Source of the DNA: Dermatophagoides farinae
Taxonomy: Eukaryota > Arthropoda > Arachnida > Sarcoptiformes > Pyroglyphidae
Assembly (NCBI RefSeq): GCF_024713945.1
Contig: NW_027461520.1
Span: forward strand, 1 to 64,000
Direction: 5' to 3'
DNA: 64,000 nt
The notes beneath the pieces were generated by a model that was given only the letters and a program-made list of their open reading frames with translations, did no database searches and was not told the origin of the DNA. The translations under genes and the position numbers were made by a program. The first letter of the stretch is position 1, and each line of letters begins with the position of its first letter. Below, one piece after another: positions 1 to 64,000 of the stretch.

Positions 1-107
1 TGTACGCAATAACACCCAACTGATGTTTGATTAAGTTTTACTTTCGACGTTCGTCACATTTGGAACAAAACCATGGATGTATATGACATGGTTTTCCTTC
101 AAAAATT

Positions 108-1554
108 TCACTTTGCGTATTTTGGTTTTTCTAATTCTGTTAAATTAATAGAAGGTTGCTTATGTATTAATAACTTGTCGAACTCATCATCTCTTGTACT
201 CTCCATACCATTAGTATTTTTAAACGGAAAAACTGATTTATTAACTTTGATTGATACACCGCTCAATTCATCAATATTAAAATCATTTTTTCGAGCATAG
301 TCATCATCGGAGGAAAGATTGTAATTTGCATTAATACTATTTTGGTGCGTTATAATCGGTAAAATATTGCACAAAAGCATAGAATCTGATAAAGCTTTCA
401 ACGAAAAATTTTTTACAGATGCATTCTTACGAATCAATTTTATAGCAGCTAATGTGGCGCTGCTAATTCCAAATAAGGAAGCATATGAAATGCCACCAAT
501 AGTGCTTTGAAAAAAAATAGCAGCTGATGTTAAGCCTGTTAAACTACAAGTACTAATTACAAAAGGTAATGCCATGCCTGCAGTTAGTGTGCCAATTGCG
601 CCAATACCAAGTGCGACGGCCGATATCTTTAAAATCCTTGTTTTACTTTTTTTTTCAGTATATATTTTTTTTGCTTGCCGTTTGAGGAGTTTCTTCATTC
701 GAAGTATTTGTCTGTTCGCTGTTAATGGCGGTTTGTTTATAAATTTGTTGTAAAAAACAAATATACAAATAACAAAATTGTTCACTAGTCATATAATTGT
801 TACAAACTCCCCGTAATAAGTTGAGGAGTAACGGTCCTGGTCTTGGTGAATAGTTAAGAAGACACGCAATCAATACTTGAAAAATTACTTTTTTAAAAAA
901 AAAAAACAGGACGATTACAAACTTCGTTACTAAGATCTGTTTCAGCAGATGCCAAGCATTGTCGTTGCTTCAACTCTAATAAAAACTCGTCTGCATTTGG
1001 AGCAAAAGAAGAACACATTTAGATATATTATTATCTTCATTCCACTTGTATCTTAACGTTTTGATTTTTTTACCAGTTGTTGCGTTTAAACAGTCAGAAT
1101 TTAAATTTATCTTGCCATTTATGATATTAAAAGCTTCTGATAGATTTGTGAGATATTTATCTAAAATTTCATTCGTAGTTTTCGAGATTGTATCAATTTC
1201 TTCGTTTGGTAATTGATTATTCAGATAAAGTTCAACTAGTTTGTAAATATTACTCAAAATAGGACTGGTTTCAAGGTAAAAGGCAGTTAAATATTTTTTT
1301 AATAATACTGCGCGTGGCTCAATTATTTTTCTGTTATTTTTATCTTTGTACGTAGATATAAAGCTTAAGCAAAGCTGAGTACAAAATAGATCTATTAAGA
1401 ATAAAGGAATACTACTTATTGGGATGTTGTAAATTTGATGATAATAATAAAAACGCAGTTCGTTAATGGTCTCTAGACTAGAGAGTTTAAGAGAAGCTAG
1501 ATATACATTTTCATTGGAAGATGGAGTATCAGTATGAGAAGTTGTGTCACACAT
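108..1554 (-). CDS. Frame-broken membrane protein, possibly TMCO4/DUF726-like
   Basis: Read from 1554 down to 108 this looks like one gene in four pieces. The N-terminal 190 residues are helical. The C-terminal piece has a strongly hydrophobic stretch (about 640-470) rich in Gly/Ala, followed by LFGISSATLAAIKLIR, which resembles the membrane region preceding the hydrolase domain of TMCO4/DUF726 proteins. No GxSxG hydrolase motif is present before the stop at 108, so either that domain is absent or the gene continues out of frame past the window edge. Breaks lie near 975 (T5), 900 (T13) and 660 (A8); changing each run by one base joins the frames without in-frame stops. The family call is a weak pattern match. 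Confidence 0.4.
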
Positions 1555-1793
1555 TTATCATAAAAAACTATAGTAAAAATAATACTTTCAGTTCCTTTCG
1601 TGTACAAAACAGATAACGACGTTGTATTTGCTTTGAATATAAATTTAACAAAAATAAAATATATCGTTTATGAAATATTAAGATGGTAAATTAAACCCGA
1701 CCTGTAAGATCAAAAAATATAAAGGTATTAATAACAACAGATAATGAAAAGTAAAAGAATAGACATTAGTCTTAATAACCAAAAAAAATTTTG

Positions 1794-2381
1794 TTAACGG
1801 TTGACTTTAGCGATTCTTTCCAATTCATCCTTCTTTCTAATGGCGTAAGAATTGGTTGATTTCTTAGAGCAGTTAATGATTTCATCAGCTAAACATTCTG
1901 CTATTGATTTAGTGGATCTGAAAGCACTAGCTCTAGCACCTTGAGTAATGAGGTAAATAGCCTGGTTGACTCTTCGGAGTGGAGATACATCGACAGCTTG
2001 ACGTCTGACAATACCAGCTGAACCGATTCTGGTAGAATCTTCACGGCATCCACCGTGTCTGACGGCATCAACAAGTACCTGGACAGGGTTTTGGTCAGTG
2101 GAAAGTGCAATTATATCGAAAGCGTCTCGAATTATTTTGACAGCTTTCATTTTTTTACCATTGTTTCTTCCGTGCATCATCATGGAATTGACGAGTCTTT
2201 CAACAATGGGACATTGAGCCTTTCTAAATCTCTTCTTGTTCCAGCGACCAGACGAGTGAGGAATGTAGCAACTGCCTACACCTTTTGTGCTAATATAGTC
2301 GATAAGCGAAAAGTCCGCGCACTCTACTCCGTCGAAAGGATATTTACCGAATAGTTTGATATTCTGTGATGAAGAACTCAT
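1794..2381 (-). CDS. RPS5: 40S ribosomal protein S5 (uS7)
   Basis: 195 aa, full length for eukaryotic uS7, which binds the head of 18S rRNA in the small subunit near the E site. Diagnostic blocks are visible: [50 protein letters not shown] and the C-terminal [16 protein letters not shown]. No intron is needed and no frame break occurs. It starts at ATG 2381 behind an AT-rich leader. Identification is secure from sequence motifs. Confidence 0.97.
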
Positions 2382-2654
2382 GAATTCAATATAGTATTGT
2401 ATTGAATAGTATGATAAAAAAAAACCGTTTTGTCGTCTTATAAAAATTTCAATGACAGATAATTGTTATTGATGGAAAATGTCGAGTTTACAACTTAACT
2501 GGAGTTTTTAGTGTTTCAATGACTATTGTTAACGCCGGTTAAAAATGTATTGCTAATTTTTTTCTTTATTGGCCAATGTCATAATTATTTTTTTACATAT
2601 CAATTCGTTTTAGTACATTGGTTTTATACATATCACAGCATTGCATGTAAATTT

Positions 2655-4916
2655 ATGCTTAAAAAGATGACAAATTTTCTCGGTAGGGTGCGTCAAAAAA
2701 GCAGCGAATGACGGACGAATCACCTCCGGTATTACTAGAAGTAAAAGGTGTTCTACAACTTTTAAGCCCGATTGATGGTATGTTTTGCTTAATTCGATGT
2801 TTTTTAGACAGAGATCCTGAAAAAACTCAAACTGTGCTCCGCGGTTTATCAGTAATTTCTAATAGTAAAACGCTAGATGAAATTTTTACGAAGATCGAAC
2901 TAACAAATACAAAGAACAGATAAATTCGCTCGTTAAAGAACTAGATAAACAAAAAAAACGAGCTTGACGATACTAAAGAAAGGTTTAAGACTAACGAAGA
3001 CTCTATTCCAAAAACTCGACAAAAAATGTAAAATTCTCGAGAATCTTCTAAACAAAAAACAAGCTGAACTGAAAAAATATGACACTCTGTTGAATAATTT
3101 TAAGAACAGTGTTTCTGATATAACTGAAAAAACTAAAGATAATTTGGAGTCGCTCTATCATAACTTAGAAGAGAAATCGAAATTATTAAATACTGCAATG
3201 CAAAAAATAGAAGCAATAGAACTTGAAAATGTAGAACTTAAAAATAAACTCAACGGATCACTCGAAACCAGTCAAAACACCAATATTATAAATTCTCCTT
3301 TAAATACTGTTTTATCGGATCGTTCATTGAGCAGTGAAAATCAAACAAATAATTTATATGACGCTGAGGTGAAAGAAAATAGAAAAAATTTCACTTCTTC
3401 AGCTAATAACGCCATGACAAATCATCCCTCTCCACTAAAAGATGATTTAAGTAAAGACAAGTCTCAGGATAATTTTAATATTCCTGGATCTTCAAACAAT
3501 AAAATTTTTAGTGACATCGATGAAAATGTGACGGTTGTTGACCAAACAAGTGTTGAAATAACCTCAATACCTATTGGTGTCAGTTCTCAACTTTCAAGTG
3601 TCAGTCTAGAAGACACATTTGCAAACAAGAATGATCTAACTACAGAAAAAACTTCATTAAAATCGGCTTCGACATTTGATAAAACAAAAAACTGTAAATT
3701 TGACAGTTTAGAAGACTTAAATGATAAATTAATAGATCAACCTTTACAAATAGTCGATAAGCAAGAAGTTATTTCTAAGCCATCTAAGCTTAAAACATCA
3801 GAAACTAAATATCAGGATAGATATAGTAGCTTAGAGAATGATAAATTCACAATAAAAAAAAGCTACGATATGTCTAGTGGTGTAGTTGATTCTGAGATAC
3901 CTTCGAATAAGTTAAATCGACTGGAATCAAATAAATTATCGAAGAAATTTCGAGATTCATTGAATAAAACTGGTGAGAACCCATCTAATTCACCCATCCA
4001 GCAAATTAAAGATAATGTCGACAGAAATAAAAATAAGATGGCAACAAAATTGCGCCAAAATAGTTTAACTCCTGGTAAAACTATGGATTTAAACGATAAT
4101 TTAACTAAGAGTAATATATTAGAAAAAAAAGCAGTTAATTCAAATATAAACCGCAAAAAAATTAAAGAAATCAAGGATAAACTCCAATTGATAAGCAATA
4201 TAAAACTCGATGCAAGAAAAAACAGTAAGGATGAAAAAACTTTAGAGCTAAAAGATGCTTCGCAAAATTTGCTGGGTATTTTAAGTGATTCTGTTTCTTG
4301 CGATAGTTTGGATAGCATGGGGTCCAATTCATCTAGGTTTACAATGCTTAGTAACGCTAAGTTTGGATCAAAAGAAAGTCTGAGTATCCAACAAGTTTCA
4401 CTTATCGAAATGCCAATATCAGCGGTTCCTAATTTTACAAATTATCCGGATAAACACACTGACTACCAAAAAGAGTTGATCGAAAATTATGGGTTTAGCT
4501 TAGCTGTGCAATCAGATGAGGACGGAGGTAATTGTGACACACTTGAGAAACTGCGCGGAATAAATTCAGATGATAAAAAAAACGGTTTCGTTCAGCAACG
4601 AGTTTATCGGGAATTGCAAAAGGGTCTGACGTATAAGCCTCCGTCGAACTATCGATATTTCAATGTGGATCAACAATATTTGAATCCAATGAGTCGTGGA
4701 GGCCAAGAGAGAGAATTTCAGATTCCACACGTCGGGAAATACTCTACATTTCAAGAAATGCTCAAAAAACGAGCAAATAGCAAATTTTCTTCTGTAAGTA
4801 GAGCAAAATTTTGCAGCGGCGATTCGGTAAATGAAATTTGCGAGCAATGTTCAAGTTGCGTAAATTTATTCAGCAGTTGTAGAAATTTTACCGTCAACGG
4901 GAAAAGAAAGAAATAA
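2655..4916 (+). CDS. Unrecognised coiled-coil, disordered protein with Cys-rich tail
   Basis: A long uninterrupted reading frame runs from about 3010 to 4916; the first 350 bases are split over three frames. The N-terminal part has a compact domain (PPVLLEVKGVLQLLSPIDG onward), then a coiled coil of about 100 residues (2925-3260), then about 400 residues of Ser/Asn/Lys-rich low complexity, then a more ordered C-terminus with PPSNYRYFNVDQQYL and a Cys cluster (CEQCSSC, then another Cys) near the end. Breaks near 2695 (A6), 2915, 2950 (A8) and 3010 (A5) each need one base; none of the many A-runs downstream is broken. I do not recognise the family. A golgin or cytoskeletal role would be a guess from the coiled coil only. 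The start at 2655 is uncertain; ATG 2667 is an alternative. Confidence 0.6.
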
Positions 4917-4951
4917 CGAAAGATTCACGTTCTTTAAGCTCTATTTTTAAT

Positions 4952-6874
4952 TTATTTTTTATTGTGATCAATTTTTATAAACTGAACAGGAATATTATAA
5001 GACGAGGTCAGAAAATTCATACATTCAGTAACGCAATTGCCCTGTATCGTAACACTTGTGACTTCTACATTGTTGATTTTTTCAGTGTCATGCGAAACAC
5101 CGGCACTGAATTTTCTCTGGAGTTCACTAGCAAATTCTTTGAGGTTGGAAATGCCAAAGTAATTGAGTCCAGAAATAAGTGTAATAGTTTTATTAAATTT
5201 TCCTTTTTTAGTATATATCAATAACTCTTTTCCAGCTTCAATGATCATAAATTGCTTAGCTTTTATTGCAACTTCAGTTGGATTTAAATTTACTGGAGCT
5301 AGAATTAAGTATTGTTTAAACGCTTTTTGAAGGAATAAACCTAAACCTTCATCTAGAGACAAGTTGGTTATCACGTCGCCACTTCTAAATTCCTTGAGTT
5401 GCTGTTTGTTTAAAAATAAAAAAACAGCTTTAAACTTGTTTTCAATCAACTCAGTCCAATTGTACGAATCTAAAAGTCCTAAAGCTTTCGAGTTGAAAGG
5501 CACAGAAAAATGACGGCATAAAAAATCCAATACACGGTCTTTAACGTCTTGTATTGAAAAATATCCATCTCCTCCTACAAGGTTGTTGAAGAAGGGGTTA
5601 TCTTTGTTTGGTTTGTACACTCTGTATGTTGTGTAATTGACAGTTTGAGTTTTTTTCTTATCAGAACCACCTTTCGATTTTTCATTTGTCGACAGGTCTG
5701 AAAACTGTGGCAAAATCGGACAGGTTTTCAAGTTTGGATGATTTCTATTAATTTTAAAAATCAGGAATTCATTGTTTTTTTGCTTTACAGTCAAACAGTT
5801 CAAAGATTTGATGTGTAGAGCTAATGTAGAGAAATTGGTCCAAGGAGTATTTGCTACCTTAAGATCTTTGAAAACTCCGACATTGTAAGTTGTATCGAAA
5901 CACACTATATCGTTGATTTTTTCTTCATCTTCTTCAACGTTAAGTTTTTGATAAGTATCAAACGTCAGTTTCAGTAAAAATGGGTAATTGGACTCGTACG
6001 TGTTTTTAATCAAGCCTTGTACAGAAGACCAACAAGCGGTTAAATGAGCAGGCAAACTGTTATCAGAGACAGAAAACCGTAAATAATTGAAAATAAATAT
6101 TTCGATAATTTTGTTAACCACGATAGGAGGTAAATCCAGCTTGGTGTTTTCTTGTTCTTCTTTGTTGTTTGTATCATCTGGAACTGCGGTTTTAAGATTT
6201 TCAGTTCCAGCATTAGTATCGTTGCCCGTGGTTGAATCTGATGTTTCTTTGTTTAGAGAGCCGCAGCTAGAACTTTTATTATCACAGTCAAAGTTTTCAA
6301 TTTTATAATTCTTTGCGCTGTACAAAGAAAAAATGTTATCGTTGTAGAAATGAAGTATTTGAAGTAATTTTCCTTGTTTATTGTTGAGCTCAAGCATAGC
6401 CTTGCTTTGCACTACTATGCCAATAGCTATTGCGGGAGAGTTTTCAGGTTGGATAGCCCACAATTGGCCTTCGTCCATTCCGCGTTCAAGTAAACTTTCG
6501 ATAGAATCTCTCACACCTGGAAACATTAAATCGGCTCCGTTGTAAATAAAGTTCGCCACAGCCGAGTCTACTACCATGGTGTTAACTTTTACTAACTTTT
6601 CCCAAATCGAAATTAGGGTAGGATAAACTGTGTTGGTATCATGTGAATTGCTGAAAAAATAAGGCACGCTGTCACATACATATATTCGAGCTGAATAATG
6701 CTTGTTGTTAAGAACGAGGAATTTCGAACAATTAAGTAACTTTTCAGTCAAGAGTTTCTCGTTCTCAACCGTGTATTGTTCTGAAACCTTTTTGACTAGT
6801 GCTTTTTTGTCTTTACCACCACAAAGATTAGTTAATCCAGAATCGAGAGCATGTGATTTTTTTTGTTTAAACAT
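4952..6874 (-). CDS. EIF2D: Translation initiation factor eIF2D (ligatin)
   Basis: 640 aa, slightly longer than typical animal eIF2D. Order of parts fits the family: N-terminal DUF1947-like region, PUA domain with GADLMFPGV (residues 113-121), an acidic Ser/Asn/Thr-rich linker (about 200-245), a winged-helix/SWIB-like middle, and a C-terminal SUI1 domain (about 545-636) with TITLISGLNYFGI and VTIQGNCVTECMNFL. eIF2D delivers tRNA to the P site independently of GTP and takes part in reinitiation and recycling of 40S subunits. The frame is clean. It stands tail-to-tail with the coiled-coil gene (35 bp apart) and 77 bp downstream of the next minus-strand gene's end. Confidence 0.9.
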   Translation of the reverse strand: MFKQKKSHALDSGLTNLCGGKDKKALVKKVSEQYTVENEKLLTEKLLNCSKFLVLNNKHYSARIYVCDSVPYFFSNSHDTNTVYPTLISIWEKLVKVNTMVVDSAVANFIYNGADLMFPGVRDSIESLLERGMDEGQLWAIQPENSPAIAIGIVVQSKAMLELNNKQGKLLQILHFYNDNIFSLYSAKNYKIENFDCDNKSSSCGSLNKETSDSTTGNDTNAGTENLKTAVPDDTNNKEEQENTKLDLPPIVVNKIIEIFIFNYLRFSVSDNSLPAHLTACWSSVQGLIKNTYESNYPFLLKLTFDTYQKLNVEEDEEKINDIVCFDTTYNVGVFKDLKVANTPWTNFSTLALHIKSLNCLTVKQKNNEFLIFKINRNHPNLKTCPILPQFSDLSTNEKSKGGSDKKKTQTVNYTTYRVYKPNKDNPFFNNLVGGDGYFSIQDVKDRVLDFLCRHFSVPFNSKALGLLDSYNWTELIENKFKAVFLFLNKQQLKEFRSGDVITNLSLDEGLGLFLQKAFKQYLILAPVNLNPTEVAIKAKQFMIIEAGKELLIYTKKGKFNKTITLISGLNYFGISNLKEFASELQRKFSAGVSHDTEKINNVEVTSVTIQGNCVTECMNFLTSSYNIPVQFIKIDHNKK

Positions 6875-6951
6875 CTTGTATGATATTATGGGTCTTTTTT
6901 AAAATTAAAGAATAGTATTTACTCGCTAATAAATATATTAAATATAATTAT

Positions 6952-9165
6952 TTATTGCTGGTACGCTAAAAGTAGCGGTTCAAGCTTAGATTTTAAATAT
7001 ATCTGATAGCTGTCACAGGACAACTTGTCTGAGCTGTATTTGTAAATTGTTCGACTTAGAATTGCTACTGCTTCTTCTTGACTAATTTCGTTTCGTCTGT
7101 CAACCAAACCCTTAAAACAATCATCCGGTACTAAGTAGTGCAAATCGATTTTTTCTTTTATAAATTTGATTTTTAATAATACGTGATTTAAAACAACACT
7201 CGAAGGACTTATGATTTCCCATTCGTCGAAATCGTTATACTTGAGTCCTAAGAATAATTTGTGCGTCTGACTGATTTCTGGCATGTCTACCGATTTCTTA
7301 AACGATGCCGCTAACCGCTTCTGGAACTTTGTATTGGAAGTCCCCTGCATATATAAAACAAGTTCTTTTATGTGATTCAGTAACAATACCAATTTGTTCA
7401 GCGACTTTGTTGTTTCAAGTGTAACCAATAACTTGTTTATGTCTTCTACCAAAAGGTAAATATAATTAGAAGTAAAACACTTTGTTTTACAAGATAAATC
7501 TGAAATTAACTTCGGAATTGACTCGATGTCTACTTCTTCCAGCAACATGTCTTCAGTTTTTAGTATGTCTTTTTTCAGTAGTTTAAAACTAGTGTTGTAG
7601 TTGTGCAGGATTAAGATGTTGATGAAATTAAAAGTTATGTCAATTGGGTTTTCGGTCGAGCGCTGAACATAATATCCATGTAATTTACTGTAAATGTTTA
7701 GGTCTTGTACTTTGCTTGCGGGAGTTATCTTCACACTCACGTCTGAATAGTATTGAAGTGCCATAAATAAATGTGAAAACCACAAATAGTCTAGCTGCGA
7801 GACGTTAAATAAATAATTTCCTGATCTCTGAATATTTGTTGTCAGCTGCTTGACCAACGTGTTATATAAATCGCTTAACCGAGTGAAAAACACTCGGTAT
7901 CTCGTTTCATTTAGTAAACTCGAAATCAGATGGATATCCAAAGCAATCGTCAATAATTTTTCTACATTATAATGATGCGTTTTTTCTATGGTTTTATATA
8001 TTTTTTTGATTTGAGTCCGTAAAAAGTCATTGCTCCATACGTGCCAAACGGCCAGTGACTTTGACTGTTTACTTAAAGAAATATTTGTGTTGCGCAAAAA
8101 CAAACCCATGATATTTATCTTTTCGTTTGTGAATAATTCTGCAACGTTTTTATTCTGACTACACAGTAAAAAAGCGTATACGTAAGCATGATGTTCCAAA
8201 GATATGTATTGGTCGCTTGACAAAGGCAAACATATGTTAAATTTTATGTTCTCCTTGGGATCAGCACTTTCAGATAGTAAATTTGATTCAATCTTCGATA
8301 TCGCTGCTTCTAAATAATGTTCAATATTCGAATCAATTTTTTCTTTCAGTCGACCAACTAACGTAGAACTCTCAAACAACTCTGGAAGCTCCAAATTCGC
8401 ATAAAATTTTTTGATCTGCCTGATAAGCAAATAATAACTCAAAACATAGCTTATAAGCGTCGACAATCCGTTTTTTTGATACACATCTAGTAAGTCGTCA
8501 AATATACTATTCAATATTTCATAATTCAGCTCTAAAATATCTGCTTGACTGAATACATCATTGAGTTGCAAAAGCAAATTTTTGTTTTCTAAGGGTTTAA
8601 AATTTACTTTTTTAATAATCGACTCAATTTTGTTAAAAAAAGTTAAAATATAAGTAAAAACTACATTATATAGTTTCCCGTGAAAACTTTTAATTAATTC
8701 TTTGAATTGTAGTTTTAAACACAAGCTTAAAACGTTCACATTCATATTGACGTGTTCTAAACTGTTCTCATTTTTTTCAATGAACTGTAACGTATCATCA
8801 GCTATTTTAGTTATTTCTTGTTTTATCTTCTCGAGCTCTGAGTCAACTCCTTTCGCTGATTGGATAGAATAAAACGCTTGTAGTAGTTCAAAGCCAATAC
8901 GAAACTTCGTTTCTTCGTCTTCTGCTGCGTCATATTTAGTAATAGATTGTGTTATTGCGTTCAACTTGCTAAGCATAACGAACTTATTGAAATTATCCTG
9001 TATATATTTTTTCTTTTTCATGTACTGTTTATATTTGTGTTTGACGCTTGTTTCTGCGTTGGATAACTCATGAAATTTCTGTTCAAAATTCTGAGCAAGC
9101 TCTAGAAGATTCGTTAACGACCTAGAGATTAAAGGTCCTGTAACATTATCTTCAACCGTTATCAT
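6952..9165 (-). CDS. 737-aa all-helical protein, unassigned (tether-complex-like)
   Basis: A clean 737-codon frame. The N-terminal 110 residues form a likely coiled coil (residues about 15-70), the rest reads as long amphipathic helices without Gly/Pro-rich loops, signal peptide or membrane segment. Size, an N-terminal coiled coil and the helical body resemble subunits of multisubunit tethering complexes (COG, exocyst, GARP), but I find no motif that fixes a subunit. I first thought of COG4 and could not confirm it against the conserved C-terminus of that family. Treat as a hypothetical protein; a profile search would settle it. Confidence 0.6.
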   Translation of the reverse strand: MITVEDNVTGPLISRSLTNLLELAQNFEQKFHELSNAETSVKHKYKQYMKKKKYIQDNFNKFVMLSKLNAITQSITKYDAAEDEETKFRIGFELLQAFYSIQSAKGVDSELEKIKQEITKIADDTLQFIEKNENSLEHVNMNVNVLSLCLKLQFKELIKSFHGKLYNVVFTYILTFFNKIESIIKKVNFKPLENKNLLLQLNDVFSQADILELNYEILNSIFDDLLDVYQKNGLSTLISYVLSYYLLIRQIKKFYANLELPELFESSTLVGRLKEKIDSNIEHYLEAAISKIESNLLSESADPKENIKFNICLPLSSDQYISLEHHAYVYAFLLCSQNKNVAELFTNEKINIMGLFLRNTNISLSKQSKSLAVWHVWSNDFLRTQIKKIYKTIEKTHHYNVEKLLTIALDIHLISSLLNETRYRVFFTRLSDLYNTLVKQLTTNIQRSGNYLFNVSQLDYLWFSHLFMALQYYSDVSVKITPASKVQDLNIYSKLHGYYVQRSTENPIDITFNFINILILHNYNTSFKLLKKDILKTEDMLLEEVDIESIPKLISDLSCKTKCFTSNYIYLLVEDINKLLVTLETTKSLNKLVLLLNHIKELVLYMQGTSNTKFQKRLAASFKKSVDMPEISQTHKLFLGLKYNDFDEWEIISPSSVVLNHVLLKIKFIKEKIDLHYLVPDDCFKGLVDRRNEISQEEAVAILSRTIYKYSSDKLSCDSYQIYLKSKLEPLLLAYQQ

Positions 9166-9351
9166 ACTTGATCGTGGCGGTTATTTTTCACATTACTTCT
9201 GTGTTTATGATGTTTCAAAAATTCTATTTTGATGATATTAGAAAAAATTTATTTACTCCAATTTAAAAAATAAAAAAGTACCTCAACATTTAGCGACTAG
9301 AGTAGAATTTAAACTCAGGATTTCAATCGCAAACTACAAACTTTTAATTTT

Positions 9352-10746
9352 TCAAAACTTACTGAAGTCGACAGAACAAACTTGTTTCGTAAATTCTAGT
9401 CCATCATATGCTGTTATGATGTAGTCTATCACTTTGCGCCTGTATATAGTATTTTTGTTACATTGGTGTTCTAACTTAAAAATAGGTTCAGTCGAGTCTC
9501 TCGTTTGTACTACTATATTTAGGTCATCTTGATCATCGTCTATTACTTTAAATAAGACGTTGGACGGAATGTTGATTGGAACAGAAATTAGATCTGTGTC
9601 TGTCGAATACTGCCGATGTAAGACCAGTATTTCGTTGTTACAGTAAATTCTAGGTGGAGAATTTGCGACACAACCAATCGTTACTTCACAAGTTTCCACA
9701 GCCGTCTGGTCTTCGTTCTTCGCTAAAACAACCACGGTTTCAGTTTCAACACCTTCAGCATCACACGCGATCGATATTTGTTTCATGGGGGTGGGCTTTG
9801 ATGCCATGAAGACTTGTGAAGACGTGCAGTTTTCACACTCATAAAGATCAGTGTCAAACTTCAAGACGTGGCGTTTACCAACTCGGTTAGTGATAGTTAG
9901 AGGCAAACAAGTAATTTTTGGTTTGGGTTTCATATTAGCATCATCGATTCCATCATCTACCAGTCGGTCAGAATTTGTTGTAAGGCTTGTTAAAAAAGAA
10001 TTATTATAACCATACTTTTGCAGTTCGTTACCTGTAAAATGTTGGTTATTTTTGTTTTGATAGACACTTGGGTTTGGTGAAGCTTCGTTCTGCTTTCTCT
10101 CTTTACACTGATAATTAATTCTACATGGGTTTCGTGTTGACGCTAATAAACTTCCGTATTCTGTAACTAAAAACGCATGAACCGTTAAGTGAACATTTTT
10201 GGCTTCTTTACATTCAAGAAAACTTTCGTGCATTTCTTCCACTAAAGGTTCTGAACTATCTATTAAGATGTAATTATCTGAGGTCAGAGAAATTAAATGA
10301 GAATTCTTGTACACGTTAACAAGATTGCTTGGATTGATTCGAGACTCAAACAAAAATTTTTGTCCTATTTCCAAATCGATATTAGTCCGATTGCACTTTA
10401 TTTCGTATTTGTCAGGCGTTTGTCTCGTGTGAGAAACAGAAATATCGCCTGATTTATTTTTAATCACGTGTGCCGCCTCAATAGTGACCGTGTAGTTTGG
10501 ATTTGTTTTTGTCACACCTTTAGGCAGCGACAGTTTTACACATACCTTGTTTGCAAGAGTAGGAAATAATTCAAAATTAGTCAGCAGTTTTGGAATCGAT
10601 ATACACTGGTATCCCTCAGGGCATTCACTGTCATTCGAACAAATATGCTCAATCATCCCTATTAAAGTATTTTCTACTTCTTTAGGTTTTTGGAAAGCAT
10701 GTATTACATTTACGCAGACCAATAATATAGCGAGACGAATATTCAT
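9352..10746 (-). CDS. Secreted cysteine-rich protein, tandem paralogue A
   Basis: I place the start at ATG 10746 (464 aa), not the upstream ATG at 10824, because the protein then opens with a canonical signal peptide, MNIRLAILLVCVNVIHAF, and does not overlap the upstream gene. After it comes an EGF/EB-like knot, CSNDSECPEGYQC, then two copies of a beta-rich module: one ending NPCRINYQCKE and a later one ending TCEVTIGC. No C-terminal anchor is visible, so it should be secreted. The module also occurs in the adjacent upstream gene. Function unknown; exported or surface-exposed roles are inference. Confidence 0.7.
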   Translation of the reverse strand: MNIRLAILLVCVNVIHAFQKPKEVENTLIGMIEHICSNDSECPEGYQCISIPKLLTNFELFPTLANKVCVKLSLPKGVTKTNPNYTVTIEAAHVIKNKSGDISVSHTRQTPDKYEIKCNRTNIDLEIGQKFLFESRINPSNLVNVYKNSHLISLTSDNYILIDSSEPLVEEMHESFLECKEAKNVHLTVHAFLVTEYGSLLASTRNPCRINYQCKERKQNEASPNPSVYQNKNNQHFTGNELQKYGYNNSFLTSLTTNSDRLVDDGIDDANMKPKPKITCLPLTITNRVGKRHVLKFDTDLYECENCTSSQVFMASKPTPMKQISIACDAEGVETETVVVLAKNEDQTAVETCEVTIGCVANSPPRIYCNNEILVLHRQYSTDTDLISVPINIPSNVLFKVIDDDQDDLNIVVQTRDSTEPIFKLEHQCNKNTIYRRKVIDYIITAYDGLEFTKQVCSVDFSKF

Positions 10747-10801
10747 TTTTGATACTGAAAAAAAAGTTTTCAAACGCGTGCTAAGCTTTTCAATGTGTAT
10801 C

Positions 10802-11515
10802 TTACAGATCAAGATCGATTGCATTCAAATTTTCAAAACTTGAGATATCATTTATCGGCGCATAATTAACGTCATCTTCATTTCTCCAGTTAAAAATACT
10901 TTTTTTGTTTGTAGCAAATGGGGCTTCTGTAAATAGAGAACGGACAAGGTCACTTGGAAAATCAAACATTTTATTTGCGTGGGGAAATTTCTTTATAAAG
11001 CGTTCTACTTTATTGGCCATCTTCATGTTAGGTAAAGACGTTTTAATTAATTTCTCGGTATCTAAATAGTTGCTAAAATCTGAATTATCGTCATAAACAT
11101 CGTTCTCATTTTTACAATAAAATGTAAGTCTGCAAATGTTACCGTGGAAATCTAATAGTTTGTGAGCGCTGTCGCTAAGTACTATTAAAGCAAACAAATC
11201 AAAAACACCAGTTTTGTCGCAAAATATGTTGAAATTGTACGGTAATCGTTTATGAGTTAATAGTTCGTAAATAAAAACTTGCTGATTTTCTTTTTTTTTA
11301 AAGATAGTATCGTGAATTGTATAAACAGCAGACGTCTTGGGGTTGAGATCAACAGATATCACACTGTCATGCTCGTTCTGAGCATAGTGAGCGTGACATT
11401 CAACCACAGGAAAAACTGGAAACACTTTGCTCGCTTCTTCAAATCTAAAGTTATAACTATTAGCAGTTGAAACAAGTAGGATAAGAAAGTTCAAGATAAC
11501 CAGATTACCATTCAT
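10802..11515 (-). CDS. Secreted protein, tandem paralogue B
   Basis: 237 aa with a clear signal peptide, MNGNLVILNFLILLVSTANS. The mature part has four spaced cysteines (residues 40, 99, 128, 134); the module from CDKTGVFDLF to NICRLTFYCKN aligns with the module of the neighbouring secreted gene ending NPCRINYQCKE. The last 90 residues are polar and lack cysteines. The two genes are on the same strand with 55 bp between this stop and the next start, consistent with a tandem duplication followed by divergence. No enzyme motif seen. Confidence 0.65.
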   Translation of the reverse strand: MNGNLVILNFLILLVSTANSYNFRFEEASKVFPVFPVVECHAHYAQNEHDSVISVDLNPKTSAVYTIHDTIFKKKENQQVFIYELLTHKRLPYNFNIFCDKTGVFDLFALIVLSDSAHKLLDFHGNICRLTFYCKNENDVYDDNSDFSNYLDTEKLIKTSLPNMKMANKVERFIKKFPHANKMFDFPSDLVRSLFTEAPFATNKKSIFNWRNEDDVNYAPINDISSFENLNAIDLDL

Positions 11516-11689
11516 ATATTTAATGTTGTGAAAACGTGTTTGTAAATTTACAAATGTACAAAAAAAACGCTAGTATGAAGAAATAAGCTGGTTCTTCATT
11601 TTAAAAGCTAGAATAACTAGGCTTACGATTTTTAGTTATTAATTTTTTTTCAGATTAAAAAACAGATCAAAATTATTTTACTACATTAT

Positions 11690-13066
11690 ATGGAAAATAA
11701 CATACAAAATCTAACATTTCTAAACGCAACAAAATCACAGTTGTCTTTTACCAACAAAGTTTGTCAGTCAAAGCCGTCGATCGAAGTTTATGCTGAACCA
11801 ACATCAATTTTTGATAAGTTAGACTCCAAAAAAATACTAGTATCCAGTCAATACCGTGAATTTAACAATGAGTAAGTTATAAAAATTAATTATTTTAGAT
11901 TTATTGAACACGTTAGAACTGTTTTAAATACAGCTATGATGATCGGAGGGGACGAGAAACTCGTCGCTGAAATGTTTCGATCATTTGAAGTAAATATAGA
12001 AAATCACAGTAATCTGATCAAGACCGGTTTTTATTCAAGTATAAATGTGTTTGTCAAACCAAAATTGAGAGAAGCGTTTATCGAACTAAACAAACAGAAA
12101 AAATGGTGTTTGCGTAAATATTCCTATGCTACATTTCACGAAGCAAGACAACTCGTCAATAGGTCATATGCGCTTGCTGCGGCTAACAGTGTGAAACTGA
12201 TTACATTCGACGGTGACGACACGTTATACCACGCTGGGCATAATTTTACAGAAGAAAAAATAGCTGAACGAATTGCAGCTCTTATTAATCGCGACATTTT
12301 TGTCGCTATTGTGTCAGCAGTTAATTATGGTAGCAACGAAGCTTTTTACGAAACTAGAATATCAAACTTGATAAATGTAATCAATGAAAAAACATCTTTC
12401 AATACTTTCTTAAGAAGTAATTTCATGTTTATCGCCGGACAAGCTGCTGAATTTTTCCGTTTGGATGAGTCTGGAAAATTGAAGCATGTACAATCCATTG
12501 ATATAAGCATGGCGTATTGTGAAAAATCCTACAACGGAAATGCTGACGATTGGAAAGATTTGCTTAACACAGCGGCCGAAGAACTTCAACTAGCGATTGA
12601 AGAATTTGGGCTTAAGGCCAAAATCATCAAAAAAAAACGTTCTGTAGGAATCGTACCTGACGACAAGAATACTTTAAAAACAACCCGATTGACGTGTGAA
12701 ATATTAAACGAACTGTCAGAACGAATCAGTTTGCTCTCCAAATGCGTTAGGTTCGAGCAGATTCCATGCTGCGTGTTTAATAGCAATTTTGACGTGTGGA
12801 TAGATATTGGGAATAAAGCCATTGGTATTTCTTTTTTGCAAAATTTGCTCAAGCTATCGCCATCACAAACTATGCACATAGGTGATCAATTCAATCGAAA
12901 CGGCAACGACGCATATGCAACCTTGGTAGCTACGTGTATCTGGGTGATTAACCCTACCGAAACTAGAAATATTCTCAAAACGCTTTGTAATCAAATCAAG
13001 GATAGAACTGTGCAAACGTTCTATTCAAGCAACCTAATCAACGGAGAATCTGAAACTATTATCTGA
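11690..13066 (+). CDS. ISN1: IMP-specific 5'-nucleotidase (ISN1 family)
   Basis: Two exons (11690-11871 and 11899-13066) give 449 aa. The HAD-type core starts KLITFDGDDTLYHAG, the ISN1-specific form of the DxDxT nucleophile motif, preceded by the family block FVKPKLREAF...WCLRKYSYATFHEAR. Downstream are GLKAKII, CVFNSNFDVWIDIGNK (the family's conserved NGG/DVWVDIGNK-like region) and THIGDQF-like MHIGDQFNRNGND. ISN1 dephosphorylates IMP to inosine in the purine salvage/degradation pathway and is found in fungi and some protists but not animals. The first exon contributes 60 residues, so annotating only the second exon would truncate the N-terminus. Clean frame. Confidence 0.9.
11872..11898 (+). 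other. Spliceosomal mini-intron, 27 nt (ISN1)
   Basis: GTAAGT to TTTTAG. Unspliced it puts TAA in frame one codon into the intron; removing it joins FNNE to FIEHVRTVL in the frame of the nucleotidase. Confidence 0.85.
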
Positions 13067-13196
13067 TAAAATTGTTTTATGAGTAAATGCTGTTTTTTAT
13101 AATTTAATTTTAATTATACGTGTTGCAGATCCAGATTTGTTATTCTGCGCGTTTACTTATTAGATCAGACAATCGGTCTAAATAATTTGTACAACA

Positions 13197-13937
13197 ATGA
13201 ACTTTAAAGCTAAACAGCTGTTCGGATCGTATTCATTAAAGAGTGTATGTTTTTCGATCTTAGTAATTTTATAGGGTTGTTATGCTGCTTCGTTATATAA
13301 GACGCTATTAGGAATTTTTTTGTTCGTCACGCTCAAGATTATACGACCTGATCTCTTAATAATTGGAATTTACATTTTGGTGTTTACTGGTCTTATGATG
13401 CTGGTTGGCTTAGGAGCAACATATAAAGAAAGCCAAAAAGCTATGATTGCATTTCTAATTTTAATGGTGATATCCAACATTGTAGAGATGTTATTTTATA
13501 TTGATTATTTCAAAATAGCAACGATTTTGCCTAAACCAAAGCATAAAATTACTCTCGTAAATATGAAGCCCATTGAATCCCAAGCAAACGGTCAAACAAT
13601 ATTGCAAAACACAAGAAAATCATCGTTAATAACTAACCCAGCAACTCATCCATTGCTATCGACTGGTGCTAGCTCTGTAATGGTGCATAGTCAGTCTCAT
13701 CCGCTAAAGACAGAAAGTTTGCACATAGTAAACCATGGCGTAAACCCTTTACAAACGCATGGAATTGTGAATAATAGTCAAATTGTTAAAAATGATACTC
13801 ACAATGAACTCCATACAGCACAAGTAAATACTGATCAGAACAAATCGTCTCCCAGTAGTCTTTCTCAAACAATAACAAATTTGCTATCAGCCCAGAAAAT
13901 GGAACATCAGACACCCGTCTCTACGTACGTTATATAA
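13197..13937 (+). CDS. Small multi-pass membrane protein with disordered tail
   Basis: Exons 13197-13244 and 13275-13937 give 236 aa. The open frame alone lacks an ATG at its start; the 30-nt intron supplies MNFKAKQLFGSYSLKS upstream. Residues about 17-110 hold three hydrophobic segments (YKTLLGIFLFV; IIGIYILVFTGLMMLVGLGA; MIAFLILMVISNIVEMLFYI), the rest is a Ser/Thr/Gln/His-rich tail. The G-C-Y entry and the spacing of helices resemble LAPTM/tetraspan-like lysosomal or vesicle proteins, but this is only a likeness. Function unknown. Confidence 0.65.
13245..13274 (+). other. Spliceosomal mini-intron, 30 nt
   Basis: GTATGT to TTATAG between SLKS and GCYAAS, phase 0. It explains why the downstream frame has no ATG of its own. 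Confidence 0.75.
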
Positions 13938-13991
13938 AAATGTAATTTTAATAACAGAAGCACTAATGAAAACAAATCACCAGAAATTGCT

Positions 13992-14274
13992 ATGGTTTCC
14001 ATCAAACAATCGTTAAAGTCACGTATGTTTACAAATTCATTAATCTTTAGATATAAAATTGATTTTTGCAATCAATATTCTAATTTGCAATTTGTTTGCT
14101 TGGTATTTCAGTTATATAGTGCTGTCTTTTACATTGAACAAGTGGTAAGTTAACACTGTGTCGTAAAATCTCGATAGCCAAAACTATGAAAATATTGACG
14201 AATTGCCCGATCAATTCGTTCCATTGTTAGATGATCATCTTTCCAATTTGAAAGCGTCTGAATTAGACCTCTGA
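13992..14274 (+). CDS. Cryptic 73-aa single-pass membrane protein, three exons
   Basis: No single reading frame shows this gene. Exons 13992-14022, 14051-14144 and 14178-14274 (31+94+97 nt) join into 74 codons with ATG and TGA. The product begins MVSIKQSLKSHIKL, has one long hydrophobic span (about residues 14-38, IFAINILICNLFAWYF and following), and ends in an acidic tail with ENIDELPDQF and LLDDHLSNL. Both introns match the GTANGT...AG, about 30-nt pattern of the other genes here, and both junctions are frame-consistent, which is unlikely by chance. Family not recognised; small ER or mitochondrial membrane-complex subunits have this size. It lies between the multi-pass protein and LysRS on the same strand. 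Confidence 0.6.
14023..14050 (+). other. Spliceosomal mini-intron, 28 nt
   Basis: GTATGT to CTTTAG, first intron of the cryptic 73-aa gene, splitting a CAT codon after its first base. Confidence 0.6.
14145..14177 (+). other. Spliceosomal mini-intron, 33 nt
   Basis: GTAAGT to CGATAG, second intron of the cryptic 73-aa gene, splitting a TGC codon after its second base. Confidence 0.6.
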
Positions 14275-14436
14275 TGTTATTTAGCTGTATTTAAAAAAGG
14301 ATATTTTCTTCTAACATAACTGGCGGAATTTTTATTTTAATAAAATTAAAAGCAATAATTAACTAAATAAAGAAGAAGAAATATCAAAAAACGCAAAATT
14401 TTTGGAATAGAATAGGCACTAACCAAACACTTAATT

Positions 14437-16026
14437 ATGTCAAAAACAAAAAAAGTAGATACAGTAGAGCCTGAGGCAAACGAAGCAGAAACTTTCAATT
14501 ATTACAAAGAACGATGCAAATATTCTGAGTCGCTAGACAGATCAGTTGCTTACCCCCATAAATTTGCGTGTTCAATTTCAATTCCGCAATTCATTGAGAA
14601 ATATGACTACTTATCTGTCGAAGAGCGTCTCAACGATGTTACTGAAACAGTTGCAGGTAGAGTCATGCGAATTGCTGGTTCATCCAATAAACTAGCATTT
14701 TTCGATCTCGTGATGGATGGCAAGAAGTTACAAGTCTTTGCGGACGCTCGCGAGTTCAATCACGGCGTTGAAGCATTTATCGATGTGAAAAACAAAATCC
14801 ATAGAGGAGATATTATTGGTATTACCGGTATTCCAGCGAGAACGAAACGTGGTGAACTGAGCATTTATTTGAAGGACGTTGCGATATTGTCTCATTGTTT
14901 GCACATGTTGCCTAAGCCACAATACGGTTTAAAAGATCCTGAAGTACGATTTAGAAAGCGTTATTTAGATTTAATAATCAACACAAGCGTGAGAGACTCA
15001 TTTGTTATTAGATCTAAAGTTCTCCAACACATTCGCAAATATCTCACAGAGCGCGAGTTTTTAGAAGTCGAAACCCCGTTGATGAACCAAATCCCAGGTG
15101 GAGCAAATGCAAAACCATTTGTAACTTATCACAATTATTTGAATTTGCAGTTATACATGCGAATTGCGCCTGAACTTTACTTGAAACAACTTGTCATTGG
15201 TGGTTTGAGCCGCGTGTTCGAAATTGGAAAAAACTTCCGAAACGAAGCGATTGACTTGACGCACAATCCTGAGTTTACTGCAGTCGAATTTTACATGGCT
15301 TTCGCAGATGTCCATGACATGTTGAAAATGACCGAAGATATGGTTAGTACGCTCGTTAAAGAGGTCACTGGAAGTTATGTGATCACATACAACCCCGAAG
15401 GTCTTGAAAAACCAGCTGTAGAAATAGACTTTACTCCTCCTTGGAAGACTCTTTCATTTGTGGGTGAAATAGAAAAACAAATAAACGCAGCCATTCCTCG
15501 GCCGCTCGAGAGTGACGAAGCCGTGAACTTTATGATTAATGTTTGCAATAAATATGACATTGAACTTCCATCTCCTGCAACAAGTTGCAAGTTGTTGGAT
15601 AAACTCTGCGCTCACTTCGTTGAGTCACAATGCCACAACCCAACATTTATAATTGATCACCCACAACTCATGTCCCCTTTAGCAAAATGGCACAGATCTA
15701 ATTCTGAGTTTGCTGAACGTGGGGAACTCTTTGTACTTGGACGCGAGCTTGCCAACTTTTACACAGAACTCAACGACCCTAAAACGCAATACGAGTGCTT
15801 TTTAAAACAAGCACAAGACAAGGCGAAAGGTGACGACGAAGCTTGTTTTATGGACAAAGATTATTGTGTAGCACTTGAGTACGGACTTCCGCCAACTGGT
15901 GGTTGGGGTTTGGGTATCGATAGGCTAATAATGTTTTTATCAAACCATTACAACATCAAAGAAGTTATTGCTTTTCCTGCGATGAGACCGATAAAAAAAA
16001 ACTTGGCGGCGCCAGAACAAGCATAA
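14437..16026 (+). CDS. KARS: Lysyl-tRNA synthetase, class II (LysRS)
   Basis: 529 aa, intronless, eukaryotic cytosolic type. N-terminal OB-fold anticodon-binding domain (about 70-185, with GRVMRIAGSSNKLAFFDL), then the class II core: motif 1 region EVETPLMNQIPGGANAKPF (from about residue 209), motif 2 FRNEAIDLTHNPEFTAVEFY (about 267-287), motif 3 GGWGLGIDRLIMFL (about 487-501). It charges tRNA-Lys with lysine at the expense of ATP. The highly charged N-terminal tRNA-binding extension of animal enzymes is short here (about 35 residues). No mitochondrial targeting sequence stands out. ATG 14437 is preceded by an A-rich leader. Confidence 0.97.
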   Translation: MSKTKKVDTVEPEANEAETFNYYKERCKYSESLDRSVAYPHKFACSISIPQFIEKYDYLSVEERLNDVTETVAGRVMRIAGSSNKLAFFDLVMDGKKLQVFADAREFNHGVEAFIDVKNKIHRGDIIGITGIPARTKRGELSIYLKDVAILSHCLHMLPKPQYGLKDPEVRFRKRYLDLIINTSVRDSFVIRSKVLQHIRKYLTEREFLEVETPLMNQIPGGANAKPFVTYHNYLNLQLYMRIAPELYLKQLVIGGLSRVFEIGKNFRNEAIDLTHNPEFTAVEFYMAFADVHDMLKMTEDMVSTLVKEVTGSYVITYNPEGLEKPAVEIDFTPPWKTLSFVGEIEKQINAAIPRPLESDEAVNFMINVCNKYDIELPSPATSCKLLDKLCAHFVESQCHNPTFIIDHPQLMSPLAKWHRSNSEFAERGELFVLGRELANFYTELNDPKTQYECFLKQAQDKAKGDDEACFMDKDYCVALEYGLPPTGGWGLGIDRLIMFLSNHYNIKEVIAFPAMRPIKKNLAAPEQA

Positions 16027-16215
16027 GAGTTAGTTAGTTTTTTTGTTTCATATTTTATTGATTATGCATGTACAATTTGAATGCGAATGGTTTTCGTTAA
16101 ATTTGCTAGGAGGAAGTTAAATATGTAACATATTTATCAATAATACCGGTAGCAAATCGATAATAATGTATATAGAAAAGAAGTAATAAAAAGATTAAAT
16201 TAACAGAGTCATAAT

Positions 16216-17379
16216 TTATGCATTAACTTTTTGTCTCTTAGAACTAGGACCGTAGAAAATACGTTTTTCTTCAGAAGTTTGGAATCTACCGTGACCAATC
16301 TTAGAAGCAGTGTCGATGAATTTAAGTTCAACTTCTTCTAAAGCTTTACGGTTGGTGTTAACGATGATGGGCTTGCGTAAAGTAATTACTCTCTTACGAG
16401 GTCCAGCTACAGTTCCTTTAATCATCAAGAAGTTGTTCTTGACAATACCGTAGTGAGGGAAACCACCCATTGGAGTGATAGACTTTTCAGTGATATCACA
16501 GCTAGTGGTGGCGTTACTAGCGTCGTCACCATTACCAATTCTGTATATCTTCTTGTTCATTTCGGTTCTGTGATGGTAACCCATTTGACCGCGTCTAGCT
16601 ACTTGGAACTGGACACGAGCTGGATGCCATGCACCGATACAAGCTACCTTACGTAAACCACGGTGCGTTTTTCTAGGAAGTCTTGTGACACCCCATCGCT
16701 TGATGACACCTTGAGTACCTTTACCCTTGTTAATGGAAATGGTGTCAATATTTTCGTTAGTTTCAAAGACAGAGTTAACTGAAACGGGTTTTTCGAAAAG
16801 ACCAAGAGCAAAGTCTACTTTGTCGGAAATTGAGCCACCGTTAACTTGGATTTCATTGATGTGTGCTTTCTTTACACCAACTGGAGTGAGACTTGGCTGA
16901 GTGTGCGCAATGACTCGGACGACAGAACATTTGTCTTTGATGAGCTTGATAGTTTCTTCTTTAGAAATAGCTCGCTTTTCATAGTTGGTAAAAGCCTTTT
17001 TCTTGGAAGTGTACCACTTCTTGTAGAATCTTCTTCGGAATTCATCAGAAAGGTGGTCAGCCCAAAGAGTCTTAATAGGCTTAAGCCCGCGTGGGGTTTC
17101 GATGTAGCCAACTAAACCAACAACGTACATGTCAGGAGTTTCAATGATAGTAACAGCTTCAACGACGTCTTTTTTGTGGAGGTTTGAACCTGGTCTGTTG
17201 ATTTCACGAACAACGTGGGTCATGCCAGCTTTGTATCCCATGAAAGCAGTGAGGTGGCAAGGCTTACTTGCATTGTCAGCTGGAAAAGCCTTTATACGTC
17301 CGTGACCTCGTCGGCATCTTTTTTTGGGTAAGAAACCTAGGGAACCGTGTCTGGGTGATTCAAACTTTCTATGAGACAT
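16216..17379 (-). CDS. RPL3: 60S ribosomal protein L3 (uL3)
   Basis: 387 aa, the usual eukaryotic length. Begins [20 protein letters not shown] and carries [15 protein letters not shown], the central [39 protein letters not shown] and the [14 protein letters not shown] block containing the conserved His region near the peptidyl-transferase centre. uL3 is among the first proteins assembled on 25S/28S rRNA. Single exon, clean frame, with a CTACCTTACTAG-type leader just before the ATG. Codon use is more regular than in neighbouring hypothetical genes, as expected for a highly expressed gene. Confidence 0.97.
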
Positions 17380-17607
17380 TTTTTCTAGTAAGGTAGAATA
17401 TTAATTCGCAATTATTTTTGAATATAGACAGAAACGGATGAAATGTTATATTCGTCTATAGCAAATTATAAGCTTATATTTCAATTAACTCTTATTTATT
17501 TTTGAATATTTCGAACTATAACGTGTGTTGCAGTCCGCTTTAACAAGTTATTCAAGTAATTTAAAACAATAATTTTGACTTTGAAAATTATTGTTTTTTA
17601 TTATTTT

Positions 17608-17941
17608 TCAGCGTGATGGAATTTCTACAATCTCTGGTTCCTTATTTCCATGCTTTTTAATTGCTTCTCTTATCTGATCAGCTGCCTGAAAAAATATATT
17701 TGGGTTAGCACGTACGCTTTTGCTGATGATAATAATTGAAATTTCTTTTCGCTTCACGAAAGCATTAAAACATTCTTCAATTTCAACGGTTTTGGTGTCT
17801 AAAATAGCTTGGTAGTAGCAACGTACCTTTATCACATATAAAAAAGTTTTTTTCATTATTTTTTTTTTCGCCTATCCCTGTAAGTAAAAAGCCTGCTACA
17901 GTTTCAGAGTCTCCAATCAACGCAATAGTATTTTGATTCAT
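17608..17941 (-). CDS. VMA7: V-type ATPase subunit F
   Basis: Two exons (17941-17827 and 17798-17608) give 101 aa; subunit F is normally 110-125. Exon 1 holds the family signature IALIGDSETVAGFLLTGIGE; exon 2 holds TVEIEECFNAFVKRKEISII and the C-terminal PEIVEIPSR. Subunit F sits on the central rotor stalk of the V1 sector and couples ATP hydrolysis to rotation for acidifying vacuole and endosomes. ATG 17941 is the first Met directly before the signature; upstream codons in frame are not conserved. Without removing the 28-nt intron the two halves lie in different frames. Confidence 0.88.
17799..17826 (-). other. Spliceosomal mini-intron, 28 nt (VMA7)
   Basis: On the minus strand GTACGT to TTTTAG. 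Splicing joins ICDK to DTKTVEIEE, restoring the continuous subunit F sequence. Confidence 0.88.
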
Positions 17942-18075
17942 ATTTCCGTTATAATGTACTAGCCGATTAAAAAATTTTTTTGGTGAGTAGTGTGAGTTAA
18001 ATTGATCAAACAACACTTGAGGAAATATCAAAATATTAAATAGATTAAAAAATAAATTTACAGTCACAATTAGCA

Positions 18076-19699
18076 TTACTGTGGAAAAAAAGATTGGAAC
18101 GTTAGTTCTGATGTTAAGAAAGGGTCATAATACATTATGATATTTTCATGCATTGACCAAACAACATTTCCTTCACTTGATGGAACAGTTGCTGGCCAAG
18201 ATTTGTGTTTAAGTTTGCACATGAGTGCATTTTCCGCATTATTGATATTTTTTTTTGCCGATAAGTCATCCATAACTTTTTTCTTGATAAGATTGCTTTT
18301 ATATGTTATACACCAATGGTCGTGATGTGGTTTTACTGACGGCTTTGAAAAAATTTTAAAAACCTGCAACGGGTCAAACAGCTCTTCTTCGATCTTGACC
18401 CAGGCTTGTTCGCATGCGTAAATCCATAAGTTATGAACAAACTTTGTGTTTTCGCTGCAAATGGATCTCGCCCGTTCTGTTGACATAGAAGGTCGGACGA
18501 CAATTACGTGGGTTACTTCATCGCTAAGCGTGTCAACAACTTTGGCACCCATTCCAGTTAATTTTTGCGTGTTAATCCATACATTGTCAAGCATTCCGTA
18601 CTGACTGACTTGGTCTGAGCGATGATACCCCGACAGAAAGACTACGCAGTCAGACAAAATAGTTTGGTAGATGTTTTTTAGGATTTTGGGAAGTGAACAA
18701 GCGATATTGGCGGATGAATATTTTTGATAACGAGCGTGTGCTTCTTCTAACAAATTCGCAAGAAAATAGAGTTGTCGATCATAATCTAAAACGTTAGTGA
18801 TGTTATGATAGCTTAAATCATTGTTTTTGCTGGTGTTATTGGAGGTGTTGGGAAAGAAGCTGTTGGCAGCCGCAGTAGGAAATTTGGCTTTTTGGTTGAG
18901 CGCGATTGATTCACGCAACACATCTAGATAATCATAATAATTAGATTTGATTATGTTTGGATACAATGAGGACGACCAAACATCTGTGCGATCATCCACT
19001 ATTAACAATTTATCTTGCACATCAATATTTTTGAACAACTTTTTTATATCTTTTTTATCGTCTAAGGCATTATCTGGGTTTCTGGCTGCCACTCTAAAAA
19101 AATGAAATATCACATTTAAGTGTTACTTTGACTTACCGATTTTTGAATATTGTTCGATCTGAGTCTAAGAGACTTAGCACAATATCAGAGTATTCTGGTG
19201 TAGCGTTAGTAGACACAGACAGCCTGAAATACTTATTTGCTACTCGTAAGAACTGGTGAACCCCAGGCCGTAATTTGATGTAGTATAAACTGTCTGGTAA
19301 TCTAGCAATCTTAAATTTGAAATATTCGTCGTACTTAAATAAACTCGAAAACGAAGGAAATTCGATGTTCAAGTTATAGATCCTTGACTGATTGATCGTA
19401 TGAATCAGGGTGTTATCCAGGTCTAACACCAACTCAAGCTTAGAATTCACGTGAGTTACGGGCAGCCTGGGAATAAGCGCTGGGATAATCACTTCTGACT
19501 TTTTCTGCTGTTCATATTTCCTCGCTTCCAAAGAAAAAAAAGAATAAGGAGAATAAACGTTGCTGCTAGAATTGTTCCACACATCTATATCGGAAAAGGA
19601 GCATGTATCTTCACCTAACACTTCACTGAAAACTTTGCGAAAATTATTTGCAGTAATTTTGCCTGAAGTGTCGATGATTGCATGGTCATAGAATATCAT
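18076..19699 (-). CDS. FCP1: RNA polymerase II CTD phosphatase FCP1
   Basis: Two exons (19699-19137, 19093-18076) give 526 aa. FCPH domain: LVLDLDNTLIHT with the DxDxT nucleophile (residues 93-97), KLRPGVHQFLR, SVSTNATPEYSDIVL, then after the intron LLIVDDRTDVW. The FCP1 spacer DYDRQLYFLANLLEEAHARY precedes a BRCT domain (VVFLSGYHR...THVIVV...VHNLWIYACEQAW). FCP1 removes Ser2/Ser5 phosphates from the Rpb1 C-terminal repeats for polymerase recycling. Shorter than animal FCP1 because the acidic TFIIF-binding tail is missing. The N-terminal biotinyl-like segment is also reduced. Clean frame outside the intron. Confidence 0.93.
19094..19136 (-). other. Spliceosomal intron, 43 nt (FCP1)
   Basis: On the minus strand GTAAGT to TTTTTTTAG. 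It splits an Arg codon (CG|A) and joins RTIFKNR to VAARNPDN, matching the F-x-x-R(V) stretch of FCP1 proteins. Confidence 0.9.
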
Positions 19700-19837
19700 T
19701 AAAGAAAAAAGTTTTTCGCTTTATTGTAAAAAACCGACTGCAAGGCCTACTAACTAAGGCACTTATAGATGAAAAATATTTTATAGCTCCTCAATTGTAA
19801 AAATGAAGCATAAAAATATTAAGACAATTAAAACTAA

Positions 19838-20352
19838 ATGCAACCCTTATTTAATTTAAAAGTAAAGCAAAAAAAAATCAACGATATCTCGGTTGAATCT
19901 TGACAAAAAAACAGAACCCCTATCTGCCCCAAATGTAAACTCAGGCTCAAATTTTGAAAACCAGTTTGAATTTAACTCAAAATCCGAATCTGATGATAAC
20001 AATCAGACAATTACACCGTTATGCAGCATTAAACAAGTTTCAGTTAGCTCTCAAGCTGAAAGCGAACTTCAAGACAAAATTCAATTTATAAATAAAATTA
20101 TTAGCAGAGAGCCGCTGAAAATCAGCAGACCGAACCTAACTCAAAAAACCGATCAGGGCGTCTAAGTATATAGACACTTTAAAAAAAAAAAATCTGTTGC
20201 GAAAAAAAATTCAAGAACATATCAGTGAGTCGATTCAAACGTCAAAAATCACTAAAGACGATGGTGTCAAAATTTTTTGAAACCGACTCATATAAAAAAA
20301 GTAAAATAGAGCGAATAAAACATTTAAAAGAAGCTGCGGAAAACTGCAAATA
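19838..20352 (+). CDS. Small basic hypothetical protein, frame-broken
   Basis: From ATG 19838 (MQPLFNLKVKQKK) to TAA 20352, about 170 aa once three one-base breaks are allowed: the A9 run near 19873, a GGG near 20157 and a T6 run near 20277. The product has a Ser/Asn/Gln-rich N-terminal half and a Lys/Glu-rich helical C-terminal half (RKKIQEHISESIQ; KSKIERIKHLKEAAENCK). No family recognised. First gene of the ragged block; it is divergent from FCP1 with about 140 bp between starts. Confidence 0.4.
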
Positions 20353-20548
20353 AATAATTTGTAATCTTGTTTTAAGATTATTAAAGTTTTCATAAATTGC
20401 TTTTACATAATTTTCAAATCAGCAATTCAAATTGTTCTAAATTTTTGTTATTTAATGTAACTGTTCAAATAACATATAATTCCTTATACTATTTATTTAG
20501 TTATCATTATTCTGACTTCTACCATTATAATACAGCTTTTTTACACAT

Positions 20549-22497
20549 ATGTCGAAAAAGAAACCCACAAGACAAGAAATTAATATAAATGAAATTGTCG
20601 AAAATGCGTACTCGGTCCTGTACGAGTACGGAATTACGAAAGAATATTTATACACAATTGTTTCAGACTGCAAGAATGATGTTTCATTGGTAACCGAACG
20701 CATGAATGAAATGCTATTAGATACTATTGAAAATGCACAAGACTGGAAAGTGGTGTCTAGTTCAAAAAGCCATAAAAAAAGTTCTAATTTAAATACGGAA
20801 AACGATACCAAGCTTTCAGATAAATCAACTATTAATTTAAAACAACAAAACGTTACGATCTAGAAAACCGCGTACGCTTAAAAACAGCAAGTCTCCTATT
20901 TACACAAACAAAACAACAGATACATCGTTCGGATTCGACGATAAACGTATCGTACAAATATAAAAAAGATAAACGCCAAAAGAAAACGCTCCTGGCAAAA
21001 AGAGAAAAATGTTACAGTACAGCAAAGGAACATCACCATTAAATAATCCGTCTTCTTCACTCGATTTCAATCAAACTGTGGAGAATAATGACGTTGAAAT
21101 GGAGAATAGTGCTGCTGCTAAATTTTAATGAAGAGAATCTCGACGACGCTAAACCAAAGCAAAACCACTTGTCGAGCGCTAGTACAACTTGTGTAAACTA
21201 CGCGCAAGCTGCATCCAATGCGAATAAAATCGCTCAATCTATTAAAAAGAATAATTCGACATCTGTTTAAATCAACAGACAACCAAATGCAAAAGGAAAA
21301 AACCGATAAATCTGACAGTAAGTCATGGGCTGAAAGGATAAAAAACTCAAATACAACAGTTGCAAAAACAGTTTCAAGCAATGAAGAAAGCAACACAATC
21401 AACACTAAGGAAAACTCTTTTTTAAAGGCAGAAAATTTCTCCGCCAACTACAGAGAATCAAGCAACAAAACATTCAATATAACATGTAGCGAATCTGAAT
21501 CAATAAAAAAATCTGATGAGTCGGAAAAAAACTCCGGTCCCACCGAAATTCGTGATAGTAAACCATTTGCAACGTCTACATCCCCAACACAGAGCAAATA
21601 GACAACGAGTCGCTTGAGTTCATGCAACACTCAATCGCAAAGTTAAAAACAAAAGAACAAACAATACCAGTCACTCAAAACAAAAAAAAAAAGCCACTAA
21701 CATACAGTATGTCGCAAACGAACAACGAGCTAACAACCTAAGTCCGTACGATCTTCCGACTTTAGGCCGCTCAAAAAGAATGCAGCGCGTTTCGACAAAC
21801 AATAGTGCCAGCTTCTACGAAGTACCTAACCTAGGCTGTGTAGAAAGACCTATACCACATGTCCACAACCCGCACTACTTCAATCGGATGGCTCACGCAA
21901 GCGCTGCACAAATGTATACCAGCCCGAGAAACAACAACATTAAAGACAACTATTATTCTAGGTATAATCCTATAGATAGTTCGTTTGCCGTTGACAACTA
22001 CGAACAATTTATCATGGAAGGTCAAAAGCTTCAGCGCAATAACCAGCCCGTAGATTCAGCAAATGTTAATTCCGTTAACTCAATTTACGGTATTAACGAG
22101 CCTCATTTGATAAACGCAAGAAACCAGCCAATTATAAACGGACCTGGATCAATATTTTGCGATTATCCTACTGCTGAGCCAATGAAAAAACTGGGTCAGA
22201 ATCAACCCGAGAAACAACTACGCGAACGCCCAGATGCCACAGTACTACATGCCAGACCTAATGAGCGACCACAAACCGTTTTATGCCGAGTTTGCAACTC
22301 GAAGACATAAATATATAGATTCAGCGCAACAACAGCAGCCTATTTTCTGCAACGCGTACAGAGACTGCCAAACTCAGCCTACATTTGACGGCAACGCACA
22401 AACTAGATATAGCCATGGAACGCGTTCAGATGAAGAACAACCTAAACAAGATTTTTCTCAAGTAAAAACAAGCAAGAATAAAAAAAATGTTTACTGA
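20549..22497 (+). CDS. CUE-domain protein with long disordered region (Def1-like?), frame-broken
   Basis: ATG 20549 opens MSKKKPTRQEININEIVENA. Residues about 10-50 resemble a CUE/UBA ubiquitin-binding helical bundle (YGITKEYLYTIVSDCKNDVS). The rest, to 22497, is one disordered protein rich in Ser, Asn, Gln, Tyr and Pro, with NYAQAASNANKIAQ and KSWAERIKNSN. Single-base breaks near 20860, 20960, 21125 (T4), 21267 (T3), 21582 (C4), 21718 (A3) and 22213 (A3) separate pieces that otherwise read through without stops. An N-terminal CUE followed by a Gln-rich tail is the architecture of yeast Def1, the RNA polymerase II degradation factor, but low complexity makes that assignment weak. Confidence 0.4.
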
Positions 22498-22561
22498 AAA
22501 CATAAACTTTAATAAAGTAAAAATATAACAGTTGTTCCTTTTGTATTTTAAAGAAACGTAT

Positions 22562-22932
22562 CTAACAATTTTCATTTAAATCTATATCAGAATCAGTAAT
22601 TGATTCGTCATCAGACTGCGAGTCTTCTTCATTCAAATGCCCGACAGTTTGTTCTCTTGATCGTTGCGGGTCTATGGAGGATTCAGAAATAATAGCGTTG
22701 TATGCTGTTAAATCGTTTTCTGCAAGGCTTTGGTATAAATTCCAGATTTTTTCAGCTACTTCTAAGTCCGAGTTGTCTTCAATATTGCAGTTGAAATCTT
22801 CGATGAAAATATTCCAAAAATAGTTTTCTAGTTTTTTCTTGAGATTTGACTAAGCCGTTCGCAAAAAAAATTTTAAACGTCATCAAGCATTTTTTCTTTT
22901 CTTCTTGGCGCTGTTTCTGCCTCCCCATTCAT
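22562..22932 (-). CDS. Tsr2-like pre-rRNA processing factor, frame-broken
   Basis: On the minus strand from ATG 22932 (MNGEAETAPRRKEKMLDD). The C-terminal half reads FWNIFIEDFNCNIEDNSDLEVAEKIWNLYQSL when written in two adjoining blocks: FWNIFIEDFNCNIEDNSD and LEVAEKIWNLY. This matches the Tsr2 pattern of FN-x-VEDGS-x-x-VA-x-x-I-x-x-LY, ending in an acidic tail (EEDSQSDDES). Tsr2 escorts eS26 into pre-40S particles. Breaks lie near 22877 and 22840. The WGG motif of many Tsr2 proteins is not visible. Tail-to-tail with the CUE-type gene, 65 bp apart. Confidence 0.4.
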
Positions 22933-23046
22933 GATAAACCGCTAGCTGCAGTGCTGTCCACAGTCAAAGATGTGTGTTACTGCTTTTTCGAAAAGAGCCT
23001 TGTTTTCAGTACTTAGTTTTTTCATGCAGGCCAGCTTTTCATAATA

Positions 23047-23808
23047 ATGGCTTCAAATTTTTTTTTAATAAAATTTTTTATGAATTTTTCTCTATCTGGT
23101 ATAAACGAAAAAATAGCCCAAGTAGAAGAAGAAATCTGCTCAGTTCAAAAGCTGAGTCACATCAAATTTCCCGATCTTGAAGAAGATTATGCATTAGTCG
23201 ACGAACATGATAAAGTTTCGGCCATATTGGAAAAACTTTATTTCCATAAACGCAAGTTGGAAAAGTTTCATAACAAGTGGGATAATTCCTGTTTCTGATT
23301 GGAAATTAAAACTTCAAAATATGGATGACGACCTTTTATTTTGTCTAAATCAGGTCTCCTCGATTATAGATGTGCGAAACAGATTAGTTAATGAGTTCTC
23401 TCTAGGTTCTGATGAGCTTAATTATATATCTATTTATGAGCAATGTTTTTTCAACTATGTGTTTACAGTAAAAAAGTTAGATAATCTTTTCGCAAAAGAT
23501 TTGTGTACGCATTTAATCAAAAATTTATGAAAACCACGCATAAAGAAGAAAACACTCGAAAAATATTTCTCTTATGCAAGTAAACTACTAATTTCGGAAG
23601 ATTTGTCTGATGAATCTTTAACAAAAATTGCGGGGCTCTTGTCAATGGACTCTTTGTAAACAGTTTAGAAGATCGTATGGTAGAATACGGAAAAAACTTT
23701 TTGAATTGGATTTCCCAGCATACAATGTAAGCGTTAAAATTTGATACAGACGAAATTTGTAGCTCATTTAATGATAATGAAGGCACAAAGGATCCATGTT
23801 ATTATTGA
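23047..23808 (+). CDS. Unrecognised coiled-coil protein, frame-broken
   Basis: Four pieces in order: a coiled coil (NEKIAQVEEEICSVQKLSH...EKLYFHKRKLEKFHNKW), a helical block (WKLKLQNMDDDLLFCLNQV), a Lys-rich helix followed by KLLISEDLSDESLTKIAG, and a short acidic end at TGA 23808. Breaks near 23290, 23525, 23635 and 23735. No GT-AG intron explains them; a GTAAGC...CAG pair at 23735 leaves a stop. About 245 aa when read across. No family recognised. Confidence 0.35.
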
Positions 23809-24148
23809 GAATTTAATGTAACCTTCTTAATTTGCAGTGAGCTATTTTAAATGAAACTAATAATTAACGCATCTATTAAAAATATTGAGTTAAACCGGAA
23901 AGATCACAAAAACAGATGATGTCTTTATAGCAAAAAAAATGTTGGTAGTTCAAACTATCTGTAAACCTGCAATTTAATGAACTTTAAAAAAACTGCAAAA
24001 CCGACTGGTTTACGTAGTAACAAAAAGACATGTTTAAAACAAAAAGTTATTCCACCGATTTGTGTTTTCAACGGGTAAATTATTTTCATAAAATATCCCA
24101 ATACTTTTTCATCTGGGACCATTGTAGCTTTTATTAGGTTAATTGAAC
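23809..24148 (+). other. Intergenic, 340 bp
   Basis: AT-rich, no coding pattern on either strand that I trust. The only open frame (minus strand, 24161-23955) has no domain and overlaps the start of the next gene. Confidence 0.5.
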
Positions 24149-25553
24149 ATGAGACGTTCATACCAAGTATTAGGTTTACTGGTATTTACTATTACAGGAT
24201 TAGGTTTACTACGGTTCTTTCCATTAGTAGACTATGTGGCAACTACTGATTCTGAAGAGTCGGATGAGTTTTATAACTTAAAGTACGAAGACACCATATT
24301 ACCTACCCAAAGAACAAAAATAGATCTGCAATCTAGTCAAAAAGAAAAAAAGAAAATTACTCTTTGTCATTTTTCGGATTTACATGGAAACACTCGAAAA
24401 ACCATTTTTTTCGAGCGACAACAGAGAGTCTCTGATATGCCCAAATAGCTTTTTTTATGCTTCTAATATTAACTCAATCAAGTCAATAATTGAAAATTCA
24501 GATTGCGATTATAGATTTTTTACGGGAGATTTGGCTATGTGGGGTGATTATTTGGACAATTTGCCCATTATTACTGAAATTTTGTCGTTTTTGAAAATTG
24601 ATTTCTGGGGTACCAGGTAATCACGAATTCGCTCCAGGAAAATCGATGTTGCTGACCAAGTTGTTTTGATAACCAGTACTACAATTCCAAAATGATTTTA
24701 AGTAATATGAAAGTCAAAACGACTCGAAGCTAATGCTACTAATCAAGAGAATCCCGAGTCACAAATTAACTCGTTTCTTTTAACTAACTTTGAGCTCTAT
24801 CGACACGACTATTATTCGTTAACACACAAATTAGGCGCTAACAAAGAAGTAAAGTTTTGCATTTACGGCATTCTTAACACAGATCTGATTGAAAATAAGT
24901 TGCACAGTAAGCAGTTTGATTTTGAAGATTACACAGCCAATTTGATCAATGTTTTTGCAAAGTCAGCAGAAAGCGACTGTTTGAACGAAAACACAATTAG
25001 AATAATTCTCTCGCATATTGGCTTGTCCAAAGACACAAAAAATTAACAGAAGATTTAAAAAAGGCTTTCCCTCACTTGAAACCTGCTATTATACTAGGAG
25101 CGCATTCACACAGCCTGACTAACCCGTATCCAATCAAATACAACGACTATATCATCAGTCATACGGGTTTCGCACGGAGGCTTTGTCGGCAAATTAGAAC
25201 TAGATTTCAGTCCAAACGACTTTCTAAATATGGATTCAGTAAAAGGTGTGTATTTGTCAACGGAAACAACGATGAGTAGAGCGAAAAATGATTTCTACGG
25301 TACAAAAGAATCAGACCTACCCGACCATATCATTAGTCTAAGACAGCAAGACACAAACACTGAGATATGTAACTACGACTCTAATGTTTTAAATCCGTAT
25401 CGTATGGTTCATGACGACAGAATACCTATTTGGTTATCAAAACGAGATATTATACTGGGACAAACTGAAGTTCAGGAAGCAAAGTTGCGTAGACGCAAGC
25501 TGCTTTATGTCACAGTGGATAACTCAAGCTTTGTTAGACAGCGTAAACAATGA
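24149..25553 (+). CDS. Membrane-anchored metallophosphoesterase, 5'-nucleotidase (UshA) type, frame-broken
   Basis: ATG 24149 gives MRRSYQVLGLLVFTITGLGL, a signal anchor. All calcineurin-like metal motifs follow in order: CHFSDLHGN (DxH), FFTGDLAMWGD (GD), PGNHEFAPG (GNHE), IILSHIGLSKD (SH) and LGAHSHS (GHSH), then the typical ISHTGF and GKLELDFSPNDF. The C-terminal nucleotidase domain with its substrate-stacking aromatic residues is reduced to about 100 residues. Likely an exofacial or lumenal nucleotide phosphohydrolase. Breaks near 24395, 24608 (G4, which hides PGNHEF), 24720, 25048 and 25178, all one base. All metal ligands survive, arguing against a decayed gene. Its stop overlaps the next start as ATGA. 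Confidence 0.7.
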
Positions 25554-26325
25554 TAGACGACAAATTTTTTTACTGTGTCGATGACGATTTAGACGGATGG
25601 ATTAACATTCAAACAAAACGAAGCAGAAATGCTTGATATCATAGAAGTAAAAAATGTGAATCCTGCTGCTATAATATCTGCTTACCCAGTTCACAAAGTA
25701 GATGAAGAATTTCCAAAAATGCCAACTTCACCTTTAAAAAAAATAGCATATGAAATTTACCGTAACAACACCGAAAAAAAGGAGGAACTTGGAGACGTCA
25801 AAAGAATGGTATCAGCTGTAGATATTGAAGATTTTTTAAAGTATAACAACTATAAAAGAGTGTTAGTTTTGCCAGACACTGACGCACTATGTGCAGTTCT
25901 GCAGAGTATGTTTAAGTCATATCTTACGGGAAAATATTTCACAAAGTTTACCTAGGTTTGGTAATTTATCTTATTTTGCGAAAGTAAAAAATAATTCACT
26001 GTTTGCGAACAAAGACGATCACCATCCACAGAAAGTTGCTACGATCGATGAAAATAAATGGGACGACTACGTCGAAAATACGATTTCTATTCAATTCAAA
26101 AATGTAGAGGGCGAAACAGTTCAGGGGTATTGCGATAAAAACAATCACTTCATGAACAACGGGGTTAACGACGTGACTGCAGTTGGCGATATCTTAATTG
26201 TGTCCGATTCTTATATGGTTACAAAATTAATAGCAGTAACAAACAAAAACTTTAAAAAATGTTGGCAAAAAAAAACGGTTACGAAACCAAAAATTAGCGA
26301 AGTGTTCAACAAAAATAGCTTTTAG
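25550..26325 (+). CDS. Unrecognised 260-aa protein, frame-broken
   Basis: Starts at ATG 25550, inside the stop of the nucleotidase gene (ATGA overlap): MIDDKFFYCVDDDLDGWINI. Two large pieces follow, one with RMVSAVDIEDFLKYNNYKRVLVLPDTDALCAVLQ and one ending in a basic tail (KKTVTKPKISEVFNKNSF); these are quoted as IEDFLKYNNYKRVLVLPDTD plus ALCAVLQ. Breaks near 25629 and 25945. The alternating hydrophobic strand KRVLVLPDTDAL suggests an alpha/beta domain. No family recognised. Confidence 0.4.
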
Positions 26326-26465
26326 ATTTGCAACGTTCTCCGTAGATAAATATTTCTTTATAAAAAATTATTTAAGATAAGTTACATCGAAAGGATTTGA
26401 GTTTTAAATTTCTTTTTCTAATAAAAAAAATCAGTAGGTGTTCTGCTGGTCAAATTTTTTTCAGA

Positions 26466-28856
26466 ATGGATGAAGAAAAAGTATATGAAAACTTCTGTCA
26501 AGCGGTACTGAGGACATCAAGGGAAAATAAAAAAAGCTTGTTTTTTAAGAGATTTTGAAAAACTGTCAATTATGCCCAAATCTTCGATTCGTGCTTGATA
26601 GAGCAAAAATTTTTCTAGGTTTTTTCGCTAACAAGAAGTTGACTGTTTTGTGATAGCCGGTGCTGTGATGTTGAAAAAGATTTTTGATGTCATTGTGAAT
26701 GTATTTGTAGACTCTTTACGGTTGACTCCAGTAGAAAAAATTAATGTTTATATTCGTCACAGAAACGATTTAGATGCTATTTTCCAGTTTTTTCTTGTCT
26801 GTTACGACTCGTCACTTAACCATTATCTTTACAGATCGTTTCTGACAAACGCTACTCAACTGTTGACAACCTTGCCATTGTTTCTCAGATACTTGAAAAG
26901 GAAGAAAACTTGCTCGACAATTTGTATTTCAAAATAATTTTTGAAAACACTGGGAACGTTTGTAAAAGAAGAATTGAACGCACCAATAGCAAATTATATT
27001 ACTAAGTTTAAATAATGAAAAATCCACTGTTGCCAACATTCATCTATTGGGGCATCTGTTAACCGTTATTCTCACATTGGACAATGATTTAACTTTATTG
27101 CTCGATCAATTTAATTTTATATAGTTTTATCTGATGCTGCTTTTGTAGAATTAATTTCTGTTGTCGTTATTAACAACTATTCTTCATCAATAAGTACTTC
27201 TGATAAAGCCATTAGTCATTTGAATAAAATACTAGCGTCTTGTTCTACGGAGTCAAACGGTCAAACACAAGATAGAAATCATTGTAAATTGATCGAAAAA
27301 GTTTTCGCTGCTATTAATTGACTTAACGCCTACAAAGAAATTTTAATTCGAATCATTAACACAACTCGCAACGAAAATTTGCTTAAACTAGTTTTAAACA
27401 TAACTATTAGAAAATTACTTATTGAGGACTTGGTTTGCGCGATTGAAGCAGCTCCAGAAGACTTAATTTTATAACATCATGTCTTATGATAAAAATTATC
27501 TGTACACTCGTGATTCTGTCGATGAACAGCAACTTTCTCAGATTGAAAATTATTTATTGAAACTGCCAGAGATTTTTTTTTTTTCAACCACGTGGTGTTT
27601 GCTTTGTTATTTATTTGGGTAAAACGCATAAAAAGTCTTTGAGAAAATGTATTTTAAACGTATCTCAATTTGTTCAGATTTACACAACAATCAAGTCAAA
27701 TACCCAGCACAAACATATTTCAGAAATTTATTACTTGTTTATTTTGCTTCTCACATATTTTATTAATAGTACAATCACAAATCAGAGTTTTCCAAACGCT
27801 TTACAAATCGCAGAAGAGTCTGACGCAATAGACCAATTTTTAAATATCGATCTGTCTAGTATTCAATGGATCAAAAAAAACAATTGTTGAAGTAAAACAA
27901 TTTGCCGAAATTACGAAAAAAAACAATTCTAAAAGATGCACTGAAAGAAATTAATTTGTTTTTGGAGAATTTCAACACTATAGGAACTACGTCTCGTGTT
28001 TTTAATGATCTAAAATGTAATTTTTACTTCACGCTTCCCGCTAGCAGTGCTTCGGGCCTGGGAGTTTTCTTTTGGCAAATCGACGATGAGCCGTGCTTAT
28101 TATCAGAGTCTTTGTGACTCTATTCTGCAATATGCAGAAACGAATAACATTAAAAATGAAGATTATTTGGACTGGAACAATTATACTGATATAAATTTAA
28201 ATTTGTTAAACATCTACTCGGAAGTCTCCAGAACAATCCGCCGTTGGTGGGATTGCGACTCAACTCATTTCCCAGAGCCAAATGAGCTATTTGAATTTAA
28301 AAATGCGACCAGTCGGATATTGTGCAACATATTAACTAGTGTTTTTCGCATTTTGAAGTACCAACTTGGTCGTTTTGCAGAATTCGCCTACTTTGATTGT
28401 TGTAATTCAACAGTGAACAGATACAAGCTCTGCATGCTATTGGACAGAGTCTCTACTTTCACATTTTTAATGTTTCCTTTAAAAGCAGACGACTACGCTC
28501 ACGTTTGGATAAACAACGTTTATTTAATAATGTTTGAAAGATTTTCAGATTTAATTAACCATTTGTGTTATCTCATTTTAAATGTCAAGGGCTTATATGA
28601 AAAATACAGTTTATCGTTTTTATTGCGTTCAATCGTTTTCAATATGAACAAAATATTTATGAGTTCCATTTATTTACTACCGCTTAAAAAAATTTATGAA
28701 AATATTTATAATACTTGTCAGACTGTGAATAACGAGCTGTCATACTACAATGTCGTTTCAAAGTTTTCTCAAACTTCAAAAGAAGAGGAACAATTAGTAA
28801 AATTCTTTGTAAAAAAACATTTTAAATATTTTGAGCTTCAAAAACAAATATATTAG
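26466..28856 (+). CDS. Large helical protein, heavily frame-broken
   Basis: From ATG 26466 (MDEEKVYENFCQAVLRTSRE) to TAA 28856 the coding signal jumps frames about every 100-200 bases up to 28050, then stays in one frame for 260 codons (28076-28856). The readable parts are amphipathic helices rich in Leu, Phe, Tyr and Asn, with no membrane segments or catalytic motif; total near 790 aa. Could be a solenoid or tethering-complex subunit. No family recognised. This is the most damaged gene in the window. Confidence 0.35.
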
Positions 28857-29001
28857 CCAGTAATAATCGCAAATTAGATTTCTTGTTGTTATAGAAAAAA
28901 CCTGATAAAAAATTAATAAATTTTCTGTGATTTACGAAAATAAAATTATATTGTTGTTCTCCTGATACAAAAGAGTTTTGATAACTAACTCTTTGAACTA
29001 T

Positions 29002-30389
29002 ATGTTTTTAAAAGGATCTTTACTAATTTGGAAATTTATCTATAATTCAATCGGAGCTATTAAACATAACTCAGAAGCATTCGAATTATTTATCTGGAAT
29101 TATCCAATATTAGATCATTCCGAATTTCGAAACATTTTACTAGTCAACATTGCTGAATTCGATAAGTTAGGTTTGATTGACGGTAAAAACTTAGTAGTGC
29201 ATTTTTGCTATAAGACTTCCTGCATATTTCCGAATTACAAGCAATTAAGACGTATTGATGTCGACGATTCCATCGTAGCTCTAGTTAGTTATAGCACAAA
29301 AAAATCTTTACACATTATTGGAAGCATTAAAAATTTTTCTACACTTCAAAAGTTGCTTATTGCGCAATTTAAAAAAACCTTTGTATACCAAGAGAAGCTT
29401 CTTTTAAATTTAATAAAAACAAATTACAATACATTCAATAATAGTTTACAGACTGATGTTTTTAATTCGTAAATCTTTCACATTTATTTTTGGTACAAGA
29501 TCAAGCTTAGATCAGCTCGTCGCCTTAGCTGAAGAAAAACAATTACATTTTTAAATTAATTATATTAATTGAAAAAAATGTATTCAAAAAGAAAAACTAT
29601 GTTTGCGTAATAACAAATATGGAACACTTTTATGTAACAACGTCGTAGATATATATAAAGTTTTGATGGAGCACTACAATAAAAATTGTGGCTATCAATC
29701 TAAAGCTTGTTTTAGAGAGCATTTAGTTTTCTGATAATGAACTACTCGAGAAAATTGGTACCGTTTATGACATGGATATTTCAATGGAAAATTCAAACAA
29801 TATAAGTATAGATCAACTTGAAGAATTAAAAAACGCTATATATTAGTAAGACTTTTTTTTATACCTGCTGAAAACATAATCAATAAAAATGTTTACAACA
29901 ACAATAATTCTCAGACAGGCTCGATAAGTGGTTCTTTTCCACGTAACAATAGATCGACATTTAGCTTATTAGACATCATTAGATTTCATTTCAATTACGA
30001 TAACAATGAAAAGCATGTCGACTATTTAAATGATGTTTTGACGACTGAAGTGCAGTTTATACTTGCCATCTTACACATCCATTTTATATGAAGATAATAG
30101 CAAAAATTTAGTTGTAAAAAACACCGATACAGCGTTGGAAACTAAAGTAGATGTTTCAAAGGAATATTATTATTTTTCCGATCGTTGTATAGATTATATA
30201 TATGCGAATAATGGTAATGAAAAAAAAAACAGGACAAGAAAGAAAAATTTAGCCAGTTTAGATGAAGAGAATGATAAACCATATAATAACACTTTGAAAA
30301 CGTTTTTGTGGAATAAACGATCAGTTTTTCATAGTTTATTTGCAATTGGACTCCCTTATGTCGTTTGGTTCAGTATTTTACCTGTTTGA
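29002..30389 (+). CDS. Unrecognised protein, frame-broken, with hydrophobic C-terminus
   Basis: ATG 29002 (MFLKGSLLIWKFIYNSIGAI) opens a clean 156-codon stretch to 29470, followed by coding-like pieces in other frames (FTFIFGTRSSLDQLVALAEE; LCLRNNKYGTLLCNNVVDIY; NNNNSQTGSISGSFPRNNRS) up to TGA 30389, where the last piece ends LFAIGLPYVVWFSILPV. Breaks near 29470, 29570, 29732, 29850 and 30070. It may be one protein of about 460 aa or two adjoining genes. No family recognised. Confidence 0.35.
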
Positions 30390-30635
30390 TATCAAATGGC
30401 TGGCAAAATTATTGTTTAATTCATATACTTGAAAATCTTGATTCAGAAGAAAAAATCCACTAATTAAAAGTGAAACCTATAATTTTAGTCATGTACATTT
30501 AAAATAAACTATAATGGCCCTGAATACTTCAATATTCTAGTAATTTATTTATAATTAATAAGTACACGCTTATAATGGGGTGCACTAAATTGACACATGC
30601 TTGTGCTCCAGATTAGAAGTTAAATACGTAATCTA

Positions 30636-32263
30636 ATGACTTCTACTGACAATAAACAATGTAAGTATTGAGTTGTACTCGACTTTGAACATACTTTCTT
30701 TATAGATTCGATAGTTGGTTCATGCGTGAAAACAGATCAATGTCTCAACAGTTGCGAGCATTTATCGTTTCAGGAAGCTAAAAATAAGTTGGGTCTTTCC
30801 TTGGCAAAAAAAATTTGAGCTTGGATCTAAAAGCAATATGCTTGTTCGTAGAAGCAACAAAGATGACCTTTCCAAGCTTAACAAAAACCAAAAAATTCGT
30901 TTCAAGAAAAAAAAGAAAATATTTCGATTGAGGATTTAAAGTTACCTAATATGATGGGTGCCAATGTCAAATCTACAAATTCTACCTTTAAAAATTCTAA
31001 AAATCGATCGATACTTTCAAGTTTATCGTTCGAGAAAACGGAGGGCGTTGAAGGGTCAATCGATGAAACTGAAGAAGAGCGCATTAAACGTCTCTGAACT
31101 AGCTAAATCTTTTTCACGCCTAAGCCAGAATTTATCAATGAAAAACAAAGCGTATCAGAATAGAAAAATATTGAATAAAGAGAGAAGCTATCAAAATTCT
31201 GAATTTCGTGTTAAAAAGCTGAATGAAAGTATTGGGGACGCACTAAATTTATTTGAACATTTAAAATGGTGATGATGTGAATATGTCCGGTTTTCAACAA
31301 TAAAAGCTTGGAAATTAAAAGTCGCGACAATTCAAATATCACAAGAAAAAGAGGTAACCGTTTATCAATCATTTCTAACGACTTGCTTTACGGTAAGTTT
31401 TATGAGAACAATGAACATAAAGAACATTCAATGGTCGGAGTAAAACAACGTCAACCGAACAAACGGGTTGAAGTTTTTGATGAAGATGTTATTGCAGAAT
31501 CGCAGAAAGATAACGCACTGTTTGCACAATCTGAACTGGAGAAAAAAGAGCTTGAGCTAAAAAAAAAACATACCTGAAATTTTTCCATTGGATCATCGCG
31601 CCGCAGTTGCGAATTCTTCGAACACCGTTTGAAAATGGATTATCGCGTCAGTTCGATTCAGGAAAGCAATATTGATTACGTTTACAACTTGTTAATGAAT
31701 TCGTTAAGCAAATTGAAAGTTGTAAAAGAGTTGAAAGAGAACTTTTATAATTTCTTTGAAAACGAAGAAACGGTATTGGAAAGCGGGGGCAAGGCTGTAC
31801 GACGCGCTGATTAACATGGCGAACGACTGTGAAAAACCAGACTCAGTGTGTAAAAGGCTCGGAGCGTCGATTCATGACGTAAATAACTGGCTTCTTGAGT
31901 ACAGTTGTGAATATGGCATGAACAAGTTATTATTTAACCAAGCACAAAACATAATGAAATCTCTCGAGACAACAGAGAAAGAAATCTCTCAATGATAAAG
32001 CACTTATATACGAGACAATACACAACAAGCTCTGTCATTACAACAAGTCACAAAGCCTGAGCTTTTCAAAAAAATGGTTTGCTGACTCGTTTTCATTCTA
32101 CACTAGTCAATTGCTCGATTACCTCTACATGAACGAAGCTCTCGAGATTGCAACGGGAATCATCAATTTACTGCAAAAGCCAAGTGTGGTGGCACAGCTA
32201 CAGAGATACGCAAAATCTAGAGGTTACAATATAAAGTTTGTCTTTTATAGACAATACCTTTAA
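30636..32263 (+). CDS. Unrecognised acidic/basic helical protein with a 5' mini-intron, frame-broken
   Basis: Exon 1 is 30636-30660 (eight codons, MTSTDNKQ), followed by a 45-nt intron and exon 2 from 30706 (SIVGSCVKTDQCLNSCEH). The middle is charged and disordered (GVEGSIDETEEERIKRL; KKELELKKK), the C-terminal 170 residues are helical (LYDALINMANDCEKPDSVCK; SFYTSQLLDYLYMNEALEIA). Breaks near 30818, 30915, 31095, 31275, 31572, 31630, 31790 and 31990. About 520 aa when read across. No family recognised; the C-terminal domain is the part best suited to a profile search. Confidence 0.4.
30661..30705 (+). other. Spliceosomal mini-intron, 45 nt
   Basis: GTAAGT to TTTATAG, eight codons after the ATG at 30636, splitting a TAT codon after its first base. 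Confidence 0.65.
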
Positions 32264-32367
32264 GTTTTGTTATTATTTAAAACTGGTGAAAAAAACATTT
32301 GGTTATTTATTCTAGCGCTAGTTTTCTTTTGATTTTTTTTTTTTAGCATTTTTATTTAATTTAATAA

Positions 32368-33299
32368 CTAATTTTTTGGCTTTATGAATTTCCTTAAACG
32401 ACTCTTTTTGTTTTTTTTCTCTACTTTTTCGTTTAATTTTTCTTCTTTTTTGGGAATTTTTGAACTGAAAGCTTCTCTACCCTGGAAACAACGTACGGCT
32501 GGTTTTTCCTTCTTAGAGGAAAAATGTTTGATCGCGAGGCGAACGCTGGCTTTCGAATCAAATAACACGTAGGCAAAGCATTTGCTAGCTCTTGTGACAG
32601 GGTGTCTAAACTAATCTAATGTTTTTGATAGATCCAAACTTGCTGAAGGCTTGGTAAAACCGATTCTTCGTCGTCCAGTTGGTTTTAGCATTCCTACGAA
32701 AATGCTATAAAAACGGGTCGAAAAGTGCCTTTCTTGTCTTTGACGGTAGACCCTGTCGATAAATAAGTGGCGATTATTTAGCAAGGTGCCGTTCTGCTGC
32801 ATCACAAAGGGAACCAGTTCCCTTAGAGTGGAGCAAAATGTAACAGTTCTTGCTACTTTCACAGCTGAACTTTCTTGCTTTTATAGCTGAGAATTTTTTG
32901 CCAGCGAATTTTTTTATCTATGGGTAAAGATCGCTCTCTAACAGACTCGTAGCTTTTACTTGTAAGCTTTCAAGTGGCTCAGCAACTGTTTGACAGGCGT
33001 GTCTGCCGCTAAGTTTTTTGACGATAATAGTTCGTTCTAATTCATTGCGGTTGAATTTGGTGTTGCTTTTTTTTTTGCTACAAGTGACTCGTCGTTTTGT
33101 TTGAGTCAGCTGGTCCATTATTGGGTCGTCAGACTCATTAGAGCGTGCAGGTTTGATGTCGAAGCTGTTTTACGTTGGTGCTTGGAAATACCACTAAACT
33201 ATCGGCATCCGTGGAAGCATCTTGAGCTGTTTTTTTTTGTCTCTAGTTTGCGAATATGTTTTTTTTATGGAGCGAGATATGAGAGTCTTTTTTGCTCAT
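32368..33299 (-). CDS. RBM34/Nop12-like nucleolar RRM protein, frame-broken
   Basis: Minus strand from ATG 33299 (MSKKDSHISLHKKN). After a charged N-terminus, RRM1 begins at NELERTIIVKKLS (RNP2-like) and continues through DKKIRWQKILSAIKQESSAV and FVMQQNGTLLNNRHLFIDRV, the pattern of the long RRM1 in RBM34/Nop12. RRM2 shows SIFVG, NRFYQAFSKFGSIKNIRLV and the RNP1-like KCFAYVLFD. The tail is Lys-rich (KKNKKSRLRKFIKPKN), as in nucleolar proteins of 60S assembly. Breaks near 33240, 32920, 32690, 32612 and 32585. About 300 aa. The end at 32368 and the RRM2 piece are secure; family naming within RRM proteins is inference. Confidence 0.55.
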
Positions 33300-33521
33300 C
33301 TTTTTTTAGCATCGACATTGTTGGAAACCGTTGGAACACACATTTGTTCATCTATTTGTGCATTCAACATGAAAAACATCTTTGCAGCCTAATTGTAAAT
33401 CGCGGTAAGATGAGATAAACAAAAGCAAATTTACTTTTTTTTTTTTGATAAGTCTGCACAAAATTTAAGAATTTTATATTTAAGCTTATATTTAAAAAAT
33501 AGCGAAACGAATTGTTACAAA

Positions 33522-35018
33522 CTATATAATACTAGAATCGGATGAAGAAGTAGAAGAGTCATCGAGCAAATCTTCTTCGATCAAGTTCTGTAGTTTTTCT
33601 TCTTCGTGCAAGATTGTAATTTCCTACTATTATAAGCGCGACCAAAACAAACACGATAATAAGTCCGGCGAACATGATAGTTCCAAAACTCATTGAAGTG
33701 AGAGTAGCGAATAATGGCCATCCTGTATACATCAAAATAGTACTTGTTGCTAAACCAAGGATTGGCGCGGTCACACCTTTAGTAAAACCCAAAAATTTTT
33801 TGAAAAAACCCTTTTTTTTTTCTTTTTGTGAAGCGTATCGTGTGGGTTATTTGTATCAGTGACGACAGATGTGGGTCGGGTTGGTCTAGCGACAAGTTTT
33901 TTTTTCGGTTTTGTAAACGGAGGTAAATTTAGGTTTTGTTCGCTGCTGTGAATTTGAACGTCCATCGTGACCGTTATTTTGGTTAGAAGGTGTTTCTGGA
34001 TCTTTTATGTGTGGTCTGTGTATTTTTGAATGAAAATTCGGCTGCTGGATAAAGCGCGTATCCCCATTGAATCGAGTATTTCCCGAAACAAATTATGCGT
34101 ATCGTGTGGGTTATTTGTATCAGTGACGACAAGATGTGGGTCGGTTTGGTCTAGCGACAAGTTTTTCTTCGGTTTTGTAAACGGAGGTAAATTTTAGGTT
34201 TTGTTCGCTGCTGTGAATTGAACGTCCATCGTGACCGTTATTTTGGTTAGAAGGTGTTTCTGGATCTTTTATGTGTGGTCTGTGTATTTTTGAATGAAAA
34301 TTCGGCTGCTGGATAAAGCGCGTATCCCCATTGAATCGAGTATTTCCCGAAACAAAATTATGCGTATCGTGTGGGTTATTTGTATCAGTGACGACAAGAT
34401 GTGGGTCGGTTTGGTCTAGCGACAAGTTTTTTCTTCGGTTTTGTAAACGGAGGTAAATTTAGGTTTTGTTCGCTGCTGTGAATTGAACGTCCATCGTGAC
34501 CGTTATTTTGGTTAGAAGGTGTTTCTGGATCTTTTATGTGTGGTCTGTGTATTTTTGAATGAAAATTCGGCTGCTGGATATAAAGCGCGTATCCCCATTG
34601 ATTCGAGTATTTCTTGAAACAGAATTATGCGTAACGTTCGTTTTGTTCTTGTGAAATGGTCATGCTAGGACCTTTGGGAAACCCTGCCTGACGTGTCTAT
34701 TTTCGGGATTTGAAGGACTTCAGATGATGTGGAATTTTGTTCTTGTGGAATCATCTGGGTAGGACATTGGAAAACCCTGCCTAACCTGTCTATTTCCGGG
34801 CTTCAGATAATTTAGAATTTTGTTTTTCAAGTTTCTCCACCATACGCTTAACAAAACCATCCTCTTTCGTTTTTATTTGATTAAGAGTTTCACTATCGAT
34901 TTTGTCTCATACCAATTATTGAAACATGAGGAAAATCCTCTATAAGCATTACAATGGTTCTTGTAACTTCTACTGAAAAACTAGAGAAAGTTTTTTTCTT
35001 GACATTCTGTTTACGCAT
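33522..35018 (-). CDS. Repeat-containing protein with two C-terminal membrane helices, frame-broken
   Basis: Minus strand from ATG 35018 (MRKQNVKKKTFSSFSVEVTR). A coiled segment (KEDGFVKRMVEKLEKQNSKL) is followed by a degenerate short repeat, then three 88-residue tandem repeats (33834-34629; unit contains RPTS-VVTDTNNPHDTHNF, NGDTRFIQQPNFHSKIHRPH and IKDPETPSNQNNGHDGR), then two hydrophobic helices (APILGLATSTILMYTG; FAGLIIVFVLVALIIVG). The end is either an acidic tail stopping at 33522 (EEEKLQNLIEEDLLDD) or a basic one stopping at 33559, depending on a break near 33622. Frame breaks fall inside the repeats where copies differ in homopolymer length. Function unknown; architecture suggests a tail-anchored membrane protein with a variable repeat arm. 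Confidence 0.45.
33834..34629. repeat. Three tandem copies of a 264-bp coding repeat
   Basis: Copies start at 33834, 34098 and 34363, each at GCGTATCGTGTGGGTTATTT. Spacing is 264, 265 and 267 bp; 264 bp equals 88 codons. Copies are nearly identical and differ mostly by one base in short runs (for example GTAAATTTAGG versus GTAAATTTTAGG, ACAAATT versus ACAAAATT), plus a two-base insertion in the last copy. Confidence 0.9.
34641..34830. repeat. Degenerate short tandem repeat, about 90 bp unit
   Basis: Two imperfect units sharing TTTTGTTCTTGTG, AACCCTGCCTGACGTGTCTAT (second copy with CTAAC) and CTTCAGAT..., starting near 34641 and 34735. They lie in the N-terminal half of the minus-strand repeat protein. 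Confidence 0.55.
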
Positions 35019-35635
35019 AGGTACATTTTTTTTTTTTTTTTCATCATGCAAGTATATATAAATGTGTTATGAATTTTGTATGCATTCGAAAAATTAGTTT
35101 TCTAGAAACAGTTTACAAATTATATAATGCATATACAACGTGTAGATAAAAATAATTGTGTTTATAAAGCTATCCTAATTTTTGGAAACAAATTTTGAGA
35201 TACAAAACACTAAATTTTTTATGTCGATACCGACGGACGATAGTGCCGTTTATAGTTCATTAAATTCATCGAGAAAAATAATGTTTAATTTAGCAATTTA
35301 TTGAAACATGACCAAAGTTTACTACGCGTTATATTTTAACTCGTAATATTGTTTTCAAGTAATCAACCGCAAGAAGCAGAATAGATTTATCCAGAATACA
35401 AAATATTTTATAATCATTAAATACACAATCTTTTGTTATTGTGAAAGCATATTTTGATAAGCGTTTAACAGCAAGAAGTCATTCAAGAGTTTTTGTTATA
35501 GAAAAGCCTCGAATGGTTTAATTAAGATTGACTATCTGATCTAGTCTTTGTGCTGTGAAACCCAAAAAGTCGATTTAACAGTGGTATGCTAGAATTTGAG
35601 TTATTGCATTTTAAAGAGTTTCTGAGTCAACACAA
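35019..35635. other. Intergenic, 617 bp
   Basis: AT-rich with a T14 run at about 35028. No coding pattern, RNA gene or repeat recognised on either strand. It separates two minus-strand genes and should contain the 3' end of one and promoter of the other. Confidence 0.5.
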
Positions 35636-36579
35636 TTAGGCATGCAAATGTATTGATTGGACAGATACTAGCCGTTCTCTCCTTAGACGAGTATTTAGCG
35701 CTTTGGTAATTACTGGCGCAACAGAGTCACGATCGAGTTTTTTTGTCAACAGTGCAGAAAGAATGAAAATCCTGCCGATTGGAGCCAAATCGTTTAAAAT
35801 AGACAAATCAAAATGACGAGTGGCAATAAGGAAAATCGAAAGTAGAACGTAAATCCCACAGTCGTATCCGTTAGTTTGGTTAGGTATGCGCGAATTCATA
35901 ATTTCTGTATGGATGGGAGGACACACTGGATCATATAGCAAGCGCAAATAAGCCCCGCCATATTTCAGCTGAAAAGGCGCATTGCACGAGTAAAAAGACT
36001 TTTTTTTTCTGTATACGCGTTTGTATTCGTCGTTTAAGTAGTGTTCGATAACAGTAATAAATCGATCAGTGTGAGTTCTGTGGTGCGAATTGGGTGATAG
36101 ACTATCAAATAGAAAAATCAGCTGGCTTTTGACATGTACAACAGCCAAAAGCCAATGGTTGTTGTTGAGATTGAGCGGGAAAAAAAAGCAAATTTTTTTC
36201 AAAGATTGTCCCATGTACGTGTTGAGTCCACGTTGACACGTTTTCAAAGTTGTAGGTGGACCTATAAAAATAAGTCGGGATTAAATGACAAGTGAAGACA
36301 TGAAACGACAAAGCATTGTTTTGGGTCTTCGGCAAATTTTTCAGTTAGCAATTCAGCAAACGCGTCTATGACGTAGTCGTCGAGCCAAGTTTTATCGCTA
36401 AGTGAATGGTAAACCTTAGGAACTCTGAGTTTAGAAAACATCGACTGCAGTGTATATTTCGTGATACCATTAGAAGTAACGTCGAAAGACTTAGGTTCTA
36501 TTGGAATATAATGTTCGTTTATGACAATTTCATCATTGATAGGTTCGTCACTATTAGTTGGATCATTGGATAATGACAT
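35636..36579 (-). CDS. Ulp1-type cysteine protease (peptidase C48), frame-broken
   Basis: Minus strand from ATG 36579. N-terminal half leads into SLSDKTWLDDYVIDAFAELL, the W-L-x-D entry of C48 proteases. The catalytic set is complete: NNNHWLLAVVHV (His-Trp), FLFDSLSPN (Asp) and QTNGYDCGIYVLL (Gln, Cys). Such enzymes mature or remove SUMO-like modifiers. Compared with SENP/Ulp1 there is an insertion of about 60 residues between Asp and Cys (FYSCNAPFQLKYGGAYLRLL). Breaks at an A4 near 36325 and a T7 near 36190, after which YNFENVSTWTQHVHGTIF joins directly to the catalytic part. About 310 aa, no membrane segment. Confidence 0.75.
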
Positions 36580-38162
36580 AATATTTATCGCCTTTTTAAG
36601 ATTGAGGTAATTAATTAATTCAGTATGAGGAAAACAACTTAAATTAATTGAATATGCCTAACCGTGAAAAAGTTGACAAATAATAAAGTAATAAGATAAC
36701 ACTGTAATTTTAAATAGTAATAATCGTGATAGTTAAATATTTTTTTAAATATTTTTCACAATATTTTTAAGTAGAAATACAAAAATTTTAAAGTTTGTCT
36801 TGTTCATTTAACTGTAAAAAAAAATTTTCAGTTTATTGATTAACATTTGTTAGGGTGCTGTATTTTGTTTTAATTGGTTTTCAGTCTTTAGAGCTCACTT
36901 GAGTGGTTTTTTGTATTTTCTCAGTAGTTTTTCACATGTCTTTAGAAAAACTAGGCCAGAAACTTAGCAAGTTTGATGAGAAATCCGTGCGATGCGTAAA
37001 GTTTTGTTAAAAATCATGTGGATTTTTTTTGTTTTCACAATTTATTGATTGACACAGTTTTTTAAAAGTTCTGTTTGTAGTTGTTCTACATTAGTACAAA
37101 TGTAAATGTTACCACGTTCTCGCTATTCTTGTTCTCATGCTGGTTTATCTCTTGTTACACTGGACTGGAAATTGTTTGTTTTGTTATCAAACATTTTCCG
37201 CAGTTGGAAAAGGCGTCTTCAGTACTTAATATCAGCAACTGCAAATACGAGCGATATATTTTTTTTTGATATAAAAAGTTTTCTGTCAGCATAGTTGTTG
37301 CAAAAAATTCCCACTTACGTTTTTTCTGGACGCACATAATTGATATAAAGTATTGTTTATGTTTTATTTAGTCATGTCAAAAACTATATCAGCGTGACAT
37401 AACTCAACAGTTATAAATAACATCAATTTCAGTTTCAAACTAAAATATTGGTGCTCTATACATAACCTAGCATTTTGTTGTGCCTATTATTTTTTCACTA
37501 CCTGTAATTTAATCTAACAAGTAATAATAAACGTAGTTCTTACTTAGAGAATTTGTTATGTATTTAGGAATTGATAAATTTTAGTCGTATGAGCTAGTAA
37601 TAATCTAATATTATCTGAAGCAAGGTGTAGAAATATTGTCTATGTAGTTGAAGTCTGACCTAAAATTAAGTTGCAATCACGTCTGTGTTCTCTTAGAAAA
37701 ATAAAAGTGAGCAGAATAGTTTGACCAGCTGGAATAGATTCAACACTAAAGGTAATTTTATCTTATAAATTTTAAGCAAAAATCTAAAAAATTAATTAGA
37801 TTTTAATAAAAACTAAATATTATTTAACCTGTCGAAATTTTAGCTGGGAATTGTGTCATTATATTTTACACGATAGCTTTTAGAACAGAAATAAAAGTTT
37901 AATTAGATCGAAAGTAGTATTTATCAATGGCAGATTGCATTAAAAGTAATACCCACTCAGATATTGCACAAAACAATAAAATACATAATAATTGAATTTT
38001 TCGATTCATTTGTCACGGGGATAAAAAATTAAACGTTGAATATCTAGTGTTCATTGATCAAGTGGAGCATAATCAGTTTTGTTGAACGGTAAAAATAATT
38101 AGTGGCTGGCTGGATCTAAAGCATAGAAGTTTATCGTGGTTAAAGTAGAAAGTTTACTGAAG
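36580..38162. other. Longest intergenic stretch, 1.58 kb
   Basis: Mostly AT-rich non-coding. A possible small plus-strand gene lies at 36936-37269 (see findings): a 20-codon first exon beginning MSLEKLGQKLSKFDEKS and a hydrophobic second exon. From 37340 to 38160 I see no coding pattern, RNA gene or repeat. Confidence 0.4.
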
Positions 38163-39289
38163 TTAGGATCGCTTGAAACTAAAAACTTGGAATTTTTGAA
38201 GGATATCAACTAAATTTATCGCAGATATTCCTTTGTAACAGCGAAAAATTATATTTTGATGGGTCAAAAAGTCTTTCAACGGGTCGAGTTGTGCATTCTC
38301 AATGCAAGCCAGCAATTTGAAGCAGAAATCTGTTTTGGGGACACACATTGTTTTGATGCTACCGAAAGTTGTAAAATCTTGTTCGTCGCGAAGATCGACA
38401 ACTAAAGTAGGAACAGCTGAAGCTAACTTAATCAACTGCTGCGTGGTCAACGTTTTGCTAGATGAAACTTGCTGAACGTTTTGGACACAATAAGTCCTTT
38501 CAATGATGCAGTTTTGCACCGATAAAAGTTTTTTTTGGATGCAAAGTAAAATACCTGATGGGCGTGGTAAGATTGCGCATGTCGTAGGTCAAATAGTTGT
38601 AGTTGGATTTCCATGATAATAACAGTTTTACCACTTCGCTCGACATTAAGCTTCCGATAATGTTGGGGATGTTGCTCAAAACTCCGCTACGAGAGCATGA
38701 TTGTGACTTGTTCATAACTTGATTTTCTATCTCTTCGACTATCTGTTCTTTGAGATTTTGGCCAACGGGTTTTGAACTGCCATAAGCCATCAAGTTTTCA
38801 TACGTCGTGCCATTGATTCCGTAGACTAAAACATGACCTTCAAATCTTAGCGCTGCTCCTGATACTACTGGCACATTCATTTCCGTGCTCGCTTTGCTTA
38901 TTAACAACCGCGTGCTGAGATTGTCTGTGCAGTCTACGATTAAGTCAATTCCAGAGCAAAAACTGCCTATAATTGGCCAAAGAGTAACTCGCTCGTACAG
39001 GCTCGATTTCAACAGCTGGATTTATATTTTTCAAGCGCGCCGCTACAACATCTGCTTTAGGCTTGCCCAGAGAATCGTAGCCGAACAATAATTGTCGATG
39101 CAAGTTAGATTCTGAAATCAAATCATCATCAATTAAACGAATAAAGCCAACGCCCACTCCCGCTAAAATAGATGCCAGCCCCGAACACAAGCCGCCGCAT
39201 CCTATTATCAAAACTTTAGAACGAATTAGTTTCTCTTGAGCTTTTTTTCCAAAAGTGGGCAAGCAAGTTTGTGCTGTATAATATGCCAT
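38163..39289 (-). CDS. UBA4: UBA4/MOCS3-like E1 with C-terminal rhodanese domain, frame-broken
   Basis: Minus strand from ATG 39289. The adenylation domain has the dinucleotide-type loop VLIIGCGGLCSGLASILAGV (usual form GxGGLG, so the last Gly is Cys), IDDDLISESNLHRQLLF, GKPKADVVAARLKNINP, IDLIVDCTDNLSTR and the family segment SGVLSNIPNIIGSLMSSEVV. The rhodanese domain follows, with TLVVDLRDEQDF and a Cys loop FRCYKGISA. UBA4 activates and thiolates Urm1 for tRNA thiolation and protein urmylation. Odd: the zinc-binding C-x-x-C (PCYRC-type) is replaced by TTYENLMAYGSSKP and I see no second CxxC. Breaks near 38998 and 38508. Confidence 0.72.
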
Positions 39290-40044
39290 TTGCCAGAGCG
39301 CCGTAAATAACCTTTGCTATTTTTTTAGTCGCTCAGGTGTTTCGGATAATTCAAAATATTAACACTAATTTGAATTCTGTCACGAGTTCTGAAATAATTT
39401 TATAATTTAATAGAAAATTCTGTACTTGTCGGTTTGAAGGGATGACGCTTCATTCAGACACAACTTATTCCACCTTAGAGGCTAAAGTTCGATATCTAAA
39501 AAATTATGTAATTAACTTGAAACGATTAGTGACGTTTGTAGCGCATTGATTCGATCGCAAAGTGTTGATGTTGTTTAGATAAGATTGGATTTAATAATTG
39601 ATTGGCGAAATTCCGCACACTTCTTGTAGTGTATCTCGGAAAATAAAAAAACTTCCAGTACTTGAAGCTATAAACCTGGTAATGTTGTGATGTTTTTTTT
39701 TTATAAGGAGAATTTTACGGTCACAAATGCGAACTTTATCAATAATAGGTAAAAATTTAAGATGTTAGACTACTACTAGCCAAAACAAATTACAGAGCAA
39801 GATGATACATGCATAAAAACAAAAACTTATTGTTAAGTCAGAATTGAAGTAAAATTTCTTTGTCAAAAAAATTCGAAAATTATTTATTCAAACAAATAAA
39901 TAAAATTAAAAAAGGCATAGCGTACATCTATAAATAGTATTATTATAAAAATTCAGATGTAAGAATAATCTTATGATTTTACATTGTTATTGAATTTGAA
40001 ATAAATTTGTTTAATTAGGTATGGTATTTATAAACTATCTACTA
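39290..40044. other. Intergenic, 755 bp
   Basis: AT-rich. One tiny plus-strand frame at 39442-39549 (35 codons, MTLHSDTTYSTLEAKVRYL) looks amphipathic but has no support. No RNA gene or repeat recognised. Confidence 0.4.
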
Positions 40045-41205
40045 TTAGTCCCGCTTAATTTTTCTAAGTATAGCAACAGCATTGCGTATTGTGTTACCAA
40101 CTGAGTTGAGATCAATTTGTCCTGATTTTATTACTGCGTAAGTTAAAACTCGACCTATGTTAACTAATTCGTTAAAGTTTGAAATATGAAGTCTTGATGA
40201 AGCTAGTAATGTCATAAGCATTATAATGTACACGCCGCAGCTGTGATTATCAGTTTGATAGAAATTTATGACGTTGGTAGGATCTTTAAAGATTGAGTCA
40301 GCAAAGCTTATTAAGTTTCTAATATCTCTACCACGGTATTTTAGTTCGTTAGGCTGTATAACACCTAGATCATTATTAGTATCTTCAATATAAACAGTGT
40401 TTTTTGAATTTTGAGTATTTTCGGATTGTTTACTGTTTTTATTTTTTGCAAAAGCTCATTGTGCCTCGCCGCGGTTTCAAACGTTAAAAAATCATTGATG
40501 CGCTTCATAATATTTTTTGCTTGTGAATTTGGTTTTATGCTACTTTTGTATAATTGAAGACTATTAAAATAGTAAAAAATTTTTAGTCAGTAAGTTAACC
40601 ATTGCTAAAACCCAATGCTTATTGTCGATGTTCACAGGAAATGATAAATATTTGTATTCCAAGAAATCTTTAGGGATTTCAGATTTAAATTCATTCCACA
40701 TTTTACTGTCTACAACCGTATAATATTCACTGATTATAGCTTGAGTCATAAAAGCAGGGAAAATATAAAAAAATTTTGGATCTTGGTTATCGGGCAGGTG
40801 GAGCATCCGATTGTTGAGTATTTTTATATATAGGTCTACCGTTTCACTGTCCAGCCAGCCGTTGGGCTTGAGGGGGAAATATCGTGTGTCGGGGTCGTAT
40901 ATAAGTTCGTAATAAAGAAGTTTGTACAATTGTTTGTCATGCTTGATAAACTCATGCGACACATATAGTAGGTGCGGATCCTGATCCTGTGGTACAGCAT
41001 GATTCGTCTCAGTTTGATCACCTCGGATAAAGTTGCTATTTGGGATTGAAATCGAACTTGGAGCATTTTCAATATGGTTAGCAAGATTTTCAGATGAAAA
41101 GTTGACTTGAAAAATATTCAGAGCGGTTAAATAAAGCAGTGCACCTATCAGAACACCTAATATAATTTTCTGATAAGTCTTGTGATTTGATTTATCACCA
41201 GACAT
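40045..41205 (-). CDS. Membrane-anchored Ulp1-like protein with altered catalytic triad, frame-broken
   Basis: Minus strand from ATG 41205: MSGDKSNHKTYQKIILGVLI begins a signal-anchor helix (residues about 14-32). The C48 fold is traceable: LKPNGWLDSETVDLYIKIL, FPVNIDNKHWVLAMVNL (His-Trp), YYFNSLQL where the D of the usual DSL is Asn, an insertion of about 75 residues, then FYQTDNHSCGVYIIMLM (Gln and Cys). Compared with the other Ulp1-type gene 4 kb away, the D before C is also changed to Ser. It may be a slow protease, one with Asn in the triad, or a binding protein. Breaks near 40580 (A5/T6) and 40448 (A3). About 385 aa. Confidence 0.6.
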
Positions 41206-41546
41206 GTTTTTTAAATAAGAATTTTTTATTTTAAATATATAAAGACGGATTTAAAATTTTAGAATTTTTTTTTGGATGCATAATTAAAGGTGTAAAACTC
41301 GATTGGAGCGGCGCTCCAGAATATTCTTCTCCAGAAATAGTGATTTTGAGTTTTTTTTGTTATAATAACTAGCTTTTTAAAAGGTTTTTTTCGACCTCCT
41401 AAATCACAATATGCCTCTTCTGTTATTGCTTGCATTGTTTATTCGAGTAAAAAATTTTGTATCCATAATTAATGTGTTTGGTAAACTGACACATTAAAAA
41501 CAATGTGTAATATCGTTGTTATTTCGCTGAGTTTTGCACTCCTCAA
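41206..41546. other. Intergenic, 341 bp, with a perfect short hairpin
   Basis: AT-rich. At 41308-41322 TGGAGCGGCGCTCCA forms a perfect 6-bp stem with a 3-base loop, a GC-rich island in AT-rich surroundings. No coding pattern seen. Confidence 0.5.
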
Positions 41547-43738
41547 TCATTTAGCAATTTTATTTATTATTTCGTTTGAAAGTTGAACTGTTCTTTGTAT
41601 GAGCGGTGTATTAATTAAAACGTACTCGTTTAAACTTTTCATATTTTGTAGTTGCAATGAGTCCTCATTTGGCATATGATCTTCACGGAAGTTATCCATG
41701 TATTCATCTTTTAATGGTGTATTTTTCGTTTGGTTTTTTATCATCACCATAAATTGGATTGGAGATTGGAAGGACGGGTATTTGCTGCTGATTTTCATCA
41801 TTTTCTTGTTCATCGTCAACATTAATGTCAGACTGCGCCGGACTCTCGGAGCGTTTGTTTCTTATATCGCGCCTTGTTAAACTATTTTGTAGCAACAAAT
41901 TTTCTTTATCATCAAACTTTTCGCCATTTACATTGCTATCTTCAATGCTACCGACGGTGTTGTAGTTGTATTCATCATCATCATCATCTGGAGTATATAT
42001 ATCTTCTACGTCATTTACTCGATGATTCATTAGTTTCTTACTGCTAACTACATTATTAGTAGAATCTTTTGAGTCCACTGTAGGTAATTGAGGATCGATG
42101 CTGGACTGGTTGTTGGTTTTTTGTTTTTTAAATTTTCTCATGAACTTAAATCTTGTTTTTTTTTTTTATTTGAATTCGAGTTTTCGTCAAAATCATGTTC
42201 TTTCTCTGATGTTGGAGAAACATCGTCAAAATCATGTTCTTTTTCTGATGTTGGAGAAACATCGTCATCGAATTGAGGATCGATGCTGTGCTGGTTGTTG
42301 GTTTTGTGTTTTTTAAATTTTCTCATGAACTTAAATCTTGTTTTTTTTTTATTTGAATTCGAGTTTTCGTCAAAATCATGTTCTTTCTCTGATGTTGGAG
42401 AAACATCGTCAAAATCATGTTCTTTTTCTGATGTTGGAGAAACATCGTCATCGAATTGAGGATCGATGTTGGGCTTGTTGTTGGTTTTTTGTTTTTTAAA
42501 TTTTCTCATGAACTTAAATCTTGTTTTTTTATTTGAATTCGAGTTTTCATCAAAATCATGTTCTTTCTTTGATGTTGGAGAAACGTCGTCATCGTTGAGT
42601 TTCGTCGGATCTTGATCATGTCATTATCTTTGGAATTTTTCTAATCCTTCAGTTTCATCGTCGCTAGCGTGTATTTCATCGTTTCCTGTTACTGATGGGT
42701 TTTCTGTTTGTGTTGATGAATCGCTATCAGCATTACTATGTATAGAACCTTCATGGTTCAATTTATATTTGCCAGTTTTGAAAAATCTTTTAAATCTTTT
42801 GTGATGTTTTTTTTTCTTATTAATTTCGTTATCTGGGTGATAATCAAATTCTGTGTCTTTATTAAAGTTATTTTTAATTTTTTTGGACGATTTTTTAAAG
42901 GGTTTTAAAACTCCTTTAACTTTTTTAAAAAAATTCTTTTTTTCTATATCATCGTTGTCATGTTCATTATCTTTGGAATTTTCTAATCCTTCAGTTTCAT
43001 CGTCGCTAGCGTGTATTTCATCGTTTCCTGTTACTGATGGGTTTTCTGTTTGTGTTGATGAATCGCTATCAGCATTACTATGTATAGAACCTTCATGGTT
43101 CAATTTATATTTGCCAGTTTTGAAAAATCTTTTAAATCTTTGTGATGTTTTTTTTTCTTATTAATTTCGTTATCTGGGTGATAATCAAATTCTGTGTCTT
43201 TATTAAAGTTATTTTTAATTTTTTTGGACGATTTTTTAAAGGGTTTTAAAACTCCTTTAACTTTTTTAAAAAAATTCTTTTTTTCTATATCATCGTTGTC
43301 ATGTTCATTATCTTTGGAATTTTCTAATCCTTCAGTTTCATCGTCGCTAGCGTGTATTTCATCGTTTCCTGTTACTGATGGGTTTTCTGTTTGTGTTGAT
43401 GAATCGCTATCAGCATTACTATGTATAGAACCTTCATGGTTCAATTTATATTTGCCAGTTTTGAAAAATCTTTTAAATCTTTTGTGATGTTTTTTTTTCT
43501 TATTAATTTCGTTATCTGGGTGATAATCAAATTCTGTGTCTTTACTGGATAAAGAACTTCTATCTTCATCAGATTGTGATTTTTGATCGTCTAGTTCGTT
43601 TTCATCATCTTTTCCAATTTGTTTTTTTCTAAATTTAGATAAGTTTGACATTTTTTTTATAATTGGTGATCTTTTTATATCATTTAGAAAACTTCCAAAA
43701 TTGTTTTTTTGTTTTTTATGGTTTGTATTATTATTCAA
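41547..43738 (-). CDS. Long charged repeat protein, frame-broken
   Basis: Minus strand from ATG 43738 (MNNNTNHKKQKNNFGSFLND) to TAA 41547, about 720 aa. It alternates basic clusters (KKKKHHKRFKRFFKTGKYK; KFMRKFKKQKTNN) with acidic Ser/Asp/Glu stretches. Two repeat families make up most of it: a 114-residue unit with HEGSIHSNADSDSSTQTENP, VTGNDEIHASDDETEGLENS and KNFFKKVKGVLKPFKKSSKK, and a 61-residue unit with SIDPQFDDDVSPTSEKEHDF. The C-terminal 190 residues are unique and acidic. No signal peptide or membrane helix. Basic amphipathic patches could bind membranes or nucleic acid. Breaks near 43141, 42640, 42160 and 41735. Confidence 0.5.
42141..42590. repeat. 183-185 bp tandem repeat with an internal 39-bp repeat
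   Basis: Units are marked by CATGAACTTAAATCTTG, with TGAAC at 42141, 42326 and 42509. Each contains two copies of a 39-bp element (13 codons, DDVSPTSEKEHDF), the third unit only one. Unit length differs from 183 by a variable T-run after TCTTG (9-10 Ts in two copies, 7 in one). Confidence 0.85.
42640..43548. repeat. 342-bp tandem repeat, about 2.7 copies
   Basis: GTGATGTTTTTTTTT recurs at 42801, 43142 and 43484, spacings 341 and 342 bp (342 = 114 codons). Copies are almost identical. The copy ending at 43141 has CTTTG where the others have CTTTTG, and exactly there the reading frame is lost. Confidence 0.9.
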
Positions 43739-43815
43739 ATTTGTATCGTCCAGAATTCTTTTTTTTTTTTTCGAAGTTATAGTTTATGCTTGGATTTTTG
43801 AGATATTTTAAAATA

Positions 43816-44910
43816 TTAATGTTTGTAACGTTCTTTTGCCTCGTATGCGAGTTCAATTATCTCGTTAAGAAAATACTTTTTGGTTTTTGTAGATTCGTCT
43901 TTCATATATTTGGGCTTTGTTGGATCGCGTAAATATTGTTCAATACGCTCTAGTTCGTTAAATATATTTTGTACATGGTTTAATAACTCGTAAAATTTAT
44001 TGTCATATGCAGAAAAACCTGAACCTTTATGTTGAGCGAAATTTTTATAATAGATTAATTCTTTGTTAAGGTTTTCGTTTTCTCTTATTAATTCTTTTTT
44101 TTTTTCATAAGATATTTTAGGATTGCCTATAACGAATTCATTGGAATGAATCTTCTTTTGCGATTTGTCCTATTTTATCTAAAATTTCTTTTGTTGTTTT
44201 GTTAGTTAATTTCGATGTAAAATCAAGAAGATTATCAACCATCTCAGGTTGATTTGTCGAAGCAGATATATGAGCGTTTGTCGAATGGGGATGTGAAAGA
44301 GATTCTATAAGGTCATTATGATGAGCATCATGTTTTAATTCTTGAGAAAAATTAGGGGTGGGAAAAGGTTTTCCATCAACCATATTATGTTCAGAATTAA
44401 CGAGGTGTTTATTAATTTCTAATACCTTAAATCTCTGCTCTTGTATCGGCTTTTTAGTTGATTTTGGTGTAGAACTATTAGAAATCGCAGCTTTGTGAAC
44501 CTTAACCGGCACAGCATAGATGTGATCGTTGGACGAATGAGGATGTAAATGAGATTTTATAAGGTCATCATGAGAATGAACATGTTTTAACTTGTGAACG
44601 GAATCAGATGTTAAATAAGGTTGGTCAACGATCCGATTATTATGAAAATTTTTGGAATCGAGATGATACAATCTCATTATCAGATTTTGTATGCCGTAGT
44701 TTCGATTTTTCTTGTTTATTGCTCGAAGCTAAATTTTCAAAGTAGTTTATCAAGTCTGGCACAGTGCCTAAAAAAATTTAAGCTCATAAACGTACCTAAA
44801 TGGGCTTCAACGATTTTAGAGCATGACAACAGAATTTGCTAAAACTTATGTTTTAAATTTTTACCTACGAAAAAGAATAATGCTTGGAATGACAACAACC
44901 TGTTTGTCAT
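43816..44910 (-). CDS. Secreted His-rich protein with two mini-introns, frame-broken
   Basis: Exon 1 44910-44869, exon 2 44838-44796, exon 3 from 44767. Splicing yields a signal peptide MTNRLLSFQALFFF-QILLSCSKIVEA that no single frame shows. Next come two imperfect repeats of about 85 residues, HKLKHVHSHDDLIKSHLHPH and ELKHDAHHNDLIESLSHPHS, each followed by S-x-x-HI, then a helical C-terminus (KKELIRENENLNKELIYYKN) to TAA 43816. His clusters could bind metal ions. Breaks at an A5 near 44648 and near 44152. About 330 aa, no anchor, so likely secreted. No family recognised. Confidence 0.55.
44768..44795 (-). other. Spliceosomal mini-intron, 28 nt
   Basis: On the minus strand GTACGT to TTTTTTTAG, splitting a Gly codon after its first base. 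Confidence 0.65.
44839..44868 (-). other. Spliceosomal mini-intron, 30 nt
   Basis: On the minus strand GTAGGT to GTTTTAG, 14 codons after the ATG at 44910, phase 0. An internal GT 4 bases later would shift the frame into a stop. Confidence 0.65.
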
Positions 44911-45257
44911 TTTAGTTAAAACTCGTTATAAATTGCAAACGAAGTTTCTATCGCTAGTAAATGACAACTGTGATGCAAGGTGAAAATAGAAAGTTAGATA
45001 CTATTTTACTAGGAAGTAATTTTTTTTTATGATGCAAAATTGTATTAAGTATTTAGTGATGAAATTAATGCATGTTAATAATAAATTAATAAGGTGTTAC
45101 ATGGATTTTTTTGATTGAATATATAATATACTAGGTCCAAATTTACTTTTACGTTTTTTTTTTATTGTTTTTTTGTTCTTTTATTGCAATTAAACTTTAA
45201 AATTGTCGTGACATTTATCGCAAGGTGACAAAAACTTAATGTTAATAGAAGATCAGA
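44911..45257. other. Divergent intergenic region, 347 bp
   Basis: Separates the minus-strand secreted gene from plus-strand NOP58 and must hold both promoters. AT-rich, with a T9 run near 45155 and ATATAATATA at about 45120. No ORF of interest. Confidence 0.5.
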
Positions 45258-46579
45258 ATGTTGATATTATGTGAAACAGCGGAAGGGTATGGCCTGTTTA
45301 GCATTTCAGACAGTCAAGTAGTAGACAAGCCAGATTTGGCTGGTTCAAATGTCAAATATACTCCTAATATGTTCAAATTGGTGTCGTGGAAAAAGTTCAA
45401 AGATTTGAAACATGCCACTGAAGATGTGCTGAAAATTCAGCAAAGCGAAATGGGTCCGGTTTTGAAAAAATTTTTGAAAAAAAAAGTTGGCGATGAGATT
45501 TTGGCAGTTTGCGACAAAGAACTGGCAAAAAACATCAAAAAACACATTAGGCTTAAATGTGAAATATAGTTCTTCGGTCCAGGAACTATTCCGCGCCTTA
45601 CGTGAAAATCTGAATAAAATAGTCAGCGAACTGTCAGACTCAAATGTTTTGAATGTAAGTTTAGCGCATAGTCTAACACGCTTCAAACTCCGCTACTCAC
45701 CGGAAAAAGTCGATATCATGGTTATTCACGCTGTCGGTTTGTTAGATGATTTGGACAAGGAACTAAACAACCTGTCTATGAGATTACGGGAATGGTATGG
45801 TTTCCACTTTCCTGAGCTCTTGAGGCATATTGAAAATCACAATGTTTTCGCTAAGTTTGTTATTGCAGTAGGATATCGTACAAATATAAAAAACTTAGAA
45901 TCACTCGAATCTGTTGGCATAGATGCCTCTGCTGAGAAAGAGATTAGGCTACTGGCAGAAAATTCAATGGGTAGTGAAATCACTGACGATGATCTCGAGT
46001 GCATCCAAAACATAGCTTCCCGCGTCATTTCATTGTCGAAATACCGAAACAAACTAGTTGAATATTTAAAAGTTAGAATGAACTCGATCGCACCTAACAT
46101 GACTTATTTAATCGGTGAAACACTTGCCGCTCGATTATTAGCTCAAAGCGGTAGTCTGAACAACTTGGCTAAATTACCAGCTTCTACAGTTCAAATTCTC
46201 GGAGCTGAAAAGGCTTTATTTAGAGCTTTGAAAGCCAAGTCTAATACTCCCTAAATATGGGCTTATATATCACGCCAAGCTTGTAGGACAAGCTAGCACT
46301 AAGCTTAAGGGTAAAATATCAAGAGTGTTGGCGAACAAGATTTCGTTATGTGCACGTACAGACGCATGCGGCGACTCATCTGAGCCTACTATTTCTATCA
46401 CAGCGAAAAATATATGTGAACAAAGACTTAATATCCTTAATGAACAGGCAGCTAAATTTTCGCTTTTGCCTAACAAACGATTATTAAACAACGATCAACA
46501 ACCTGGTAAAAAGTTTCAACGAACCGGAAAATCGGTTCTGAACTTAATTGTTCTTCTTTTTTTTTTCGTTTCATGCTAA
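45258..46579 (+). CDS. NOP58: Box C/D snoRNP core protein NOP58, two frame breaks
   Basis: ATG 45258 gives MLILCETAEGYGLFSISDSQ, the Nop56/58 N-terminus. The coiled coil and Nop domain are highly conserved: YSPEKVDIMVIHAVGLLDDL, REWYGFHFPELLRHI, NMTYLIGETLAARLLAQSGS, LNNLAKLPASTVQILGAEKA, LFRALKAKSNTPKYGLIYHA and KGKISRVLANK. NOP58 (rather than NOP56) is indicated by the N-terminus and the P-x-x-T-x-x-x-GE-x-x-AARL block. It guides 2'-O-methylation of rRNA with fibrillarin. Two one-base breaks: AAA near 45560 and CCC near 46252, the second inside the invariant SNTPKYGLIYHA. No other decay. The usual KKE/D tail is short or altered. Confidence 0.92.
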
Positions 46580-46906
46580 TAATAAACATATGTAATTAGT
46601 TACATTGCTCATTGATAAATTCTGTTGATTTGAAACTTATCACGCCTTCCTTGATGGAAATTTCTTTATACTTGACATACTAATGGTGCGTGTAAAAATA
46701 GTTTACATTTTAAATAGTGTACATATATTACTAGTTTTAGCCACAGTGCATACAAGTTTACAATGATGAATAATTTAAGTCATTTTTTATTGACATTTTA
46801 TCAAATAAGAATGCATTTTCAATTCTTACCAAACCTATTTTACATAAGAAAAAATTAAACTAGAGAGTTTATCATTTGAACAATTTCTCTGTATTTATAT
46901 TTGTTG
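46580..46906. other. Convergent intergenic region, 327 bp
   Basis: Between the 3' ends of NOP58 and the next minus-strand gene. AT-rich, no coding pattern, RNA gene or repeat recognised. Confidence 0.5.
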
Positions 46907-47717
46907 CTAAAAAAAAAAGTTTAAAAGGTAATGATTTATATGAATAAATGTACGATCAGAACAGTTGGCGTACTTTAATATTTTGTAAAGTAACTTCACA
47001 TTGATTTTTTTACTTTTGACGGCTCCGATCGCAAAGTTAGCAATATAAACTTCTGCTGCACTTAAGCTTGCACACCTGGGAAGTAATTTGTCTCGATTTT
47101 TGCGAGACAAACAAGATTCACATCGTAAAAACTTGGAGTGGAAAGGAACTCTCTCACTCAGGTGGCAATAATAACTTTGTAAAATATCCCAACTTTTATT
47201 AGGTAAAAGTTCATCTGTTTGTTCCATAGTATCTTGCTTATGTAAAGTGACATTCTCATCTACTTTCCAAAACATCGTTTATATCAATGTCATCTATTTC
47301 TGAACTGCATTGCGTTTCGAGTTTGCGCTCAGAATCAAAGTTTACATGATCAGATAGAGCAAACTTCGTCTTCACTAGTAATATCTGGAAGCTCCAGTTG
47401 GTTGAGGAATAGAGTTTGAATCTTGTCTGAAGTGAATTTAACATTTTTTAATAAACAATCATAAAAGTTCATGGCCGATAAAAATGAATGAAAAACATGA
47501 TACGCCGTATCGATGTCTTTAAAAGCTGCAAAGTACGGGTGATAAGTTATCTGACAAGTTTTTTTACTTGGTATATATGAAGCAAAAACAACCCACAAAT
47601 GTCTTCAGTACTTTTATTGTTTTTAGTTGAACATATCGATGTAAGTGTTTCGAAAAACTGTGAGAAACTAGTGATAAGAGATAATAGGTTTTTGTGATAT
47701 TGTTTATATGTCGACAT
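46907..47717 (-). CDS. Unrecognised 265-aa protein, frame-broken
   Basis: Minus strand from ATG 47717 (MSTYKQYHKNLLSLITSFSQ). Pieces in order: ICGLFLLHIYQVKK, then ITYHPYFAAFKDIDTAYHVF and FLSAMNFYDCLLKNVKF, an acidic linker, and a C-terminal half with two Cys-containing strings (FLRCESCLSRKNRDKLLPRC) that could form a zinc knuckle. Breaks at A6 near 47565, near 47350 and near 47270. No family recognised. Confidence 0.4.
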
Positions 47718-47767
47718 TAAAAACGTTTATCAGTGTAAATAAACTGAATTTCATCGATGAAAAAAAC

Positions 47768-50561
47768 TTAACTAAGGCTAAATATTCTTAAAATAGTGCC
47801 AAATAGTTTCGCCCACAAATCTTCAATTTCATCGTCTATTGATAGTTGTTTTGTAACGGATTTGATAGAATGAATTAGAAATTTAGTTGCGAAGTTACTA
47901 CGAGAACATAAAATTTGAGCGTATTCCCTGTTATATCTGTCGTCTTTGGCATTATTATTTTTTAAACTCGTTCATGGTCTTTCTCTTGTCAGCCAATAAA
48001 TCGTCGTTATCATCAAGTAATAAACTAACTAAATCTAAGTTTTCAATCGTTCTCAATTACTATATTCGCCTTCAGTCGATGCAGAATTTGCTCCCACTTT
48101 CAACTCTAAAGCTTCACCAATTATTTCTTCTTCATTGGAATCGATATCGCTGGTTTTTAAAGCGTTTGTTTGCAGATGAAATTAGCTCTATATGTCTTTT
48201 TGCGTGTCTAGACTCACTAGTCGATTTTTCATCACCTGACTCACTTTCAGTAACTAAAATATCAAAAGGATTTTCTGTTTTAGCAAGCAAAAGCTCTGAG
48301 TCAATCGATTGTTTCTTCATCATCTGTCAACTGATCGAAGTTTTCGCAAACGTCATTTAATCCATCCGTGATATCGCCGAACATAGCAACTTTCCACCAT
48401 AGCTTCAAGTCAGCGATGTCGCATTGTTGCGCTATTTTCATAAATAATTTTAGAAAATATAAGTTGTTCTAAAACTTGAAGTGCATTAAATCGACTTGAT
48501 AAAGACTTGGTTGTGTTTACACATTCAAGTGATTTCGTATTGATTATTTTTTTTAGAAATAGCAACGAATTGAACGTTAATATAAGCTGCTTCATTTATA
48601 ACAGTATTTGCATTGTCGTCATTAACGTTTTCACACAACGTTATCACGGCTTCATAATTGTTTTTGTACACCTCGAATAAATCTCTAGTGTCCTGATCTT
48701 CGTGTTGCAGAATATTGTTTTGTTTGTAAATTAAATTGAGTATCTCAAAGCCTATATGTGCAGCTAGTTCTAAAAATCTCAATTTATTCACGTTCAAAGC
48801 TCCATTATTCTCTTTGTCGTCAGACAACATGCTTTCATCAAGCGATTTGTCAAATTTTATATTCAATTTTTTAGCAATATTAGAAAGAGCAGTAAAGTTA
48901 TGTTCAGACACATACTTTTGCAAGATCTTACAAGGTTTTAGATATTTTATCAGGAGACTGTAATAAATTTACAATCTCGTCGTCGTTGAGTTTTTCCTGG
49001 TTTTTTTGTTTTTAAAACTACGACGTAAATGATTGAAATCCATATCGGGGTAGCTGTTGTTTGTTTAAGTGTTTTTTCTATAGAGTTCACTGAATAAACC
49101 TTTCCGATTTTATTCAAAAATTCTGTTAATTGGAGGTTGAAAAACACTAACATAGCGGGAATCAATGGTGTAATAATAACATTAGAGCAGTTTGTTGTAA
49201 TTATAAAACGGTAAATTTGACTTTTTTAATTTGGGGGTGTTGAAAACAGAAAAATTTTTCGTCGAATAGTATTGCCTCTGTTGATTTAGTGAAATAATTT
49301 AGCATTTCGCCTTCGCCATTCTGTTTTATGTTTTCATGTATTTTGATAAATAAGGCAAAATAAAACTTTAAAGTCAGAGTCTTCAAACAAATCAGTAAAT
49401 TGTAAATCTGATAAATGAGAACAAATCGTGGTTTCGATTTTTTTTCTTCTAAAACTAAACCTTTCAAATATAGCTGGTTGATTAGTAATGAAAAGAATGT
49501 GTAATATTCGTTTTGATTGGTTTTTAGAAGACGCATGCAAAGCATATAGCTTAGCAAACAGTGATTTACAGGTATTGCGGTTGAATTGGACATCCAATGA
49601 TAGAACCGTAAGCAACAAACTTCCTAGTATCAAGGAAAAAGCGTTATCATGTATATTATACAGCAAACTAGCTAGATTCAAAGCTGAAGTCATGATGTTG
49701 TCGATCTTTGACTGTGAAATAAAAAATCTAATTTTTGTTTGGCGCTTCAACAAACCTTAAAAAAGCCAAAATCTGGATACAATCCTTTGAAAGAGTGTAT
49801 ATCTTGTCAAAGTCACTAACATTTGTCGTTAAAGTCTTGGCGCTAGTCACTAACTTGTTTCTTTTCGATTCAAGAGAATGAATGATTGTACCAGCAGCAT
49901 GTTTACCTGTAGCGCTGAGATCGAAACTGAAGTGGTTTAACAACGATGTATTTATTTTCTCTGAAGAATACAAAGTGATAATACTTCTCAATACTTCAGT
50001 AGCCGCAGAGCAAAACTCGATATTAGAGTTTGTTGCTATAACAAACAAAGATGAAATCACGTGCTCATTTGCTAAAGTTTTGTAAGCCGAAGAGCAATTG
50101 AAAAAATCAACCTGTCGTAAAAAGTTGAGAGTAAGAACATATGTGTAATTCGCTACTTCAGAAGTTGATTTTACTGTTTGCTGCGTTTCTATTAATGTGG
50201 TTTTTATTAAATTGAAAAATTCAGTTACCGATTGTTCCGAAATGACTTGTTTATCGAGCAAATTTCTTAAAACTTCAAAAGTTAATAAAAGTGTTTTATG
50301 AACTATTGTTAGAGTGTACTGTTTTTTGACAATGGAAAAAGCTTCAAGCAAAAAATAGTTGAGCTTTAACTTCGTCTTTTGGGATCGTGTGGTTACATAG
50401 TTGCTAGAATCGACACCGTACTTGATAAGGTCATCGTCAGTTAAGTTACAATTTTCTTCGTTTGAAATCTCGAAGACAATAGCAGGTACTTTACTTAATT
50501 CTGGTTTAGTGTTGTTTGCAGAGAAAACTGATTTCCAAAATTTATTTACAATAGAAATCAT
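47768..50561 (-). CDS. Large helical protein, frame-broken
   Basis: Minus strand from ATG 50561 (MISIVNKFWKSVFSANNTKP). The first 277 codons are clean to 49728, then the frame changes near 49745, 49340, 49190, 48960, 48560, 48330 and 48060, ending IEDLWAKLFGTILRIFSLS at 47768. The whole reads as a helical-repeat protein of about 920 aa with Ser/Asn-rich and acidic insertions (FDILVTESESGDEKSTSES). I considered WAPL and HEAT-repeat factors and found nothing decisive. The clean-to-broken change at 49.74 kb is the downstream edge of the ragged block. Confidence 0.4.
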
Positions 50562-50662
50562 ATTTGTTATAAAAACTGACTTCGGTTAATTTTAGAAAGC
50601 AAAAAATTTATTGTAAAAAAAAATAATAAATTTTTAATATTATGATCATTAGAATGATTTAG

Positions 50663-51256
50663 ATGGAGTCAAATTCAAATCCTGAAAAGCACTTGATTAA
50701 TTTCGCTTCACTAGGTACTCTTGATCGAAAAAAAAAACGAATAGCATTATCAACTGCTTTAAACAATGAGTTAAAAACCAAACCAAAAGAAGGCAATACA
50801 CTTGTTATTACTAAAGCTGAATGTGAAGGGAAAACGATAAAATGCGAAAACTTATTGAATACTAGACCAAAAACAAATTTGATGGGAAAAATTATTAAGC
50901 CCACAGATGTTTCACGAGAGGAATGGCTGAGCACCAAAAAAAAAACATATAGCGACTTGCGATTCGATCCTGAAACCTCTTCAAACCACTCTATTGCAAA
51001 TTCCAATAAAAAAAATCAACCAACCGTGATCGGCATAATGATTGAAAAGAAGAAGAAGGTTAAACCTCTGAATATTGACACAGTTATCAATTTTCAAAAA
51101 AGTGCACTTACTGATGCAGATACAAAAAGAGATTTTGAAATAGGAGAAGCTCTACTCAGAGGGATGGGTTTGGCGCACGAGCAAAAAACTTACGAAAAAA
51201 AAGTGACTAAGGATGTAAGAAGTTACTCAGGTATTGGATCTGTTGATGATCCTTGA
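50663..51256 (+). CDS. SPP2: Spp2/GPKOW-like spliceosome activator
   Basis: 197 aa, about the size of yeast Spp2 (185). The G-patch-like core is DFEIGEALLRGMGLAHEQK (residues about 164-182), matching the F-G-x-A-x-LRGMG signature of Spp2/GPKOW, which binds and stimulates the Prp2/DHX16 helicase before the first splicing step. The rest is basic and disordered, as in the family. Consistent with the active introns of this genome. Its last 34 bases overlap the 3' end of the convergent large gene. Start ATG 50663 is the only one upstream of the conserved part. Confidence 0.72.
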   Translation: MESNSNPEKHLINFASLGTLDRKKKRIALSTALNNELKTKPKEGNTLVITKAECEGKTIKCENLLNTRPKTNLMGKIIKPTDVSREEWLSTKKKTYSDLRFDPETSSNHSIANSNKKNQPTVIGIMIEKKKKVKPLNIDTVINFQKSALTDADTKRDFEIGEALLRGMGLAHEQKTYEKKVTKDVRSYSGIGSVDDP

Positions 51257-54200
51257 AATGAGTTGTTTGACGTTTTATAACAGTCAATTATATTTTTTTG
51301 AAATTGGGCCGTAACTGCATAGACATTGTTTTCAGCCTTAAACCTTTCTTCTTGTTTTAACTTAGAATAATATTGCTTGCATCTTTCAAATATCAACACA
51401 GGCGCTGCTTCACTGATTAAATAAGCCTCAGAATAGTAATTTAAGGTATTAATTAACAAATTAATAACAAGAGCATCTGAGTAACCTAGGAAAACCTCTC
51501 CACCAGAAAATGCAATTGGAAAATTAGCGGTGTTGCTAGTTTTGCCGTCTTTAAACACATTATTTATGCTGAACCAATTGTTTGAAAATGACAAAAGATG
51601 ATTGGCGTCTGGAACAAGACCTAAAAACTGAGAAGCAATTTTCAATAGATAAGATGCTCTTAGCCTGTCAAGTAGTTCATTATTCAAATGAATTGATTTC
51701 ATGTTTGACATTTCAGAATCCGAATCTCTTCTGACATTAAACATCGTCTCATACCCCAAGAGAGTAATAAGTTTTGTTGTAGGGGAAATATTTAGTTCTT
51801 TACTCAAAACATCTTTGTCCACAAGAGATTCCAACAAAGAATATAACAAAATGTCTAATTCTTCAACAGTTGAATTTTTACAGTATCCAAGCGAAGTAAC
51901 TAATGACAAAACCATTTTACAAACTCGGTGACGAATCAAACTTGAATAGTGATGCATTAGCATTATGTAATACGGAATCACTATCATAAGCAGTTTTGTC
52001 TGCAAGTAACTACAGTAATGCAAAGTAGATTTGTAAATTAAAATATTTATCAATGGGAATATTTCCAGTGTCAAATCAATATAAGAAAAGTATTTGTAGC
52101 TGTCTGTCTGATTGAACCATTCAAATAATGCAGTTTTTATAATGTTCAGCAATACTTGATATAAAATGGTGTAGTTATTAGAATCCTTTTTAGTAACTGT
52201 CAACTTTTTTGCAAGATTGTTGAAATTCTTCAACTTCAACATCCTTAGAATAGAATAGTTAGTATCCACTAAAGATTCTCCTTTCGGCAAATTTTCAAGC
52301 AATAAAGATTTAAATGGAAGCTTGACCGCATTTGTAAGTAAAGCGAGTAAAGTCGTTATTCTTGGCATATGTAGATTTGGACATAATGTATTCCAATAAT
52401 AAACCAAAACAGAAATTAATGATTTAGGTTTCTGGTTTGAAGAAAGCTGAGAAAACATAGATGCAACAGAGTCGCAGTGATAAAAATTTGACCTGGATTT
52501 GTAAATAGGACTGTTATAAATGAGAGGTATCGAAATTTGAAAGAATCTTAGCAAACAAACCAACGTGAACTGATATTGAATATCGTGTCGTTTTGAAAGA
52601 AACATTAACGAAGTTTTCTTAATAAATTTTTGATAGTCCATTAAAAAAGGGTTGTGAAAACTAGACTCTTTGATAGTTTCAAGCAAAACGCTTGTTAATA
52701 GATTGCTGTTGAATAGTAAAACCCTAGAAACAAAAAGTTTGATATTTTTTTCTTGATTTTTCTTTTGTTCGTTCAGACAAAGTGGCAGTATTATTTTGGA
52801 TGTATACAATCTCGTACAAAGATTTAATAAATTAACTTGTGCTTGGTTTGTAGACTTCATACATCTGCAAAAGTAGTGTTTGCTTATCTCGGAATCGAGC
52901 CCAAACAATCTAATAAGTTCAAGCACTGGATTGAATTTAAGTTTAATTGAGCTGCTAAGTGTGCTGTAATAATGATGATTTTGATAAGTAACCAATATAG
53001 AAATCACGTCTGCGATAATAGATAATAAATGTGATTGTAAGAATAATCTCTGATTTTTCAACTCAAGAATTAGAGTTGCAACCTTGCTTGAAATTAACTG
53101 TAACGAGTCAAAAAATAGATTAACGATTGAGTCGCTTGTAATTAGAGAAGAAAATGTTTTTATATCAAAGTATTCTTTGTTAAGCATATTTATTATACCC
53201 CTAGATAGGATTGCGTAAAATTGCAGCTTGCTGATTGGCTGCTTGACGTCTAGTTGGTTCGTTAAATAATTCAATAATCTTATAGATTGGTTCAATTTAT
53301 CTAAATGAGATAAAGCATCAGTAAAATTAAATAAATTTCCTATCACTAAAGTTGCAATCTTGAAGTGAACCATTGAATCCATTGAAGTTGTAGCTATTGA
53401 AATCGACTCCAGCATCTTTTTGATGTATAACTGTTCAAATTCGTTCAACTGATCTGGAATAACGCGTTTGCTCATATAATTAATTATTAAATCACCATTA
53501 ATCTTTGAAAACCCTTTGCAATAAAGGAAAACATTAAATAAATCCGAATTGACATCAAGTAAACTAATTATATCAGTTGATTCCACCAACAAACTAGAAA
53601 ATTCAATTGATTTGTACGAATTCATTTTATAACAATACAAACTAGGACATGGCGGAGTTATATCATTATATTTTTCAATCTGATATATGTTTCTTTGATC
53701 AGATTTCCAATTACCAAGATTTGGTTCAATAGCGTCGATTTCATTAGTGTGACATAAACGTTTTATAATTAAATTATTAAGTTGATTTTTCGCAGCTATC
53801 AACTGATAAAACGGAGAATTTTTGAAATGACCGTTTATATGAAAAACCAATTTTAAGAGATAATTTTTTTCTTTTTCGTTAAGCTTCTTTTTACATCGAT
53901 TCGAATAATTAATGTTATTTTTATCATTATCTGATGAGTCTGTTATAATTTTTCTATACGTTACGTTCTGAGTTTCGATAATGTGAGCTAGGTAATATAA
54001 TATGTTATAAGTTCCAAAACTGTTGAAATCATTCTGCTCATCTAGAGAATTACTTAAGCATATTTCCACTAGTAAGTTCGTAAAAACTTCAGGTGGTAGT
54101 GAATACACTAAGCCCGATACGTTTAAACTGTTATTAGCAATTGCATCGCAAACGACTATAAAGCTATTAGCTTTTCTCAATACTTTAGGAAGAGATAAAT

Positions 54201-56679
54201 CATAATTGTTAAAATCTAATTTCAACGTCTTTTTTATTTTTTTTTTAATTTGATCAGTAACTGACAATCGTTCACAAGCTGAACTCAATATTTCAAAATT
54301 GGGACAAAGTAATTTTAAAATCCAAATTTGAAGTGACCAAATAAATAATTCATCTAACTGAGCCCTTAAATAAAAAATTTTAGACAATACATTTTTGTAA
54401 CCGCTCAAAATCGCTGGATGGCAACAATTCACACAAATTTGCAGACAAAAGTCGCTCAAATCTTGTAACAGCTTTGTGTCTATAGATTTATATTTTTCAT
54501 TTACACTAATATACTCCAATAATTCAAAAATTAGAAAACCAGACACTTTTAAACATTCAATAAATTCTGAGAATTCTGTAGTTAATAAAGTAACCACGCT
54601 TGCTATTTGTGAATAGTTATTTATTTCCGCAATTTCTATATCATTTTCTTGTGGATCAAAGTTTTCCTTGATTACAGCAGTCAGTTTTCCTCTGCAATCT
54701 ACGATATAGTTTCTTAGTTTTGAATTGACATAGGAAGCTTGATTGGCGTCATACTTGGAGCAACTGAATTTAGCATTTAGAATTAACTCCATATATGGAG
54801 TTACAAAAAGTAGAATATAATCAAAAACTTTTTCAAATACAAGTTTGTAATCTTTTGAAAATTTGATTAACGCTAAAATCAGTTTGAAACGAGTTAATGA
54901 AAAATCTAACTTCAGAAGATATAATGTGAGGTCATCGGTGCCGATGTTGAAATTTATAATCGCTTCATCGTTAGGCAGTAACACGGTATCAGCTAAATTA
55001 TAATTCTTTCTAGACTTTATCAATTCAACCAATAAAAATACTATAGAGTCAGCTTCATAAACTTTACAACTATTTAAAGAGTACAGTAGAGTTATGAATG
55101 ATTCGTTCCAAAGAGCTGTTGGACTTGCAGCGGTTGACTTTTGCATAGCGAAAATATTCCACCTGTCATCTTTAAAGTTTAATAATGTTAGTATGTCCAG
55201 TTTTCCGTGAAGCCGGTTTAGTAGTTTAATGGCTTGGGTTCGAGCATTTTTCCAAAATGAAAACAAAAAATCCAATACAATATGATGCACATTTAAGTCG
55301 TTACAGTAAATAGCAAAATACGATAAAGACAAAGGTGTGATTTCAAAAAGACAATCCATCAATTCCAAAAAATTCATTTGTGTATCGTAGATATACGAAC
55401 TTTTTGATTGCTCGATAAGGATCAAAAAAAACTCTTTGAAGCAAGGAATAGCAATGGTTTTGTAGTACTGAATGTCACTTTGAGATAAAACATTTTCTTT
55501 AGCTGTCAGCTCAGTTAGTTCGTTCGGCGTAGCATACGATAATTCTTTGACATTTTCATTTTTTAAAAAGTAAAGAAAGTTGACATCCATTATTTCTTTG
55601 AATTGTGATAAAATATTCTTTATTAGTTCTCGTATGTTGGAAGAGAAATGGGATTCAAATCGGGACGTGATCGATTTTAAAACGTAGTTTAGCTCTATTC
55701 TTACAAGTTCTAATGTTCTTGGAACTTTTCGGACTGGTCGACTGCAAATAAAATTAACAGCAGTTTTTTCAATTATCGTATCGCTAGATTGCAAACCATA
55801 GTTTATAATTTCAAAAGGCATAACGAAAACAGAAATATTAGAAAAAAAGTTTTTTTCATTTTCGTTCAGTCCGACTATAAATAACATAATATTAGAAGAG
55901 AAGGTCAACGGTAGTTTATTGTTTAAAAAATCTAGCATTTTTTCTGTAGATTCTTGAATTTCGTGGCGTTTTCCAGCTTTCATACTGGATTTAATAAAGT
56001 AATCTTTGACCTTGTAGTTTCCATCGCTATCAATCAGAACAAATTTTGAATTGTATCTATTTAGGAGCGATCCAATAATAAAATTTTCTTTTGTTGGTTT
56101 GGTAAATTCGTAAATTGATAAGCATTCCTGTTTGTAAAGAATGTTTATATGCTCTACTCTATTAGCAAGAACTTCAAGTAAAACAACAAAATCAATAATC
56201 GAAGATTCTTTTAGGTATATATTTTTAAGACCAGATAGCAAGATAAATACTATTTCATTTTTTCTAGTTCGTATTATTTCCATTGTTTCTTCAATAACTC
56301 GATGATAAATAGCGGGCGTAGAATAAGAAAAATCAGAATAATCCAAATTGGCATTTAGATCAGAGAGTTCAAGCTGTTTAATCGGCTCTACGACGCCATA
56401 GTTGGGAAAATTTTTCAAGCATTGTTCAAGATATGAAAGCAAACTATTTTCAAAACTAGCTGAAAGTGTTCCAAGAGATTCTGAAATAAAAACTATTGCC
56501 AATATAATAAATAATATTTTTTTTTGGAGCTTAGCTAGTTCTTCATAAACAAAACTTTCATTTTGCTGAACATACCGATTGTGCAAAGCGATTTGTTTTT
56601 GTTTATAAATAGGGATTTTAGATTCCCATTCAGCTAAAATAGAACTTAAAGAACATCTGTCCACTGACGAAAAACTCAT
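51223..56679 (-). CDS. 1818-aa helical-repeat protein, possible Nup188/Nup205-type nucleoporin
   Basis: A single clean frame of 5.4 kb, the largest gene here. It is alpha-helical nearly throughout with no low-complexity region over 20 residues; one hydrophobic helix near residue 55-75 (ILFIILAIVFISESLG) could be buried or membrane-associated. Length and continuous solenoid character fit inner-ring nucleoporins of the Nup188/Nup192/Nup205 group, but I found no diagnostic motif, so this is a size-and-shape guess. Other giant solenoids (Urb1, Utp10, Rif1) remain possible. It overlaps Spp2 tail-to-tail by 34 bp and is divergent from HisRS (181 bp between starts). Confidence 0.5.
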   Translation of the reverse strand: MSFSSVDRCSLSSILAEWESKIPIYKQKQIALHNRYVQQNESFVYEELAKLQKKILFIILAIVFISESLGTLSASFENSLLSYLEQCLKNFPNYGVVEPIKQLELSDLNANLDYSDFSYSTPAIYHRVIEETMEIIRTRKNEIVFILLSGLKNIYLKESSIIDFVVLLEVLANRVEHINILYKQECLSIYEFTKPTKENFIIGSLLNRYNSKFVLIDSDGNYKVKDYFIKSSMKAGKRHEIQESTEKMLDFLNNKLPLTFSSNIMLFIVGLNENEKNFFSNISVFVMPFEIINYGLQSSDTIIEKTAVNFICSRPVRKVPRTLELVRIELNYVLKSITSRFESHFSSNIRELIKNILSQFKEIMDVNFLYFLKNENVKELSYATPNELTELTAKENVLSQSDIQYYKTIAIPCFKEFFLILIEQSKSSYIYDTQMNFLELMDCLFEITPLSLSYFAIYCNDLNVHHIVLDFLFSFWKNARTQAIKLLNRLHGKLDILTLLNFKDDRWNIFAMQKSTAASPTALWNESFITLLYSLNSCKVYEADSIVFLLVELIKSRKNYNLADTVLLPNDEAIINFNIGTDDLTLYLLKLDFSLTRFKLILALIKFSKDYKLVFEKVFDYILLFVTPYMELILNAKFSCSKYDANQASYVNSKLRNYIVDCRGKLTAVIKENFDPQENDIEIAEINNYSQIASVVTLLTTEFSEFIECLKVSGFLIFELLEYISVNEKYKSIDTKLLQDLSDFCLQICVNCCHPAILSGYKNVLSKIFYLRAQLDELFIWSLQIWILKLLCPNFEILSSACERLSVTDQIKKKIKKTLKLDFNNYDLSLPKVLRKANSFIVVCDAIANNSLNVSGLVYSLPPEVFTNLLVEICLSNSLDEQNDFNSFGTYNILYYLAHIIETQNVTYRKIITDSSDNDKNNINYSNRCKKKLNEKEKNYLLKLVFHINGHFKNSPFYQLIAAKNQLNNLIIKRLCHTNEIDAIEPNLGNWKSDQRNIYQIEKYNDITPPCPSLYCYKMNSYKSIEFSSLLVESTDIISLLDVNSDLFNVFLYCKGFSKINGDLIINYMSKRVIPDQLNEFEQLYIKKMLESISIATTSMDSMVHFKIATLVIGNLFNFTDALSHLDKLNQSIRLLNYLTNQLDVKQPISKLQFYAILSRGIINMLNKEYFDIKTFSSLITSDSIVNLFFDSLQLISSKVATLILELKNQRLFLQSHLLSIIADVISILVTYQNHHYYSTLSSSIKLKFNPVLELIRLFGLDSEISKHYFCRCMKSTNQAQVNLLNLCTRLYTSKIILPLCLNEQKKNQEKNIKLFVSRVLLFNSNLLTSVLLETIKESSFHNPFLMDYQKFIKKTSLMFLSKRHDIQYQFTLVCLLRFFQISIPLIYNSPIYKSRSNFYHCDSVASMFSQLSSNQKPKSLISVLVYYWNTLCPNLHMPRITTLLALLTNAVKLPFKSLLLENLPKGESLVDTNYSILRMLKLKNFNNLAKKLTVTKKDSNNYTILYQVLLNIIKTALFEWFNQTDSYKYFSYIDLTLEIFPLINILIYKSTLHYCSYLQTKLLMIVIPYYIMLMHHYSSLIRHRVCKMVLSLVTSLGYCKNSTVEELDILLYSLLESLVDKDVLSKELNISPTTKLITLLGYETMFNVRRDSDSEMSNMKSIHLNNELLDRLRASYLLKIASQFLGLVPDANHLLSFSNNWFSINNVFKDGKTSNTANFPIAFSGGEVFLGYSDALVINLLINTLNYYSEAYLISEAAPVLIFERCKQYYSKLKQEERFKAENNVYAVTAQFQKNIIDCYKTSNNSFQGSSTDPIPE

Positions 56680-56860
56680 TAAGGAATCAAATTAAACTTT
56701 TCTTATTGTAAATGCATTTAACGAACTAATAGCATTTAAAAATTTTTGAACAATTGTTATTAGTAAAATAATCTATACAAATTAATTAATTGAATTTTTT
56801 AAAAAACGAATATACTCGGTAAAGATAATTTGCACACAAAATCAGAATAGTCAAACTAAT

Positions 56861-59011
56861 ATGTATGATGCCGAAACTTTGCTCAAATGGGTTCATTATA
56901 AATTTATAACTGAGTTTAGTTTATTCAGTGAATTTTTGGACATTAAGAAGATAAAAACGTCTGAACTTAAAAATGTAAAAGCTAGTTCATTCAGAAAACA
57001 GCTGGGATTCGATTTGGACTATCTCAATGAAGACAGCAAAGTGAGTGGGAAGCAACTTGTCAATTTAGAAAATTTTCATGCAGAGTTCGTACAAGAAATC
57101 GTTGAAGTTTTAGAATCATTTGCTTATTTCAGAGACAAAGACGTATGTAGAAATATTCTTTTTGTAGATGGGTGTCAGGAACATAGTAACTCCTTCAACA
57201 ACGTTTTTTTTGCACAAGTTTGTCAACGTTTATGCGGCATTATTTTGGCGTTGTTTGTGTTATCCAAATATCGGATGGAAAATTTGACGGAGCTTGAACA
57301 GATAGATAGTTACGTGAATTTCAAAAAATTAGTGGCTAGTAATTCCGAAGATTTGTTTATAAAACTGAGCGATTCATGCATATTCACAATAGAAATAGGT
57401 TCTAGTCTGATATATTTCGTATTTAAATTAACGGAATTCAATATCAAGCTGCGAACTGAAATAAAAAAAAACAGTCTTAGTTGTAAAAATCTTAGCCACA
57501 CATATGTGAAACAAAGTTTTAAGCCTTGTTTAGGAAAAGGCTGTTTGAAATTGCTTGAAACTATCAATGATGAAACAGAAAAAAATATCCCACCAGATTA
57601 TAGGACTTTTACTTTTACAAAAGATCTGCAACAACTCACCGATTTACTTTTGTCGAGAAAAAACAATTTGAAAAAACCTAAAACGCCTAAAGGAACACGC
57701 GACTTTCACCAGTCCGAGATGAAGATGCGTAATATAGTTATAAATGAAATTACTAAGGTATTTCGATTGTTTGGCGCTGAAGCCATTGACACTCCAGTCT
57801 TTGAACTCAAAGAAATTTTGGTTGAAAAGTATGGAGAAGATAGTAAACTTATTTATGACTTAGCGAATCACGGTGGAGAATTATTGGCTTTAAGATACGA
57901 CTTGACGGTTCCTTTTGCACGATATTGTTCGACTCATGACGTTGAAAAAATTAAACGTTTCCAAATTGGAAAAGTATATCGTCGTGATGAACCTCAAATG
58001 AATAAAGGTCGATATCGTGAATTTTACCAATGCGATTTTGATATTTTGGGTCAATATAATGAATTGAGTTCTGATGTCGAAGTTCTATTAGTGATTAATG
58101 AAGTTCTAAAGCGATTCGATTTATTTTTTAGTCAGTACACAATAAATGTAAATCACCGCTCCATTTTGAACGCGATACTTTCCGCTTCCGGAGTAGACAA
58201 AAAAAATATTCCAGTGGTTTGTTCCTCTATTGATAAATTGGACAAGCAACCATGGGAAGAAGTAAAAAACGAATTAATAATGGTCAAACAGATAGATGTT
58301 GCCGTGGTAGACAGAATAAAAGACTTGATTTTGTTTGATGGATCTAATCAGGAAATCATTCAGTTTTTGAAGGAAAAACAAGAGCTTCATTCTGATAAAA
58401 ACTTTAACAAAGCAATTCATGAATTCGAAAAAATATTTTTTATTTTAGACAACGCAAGTATCAAGCTTAATTTAAGTTTAGCACGCGGTCTTGATTACTA
58501 CACAGGCATTATTTACGAAGTGACTATAAATGATGATGCTCTTGGAGTAAAGACTATAGCTGCGGGTGGGCGATACGACAATTTGTTGCGCTGTTTCTCA
58601 AATAACTGTATCCCAGCTGTGGGTGTGAGTTTTGGATTAGAAAGGTTAATGACGCTCATATTAGAAAAACTGGTTTCCGACCCGGAACTTTTTGACAAAT
58701 GGCTACCGAACAACAAAGTTTTACATGTTTACATAGCGAAATTGAAAAATGTAGATTTAAAAGACGTTATAATCCTTGCAAATAAATTACGAAAAATTGG
58801 AATCGTTACTGAATATTCACTCAAAACTAACCAGGGTTTAAATAACGAGTTAAAGACTGTTTTAAACGCTAAAATTCCATATATGGTTATTATGGGCGAA
58901 GATGAAATAAAAAATGGAATTATTTCTATAAAAAATATGGAAAAAAATTTTCAATACAGAATAAATTTTAACGAAGTTGAGAGTTTTTTCAATTCAATTA
59001 TTTGTAGTTGA
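56861..59011 (+). CDS. HARS: Histidyl-tRNA synthetase with long N-terminal extension
   Basis: 716 aa, well above the 430-510 of most HisRS. The catalytic core starts at TPKGTRDFHQSEMKMR (residue about 276); motif 2 is KGRYREFYQCDFDILG (about 382), the histidine-A signature is LARGLDYYTGIIYEV (about 541), followed by AAGGRYDNLL and a class IIa anticodon domain (TEYSLKTNQGLNNELK, PYMVIMGEDE). It charges tRNA-His. The first 275 residues are helical, lack a recognisable WHEP motif and have no organelle-targeting look (MYDAETLLKWVHYKFITEFS). Its tail, KDLQQLTDLLLSRKNNLKKP, resembles the linker before eukaryotic HisRS cores. Confidence 0.93.
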   Translation: MYDAETLLKWVHYKFITEFSLFSEFLDIKKIKTSELKNVKASSFRKQLGFDLDYLNEDSKVSGKQLVNLENFHAEFVQEIVEVLESFAYFRDKDVCRNILFVDGCQEHSNSFNNVFFAQVCQRLCGIILALFVLSKYRMENLTELEQIDSYVNFKKLVASNSEDLFIKLSDSCIFTIEIGSSLIYFVFKLTEFNIKLRTEIKKNSLSCKNLSHTYVKQSFKPCLGKGCLKLLETINDETEKNIPPDYRTFTFTKDLQQLTDLLLSRKNNLKKPKTPKGTRDFHQSEMKMRNIVINEITKVFRLFGAEAIDTPVFELKEILVEKYGEDSKLIYDLANHGGELLALRYDLTVPFARYCSTHDVEKIKRFQIGKVYRRDEPQMNKGRYREFYQCDFDILGQYNELSSDVEVLLVINEVLKRFDLFFSQYTINVNHRSILNAILSASGVDKKNIPVVCSSIDKLDKQPWEEVKNELIMVKQIDVAVVDRIKDLILFDGSNQEIIQFLKEKQELHSDKNFNKAIHEFEKIFFILDNASIKLNLSLARGLDYYTGIIYEVTINDDALGVKTIAAGGRYDNLLRCFSNNCIPAVGVSFGLERLMTLILEKLVSDPELFDKWLPNNKVLHVYIAKLKNVDLKDVIILANKLRKIGIVTEYSLKTNQGLNNELKTVLNAKIPYMVIMGEDEIKNGIISIKNMEKNFQYRINFNEVESFFNSIICS

Positions 59012-59039
59012 AAACTCATTCATTTAAAAGCGCTCGGTA

Positions 59040-61004
59040 ATGTATGAATTTGAAAAAAAAAAACTGCGCAATGAAATTGATTTTATAATTTTTCTTGTTC
59101 ATGGTGTGTCACCCAGCAGTGCTATGCTACATAATACTAAGGGGAAATTTTTTGATACGTTCAGCAAGCTAGAAGATAAATGGTTCTCGTTATCAAACCT
59201 TACTTATCGCGTCGAAATGATAAATTGGAAAGATGCAATTTTTTACAAACAAACTAACGTGATGAATCAAGTTTTTGTTTGTGGAAATCTGGTGAAACGC
59301 AACTTTAAGAATAATCAGTTTAAGGAAGAAAACCTAACTGCCAGCATAATAAACCCAACTGAATCACATATTGATGATTTCACTTCAATTAATTCGGTTT
59401 CTTCAGTTGAAAGAAACGCTTCCCACGTGTCGTTTTTCGAGAACCCGCACATCACGACTGATGCTGAAGATTCTTTACTTTTTAACACAAACATGAATAA
59501 CTTAATGGTGTTTAACGAACAGTTTCGCACGTGGGGGATGCGCATCTACATCCGAAATCTAGTTGCAGACTACACGTGCTACTTCAACTTGGTATGGCGT
59601 AAAAGCATGATTAAATCATTAGCAACTACTTTAAATAATAAAGTTAAAAATTTTCGTCAAGACCCCTCTGGGGCTTATAAACATAGTAAAATAGTTATCG
59701 TAGCGCACAGTTTAGGCTCACAGCTGATCTTCGACATTTTAACCGCTGATTCGTTGCTTCGCAACGAATCACTGCTGTTAAAAAATTATTTGGCGAACAA
59801 CAAAACGCAAGAAGATGGAAAAAACTTTGAAAACCTGAAAAATGTTTCTCACCAATTACTGAATTTCAAGCTTGATTTTTTTTTCGCCCTAGGTTCTCCC
59901 ATAGCCAACCACTACGCCATGCAGAACAAGAAAATGTTCAATAAAAACCCGTTCCGCGTTACTGGACAGAACTTCACTCGGTTTTACAACATCTTCCATT
60001 ATTCTGATCCGTTTGCAGCGCGTTTCGAAGCCCTTTATTACACTACTTTAAACTTTATTCCGGCTCCTATCGTCATCAAATCGCACTCTAACAAATTTTG
60101 GTACTTTATCACCAACAAACGAAAATTATTCAAATACTTCCCTGTGTTTAAAGAAATCACGGATGATTTGACAAATAAAATATACAATCACAAAAAATTT
60201 CGCAACTTTGTCAAGTTCAATAAGTATAATAGAGCTCTAGAGTTGCCGTTCAGAATCAACTTCGCCAACAGGTACGGCGTTCTGGGCAACGGCAGCGAAC
60301 CTCACATTAAATCTGCTCTGCACACGCTTTCTACGCTTAAACCCAGGGCTTCACGCAATTTTACTTACGACTTGCCCACGTTGTTTTACCATGAAAACAT
60401 TTCTTTAAAGTTAAACGAAGAACTCATTTTCAGGACTCGCTGCATCAGAAAACTAATTATCAATTATTTTCACAAAGTTGCAACTCCTTTGAAGAGAAAA
60501 AAGTCCAAGTACAAGTCTTTCCAAAATTTCACAATGAGAGCAACCGATTTTATAATTTATTATTACATTTATTCTTTCTGCAAAAATAAACTTAAGTTTA
60601 AGCATTCGTACAGTAACCTCACGTTTGACGCCTGGCTCAAAATCGGCGAGATAAGCGATCACGAAATGACTTATGAACTATTCAAATACGAAGTGTTCAA
60701 AAACTACGGGCACCAAGAAGGCGATCTCGAAACTCGAAGAGGTTTGACTATCCCTTCGAGATTCGATTTCTCTTTGCACAAACCGTTTGAAAAAATTATA
60801 TTCCCAGATCTAATCATCGCGCTTAATTCTCACATTTCGTACTGGGGCTGTCAAGAAACGATATGTTTCATTATACGCCAAATCGTTGGGGGCAACCCCA
60901 CGCTTCCTTGTAGCATACTAAATTCGCTTAAAGAAAATCAAAAAAGTGCAATTTACACTATACAAGGGCTCATTAGAGTAAAAATGTTTTTTTTAACTTT
61001 ATAA
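59040..61004 (+). CDS. DDHD-domain phospholipase (PA-PLA1 / DDHD1-2 family)
   Basis: 654 aa, ATG 59040, 28 bp after the HisRS stop. The alpha/beta hydrolase entry is FIIFLVHGVSPSS; the lipase nucleophile motif is IVIVAHSLGSQLIFDIL (Ser about residue 223, first Gly of GHSLGS replaced by Ala, as in some members). FFALGSPI and FYNIFHYSDPFAARFEALYY (about 281-335) are the DDHD family hallmarks. These intracellular enzymes release fatty acid from phosphatidic acid and related lipids at ER/Golgi membranes. The C-terminal domain contains further His/Asp residues but the DDHD residues are not conserved in an obvious line. Clean frame. Confidence 0.85.
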   Translation: MYEFEKKKLRNEIDFIIFLVHGVSPSSAMLHNTKGKFFDTFSKLEDKWFSLSNLTYRVEMINWKDAIFYKQTNVMNQVFVCGNLVKRNFKNNQFKEENLTASIINPTESHIDDFTSINSVSSVERNASHVSFFENPHITTDAEDSLLFNTNMNNLMVFNEQFRTWGMRIYIRNLVADYTCYFNLVWRKSMIKSLATTLNNKVKNFRQDPSGAYKHSKIVIVAHSLGSQLIFDILTADSLLRNESLLLKNYLANNKTQEDGKNFENLKNVSHQLLNFKLDFFFALGSPIANHYAMQNKKMFNKNPFRVTGQNFTRFYNIFHYSDPFAARFEALYYTTLNFIPAPIVIKSHSNKFWYFITNKRKLFKYFPVFKEITDDLTNKIYNHKKFRNFVKFNKYNRALELPFRINFANRYGVLGNGSEPHIKSALHTLSTLKPRASRNFTYDLPTLFYHENISLKLNEELIFRTRCIRKLIINYFHKVATPLKRKKSKYKSFQNFTMRATDFIIYYYIYSFCKNKLKFKHSYSNLTFDAWLKIGEISDHEMTYELFKYEVFKNYGHQEGDLETRRGLTIPSRFDFSLHKPFEKIIFPDLIIALNSHISYWGCQETICFIIRQIVGGNPTLPCSILNSLKENQKSAIYTIQGLIRVKMFFLTL

Positions 61005-61090
61005 AATTTTACGTTTTTTTAAATTAAATTAAATACTTATATTTTTTGTTAAAAATTGACTTAGATGCTCAATTGAATAAATAGCAAATT
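61005..61090. promoter_or_regulatory. Short spacer with probable promoter and terminator signals
   Basis: 86 bp between the DDHD stop and the importin ATG, about 85% A+T, with AATTAAATTAAATA and AATAAATAG. It must contain both the 3' end signal of one gene and the start signals of the next, showing how tight spacing is. Confidence 0.35.
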
Positions 61091-64000
61091 ATGCAGTTAG
61101 AAGAGTTAGTATTCCGTAAGTCAGAACAAACATATAATATTCGTCGCAGAACTGGGAAATGTTCAATCGAGCAACGTGGCACTGCGAAAGCAAGCAGAGT
61201 ACATTCTGCAAGACTTAAGTTCGAACCCGGATTTGGTGAAGCAACTATTTTTTGTGATCGTCACGACAACATACTCTGAGGTTTTGCGACTCACGGCTTG
61301 TATTCAGTTAAAAAACATGATTGCCACGAAGTGGCATCACAATAAAAAGTCTAACGACGATAATCCGCTCGACGTGATAAGTGAACAAGACCGCGTTTTC
61401 CTGAGCCAAAATTTATTTTTCATTGTCAAAGGAGCTTTGCTTCAAAGCTTCAACTTGGCCAAAAACGTCAAGATTCTGTCCGAAATGATCATCAGTCGTA
61501 CTTTATTGAGCAATTGCATGGACCATGCAAATCTTTTTGTTGAATTGTACAACAGCAATGACTCCGACAACATACTGGTGGCAACGACTGTGTTTTCCAT
61601 CTTAACGAACAAAATTCAGGAAATGCTGAAAAACATTGAAAAATGCCGTTTTTCAGAACTGATCGAAGTCGTGATGCCAATCATCGAAAAGTTCTTGGGG
61701 ACCTTCGTTGGCACGGTCGAAAACTCTTTGCCGAGCGTCTTCTTTGCTTACCACGCTGCAAAAATTTACTACAACTTGCTTTTATGCAGTCTAGAGAAAT
61801 CCTCTTATTTAGTACGATCCCAAAATTTTTGGATGCATCACTTGCTGCTACTTTGGAAAGCTCCTTACACATCCGGCCCCAACTACAACATGAATGACCT
61901 GTACTGTTACCATTTTGTCAAAACGAAGAAATGGGTGGCTAAAACCCTCTACGTGGCACTATCCCGTTTTTCGTACAAACCCAGAGAACCCAACAACTAC
62001 CTCAGCGTGTACACTAAAGATTTCGTCCAGCTTTACGGGCCCACCTTTTGTACTGAAATACTAAATTTATTCCACCAAGCAATACAAACACAAAACTTTT
62101 TCGATATTCCGAAAGACCAGTTCAACCACTGGCTTTTATATCGCAAAACCCTAACATTCAGTCTGGACTTTCTCTCAACCTGCCACGAACCAACGGTTAT
62201 TTACAAAATATTAAAACCGAACGTAATAAACTTCGTCTTTTCAATAATCTTTCCTATGCTTGCATACACGAAATACATGATTGAAGAATACATGCTCGAC
62301 CCGGAACAGTTCTGCGACGGGGTCATCGACGATTATGACATTACTGGTTCTGCACGACAAAGCGCTACCGATTTTGTTAGAAGCCTCATCAAATACAGGT
62401 CTAGAGATTTTTTCAACCCAATAATCAGCCGGGTGCTGCAAATTCTCAATACTGCACGAGCAATGCCTTCAAAAGAACTTTTGTCCCAATCTTCTCTTTG
62501 CAGATACGCAGCATTTGGCTTACTAGACGCTTGCTCATTCAAGCTTTCAGCTACTCTGACAAAACCAACCCAAGATTTCAACTTAGAAGCGTTCCTCAAA
62601 GAATACTTGATTCCCGAAATGCATCAGTCTAACCTGAACATTTTCGTCAAAGCTCAATCATGTAAATTGTTTGGTTCTTTGTTTGGAATCAATAGACTAA
62701 GACGTTCTGGACACAACCACATTGTTGACATGCCTATGTTCTTGGAAGCTTACAACTTGCTGTTAATTTGTTGCAATGACAACGACTACGGTGTCAAACT
62801 AGAAGCCACGCGTGTCTTGCCCAAGCTACTCCTTTCTGACCACCCCAGTCTCGGTGCTTTCGTATCCCAACGCATCCAGACCATTTTGGAAATTCTAATC
62901 AAGTCTTTGCAAACCACACAATTGACAGAGGTTTCCATTACTGCTTTAGAAACGGTTGTCGAAAAATTCAGCACTCTCACTCTGCCGTTTAGCCTTGAAC
63001 TGTGCAAAATGCTGACCAACGCTCTCGAAACGGAAATACAAAAGTACGAAAAGCAGGCTAGTTCTAGTAACGCTGGCCAATTTGAACTTTACAACGCCCA
63101 TACACGAACAACACAGTGTATTTGCTCTACAATTAGTACGATTATTGACGCTTTCATAACAAGCAAAAACGCTTCTTTTTCGTTATACCAATTTTACGAA
63201 ATCGTAAAACCTACTATTAAGCACGGGTTTTCGCCAGAAGGTTCGTCTAACTTGATGAATTGCGCTCAAATTCTTTCCGTCATTACTTACGGATTTGACC
63301 AGTTGCCTCCTGAATTGTGGGAACATTATGATTCAATCTATCGAGTTCTCTTAGAAAATAATGATGATGGAGATGATGGAGGCGAAGATTTTTCCGCGTG
63401 CCTTGCTGTTCTTGATAACTATGTCACTAACGGCAAAAATGTTTTCCTCCACGGTGTCAGCTCGTCAACGGGCATGAAATATCTAGACATGTACTTCCAA
63501 CTAATTAAATCCGCTGTAGAAATCACTTGGGATTTCGAAAAACGTGTGTGTGGATTATGTCTAATCTGGTTCTTGATCGACACTTATGCTTGTAACTTAG
63601 AAAACATAAGTATGTGTATGAACACTATTATAAGTATGGTCCAAATGTTTACCAAACTTAAATCTATTGAACACACCTGCAGTTTTAGTGATATGTTGAC
63701 AAGAATCTACCTGACATTGTTAGTTGCAAATCCTCCATTTACCTTTGATCTAATTTTAAATAATAGGATTGATTTCGACATAATTAAATGTAAAGTACTT
63801 ATCCAGAATAATACTACACGAAAAATATATTTAACGGCCATTTGTAAGTTGTTGCAGCTTGAAGCACAAGGCAGCTTAGTTTTACCTCCGAAAATCACCA
63901 CCGAACGCGCAGCACTGTTAGATAACCTGGTTAAAGTTTTATCAACCTATACCAAAAATAAAGAAATAGAAAACTCTGACTACGACTATGATGATGGGTT
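61091..64000 (+). CDS. Importin-beta family nuclear transport receptor (importin-7/8, Nmd5-like), partial
   Basis: Exon 1 61091-61115 (MQLEELVF), 34-nt intron, exon 2 from 61150 open to the window end: about 958 residues seen, C-terminus missing. N-terminal importin repeat: NVALRKQAEYILQDL, RLTACIQLKNMIATKWHH (the L-K-N-x-I-x-x-x-W signature), then HEAT-like helices throughout, IEEYMLDPEQFCDGVIDDYD, a repeat with DYGVKLEATRVLPKLLLSDH, and an acidic loop NNDDGDDGGEDF near residue 775. This order and the size fit importin-7/8 and yeast Nmd5/Sxm1, which import ribosomal proteins and other cargo. Clean frame over 2.85 kb. Confidence 0.82.
61116..61149 (+). other. Spliceosomal mini-intron, 34 nt
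   Basis: GTAAGT to GTCGCAG, splitting a CAA codon after its first base and joining LEELVF to QLGNVQSSNVALRKQ. Without it the receptor has no ATG in frame. Confidence 0.85.

Follow-up and report, generated by a model that had tools for sequence, protein, structure and literature searches.

The window, i.e. the whole 64,000-nucleotide stretch of DNA analyzed here, contains a series of genes in which the initial annotation had marked ten segments as very short spliceosomal introns. All ten are present at the coordinates and on the strands given below, with lengths of 27-45 nt; they begin with GTAAGT (five), GTAGGT (one), GTATGT (two) or GTACGT (two) and end in AG (nine as TAG, one as CAG). Their donors and acceptors fit those of spliceosomal introns, the one segment for which this assignment finds no support being 30661-30705.

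Four of the ten cross a conserved protein once spliced. On the reverse strand, the gene for V-ATPase subunit F (VMA7), which spans 17608-17941 if the start is at MNQN, is interrupted by a 28-nt intron (17799..17826), the junction of which falls within both the PF01990 match (residues 6-101) and a continuous PDB alignment (5-101). On the same strand, an FCP1-like phosphatase gene (18076-19699) carries a 43-nt intron (19094..19136) with its junction at residue 187.7, inside the NIF match (90-241) and upstream of a BRCT domain. The other two lie on the forward strand in the gene for a 73-aa protein (13992-14274): introns of 28 nt (14023..14050) and 33 nt (14145..14177) produce junctions at residues 10.3 and 41.7, both within the PF11200 match of the spliced product (residues 4-60, E 5e-9). 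ISN1 had been counted with VMA7 and FCP1 as an anchor of the set, a role that holds for the latter two. In the ISN1 gene (11690-13066, forward strand), removal of a 27-nt intron (11872..11898) opens the frame to an ATG, giving 449 aa; since the junction (residue 60.7) lies upstream of both the PF06437 match (80-420) and the PDB alignment, which begins at residue 107, the anchoring is weaker than was claimed.

The remaining segments are situated in less conserved contexts. A 16-codon ATG exon is joined to a 220-aa frame across a 30-nt intron (13245..13274, forward strand) in a membrane-protein-like gene (13197-13937) for which no Pfam match was found. Similarly, a 34-nt intron (61116..61149, forward strand) adds an ATG exon encoding MQLEELVF to an importin-beta-like gene that runs from 61091 to the window end, with the junction (residue 8.3) upstream of the IBN_N domain (24-91). 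On the reverse strand, a short gene whose product begins with a hydrophobic stretch yields 70 aa upon removal of two introns of 30 nt (44839..44868) and 28 nt (44768..44795); removing one more segment, which has a GTGCCA donor, would lengthen this product to 226 aa, but we do not claim it as an intron. The claimed 45-nt intron at 30661..30705 (forward strand) gives a spliced ORF of 45 aa without a domain. For five of the ten segments the reading frame is the sole support. Eight of them, rather than nine as first counted, fall in the first 60 codons, with ISN1 at codon 61 and FCP1 at codon 188. Two further ORFs, encoding a lysyl-tRNA synthetase (14437..16026, forward strand) and the ribosomal protein uL3 (16216..17379, reverse strand), were used for lineage assignment.

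Chance expectation and the wider intron class

We compared the splicing events with those arising in 60 random sequences having the same dinucleotide statistics as the 31 kb between 20 and 51 kb of the window. Double-splice events like that at 44839/44768 were observed once against a mean of 0.02, with one of the 60 random sequences reaching one. Single events like that at 30661-30705 were observed six times against 2.87 expected, and 8% of the random sequences reached six; this segment is indistinguishable from chance. A frame-joining gene finder restricted to GTANGT donors, run on eight loci that we assign below to a parasite, reported eight introns, of 27-34 nt plus one of 45, while each of ten decoy donors in the same procedure gave 0-3 introns of scattered lengths. 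Because the decoys yield few and scattered joins, the window introns exceed chance overall. The same gene finder recovered only two of the ten claimed segments, namely 61116-61149 and, with a different acceptor at 11916, the ISN1 donor at 11872; short exons offer little coding signal. This restricted version with its decoys is the gene-finder evidence used here. Nothing could be learned from a version allowing any GT donor and a maximum intron length of 400 nt, which reported 12 introns, ten of at least 58 nt, the longest 388 nt, and none of the ten claimed. Within coding sequence, GTANGT occurs 18 times against 26.6 expected (P 0.03); this carries little weight because GTAAGT alone is not avoided (5 against 6.1), and a deviation just as large, in the opposite direction, is seen for the control GTTNGT (66 against 50.6).

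On other contigs, 12 further introns cross conserved protein when spliced, in genes for a proteasome alpha subunit, SmE, LSM2 (the protein as scanned starts without an ATG), an LSM8-like and an LSM7-like protein, centrin, a methyltransferase and PSMD12. The proteasome alpha gene has three of them, of 29, 31 and 27 nt, and SmE and centrin have two apiece. With the four in the window, this places 16 junctions within aligned conserved sequence, where intron removal restores the conserved frame as it does not at 30661-30705. Of 22 supported introns, 21 measure 25-34 nt (median 28) with a cluster at 27-30, within search ranges that reached up to 70-89 nt. These 22 include a proteasome intron on C19 judged by eye, in a stretch where the splice script returned no ATG-to-stop frame. 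A larger set of 25, used for motifs, adds 30661-30705 and two introns found by the gene finder only (7875-7904 of L032 and 2177-2205 of L034). An uncertain 20-nt candidate in a proteasome-beta gene on C11 (L051, donor GTATAA) is left out of all counts.

These patterns bear on whether the segments might be frame errors of sequencing or assembly, or real in-frame insertions resembling introns. Frame breaks at which no GTANGT intron was seen do exist on the parasite contigs, as in a C13 proteasome gene whose frame is lost close to nine consecutive A, and the gene finder skipped most of the window introns. Such errors or insertions would, however, have to restore conserved sequence at 16 joins, with three needed in a single proteasome gene, to cluster in length at 27-30 nt, and to favor one donor where the ten decoys give few, scattered joins. 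We accordingly consider this explanation very improbable.

Composition of the assembly and the spliceosomal components

The assembly totals 62.4 Mb, of which contigs C1-C10 account for 58.8 Mb and C11-C22, including the window contig C17, for 3.61 Mb. Tetranucleotide PCA separates the two groups without overlap and 5-mer scores also split them, the exception in the latter test being five of 14 C1-C10 loci on the parasite side, each of which is a U1, U2 or U6 locus. Further, Prp8, PHF5 and U1 each occur in two divergent sets. By these measures, the assembly looks like a mixture of two organisms, such that parasite contigs would lie inside the assembly of a larger genome. Our impression is that C1-C10 are animal-like, and the organism they represent is probably the parasite's host. 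The ML (Der p 2) family has seven matches on C1-C10, the best at only 55.5 bits, and we therefore dropped the idea of a house-dust-mite host.

The components needed for splicing are partly encoded on C11-C22. A U1 snRNA on C18 scores 72.8 bits (gathering score 69.5) and starts at its 5' end with AAACUUACCUG; C14 encodes Prp8 in a 2341-aa frame (PROCN, 529.7 bits); PHF5 is present on C20; 11 LSM loci are spread over these contigs; and a DEAH helicase on C12 is nearest to spliceosomal helicases. The search for U1, U2 and U6 proposed in the initial annotation thus succeeded on C11-C22 for U1, whereas neither U2 nor U6 was located on these incomplete contigs among the best 46 and 48 candidates scored. 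Rfam scans gave no matches in nine parasite loci and, at E 0.1, a single weak match in the window, below its cut-off. U2 and U6 matches sit on C3, C6 and C10; since two organisms seem to share the assembly, snRNA matches on the large contigs are irrelevant to the window genes. Should all contigs instead belong to one 62-Mb eukaryote with tiny introns, their sharing of one assembly, the location of these U2 and U6 matches and the parasite-like 5-mer scores of some C1-C10 snRNA loci would be readily explained. We regard this, too, as very improbable, given the compositional split without overlap, the occurrence of Prp8, PHF5 and U1 in two diverged versions, and the presence of the sole alveolin match on C14 (in a gene survey that was shallow for C1-C10).

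With respect to splice signals, the GT-AG ends and a donor complementary to U1 place the segments with U2-type introns; GTANGT was itself the search criterion, and its presence in 25/25 is partly by construction. The earlier observation that no common branch sequence is visible is borne out by a motif search in the 25 introns: YTRAY-type motifs are not enriched (5/25 against a shuffle mean of 7.3) and TACTAAC occurs in none of them. Adenine is found at -6 in 0/25, at -7 in 6/25 and at -8 in 9/25, with a mild peak at -12 (16/25, P 0.002 uncorrected). A fixed branch motif is not obligatory for U2-type introns. A T at +7, which the parasite U1 would favor, is seen in 13/22, not clearly above the interior T frequency of 0.41, and is not claimed as a signal.

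Taken together, we favor, with a probability of about 0.85, the reading that the segments save 30661-30705 are U2-type introns of a class of approximately 28 nt, and that the nuclear genome carrying them (C11-C22) is that of an apicomplexan-like parasite, co-assembled with a larger genome that looks animal-like and probably comes from the host. Judging from sequence features, they are presumably spliced as follows: a U1 with the canonical ACUUACCUG 5' end would pair with the GTAAGT-type donor; a spliceosome of Prp8, PHF5 and Sm-LSm proteins would use an adenine that belongs to no fixed motif and probably lies 7-12 nt from the 3' end; and a short T-run and TAG would mark the acceptor. Introns this small probe the minimal RNA needed between donor, branch adenine and acceptor.

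Lineage and comparison with known systems

Long frames on C11-C22 are open under the standard code; Paramecium, in contrast, reads stop codons differently. Among ten proteins compared with PDB entries, what we take to be an apicomplexan entry ranks first in only four (uL3, ISN1, PSMA6 and LysRS), while a non-apicomplexan entry does so for actin, VMA7, centrin, SmE, the DEAH helicase and the beta proteasome subunit. The best match of uL3 is 5xxb at 603 bits, with 4v8p, presumably Tetrahymena, far lower at 522 bits. ISN1 scores 168 bits against 6rn1 and 95 bits against 8j6h, which we take from their labels to be Plasmodium and yeast, respectively, and PSMA6 scores 182 bits against 5fmg and 171 bits or below against others. 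For LysRS, 5eln (633 bits) is followed by the human entry (628 bits) and a third (604 bits), presumably Plasmodium, to which LysRS would thus be less near than to human. The margin of the apicomplexan entry exceeds 10 bits in uL3, ISN1 and PSMA6. In addition, there is a single alveolin (IMCp) match, on C14 (E 1.4e-6), and C14 and C16 begin with a few TTTAGGG telomere units. Alveolin marks alveolates, not Apicomplexa alone.

From these comparisons C11-C22 look apicomplexan, and they may have a gregarine-like affinity. It is unlikely, though less so than the two alternatives above, that the organism is another alveolate such as a perkinsid, a chrompodellid or a standard-code ciliate: the lone alveolin match and the six proteins without an apicomplexan entry in first place would accommodate this, whereas uL3, ISN1 and PSMA6 put what we take to be an apicomplexan entry first by more than 10 bits, and the presumed Tetrahymena uL3 is far down.

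In attributing introns of this size to lineages with a different code or genome type, the initial annotation left Apicomplexa out of account. According to PMC9250747, Porospora cf. gigantea A and B, with ordinary nuclear genomes (assemblies of 8.8-9.0 Mb, GC 54%), have introns with a median of 28 bp [27-30], 71-72% of them in the 25-30 class, a mean of 1.8 introns per intron-bearing gene, and an adenine strongly conserved 6 bp upstream of the acceptor. The likeness extends to an apicomplexan nuclear genome there, apicomplexan-like here, and to a length mode near 28 in both. In contrast to the fixed adenine and GC of Porospora, adenine here is absent at -6 and reaches only 9/25 at -8 (counted from AG), and the window GC is 33%. 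If the favored reading is true, a second apicomplexan 28-nt class without Porospora's fixed adenine separates a limit on length from a limit on branch position.

A more tentative extension, to which we give somewhat less than even odds, is that C11-C22 represent most of a nuclear genome of about 4-5 Mb from an animal-infecting apicomplexan unmatched to described ones, with nearly all introns shrunk to 25-34 nt and the position of the branch adenine not fixed. Such a genome would be clearly below the smallest we found reported (B. microti, Porospora, Ophryocystis), and if C11-C22 are near complete, the known floor for apicomplexan genome size would drop.

Beyond Porospora, Babesia microti is cited in PMC9250747 as having 20-bp introns; both sets are very short, those here being 25-34 nt with the 20-nt L051 candidate uncertain. 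Very short introns are likewise known from ciliates, e.g. Paramecium caudatum with a median of 22 nt (PMC5485702), whereas the frames here follow the standard code and some of the proteins rank an apicomplexan entry first. Thus, the 28-nt kind of intron is already known from related parasites, as the Porospora data of PMC9250747 indicate; what is new here is the lineage, a branch adenine with no fixed position and, perhaps, the smallest apicomplexan genome on record.

Candidate introns of the window

The ten segments of C17:1-64000 that the initial annotation had proposed as tiny spliceosomal introns are all present at their coordinates, begin with GTANGT, end with AG and measure 27-45 nt. We assessed them by comparing spliced with unspliced translations and scanning the spliced proteins against Pfam. 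Conserved sequence spans four junctions: that of VMA7 (17799-17826, minus strand), within PF01990, where a PDB alignment also runs continuously; that of FCP1 (19094-19136, minus strand), within the NIF domain; and the two of a 73-aa protein (14023-14050 and 14145-14177), both inside a PF11200 match (E 5e-9). In ISN1 (11872-11898), an importin (61116-61149) and a gene at 13.2 kb (13245-13274), splicing adds an ATG and an open frame, with the junctions outside the matched domains; hence, of the three proteins cited as anchors, VMA7 and FCP1 hold and ISN1 does not. For the pair at 44.8 kb (44839-44868 and 44768-44795, minus strand), a Pfam scan of the spliced protein gave no domain; one such double splice was seen, compared with a mean of 0.02 over 60 random sequences with the same dinucleotide statistics. 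Single-splice events like 30661-30705 were seen six times against about 2.9 expected, and 8% of random sequences reached six. On this domain and frame support and these random-sequence counts, we accept nine of the ten as probable introns, with confidence graded by junction, and do not accept 30661-30705, since single events of this kind are common in random sequences.

The region 20000-51000 is gene-sparse, with short ORFs and a Ulp1-type peptidase at 35636-36247, and may encode a cluster of variable secreted proteins; repeated His/Ser-rich motifs occur at about 44.1-44.9 kb.

A gene finder with a fixed donor and introns of 18-70 nt was run on eight parasite loci (the window and the stretches L032-L035, L004, L006 and L016 of other contigs). 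With GTANGT (142 occurrences) it used eight introns (27-34 nt, plus one of 45), while ten decoy donors yielded 0-3 each, 23-67 nt long. Its eight include only two of the ten proposed, 61116-61149 and 11872 with another acceptor (11916), and when any GT donor was allowed the finder used none of the ten. In 26 coding sequences that lack introns, GTANGT occurs less often than expected (18 versus 26.6, P 0.03); we give this avoidance little weight because GTAAGT itself is not rarer (5 versus 6.1) and the control GTTNGT deviates equally upward (66 versus 50.6).

The same intron class on other contigs

Further genes were drawn from families matching on C11-C22, the contig set that includes C17, some with broken matches. 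Ten stretches were fetched, chosen partly for such breaks, so that the counts give no introns-per-gene rate; L032-L035 were picked around actin-family matches or at an arbitrary coordinate, and search ranges ended at 70-89 nt, longer introns lying outside them. A proteasome alpha subunit on C21 has three introns (29, 31 and 27 nt), after whose removal it aligns nearly full length with PDB 5fmg. Alignments span both introns in SmE on C16 (28 and 27 nt; aligned with an SmE chain) and in a centrin on C11 (27 and 30 nt). Single introns fall within the matched domain in LSM2 (29 nt), an LSM8-like gene (28 nt), an LSM7-like gene (25 nt), a methyltransferase on C21 (30 nt) and PSMD12 on C15 (28 nt), and one of 27 nt in a C19 proteasome alpha gene was judged by eye. 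In all there are 22 introns, 16 of them spanned by conserved sequence, five supported by reading frame and one by inspection; 21 are 25-34 nt long, and the median is 28. That the tiny introns are real is a well-supported reading of the sequence.

In L051 (C11:12700-13800), a candidate 20-nt intron (360-379, GTATAA...TTTTAG) precedes a proteasome beta gene whose start codon is uncertain; it equals in shortness those reported for Babesia microti. In L045 (C13:40900-42100), the frame of a proteasome alpha gene is broken twice (minus strand, about 620-840), once close to a nine-A run, with no GTANGT intron seen for these breaks; these are either base-calling errors or signs of a decaying copy.

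Splice signals were read from 25 introns (the 22, 30661 and two found by the gene finder only). The donor is GTAAGT in 18, a uniformity partly by construction as GTANGT was the search criterion; 23 end in TAG, and T predominates at -3 to -6. The 25 show no enriched branch motif, bearing out the initial annotation on this point. Adenine occurs at -6 in none, and its only peak is at -12 (16 of 25, P 0.002, uncorrected for ten positions).

A probable mixture of two genomes in one assembly

The assembly (62,435,336 bases, 22 contigs) appears to combine two genomes: an animal-like one of 58.8 Mb (C1-C10, summing to 58.83 Mb) and 3.61 Mb from an apicomplexan-like parasite (C11-C22). A tetranucleotide PCA separated 15 loci of C1-C10 from four loci of C11, C12, C14 and C15 and six window pieces without overlap. 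A score based on 5-mers, which misassigned 5 of 200 pieces in leave-one-out (C20 and C22 outside the test), grouped all 14 additional loci from C11-C14, C16, C18, C19 and C21 with the window, and placed nine of 14 C1-C10 loci opposite. The five exceptions are the two U1 loci scored on C7 (+37, +20), a U6 locus of C3 (+15) and, among three U2 loci of C6, two (+1, +9). We read them as atypical non-coding DNA belonging to the larger genome; they are the chief difficulty for the split. Each side carries a Prp8 (788 and 530 bits) and a PHF5 (170 and 95 bits) of its own, and U1 differs strongly between C18 and C7. The C7 U1 genes (C7:2790867-2880559) are arranged as two inverted pairs, the copies of a pair being identical and lying about 84 and 90 kb apart; the two genes with scored flanks fall on the parasite side.

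A few CCCTAAA units stand at the starts of C14 and C16; 11 of 15 contig ends fetched and the window start had no telomere repeat, and one end read N. C11 starts with CCTAA repeats (L054, C11:1-180), which we take to be of the arthropod telomere type, although other C11 stretches are parasite-like; a chimeric contig end is possible.

C11-C22 carry U1, Prp8, PHF5, 11 LSM loci and a DEAH helicase whose closest matches are spliceosomal helicases; among the best 46 and 48 candidates scored, U2 and U6 matches fell on C3, C6 and C10 only, and a pattern search for U2 that tolerated three mismatches found nothing on C11-C22. These contigs are incomplete, with 11 distinct proteasome genes where eukaryotes have 14. 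ARAGORN found no tRNA genes in the window or eight parasite loci (L004, L006, L016, L032-L035, L043).

Ten proteins were compared with PDB entries, whose organisms are here those we presume. An apicomplexan entry ranks first for four: ISN1 (6rn1, Plasmodium, 168 bits versus 95 for 8j6h, yeast), uL3 (5xxb, Toxoplasma, 603; second-ranked 9ygm, organism unnamed, 572; best entry taken as non-apicomplexan 562), PSMA6 (5fmg, Plasmodium, 182 versus 171 and below) and LysRS (5eln, Cryptosporidium, 633; human 628, Plasmodium 604). The other six rank other entries first, presumably animal for actin and VMA7, yeast and animal for centrin, and fungal splicing helicases for the helicase; SmE is nearest 9l5r, and the C16 proteasome beta subunit nearest kinetoplastid-like entries, a presumed Plasmodium entry scoring well below. 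One alveolin, on C14, was the only match reported. We conclude that C11-C22 probably derive from an apicomplexan-like alveolate; from the introns only, a gregarine affinity is suggested. A HAP2-GCS1 gamete fusion gene (L032:927-3800 on C11, minus strand, E 4e-27) suggests a sexual stage.

Relation to known systems

A literature search with partial coverage found no published report of the parasite. More surprising than the tiny introns are the apparent mixture of genomes in the assembly and the small size of the parasite's. The title of a 2012 paper calls the B. microti genome the smallest among apicomplexans. According to a 2023 paper, sequenced apicomplexan genomes span about 9 to 130 Mb (PMC10210345). 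For introns of Porospora cf. gigantea, the authors of its genome paper give a median of 28 bp and an adenine conserved 6 bp upstream of the acceptor, and they refer to introns of 20 bp in Babesia microti (PMC9250747). Intron length is alike here, whereas that adenine, as described there, is not matched; the tiny introns belong to a type already known, here in an apicomplexan-like lineage.
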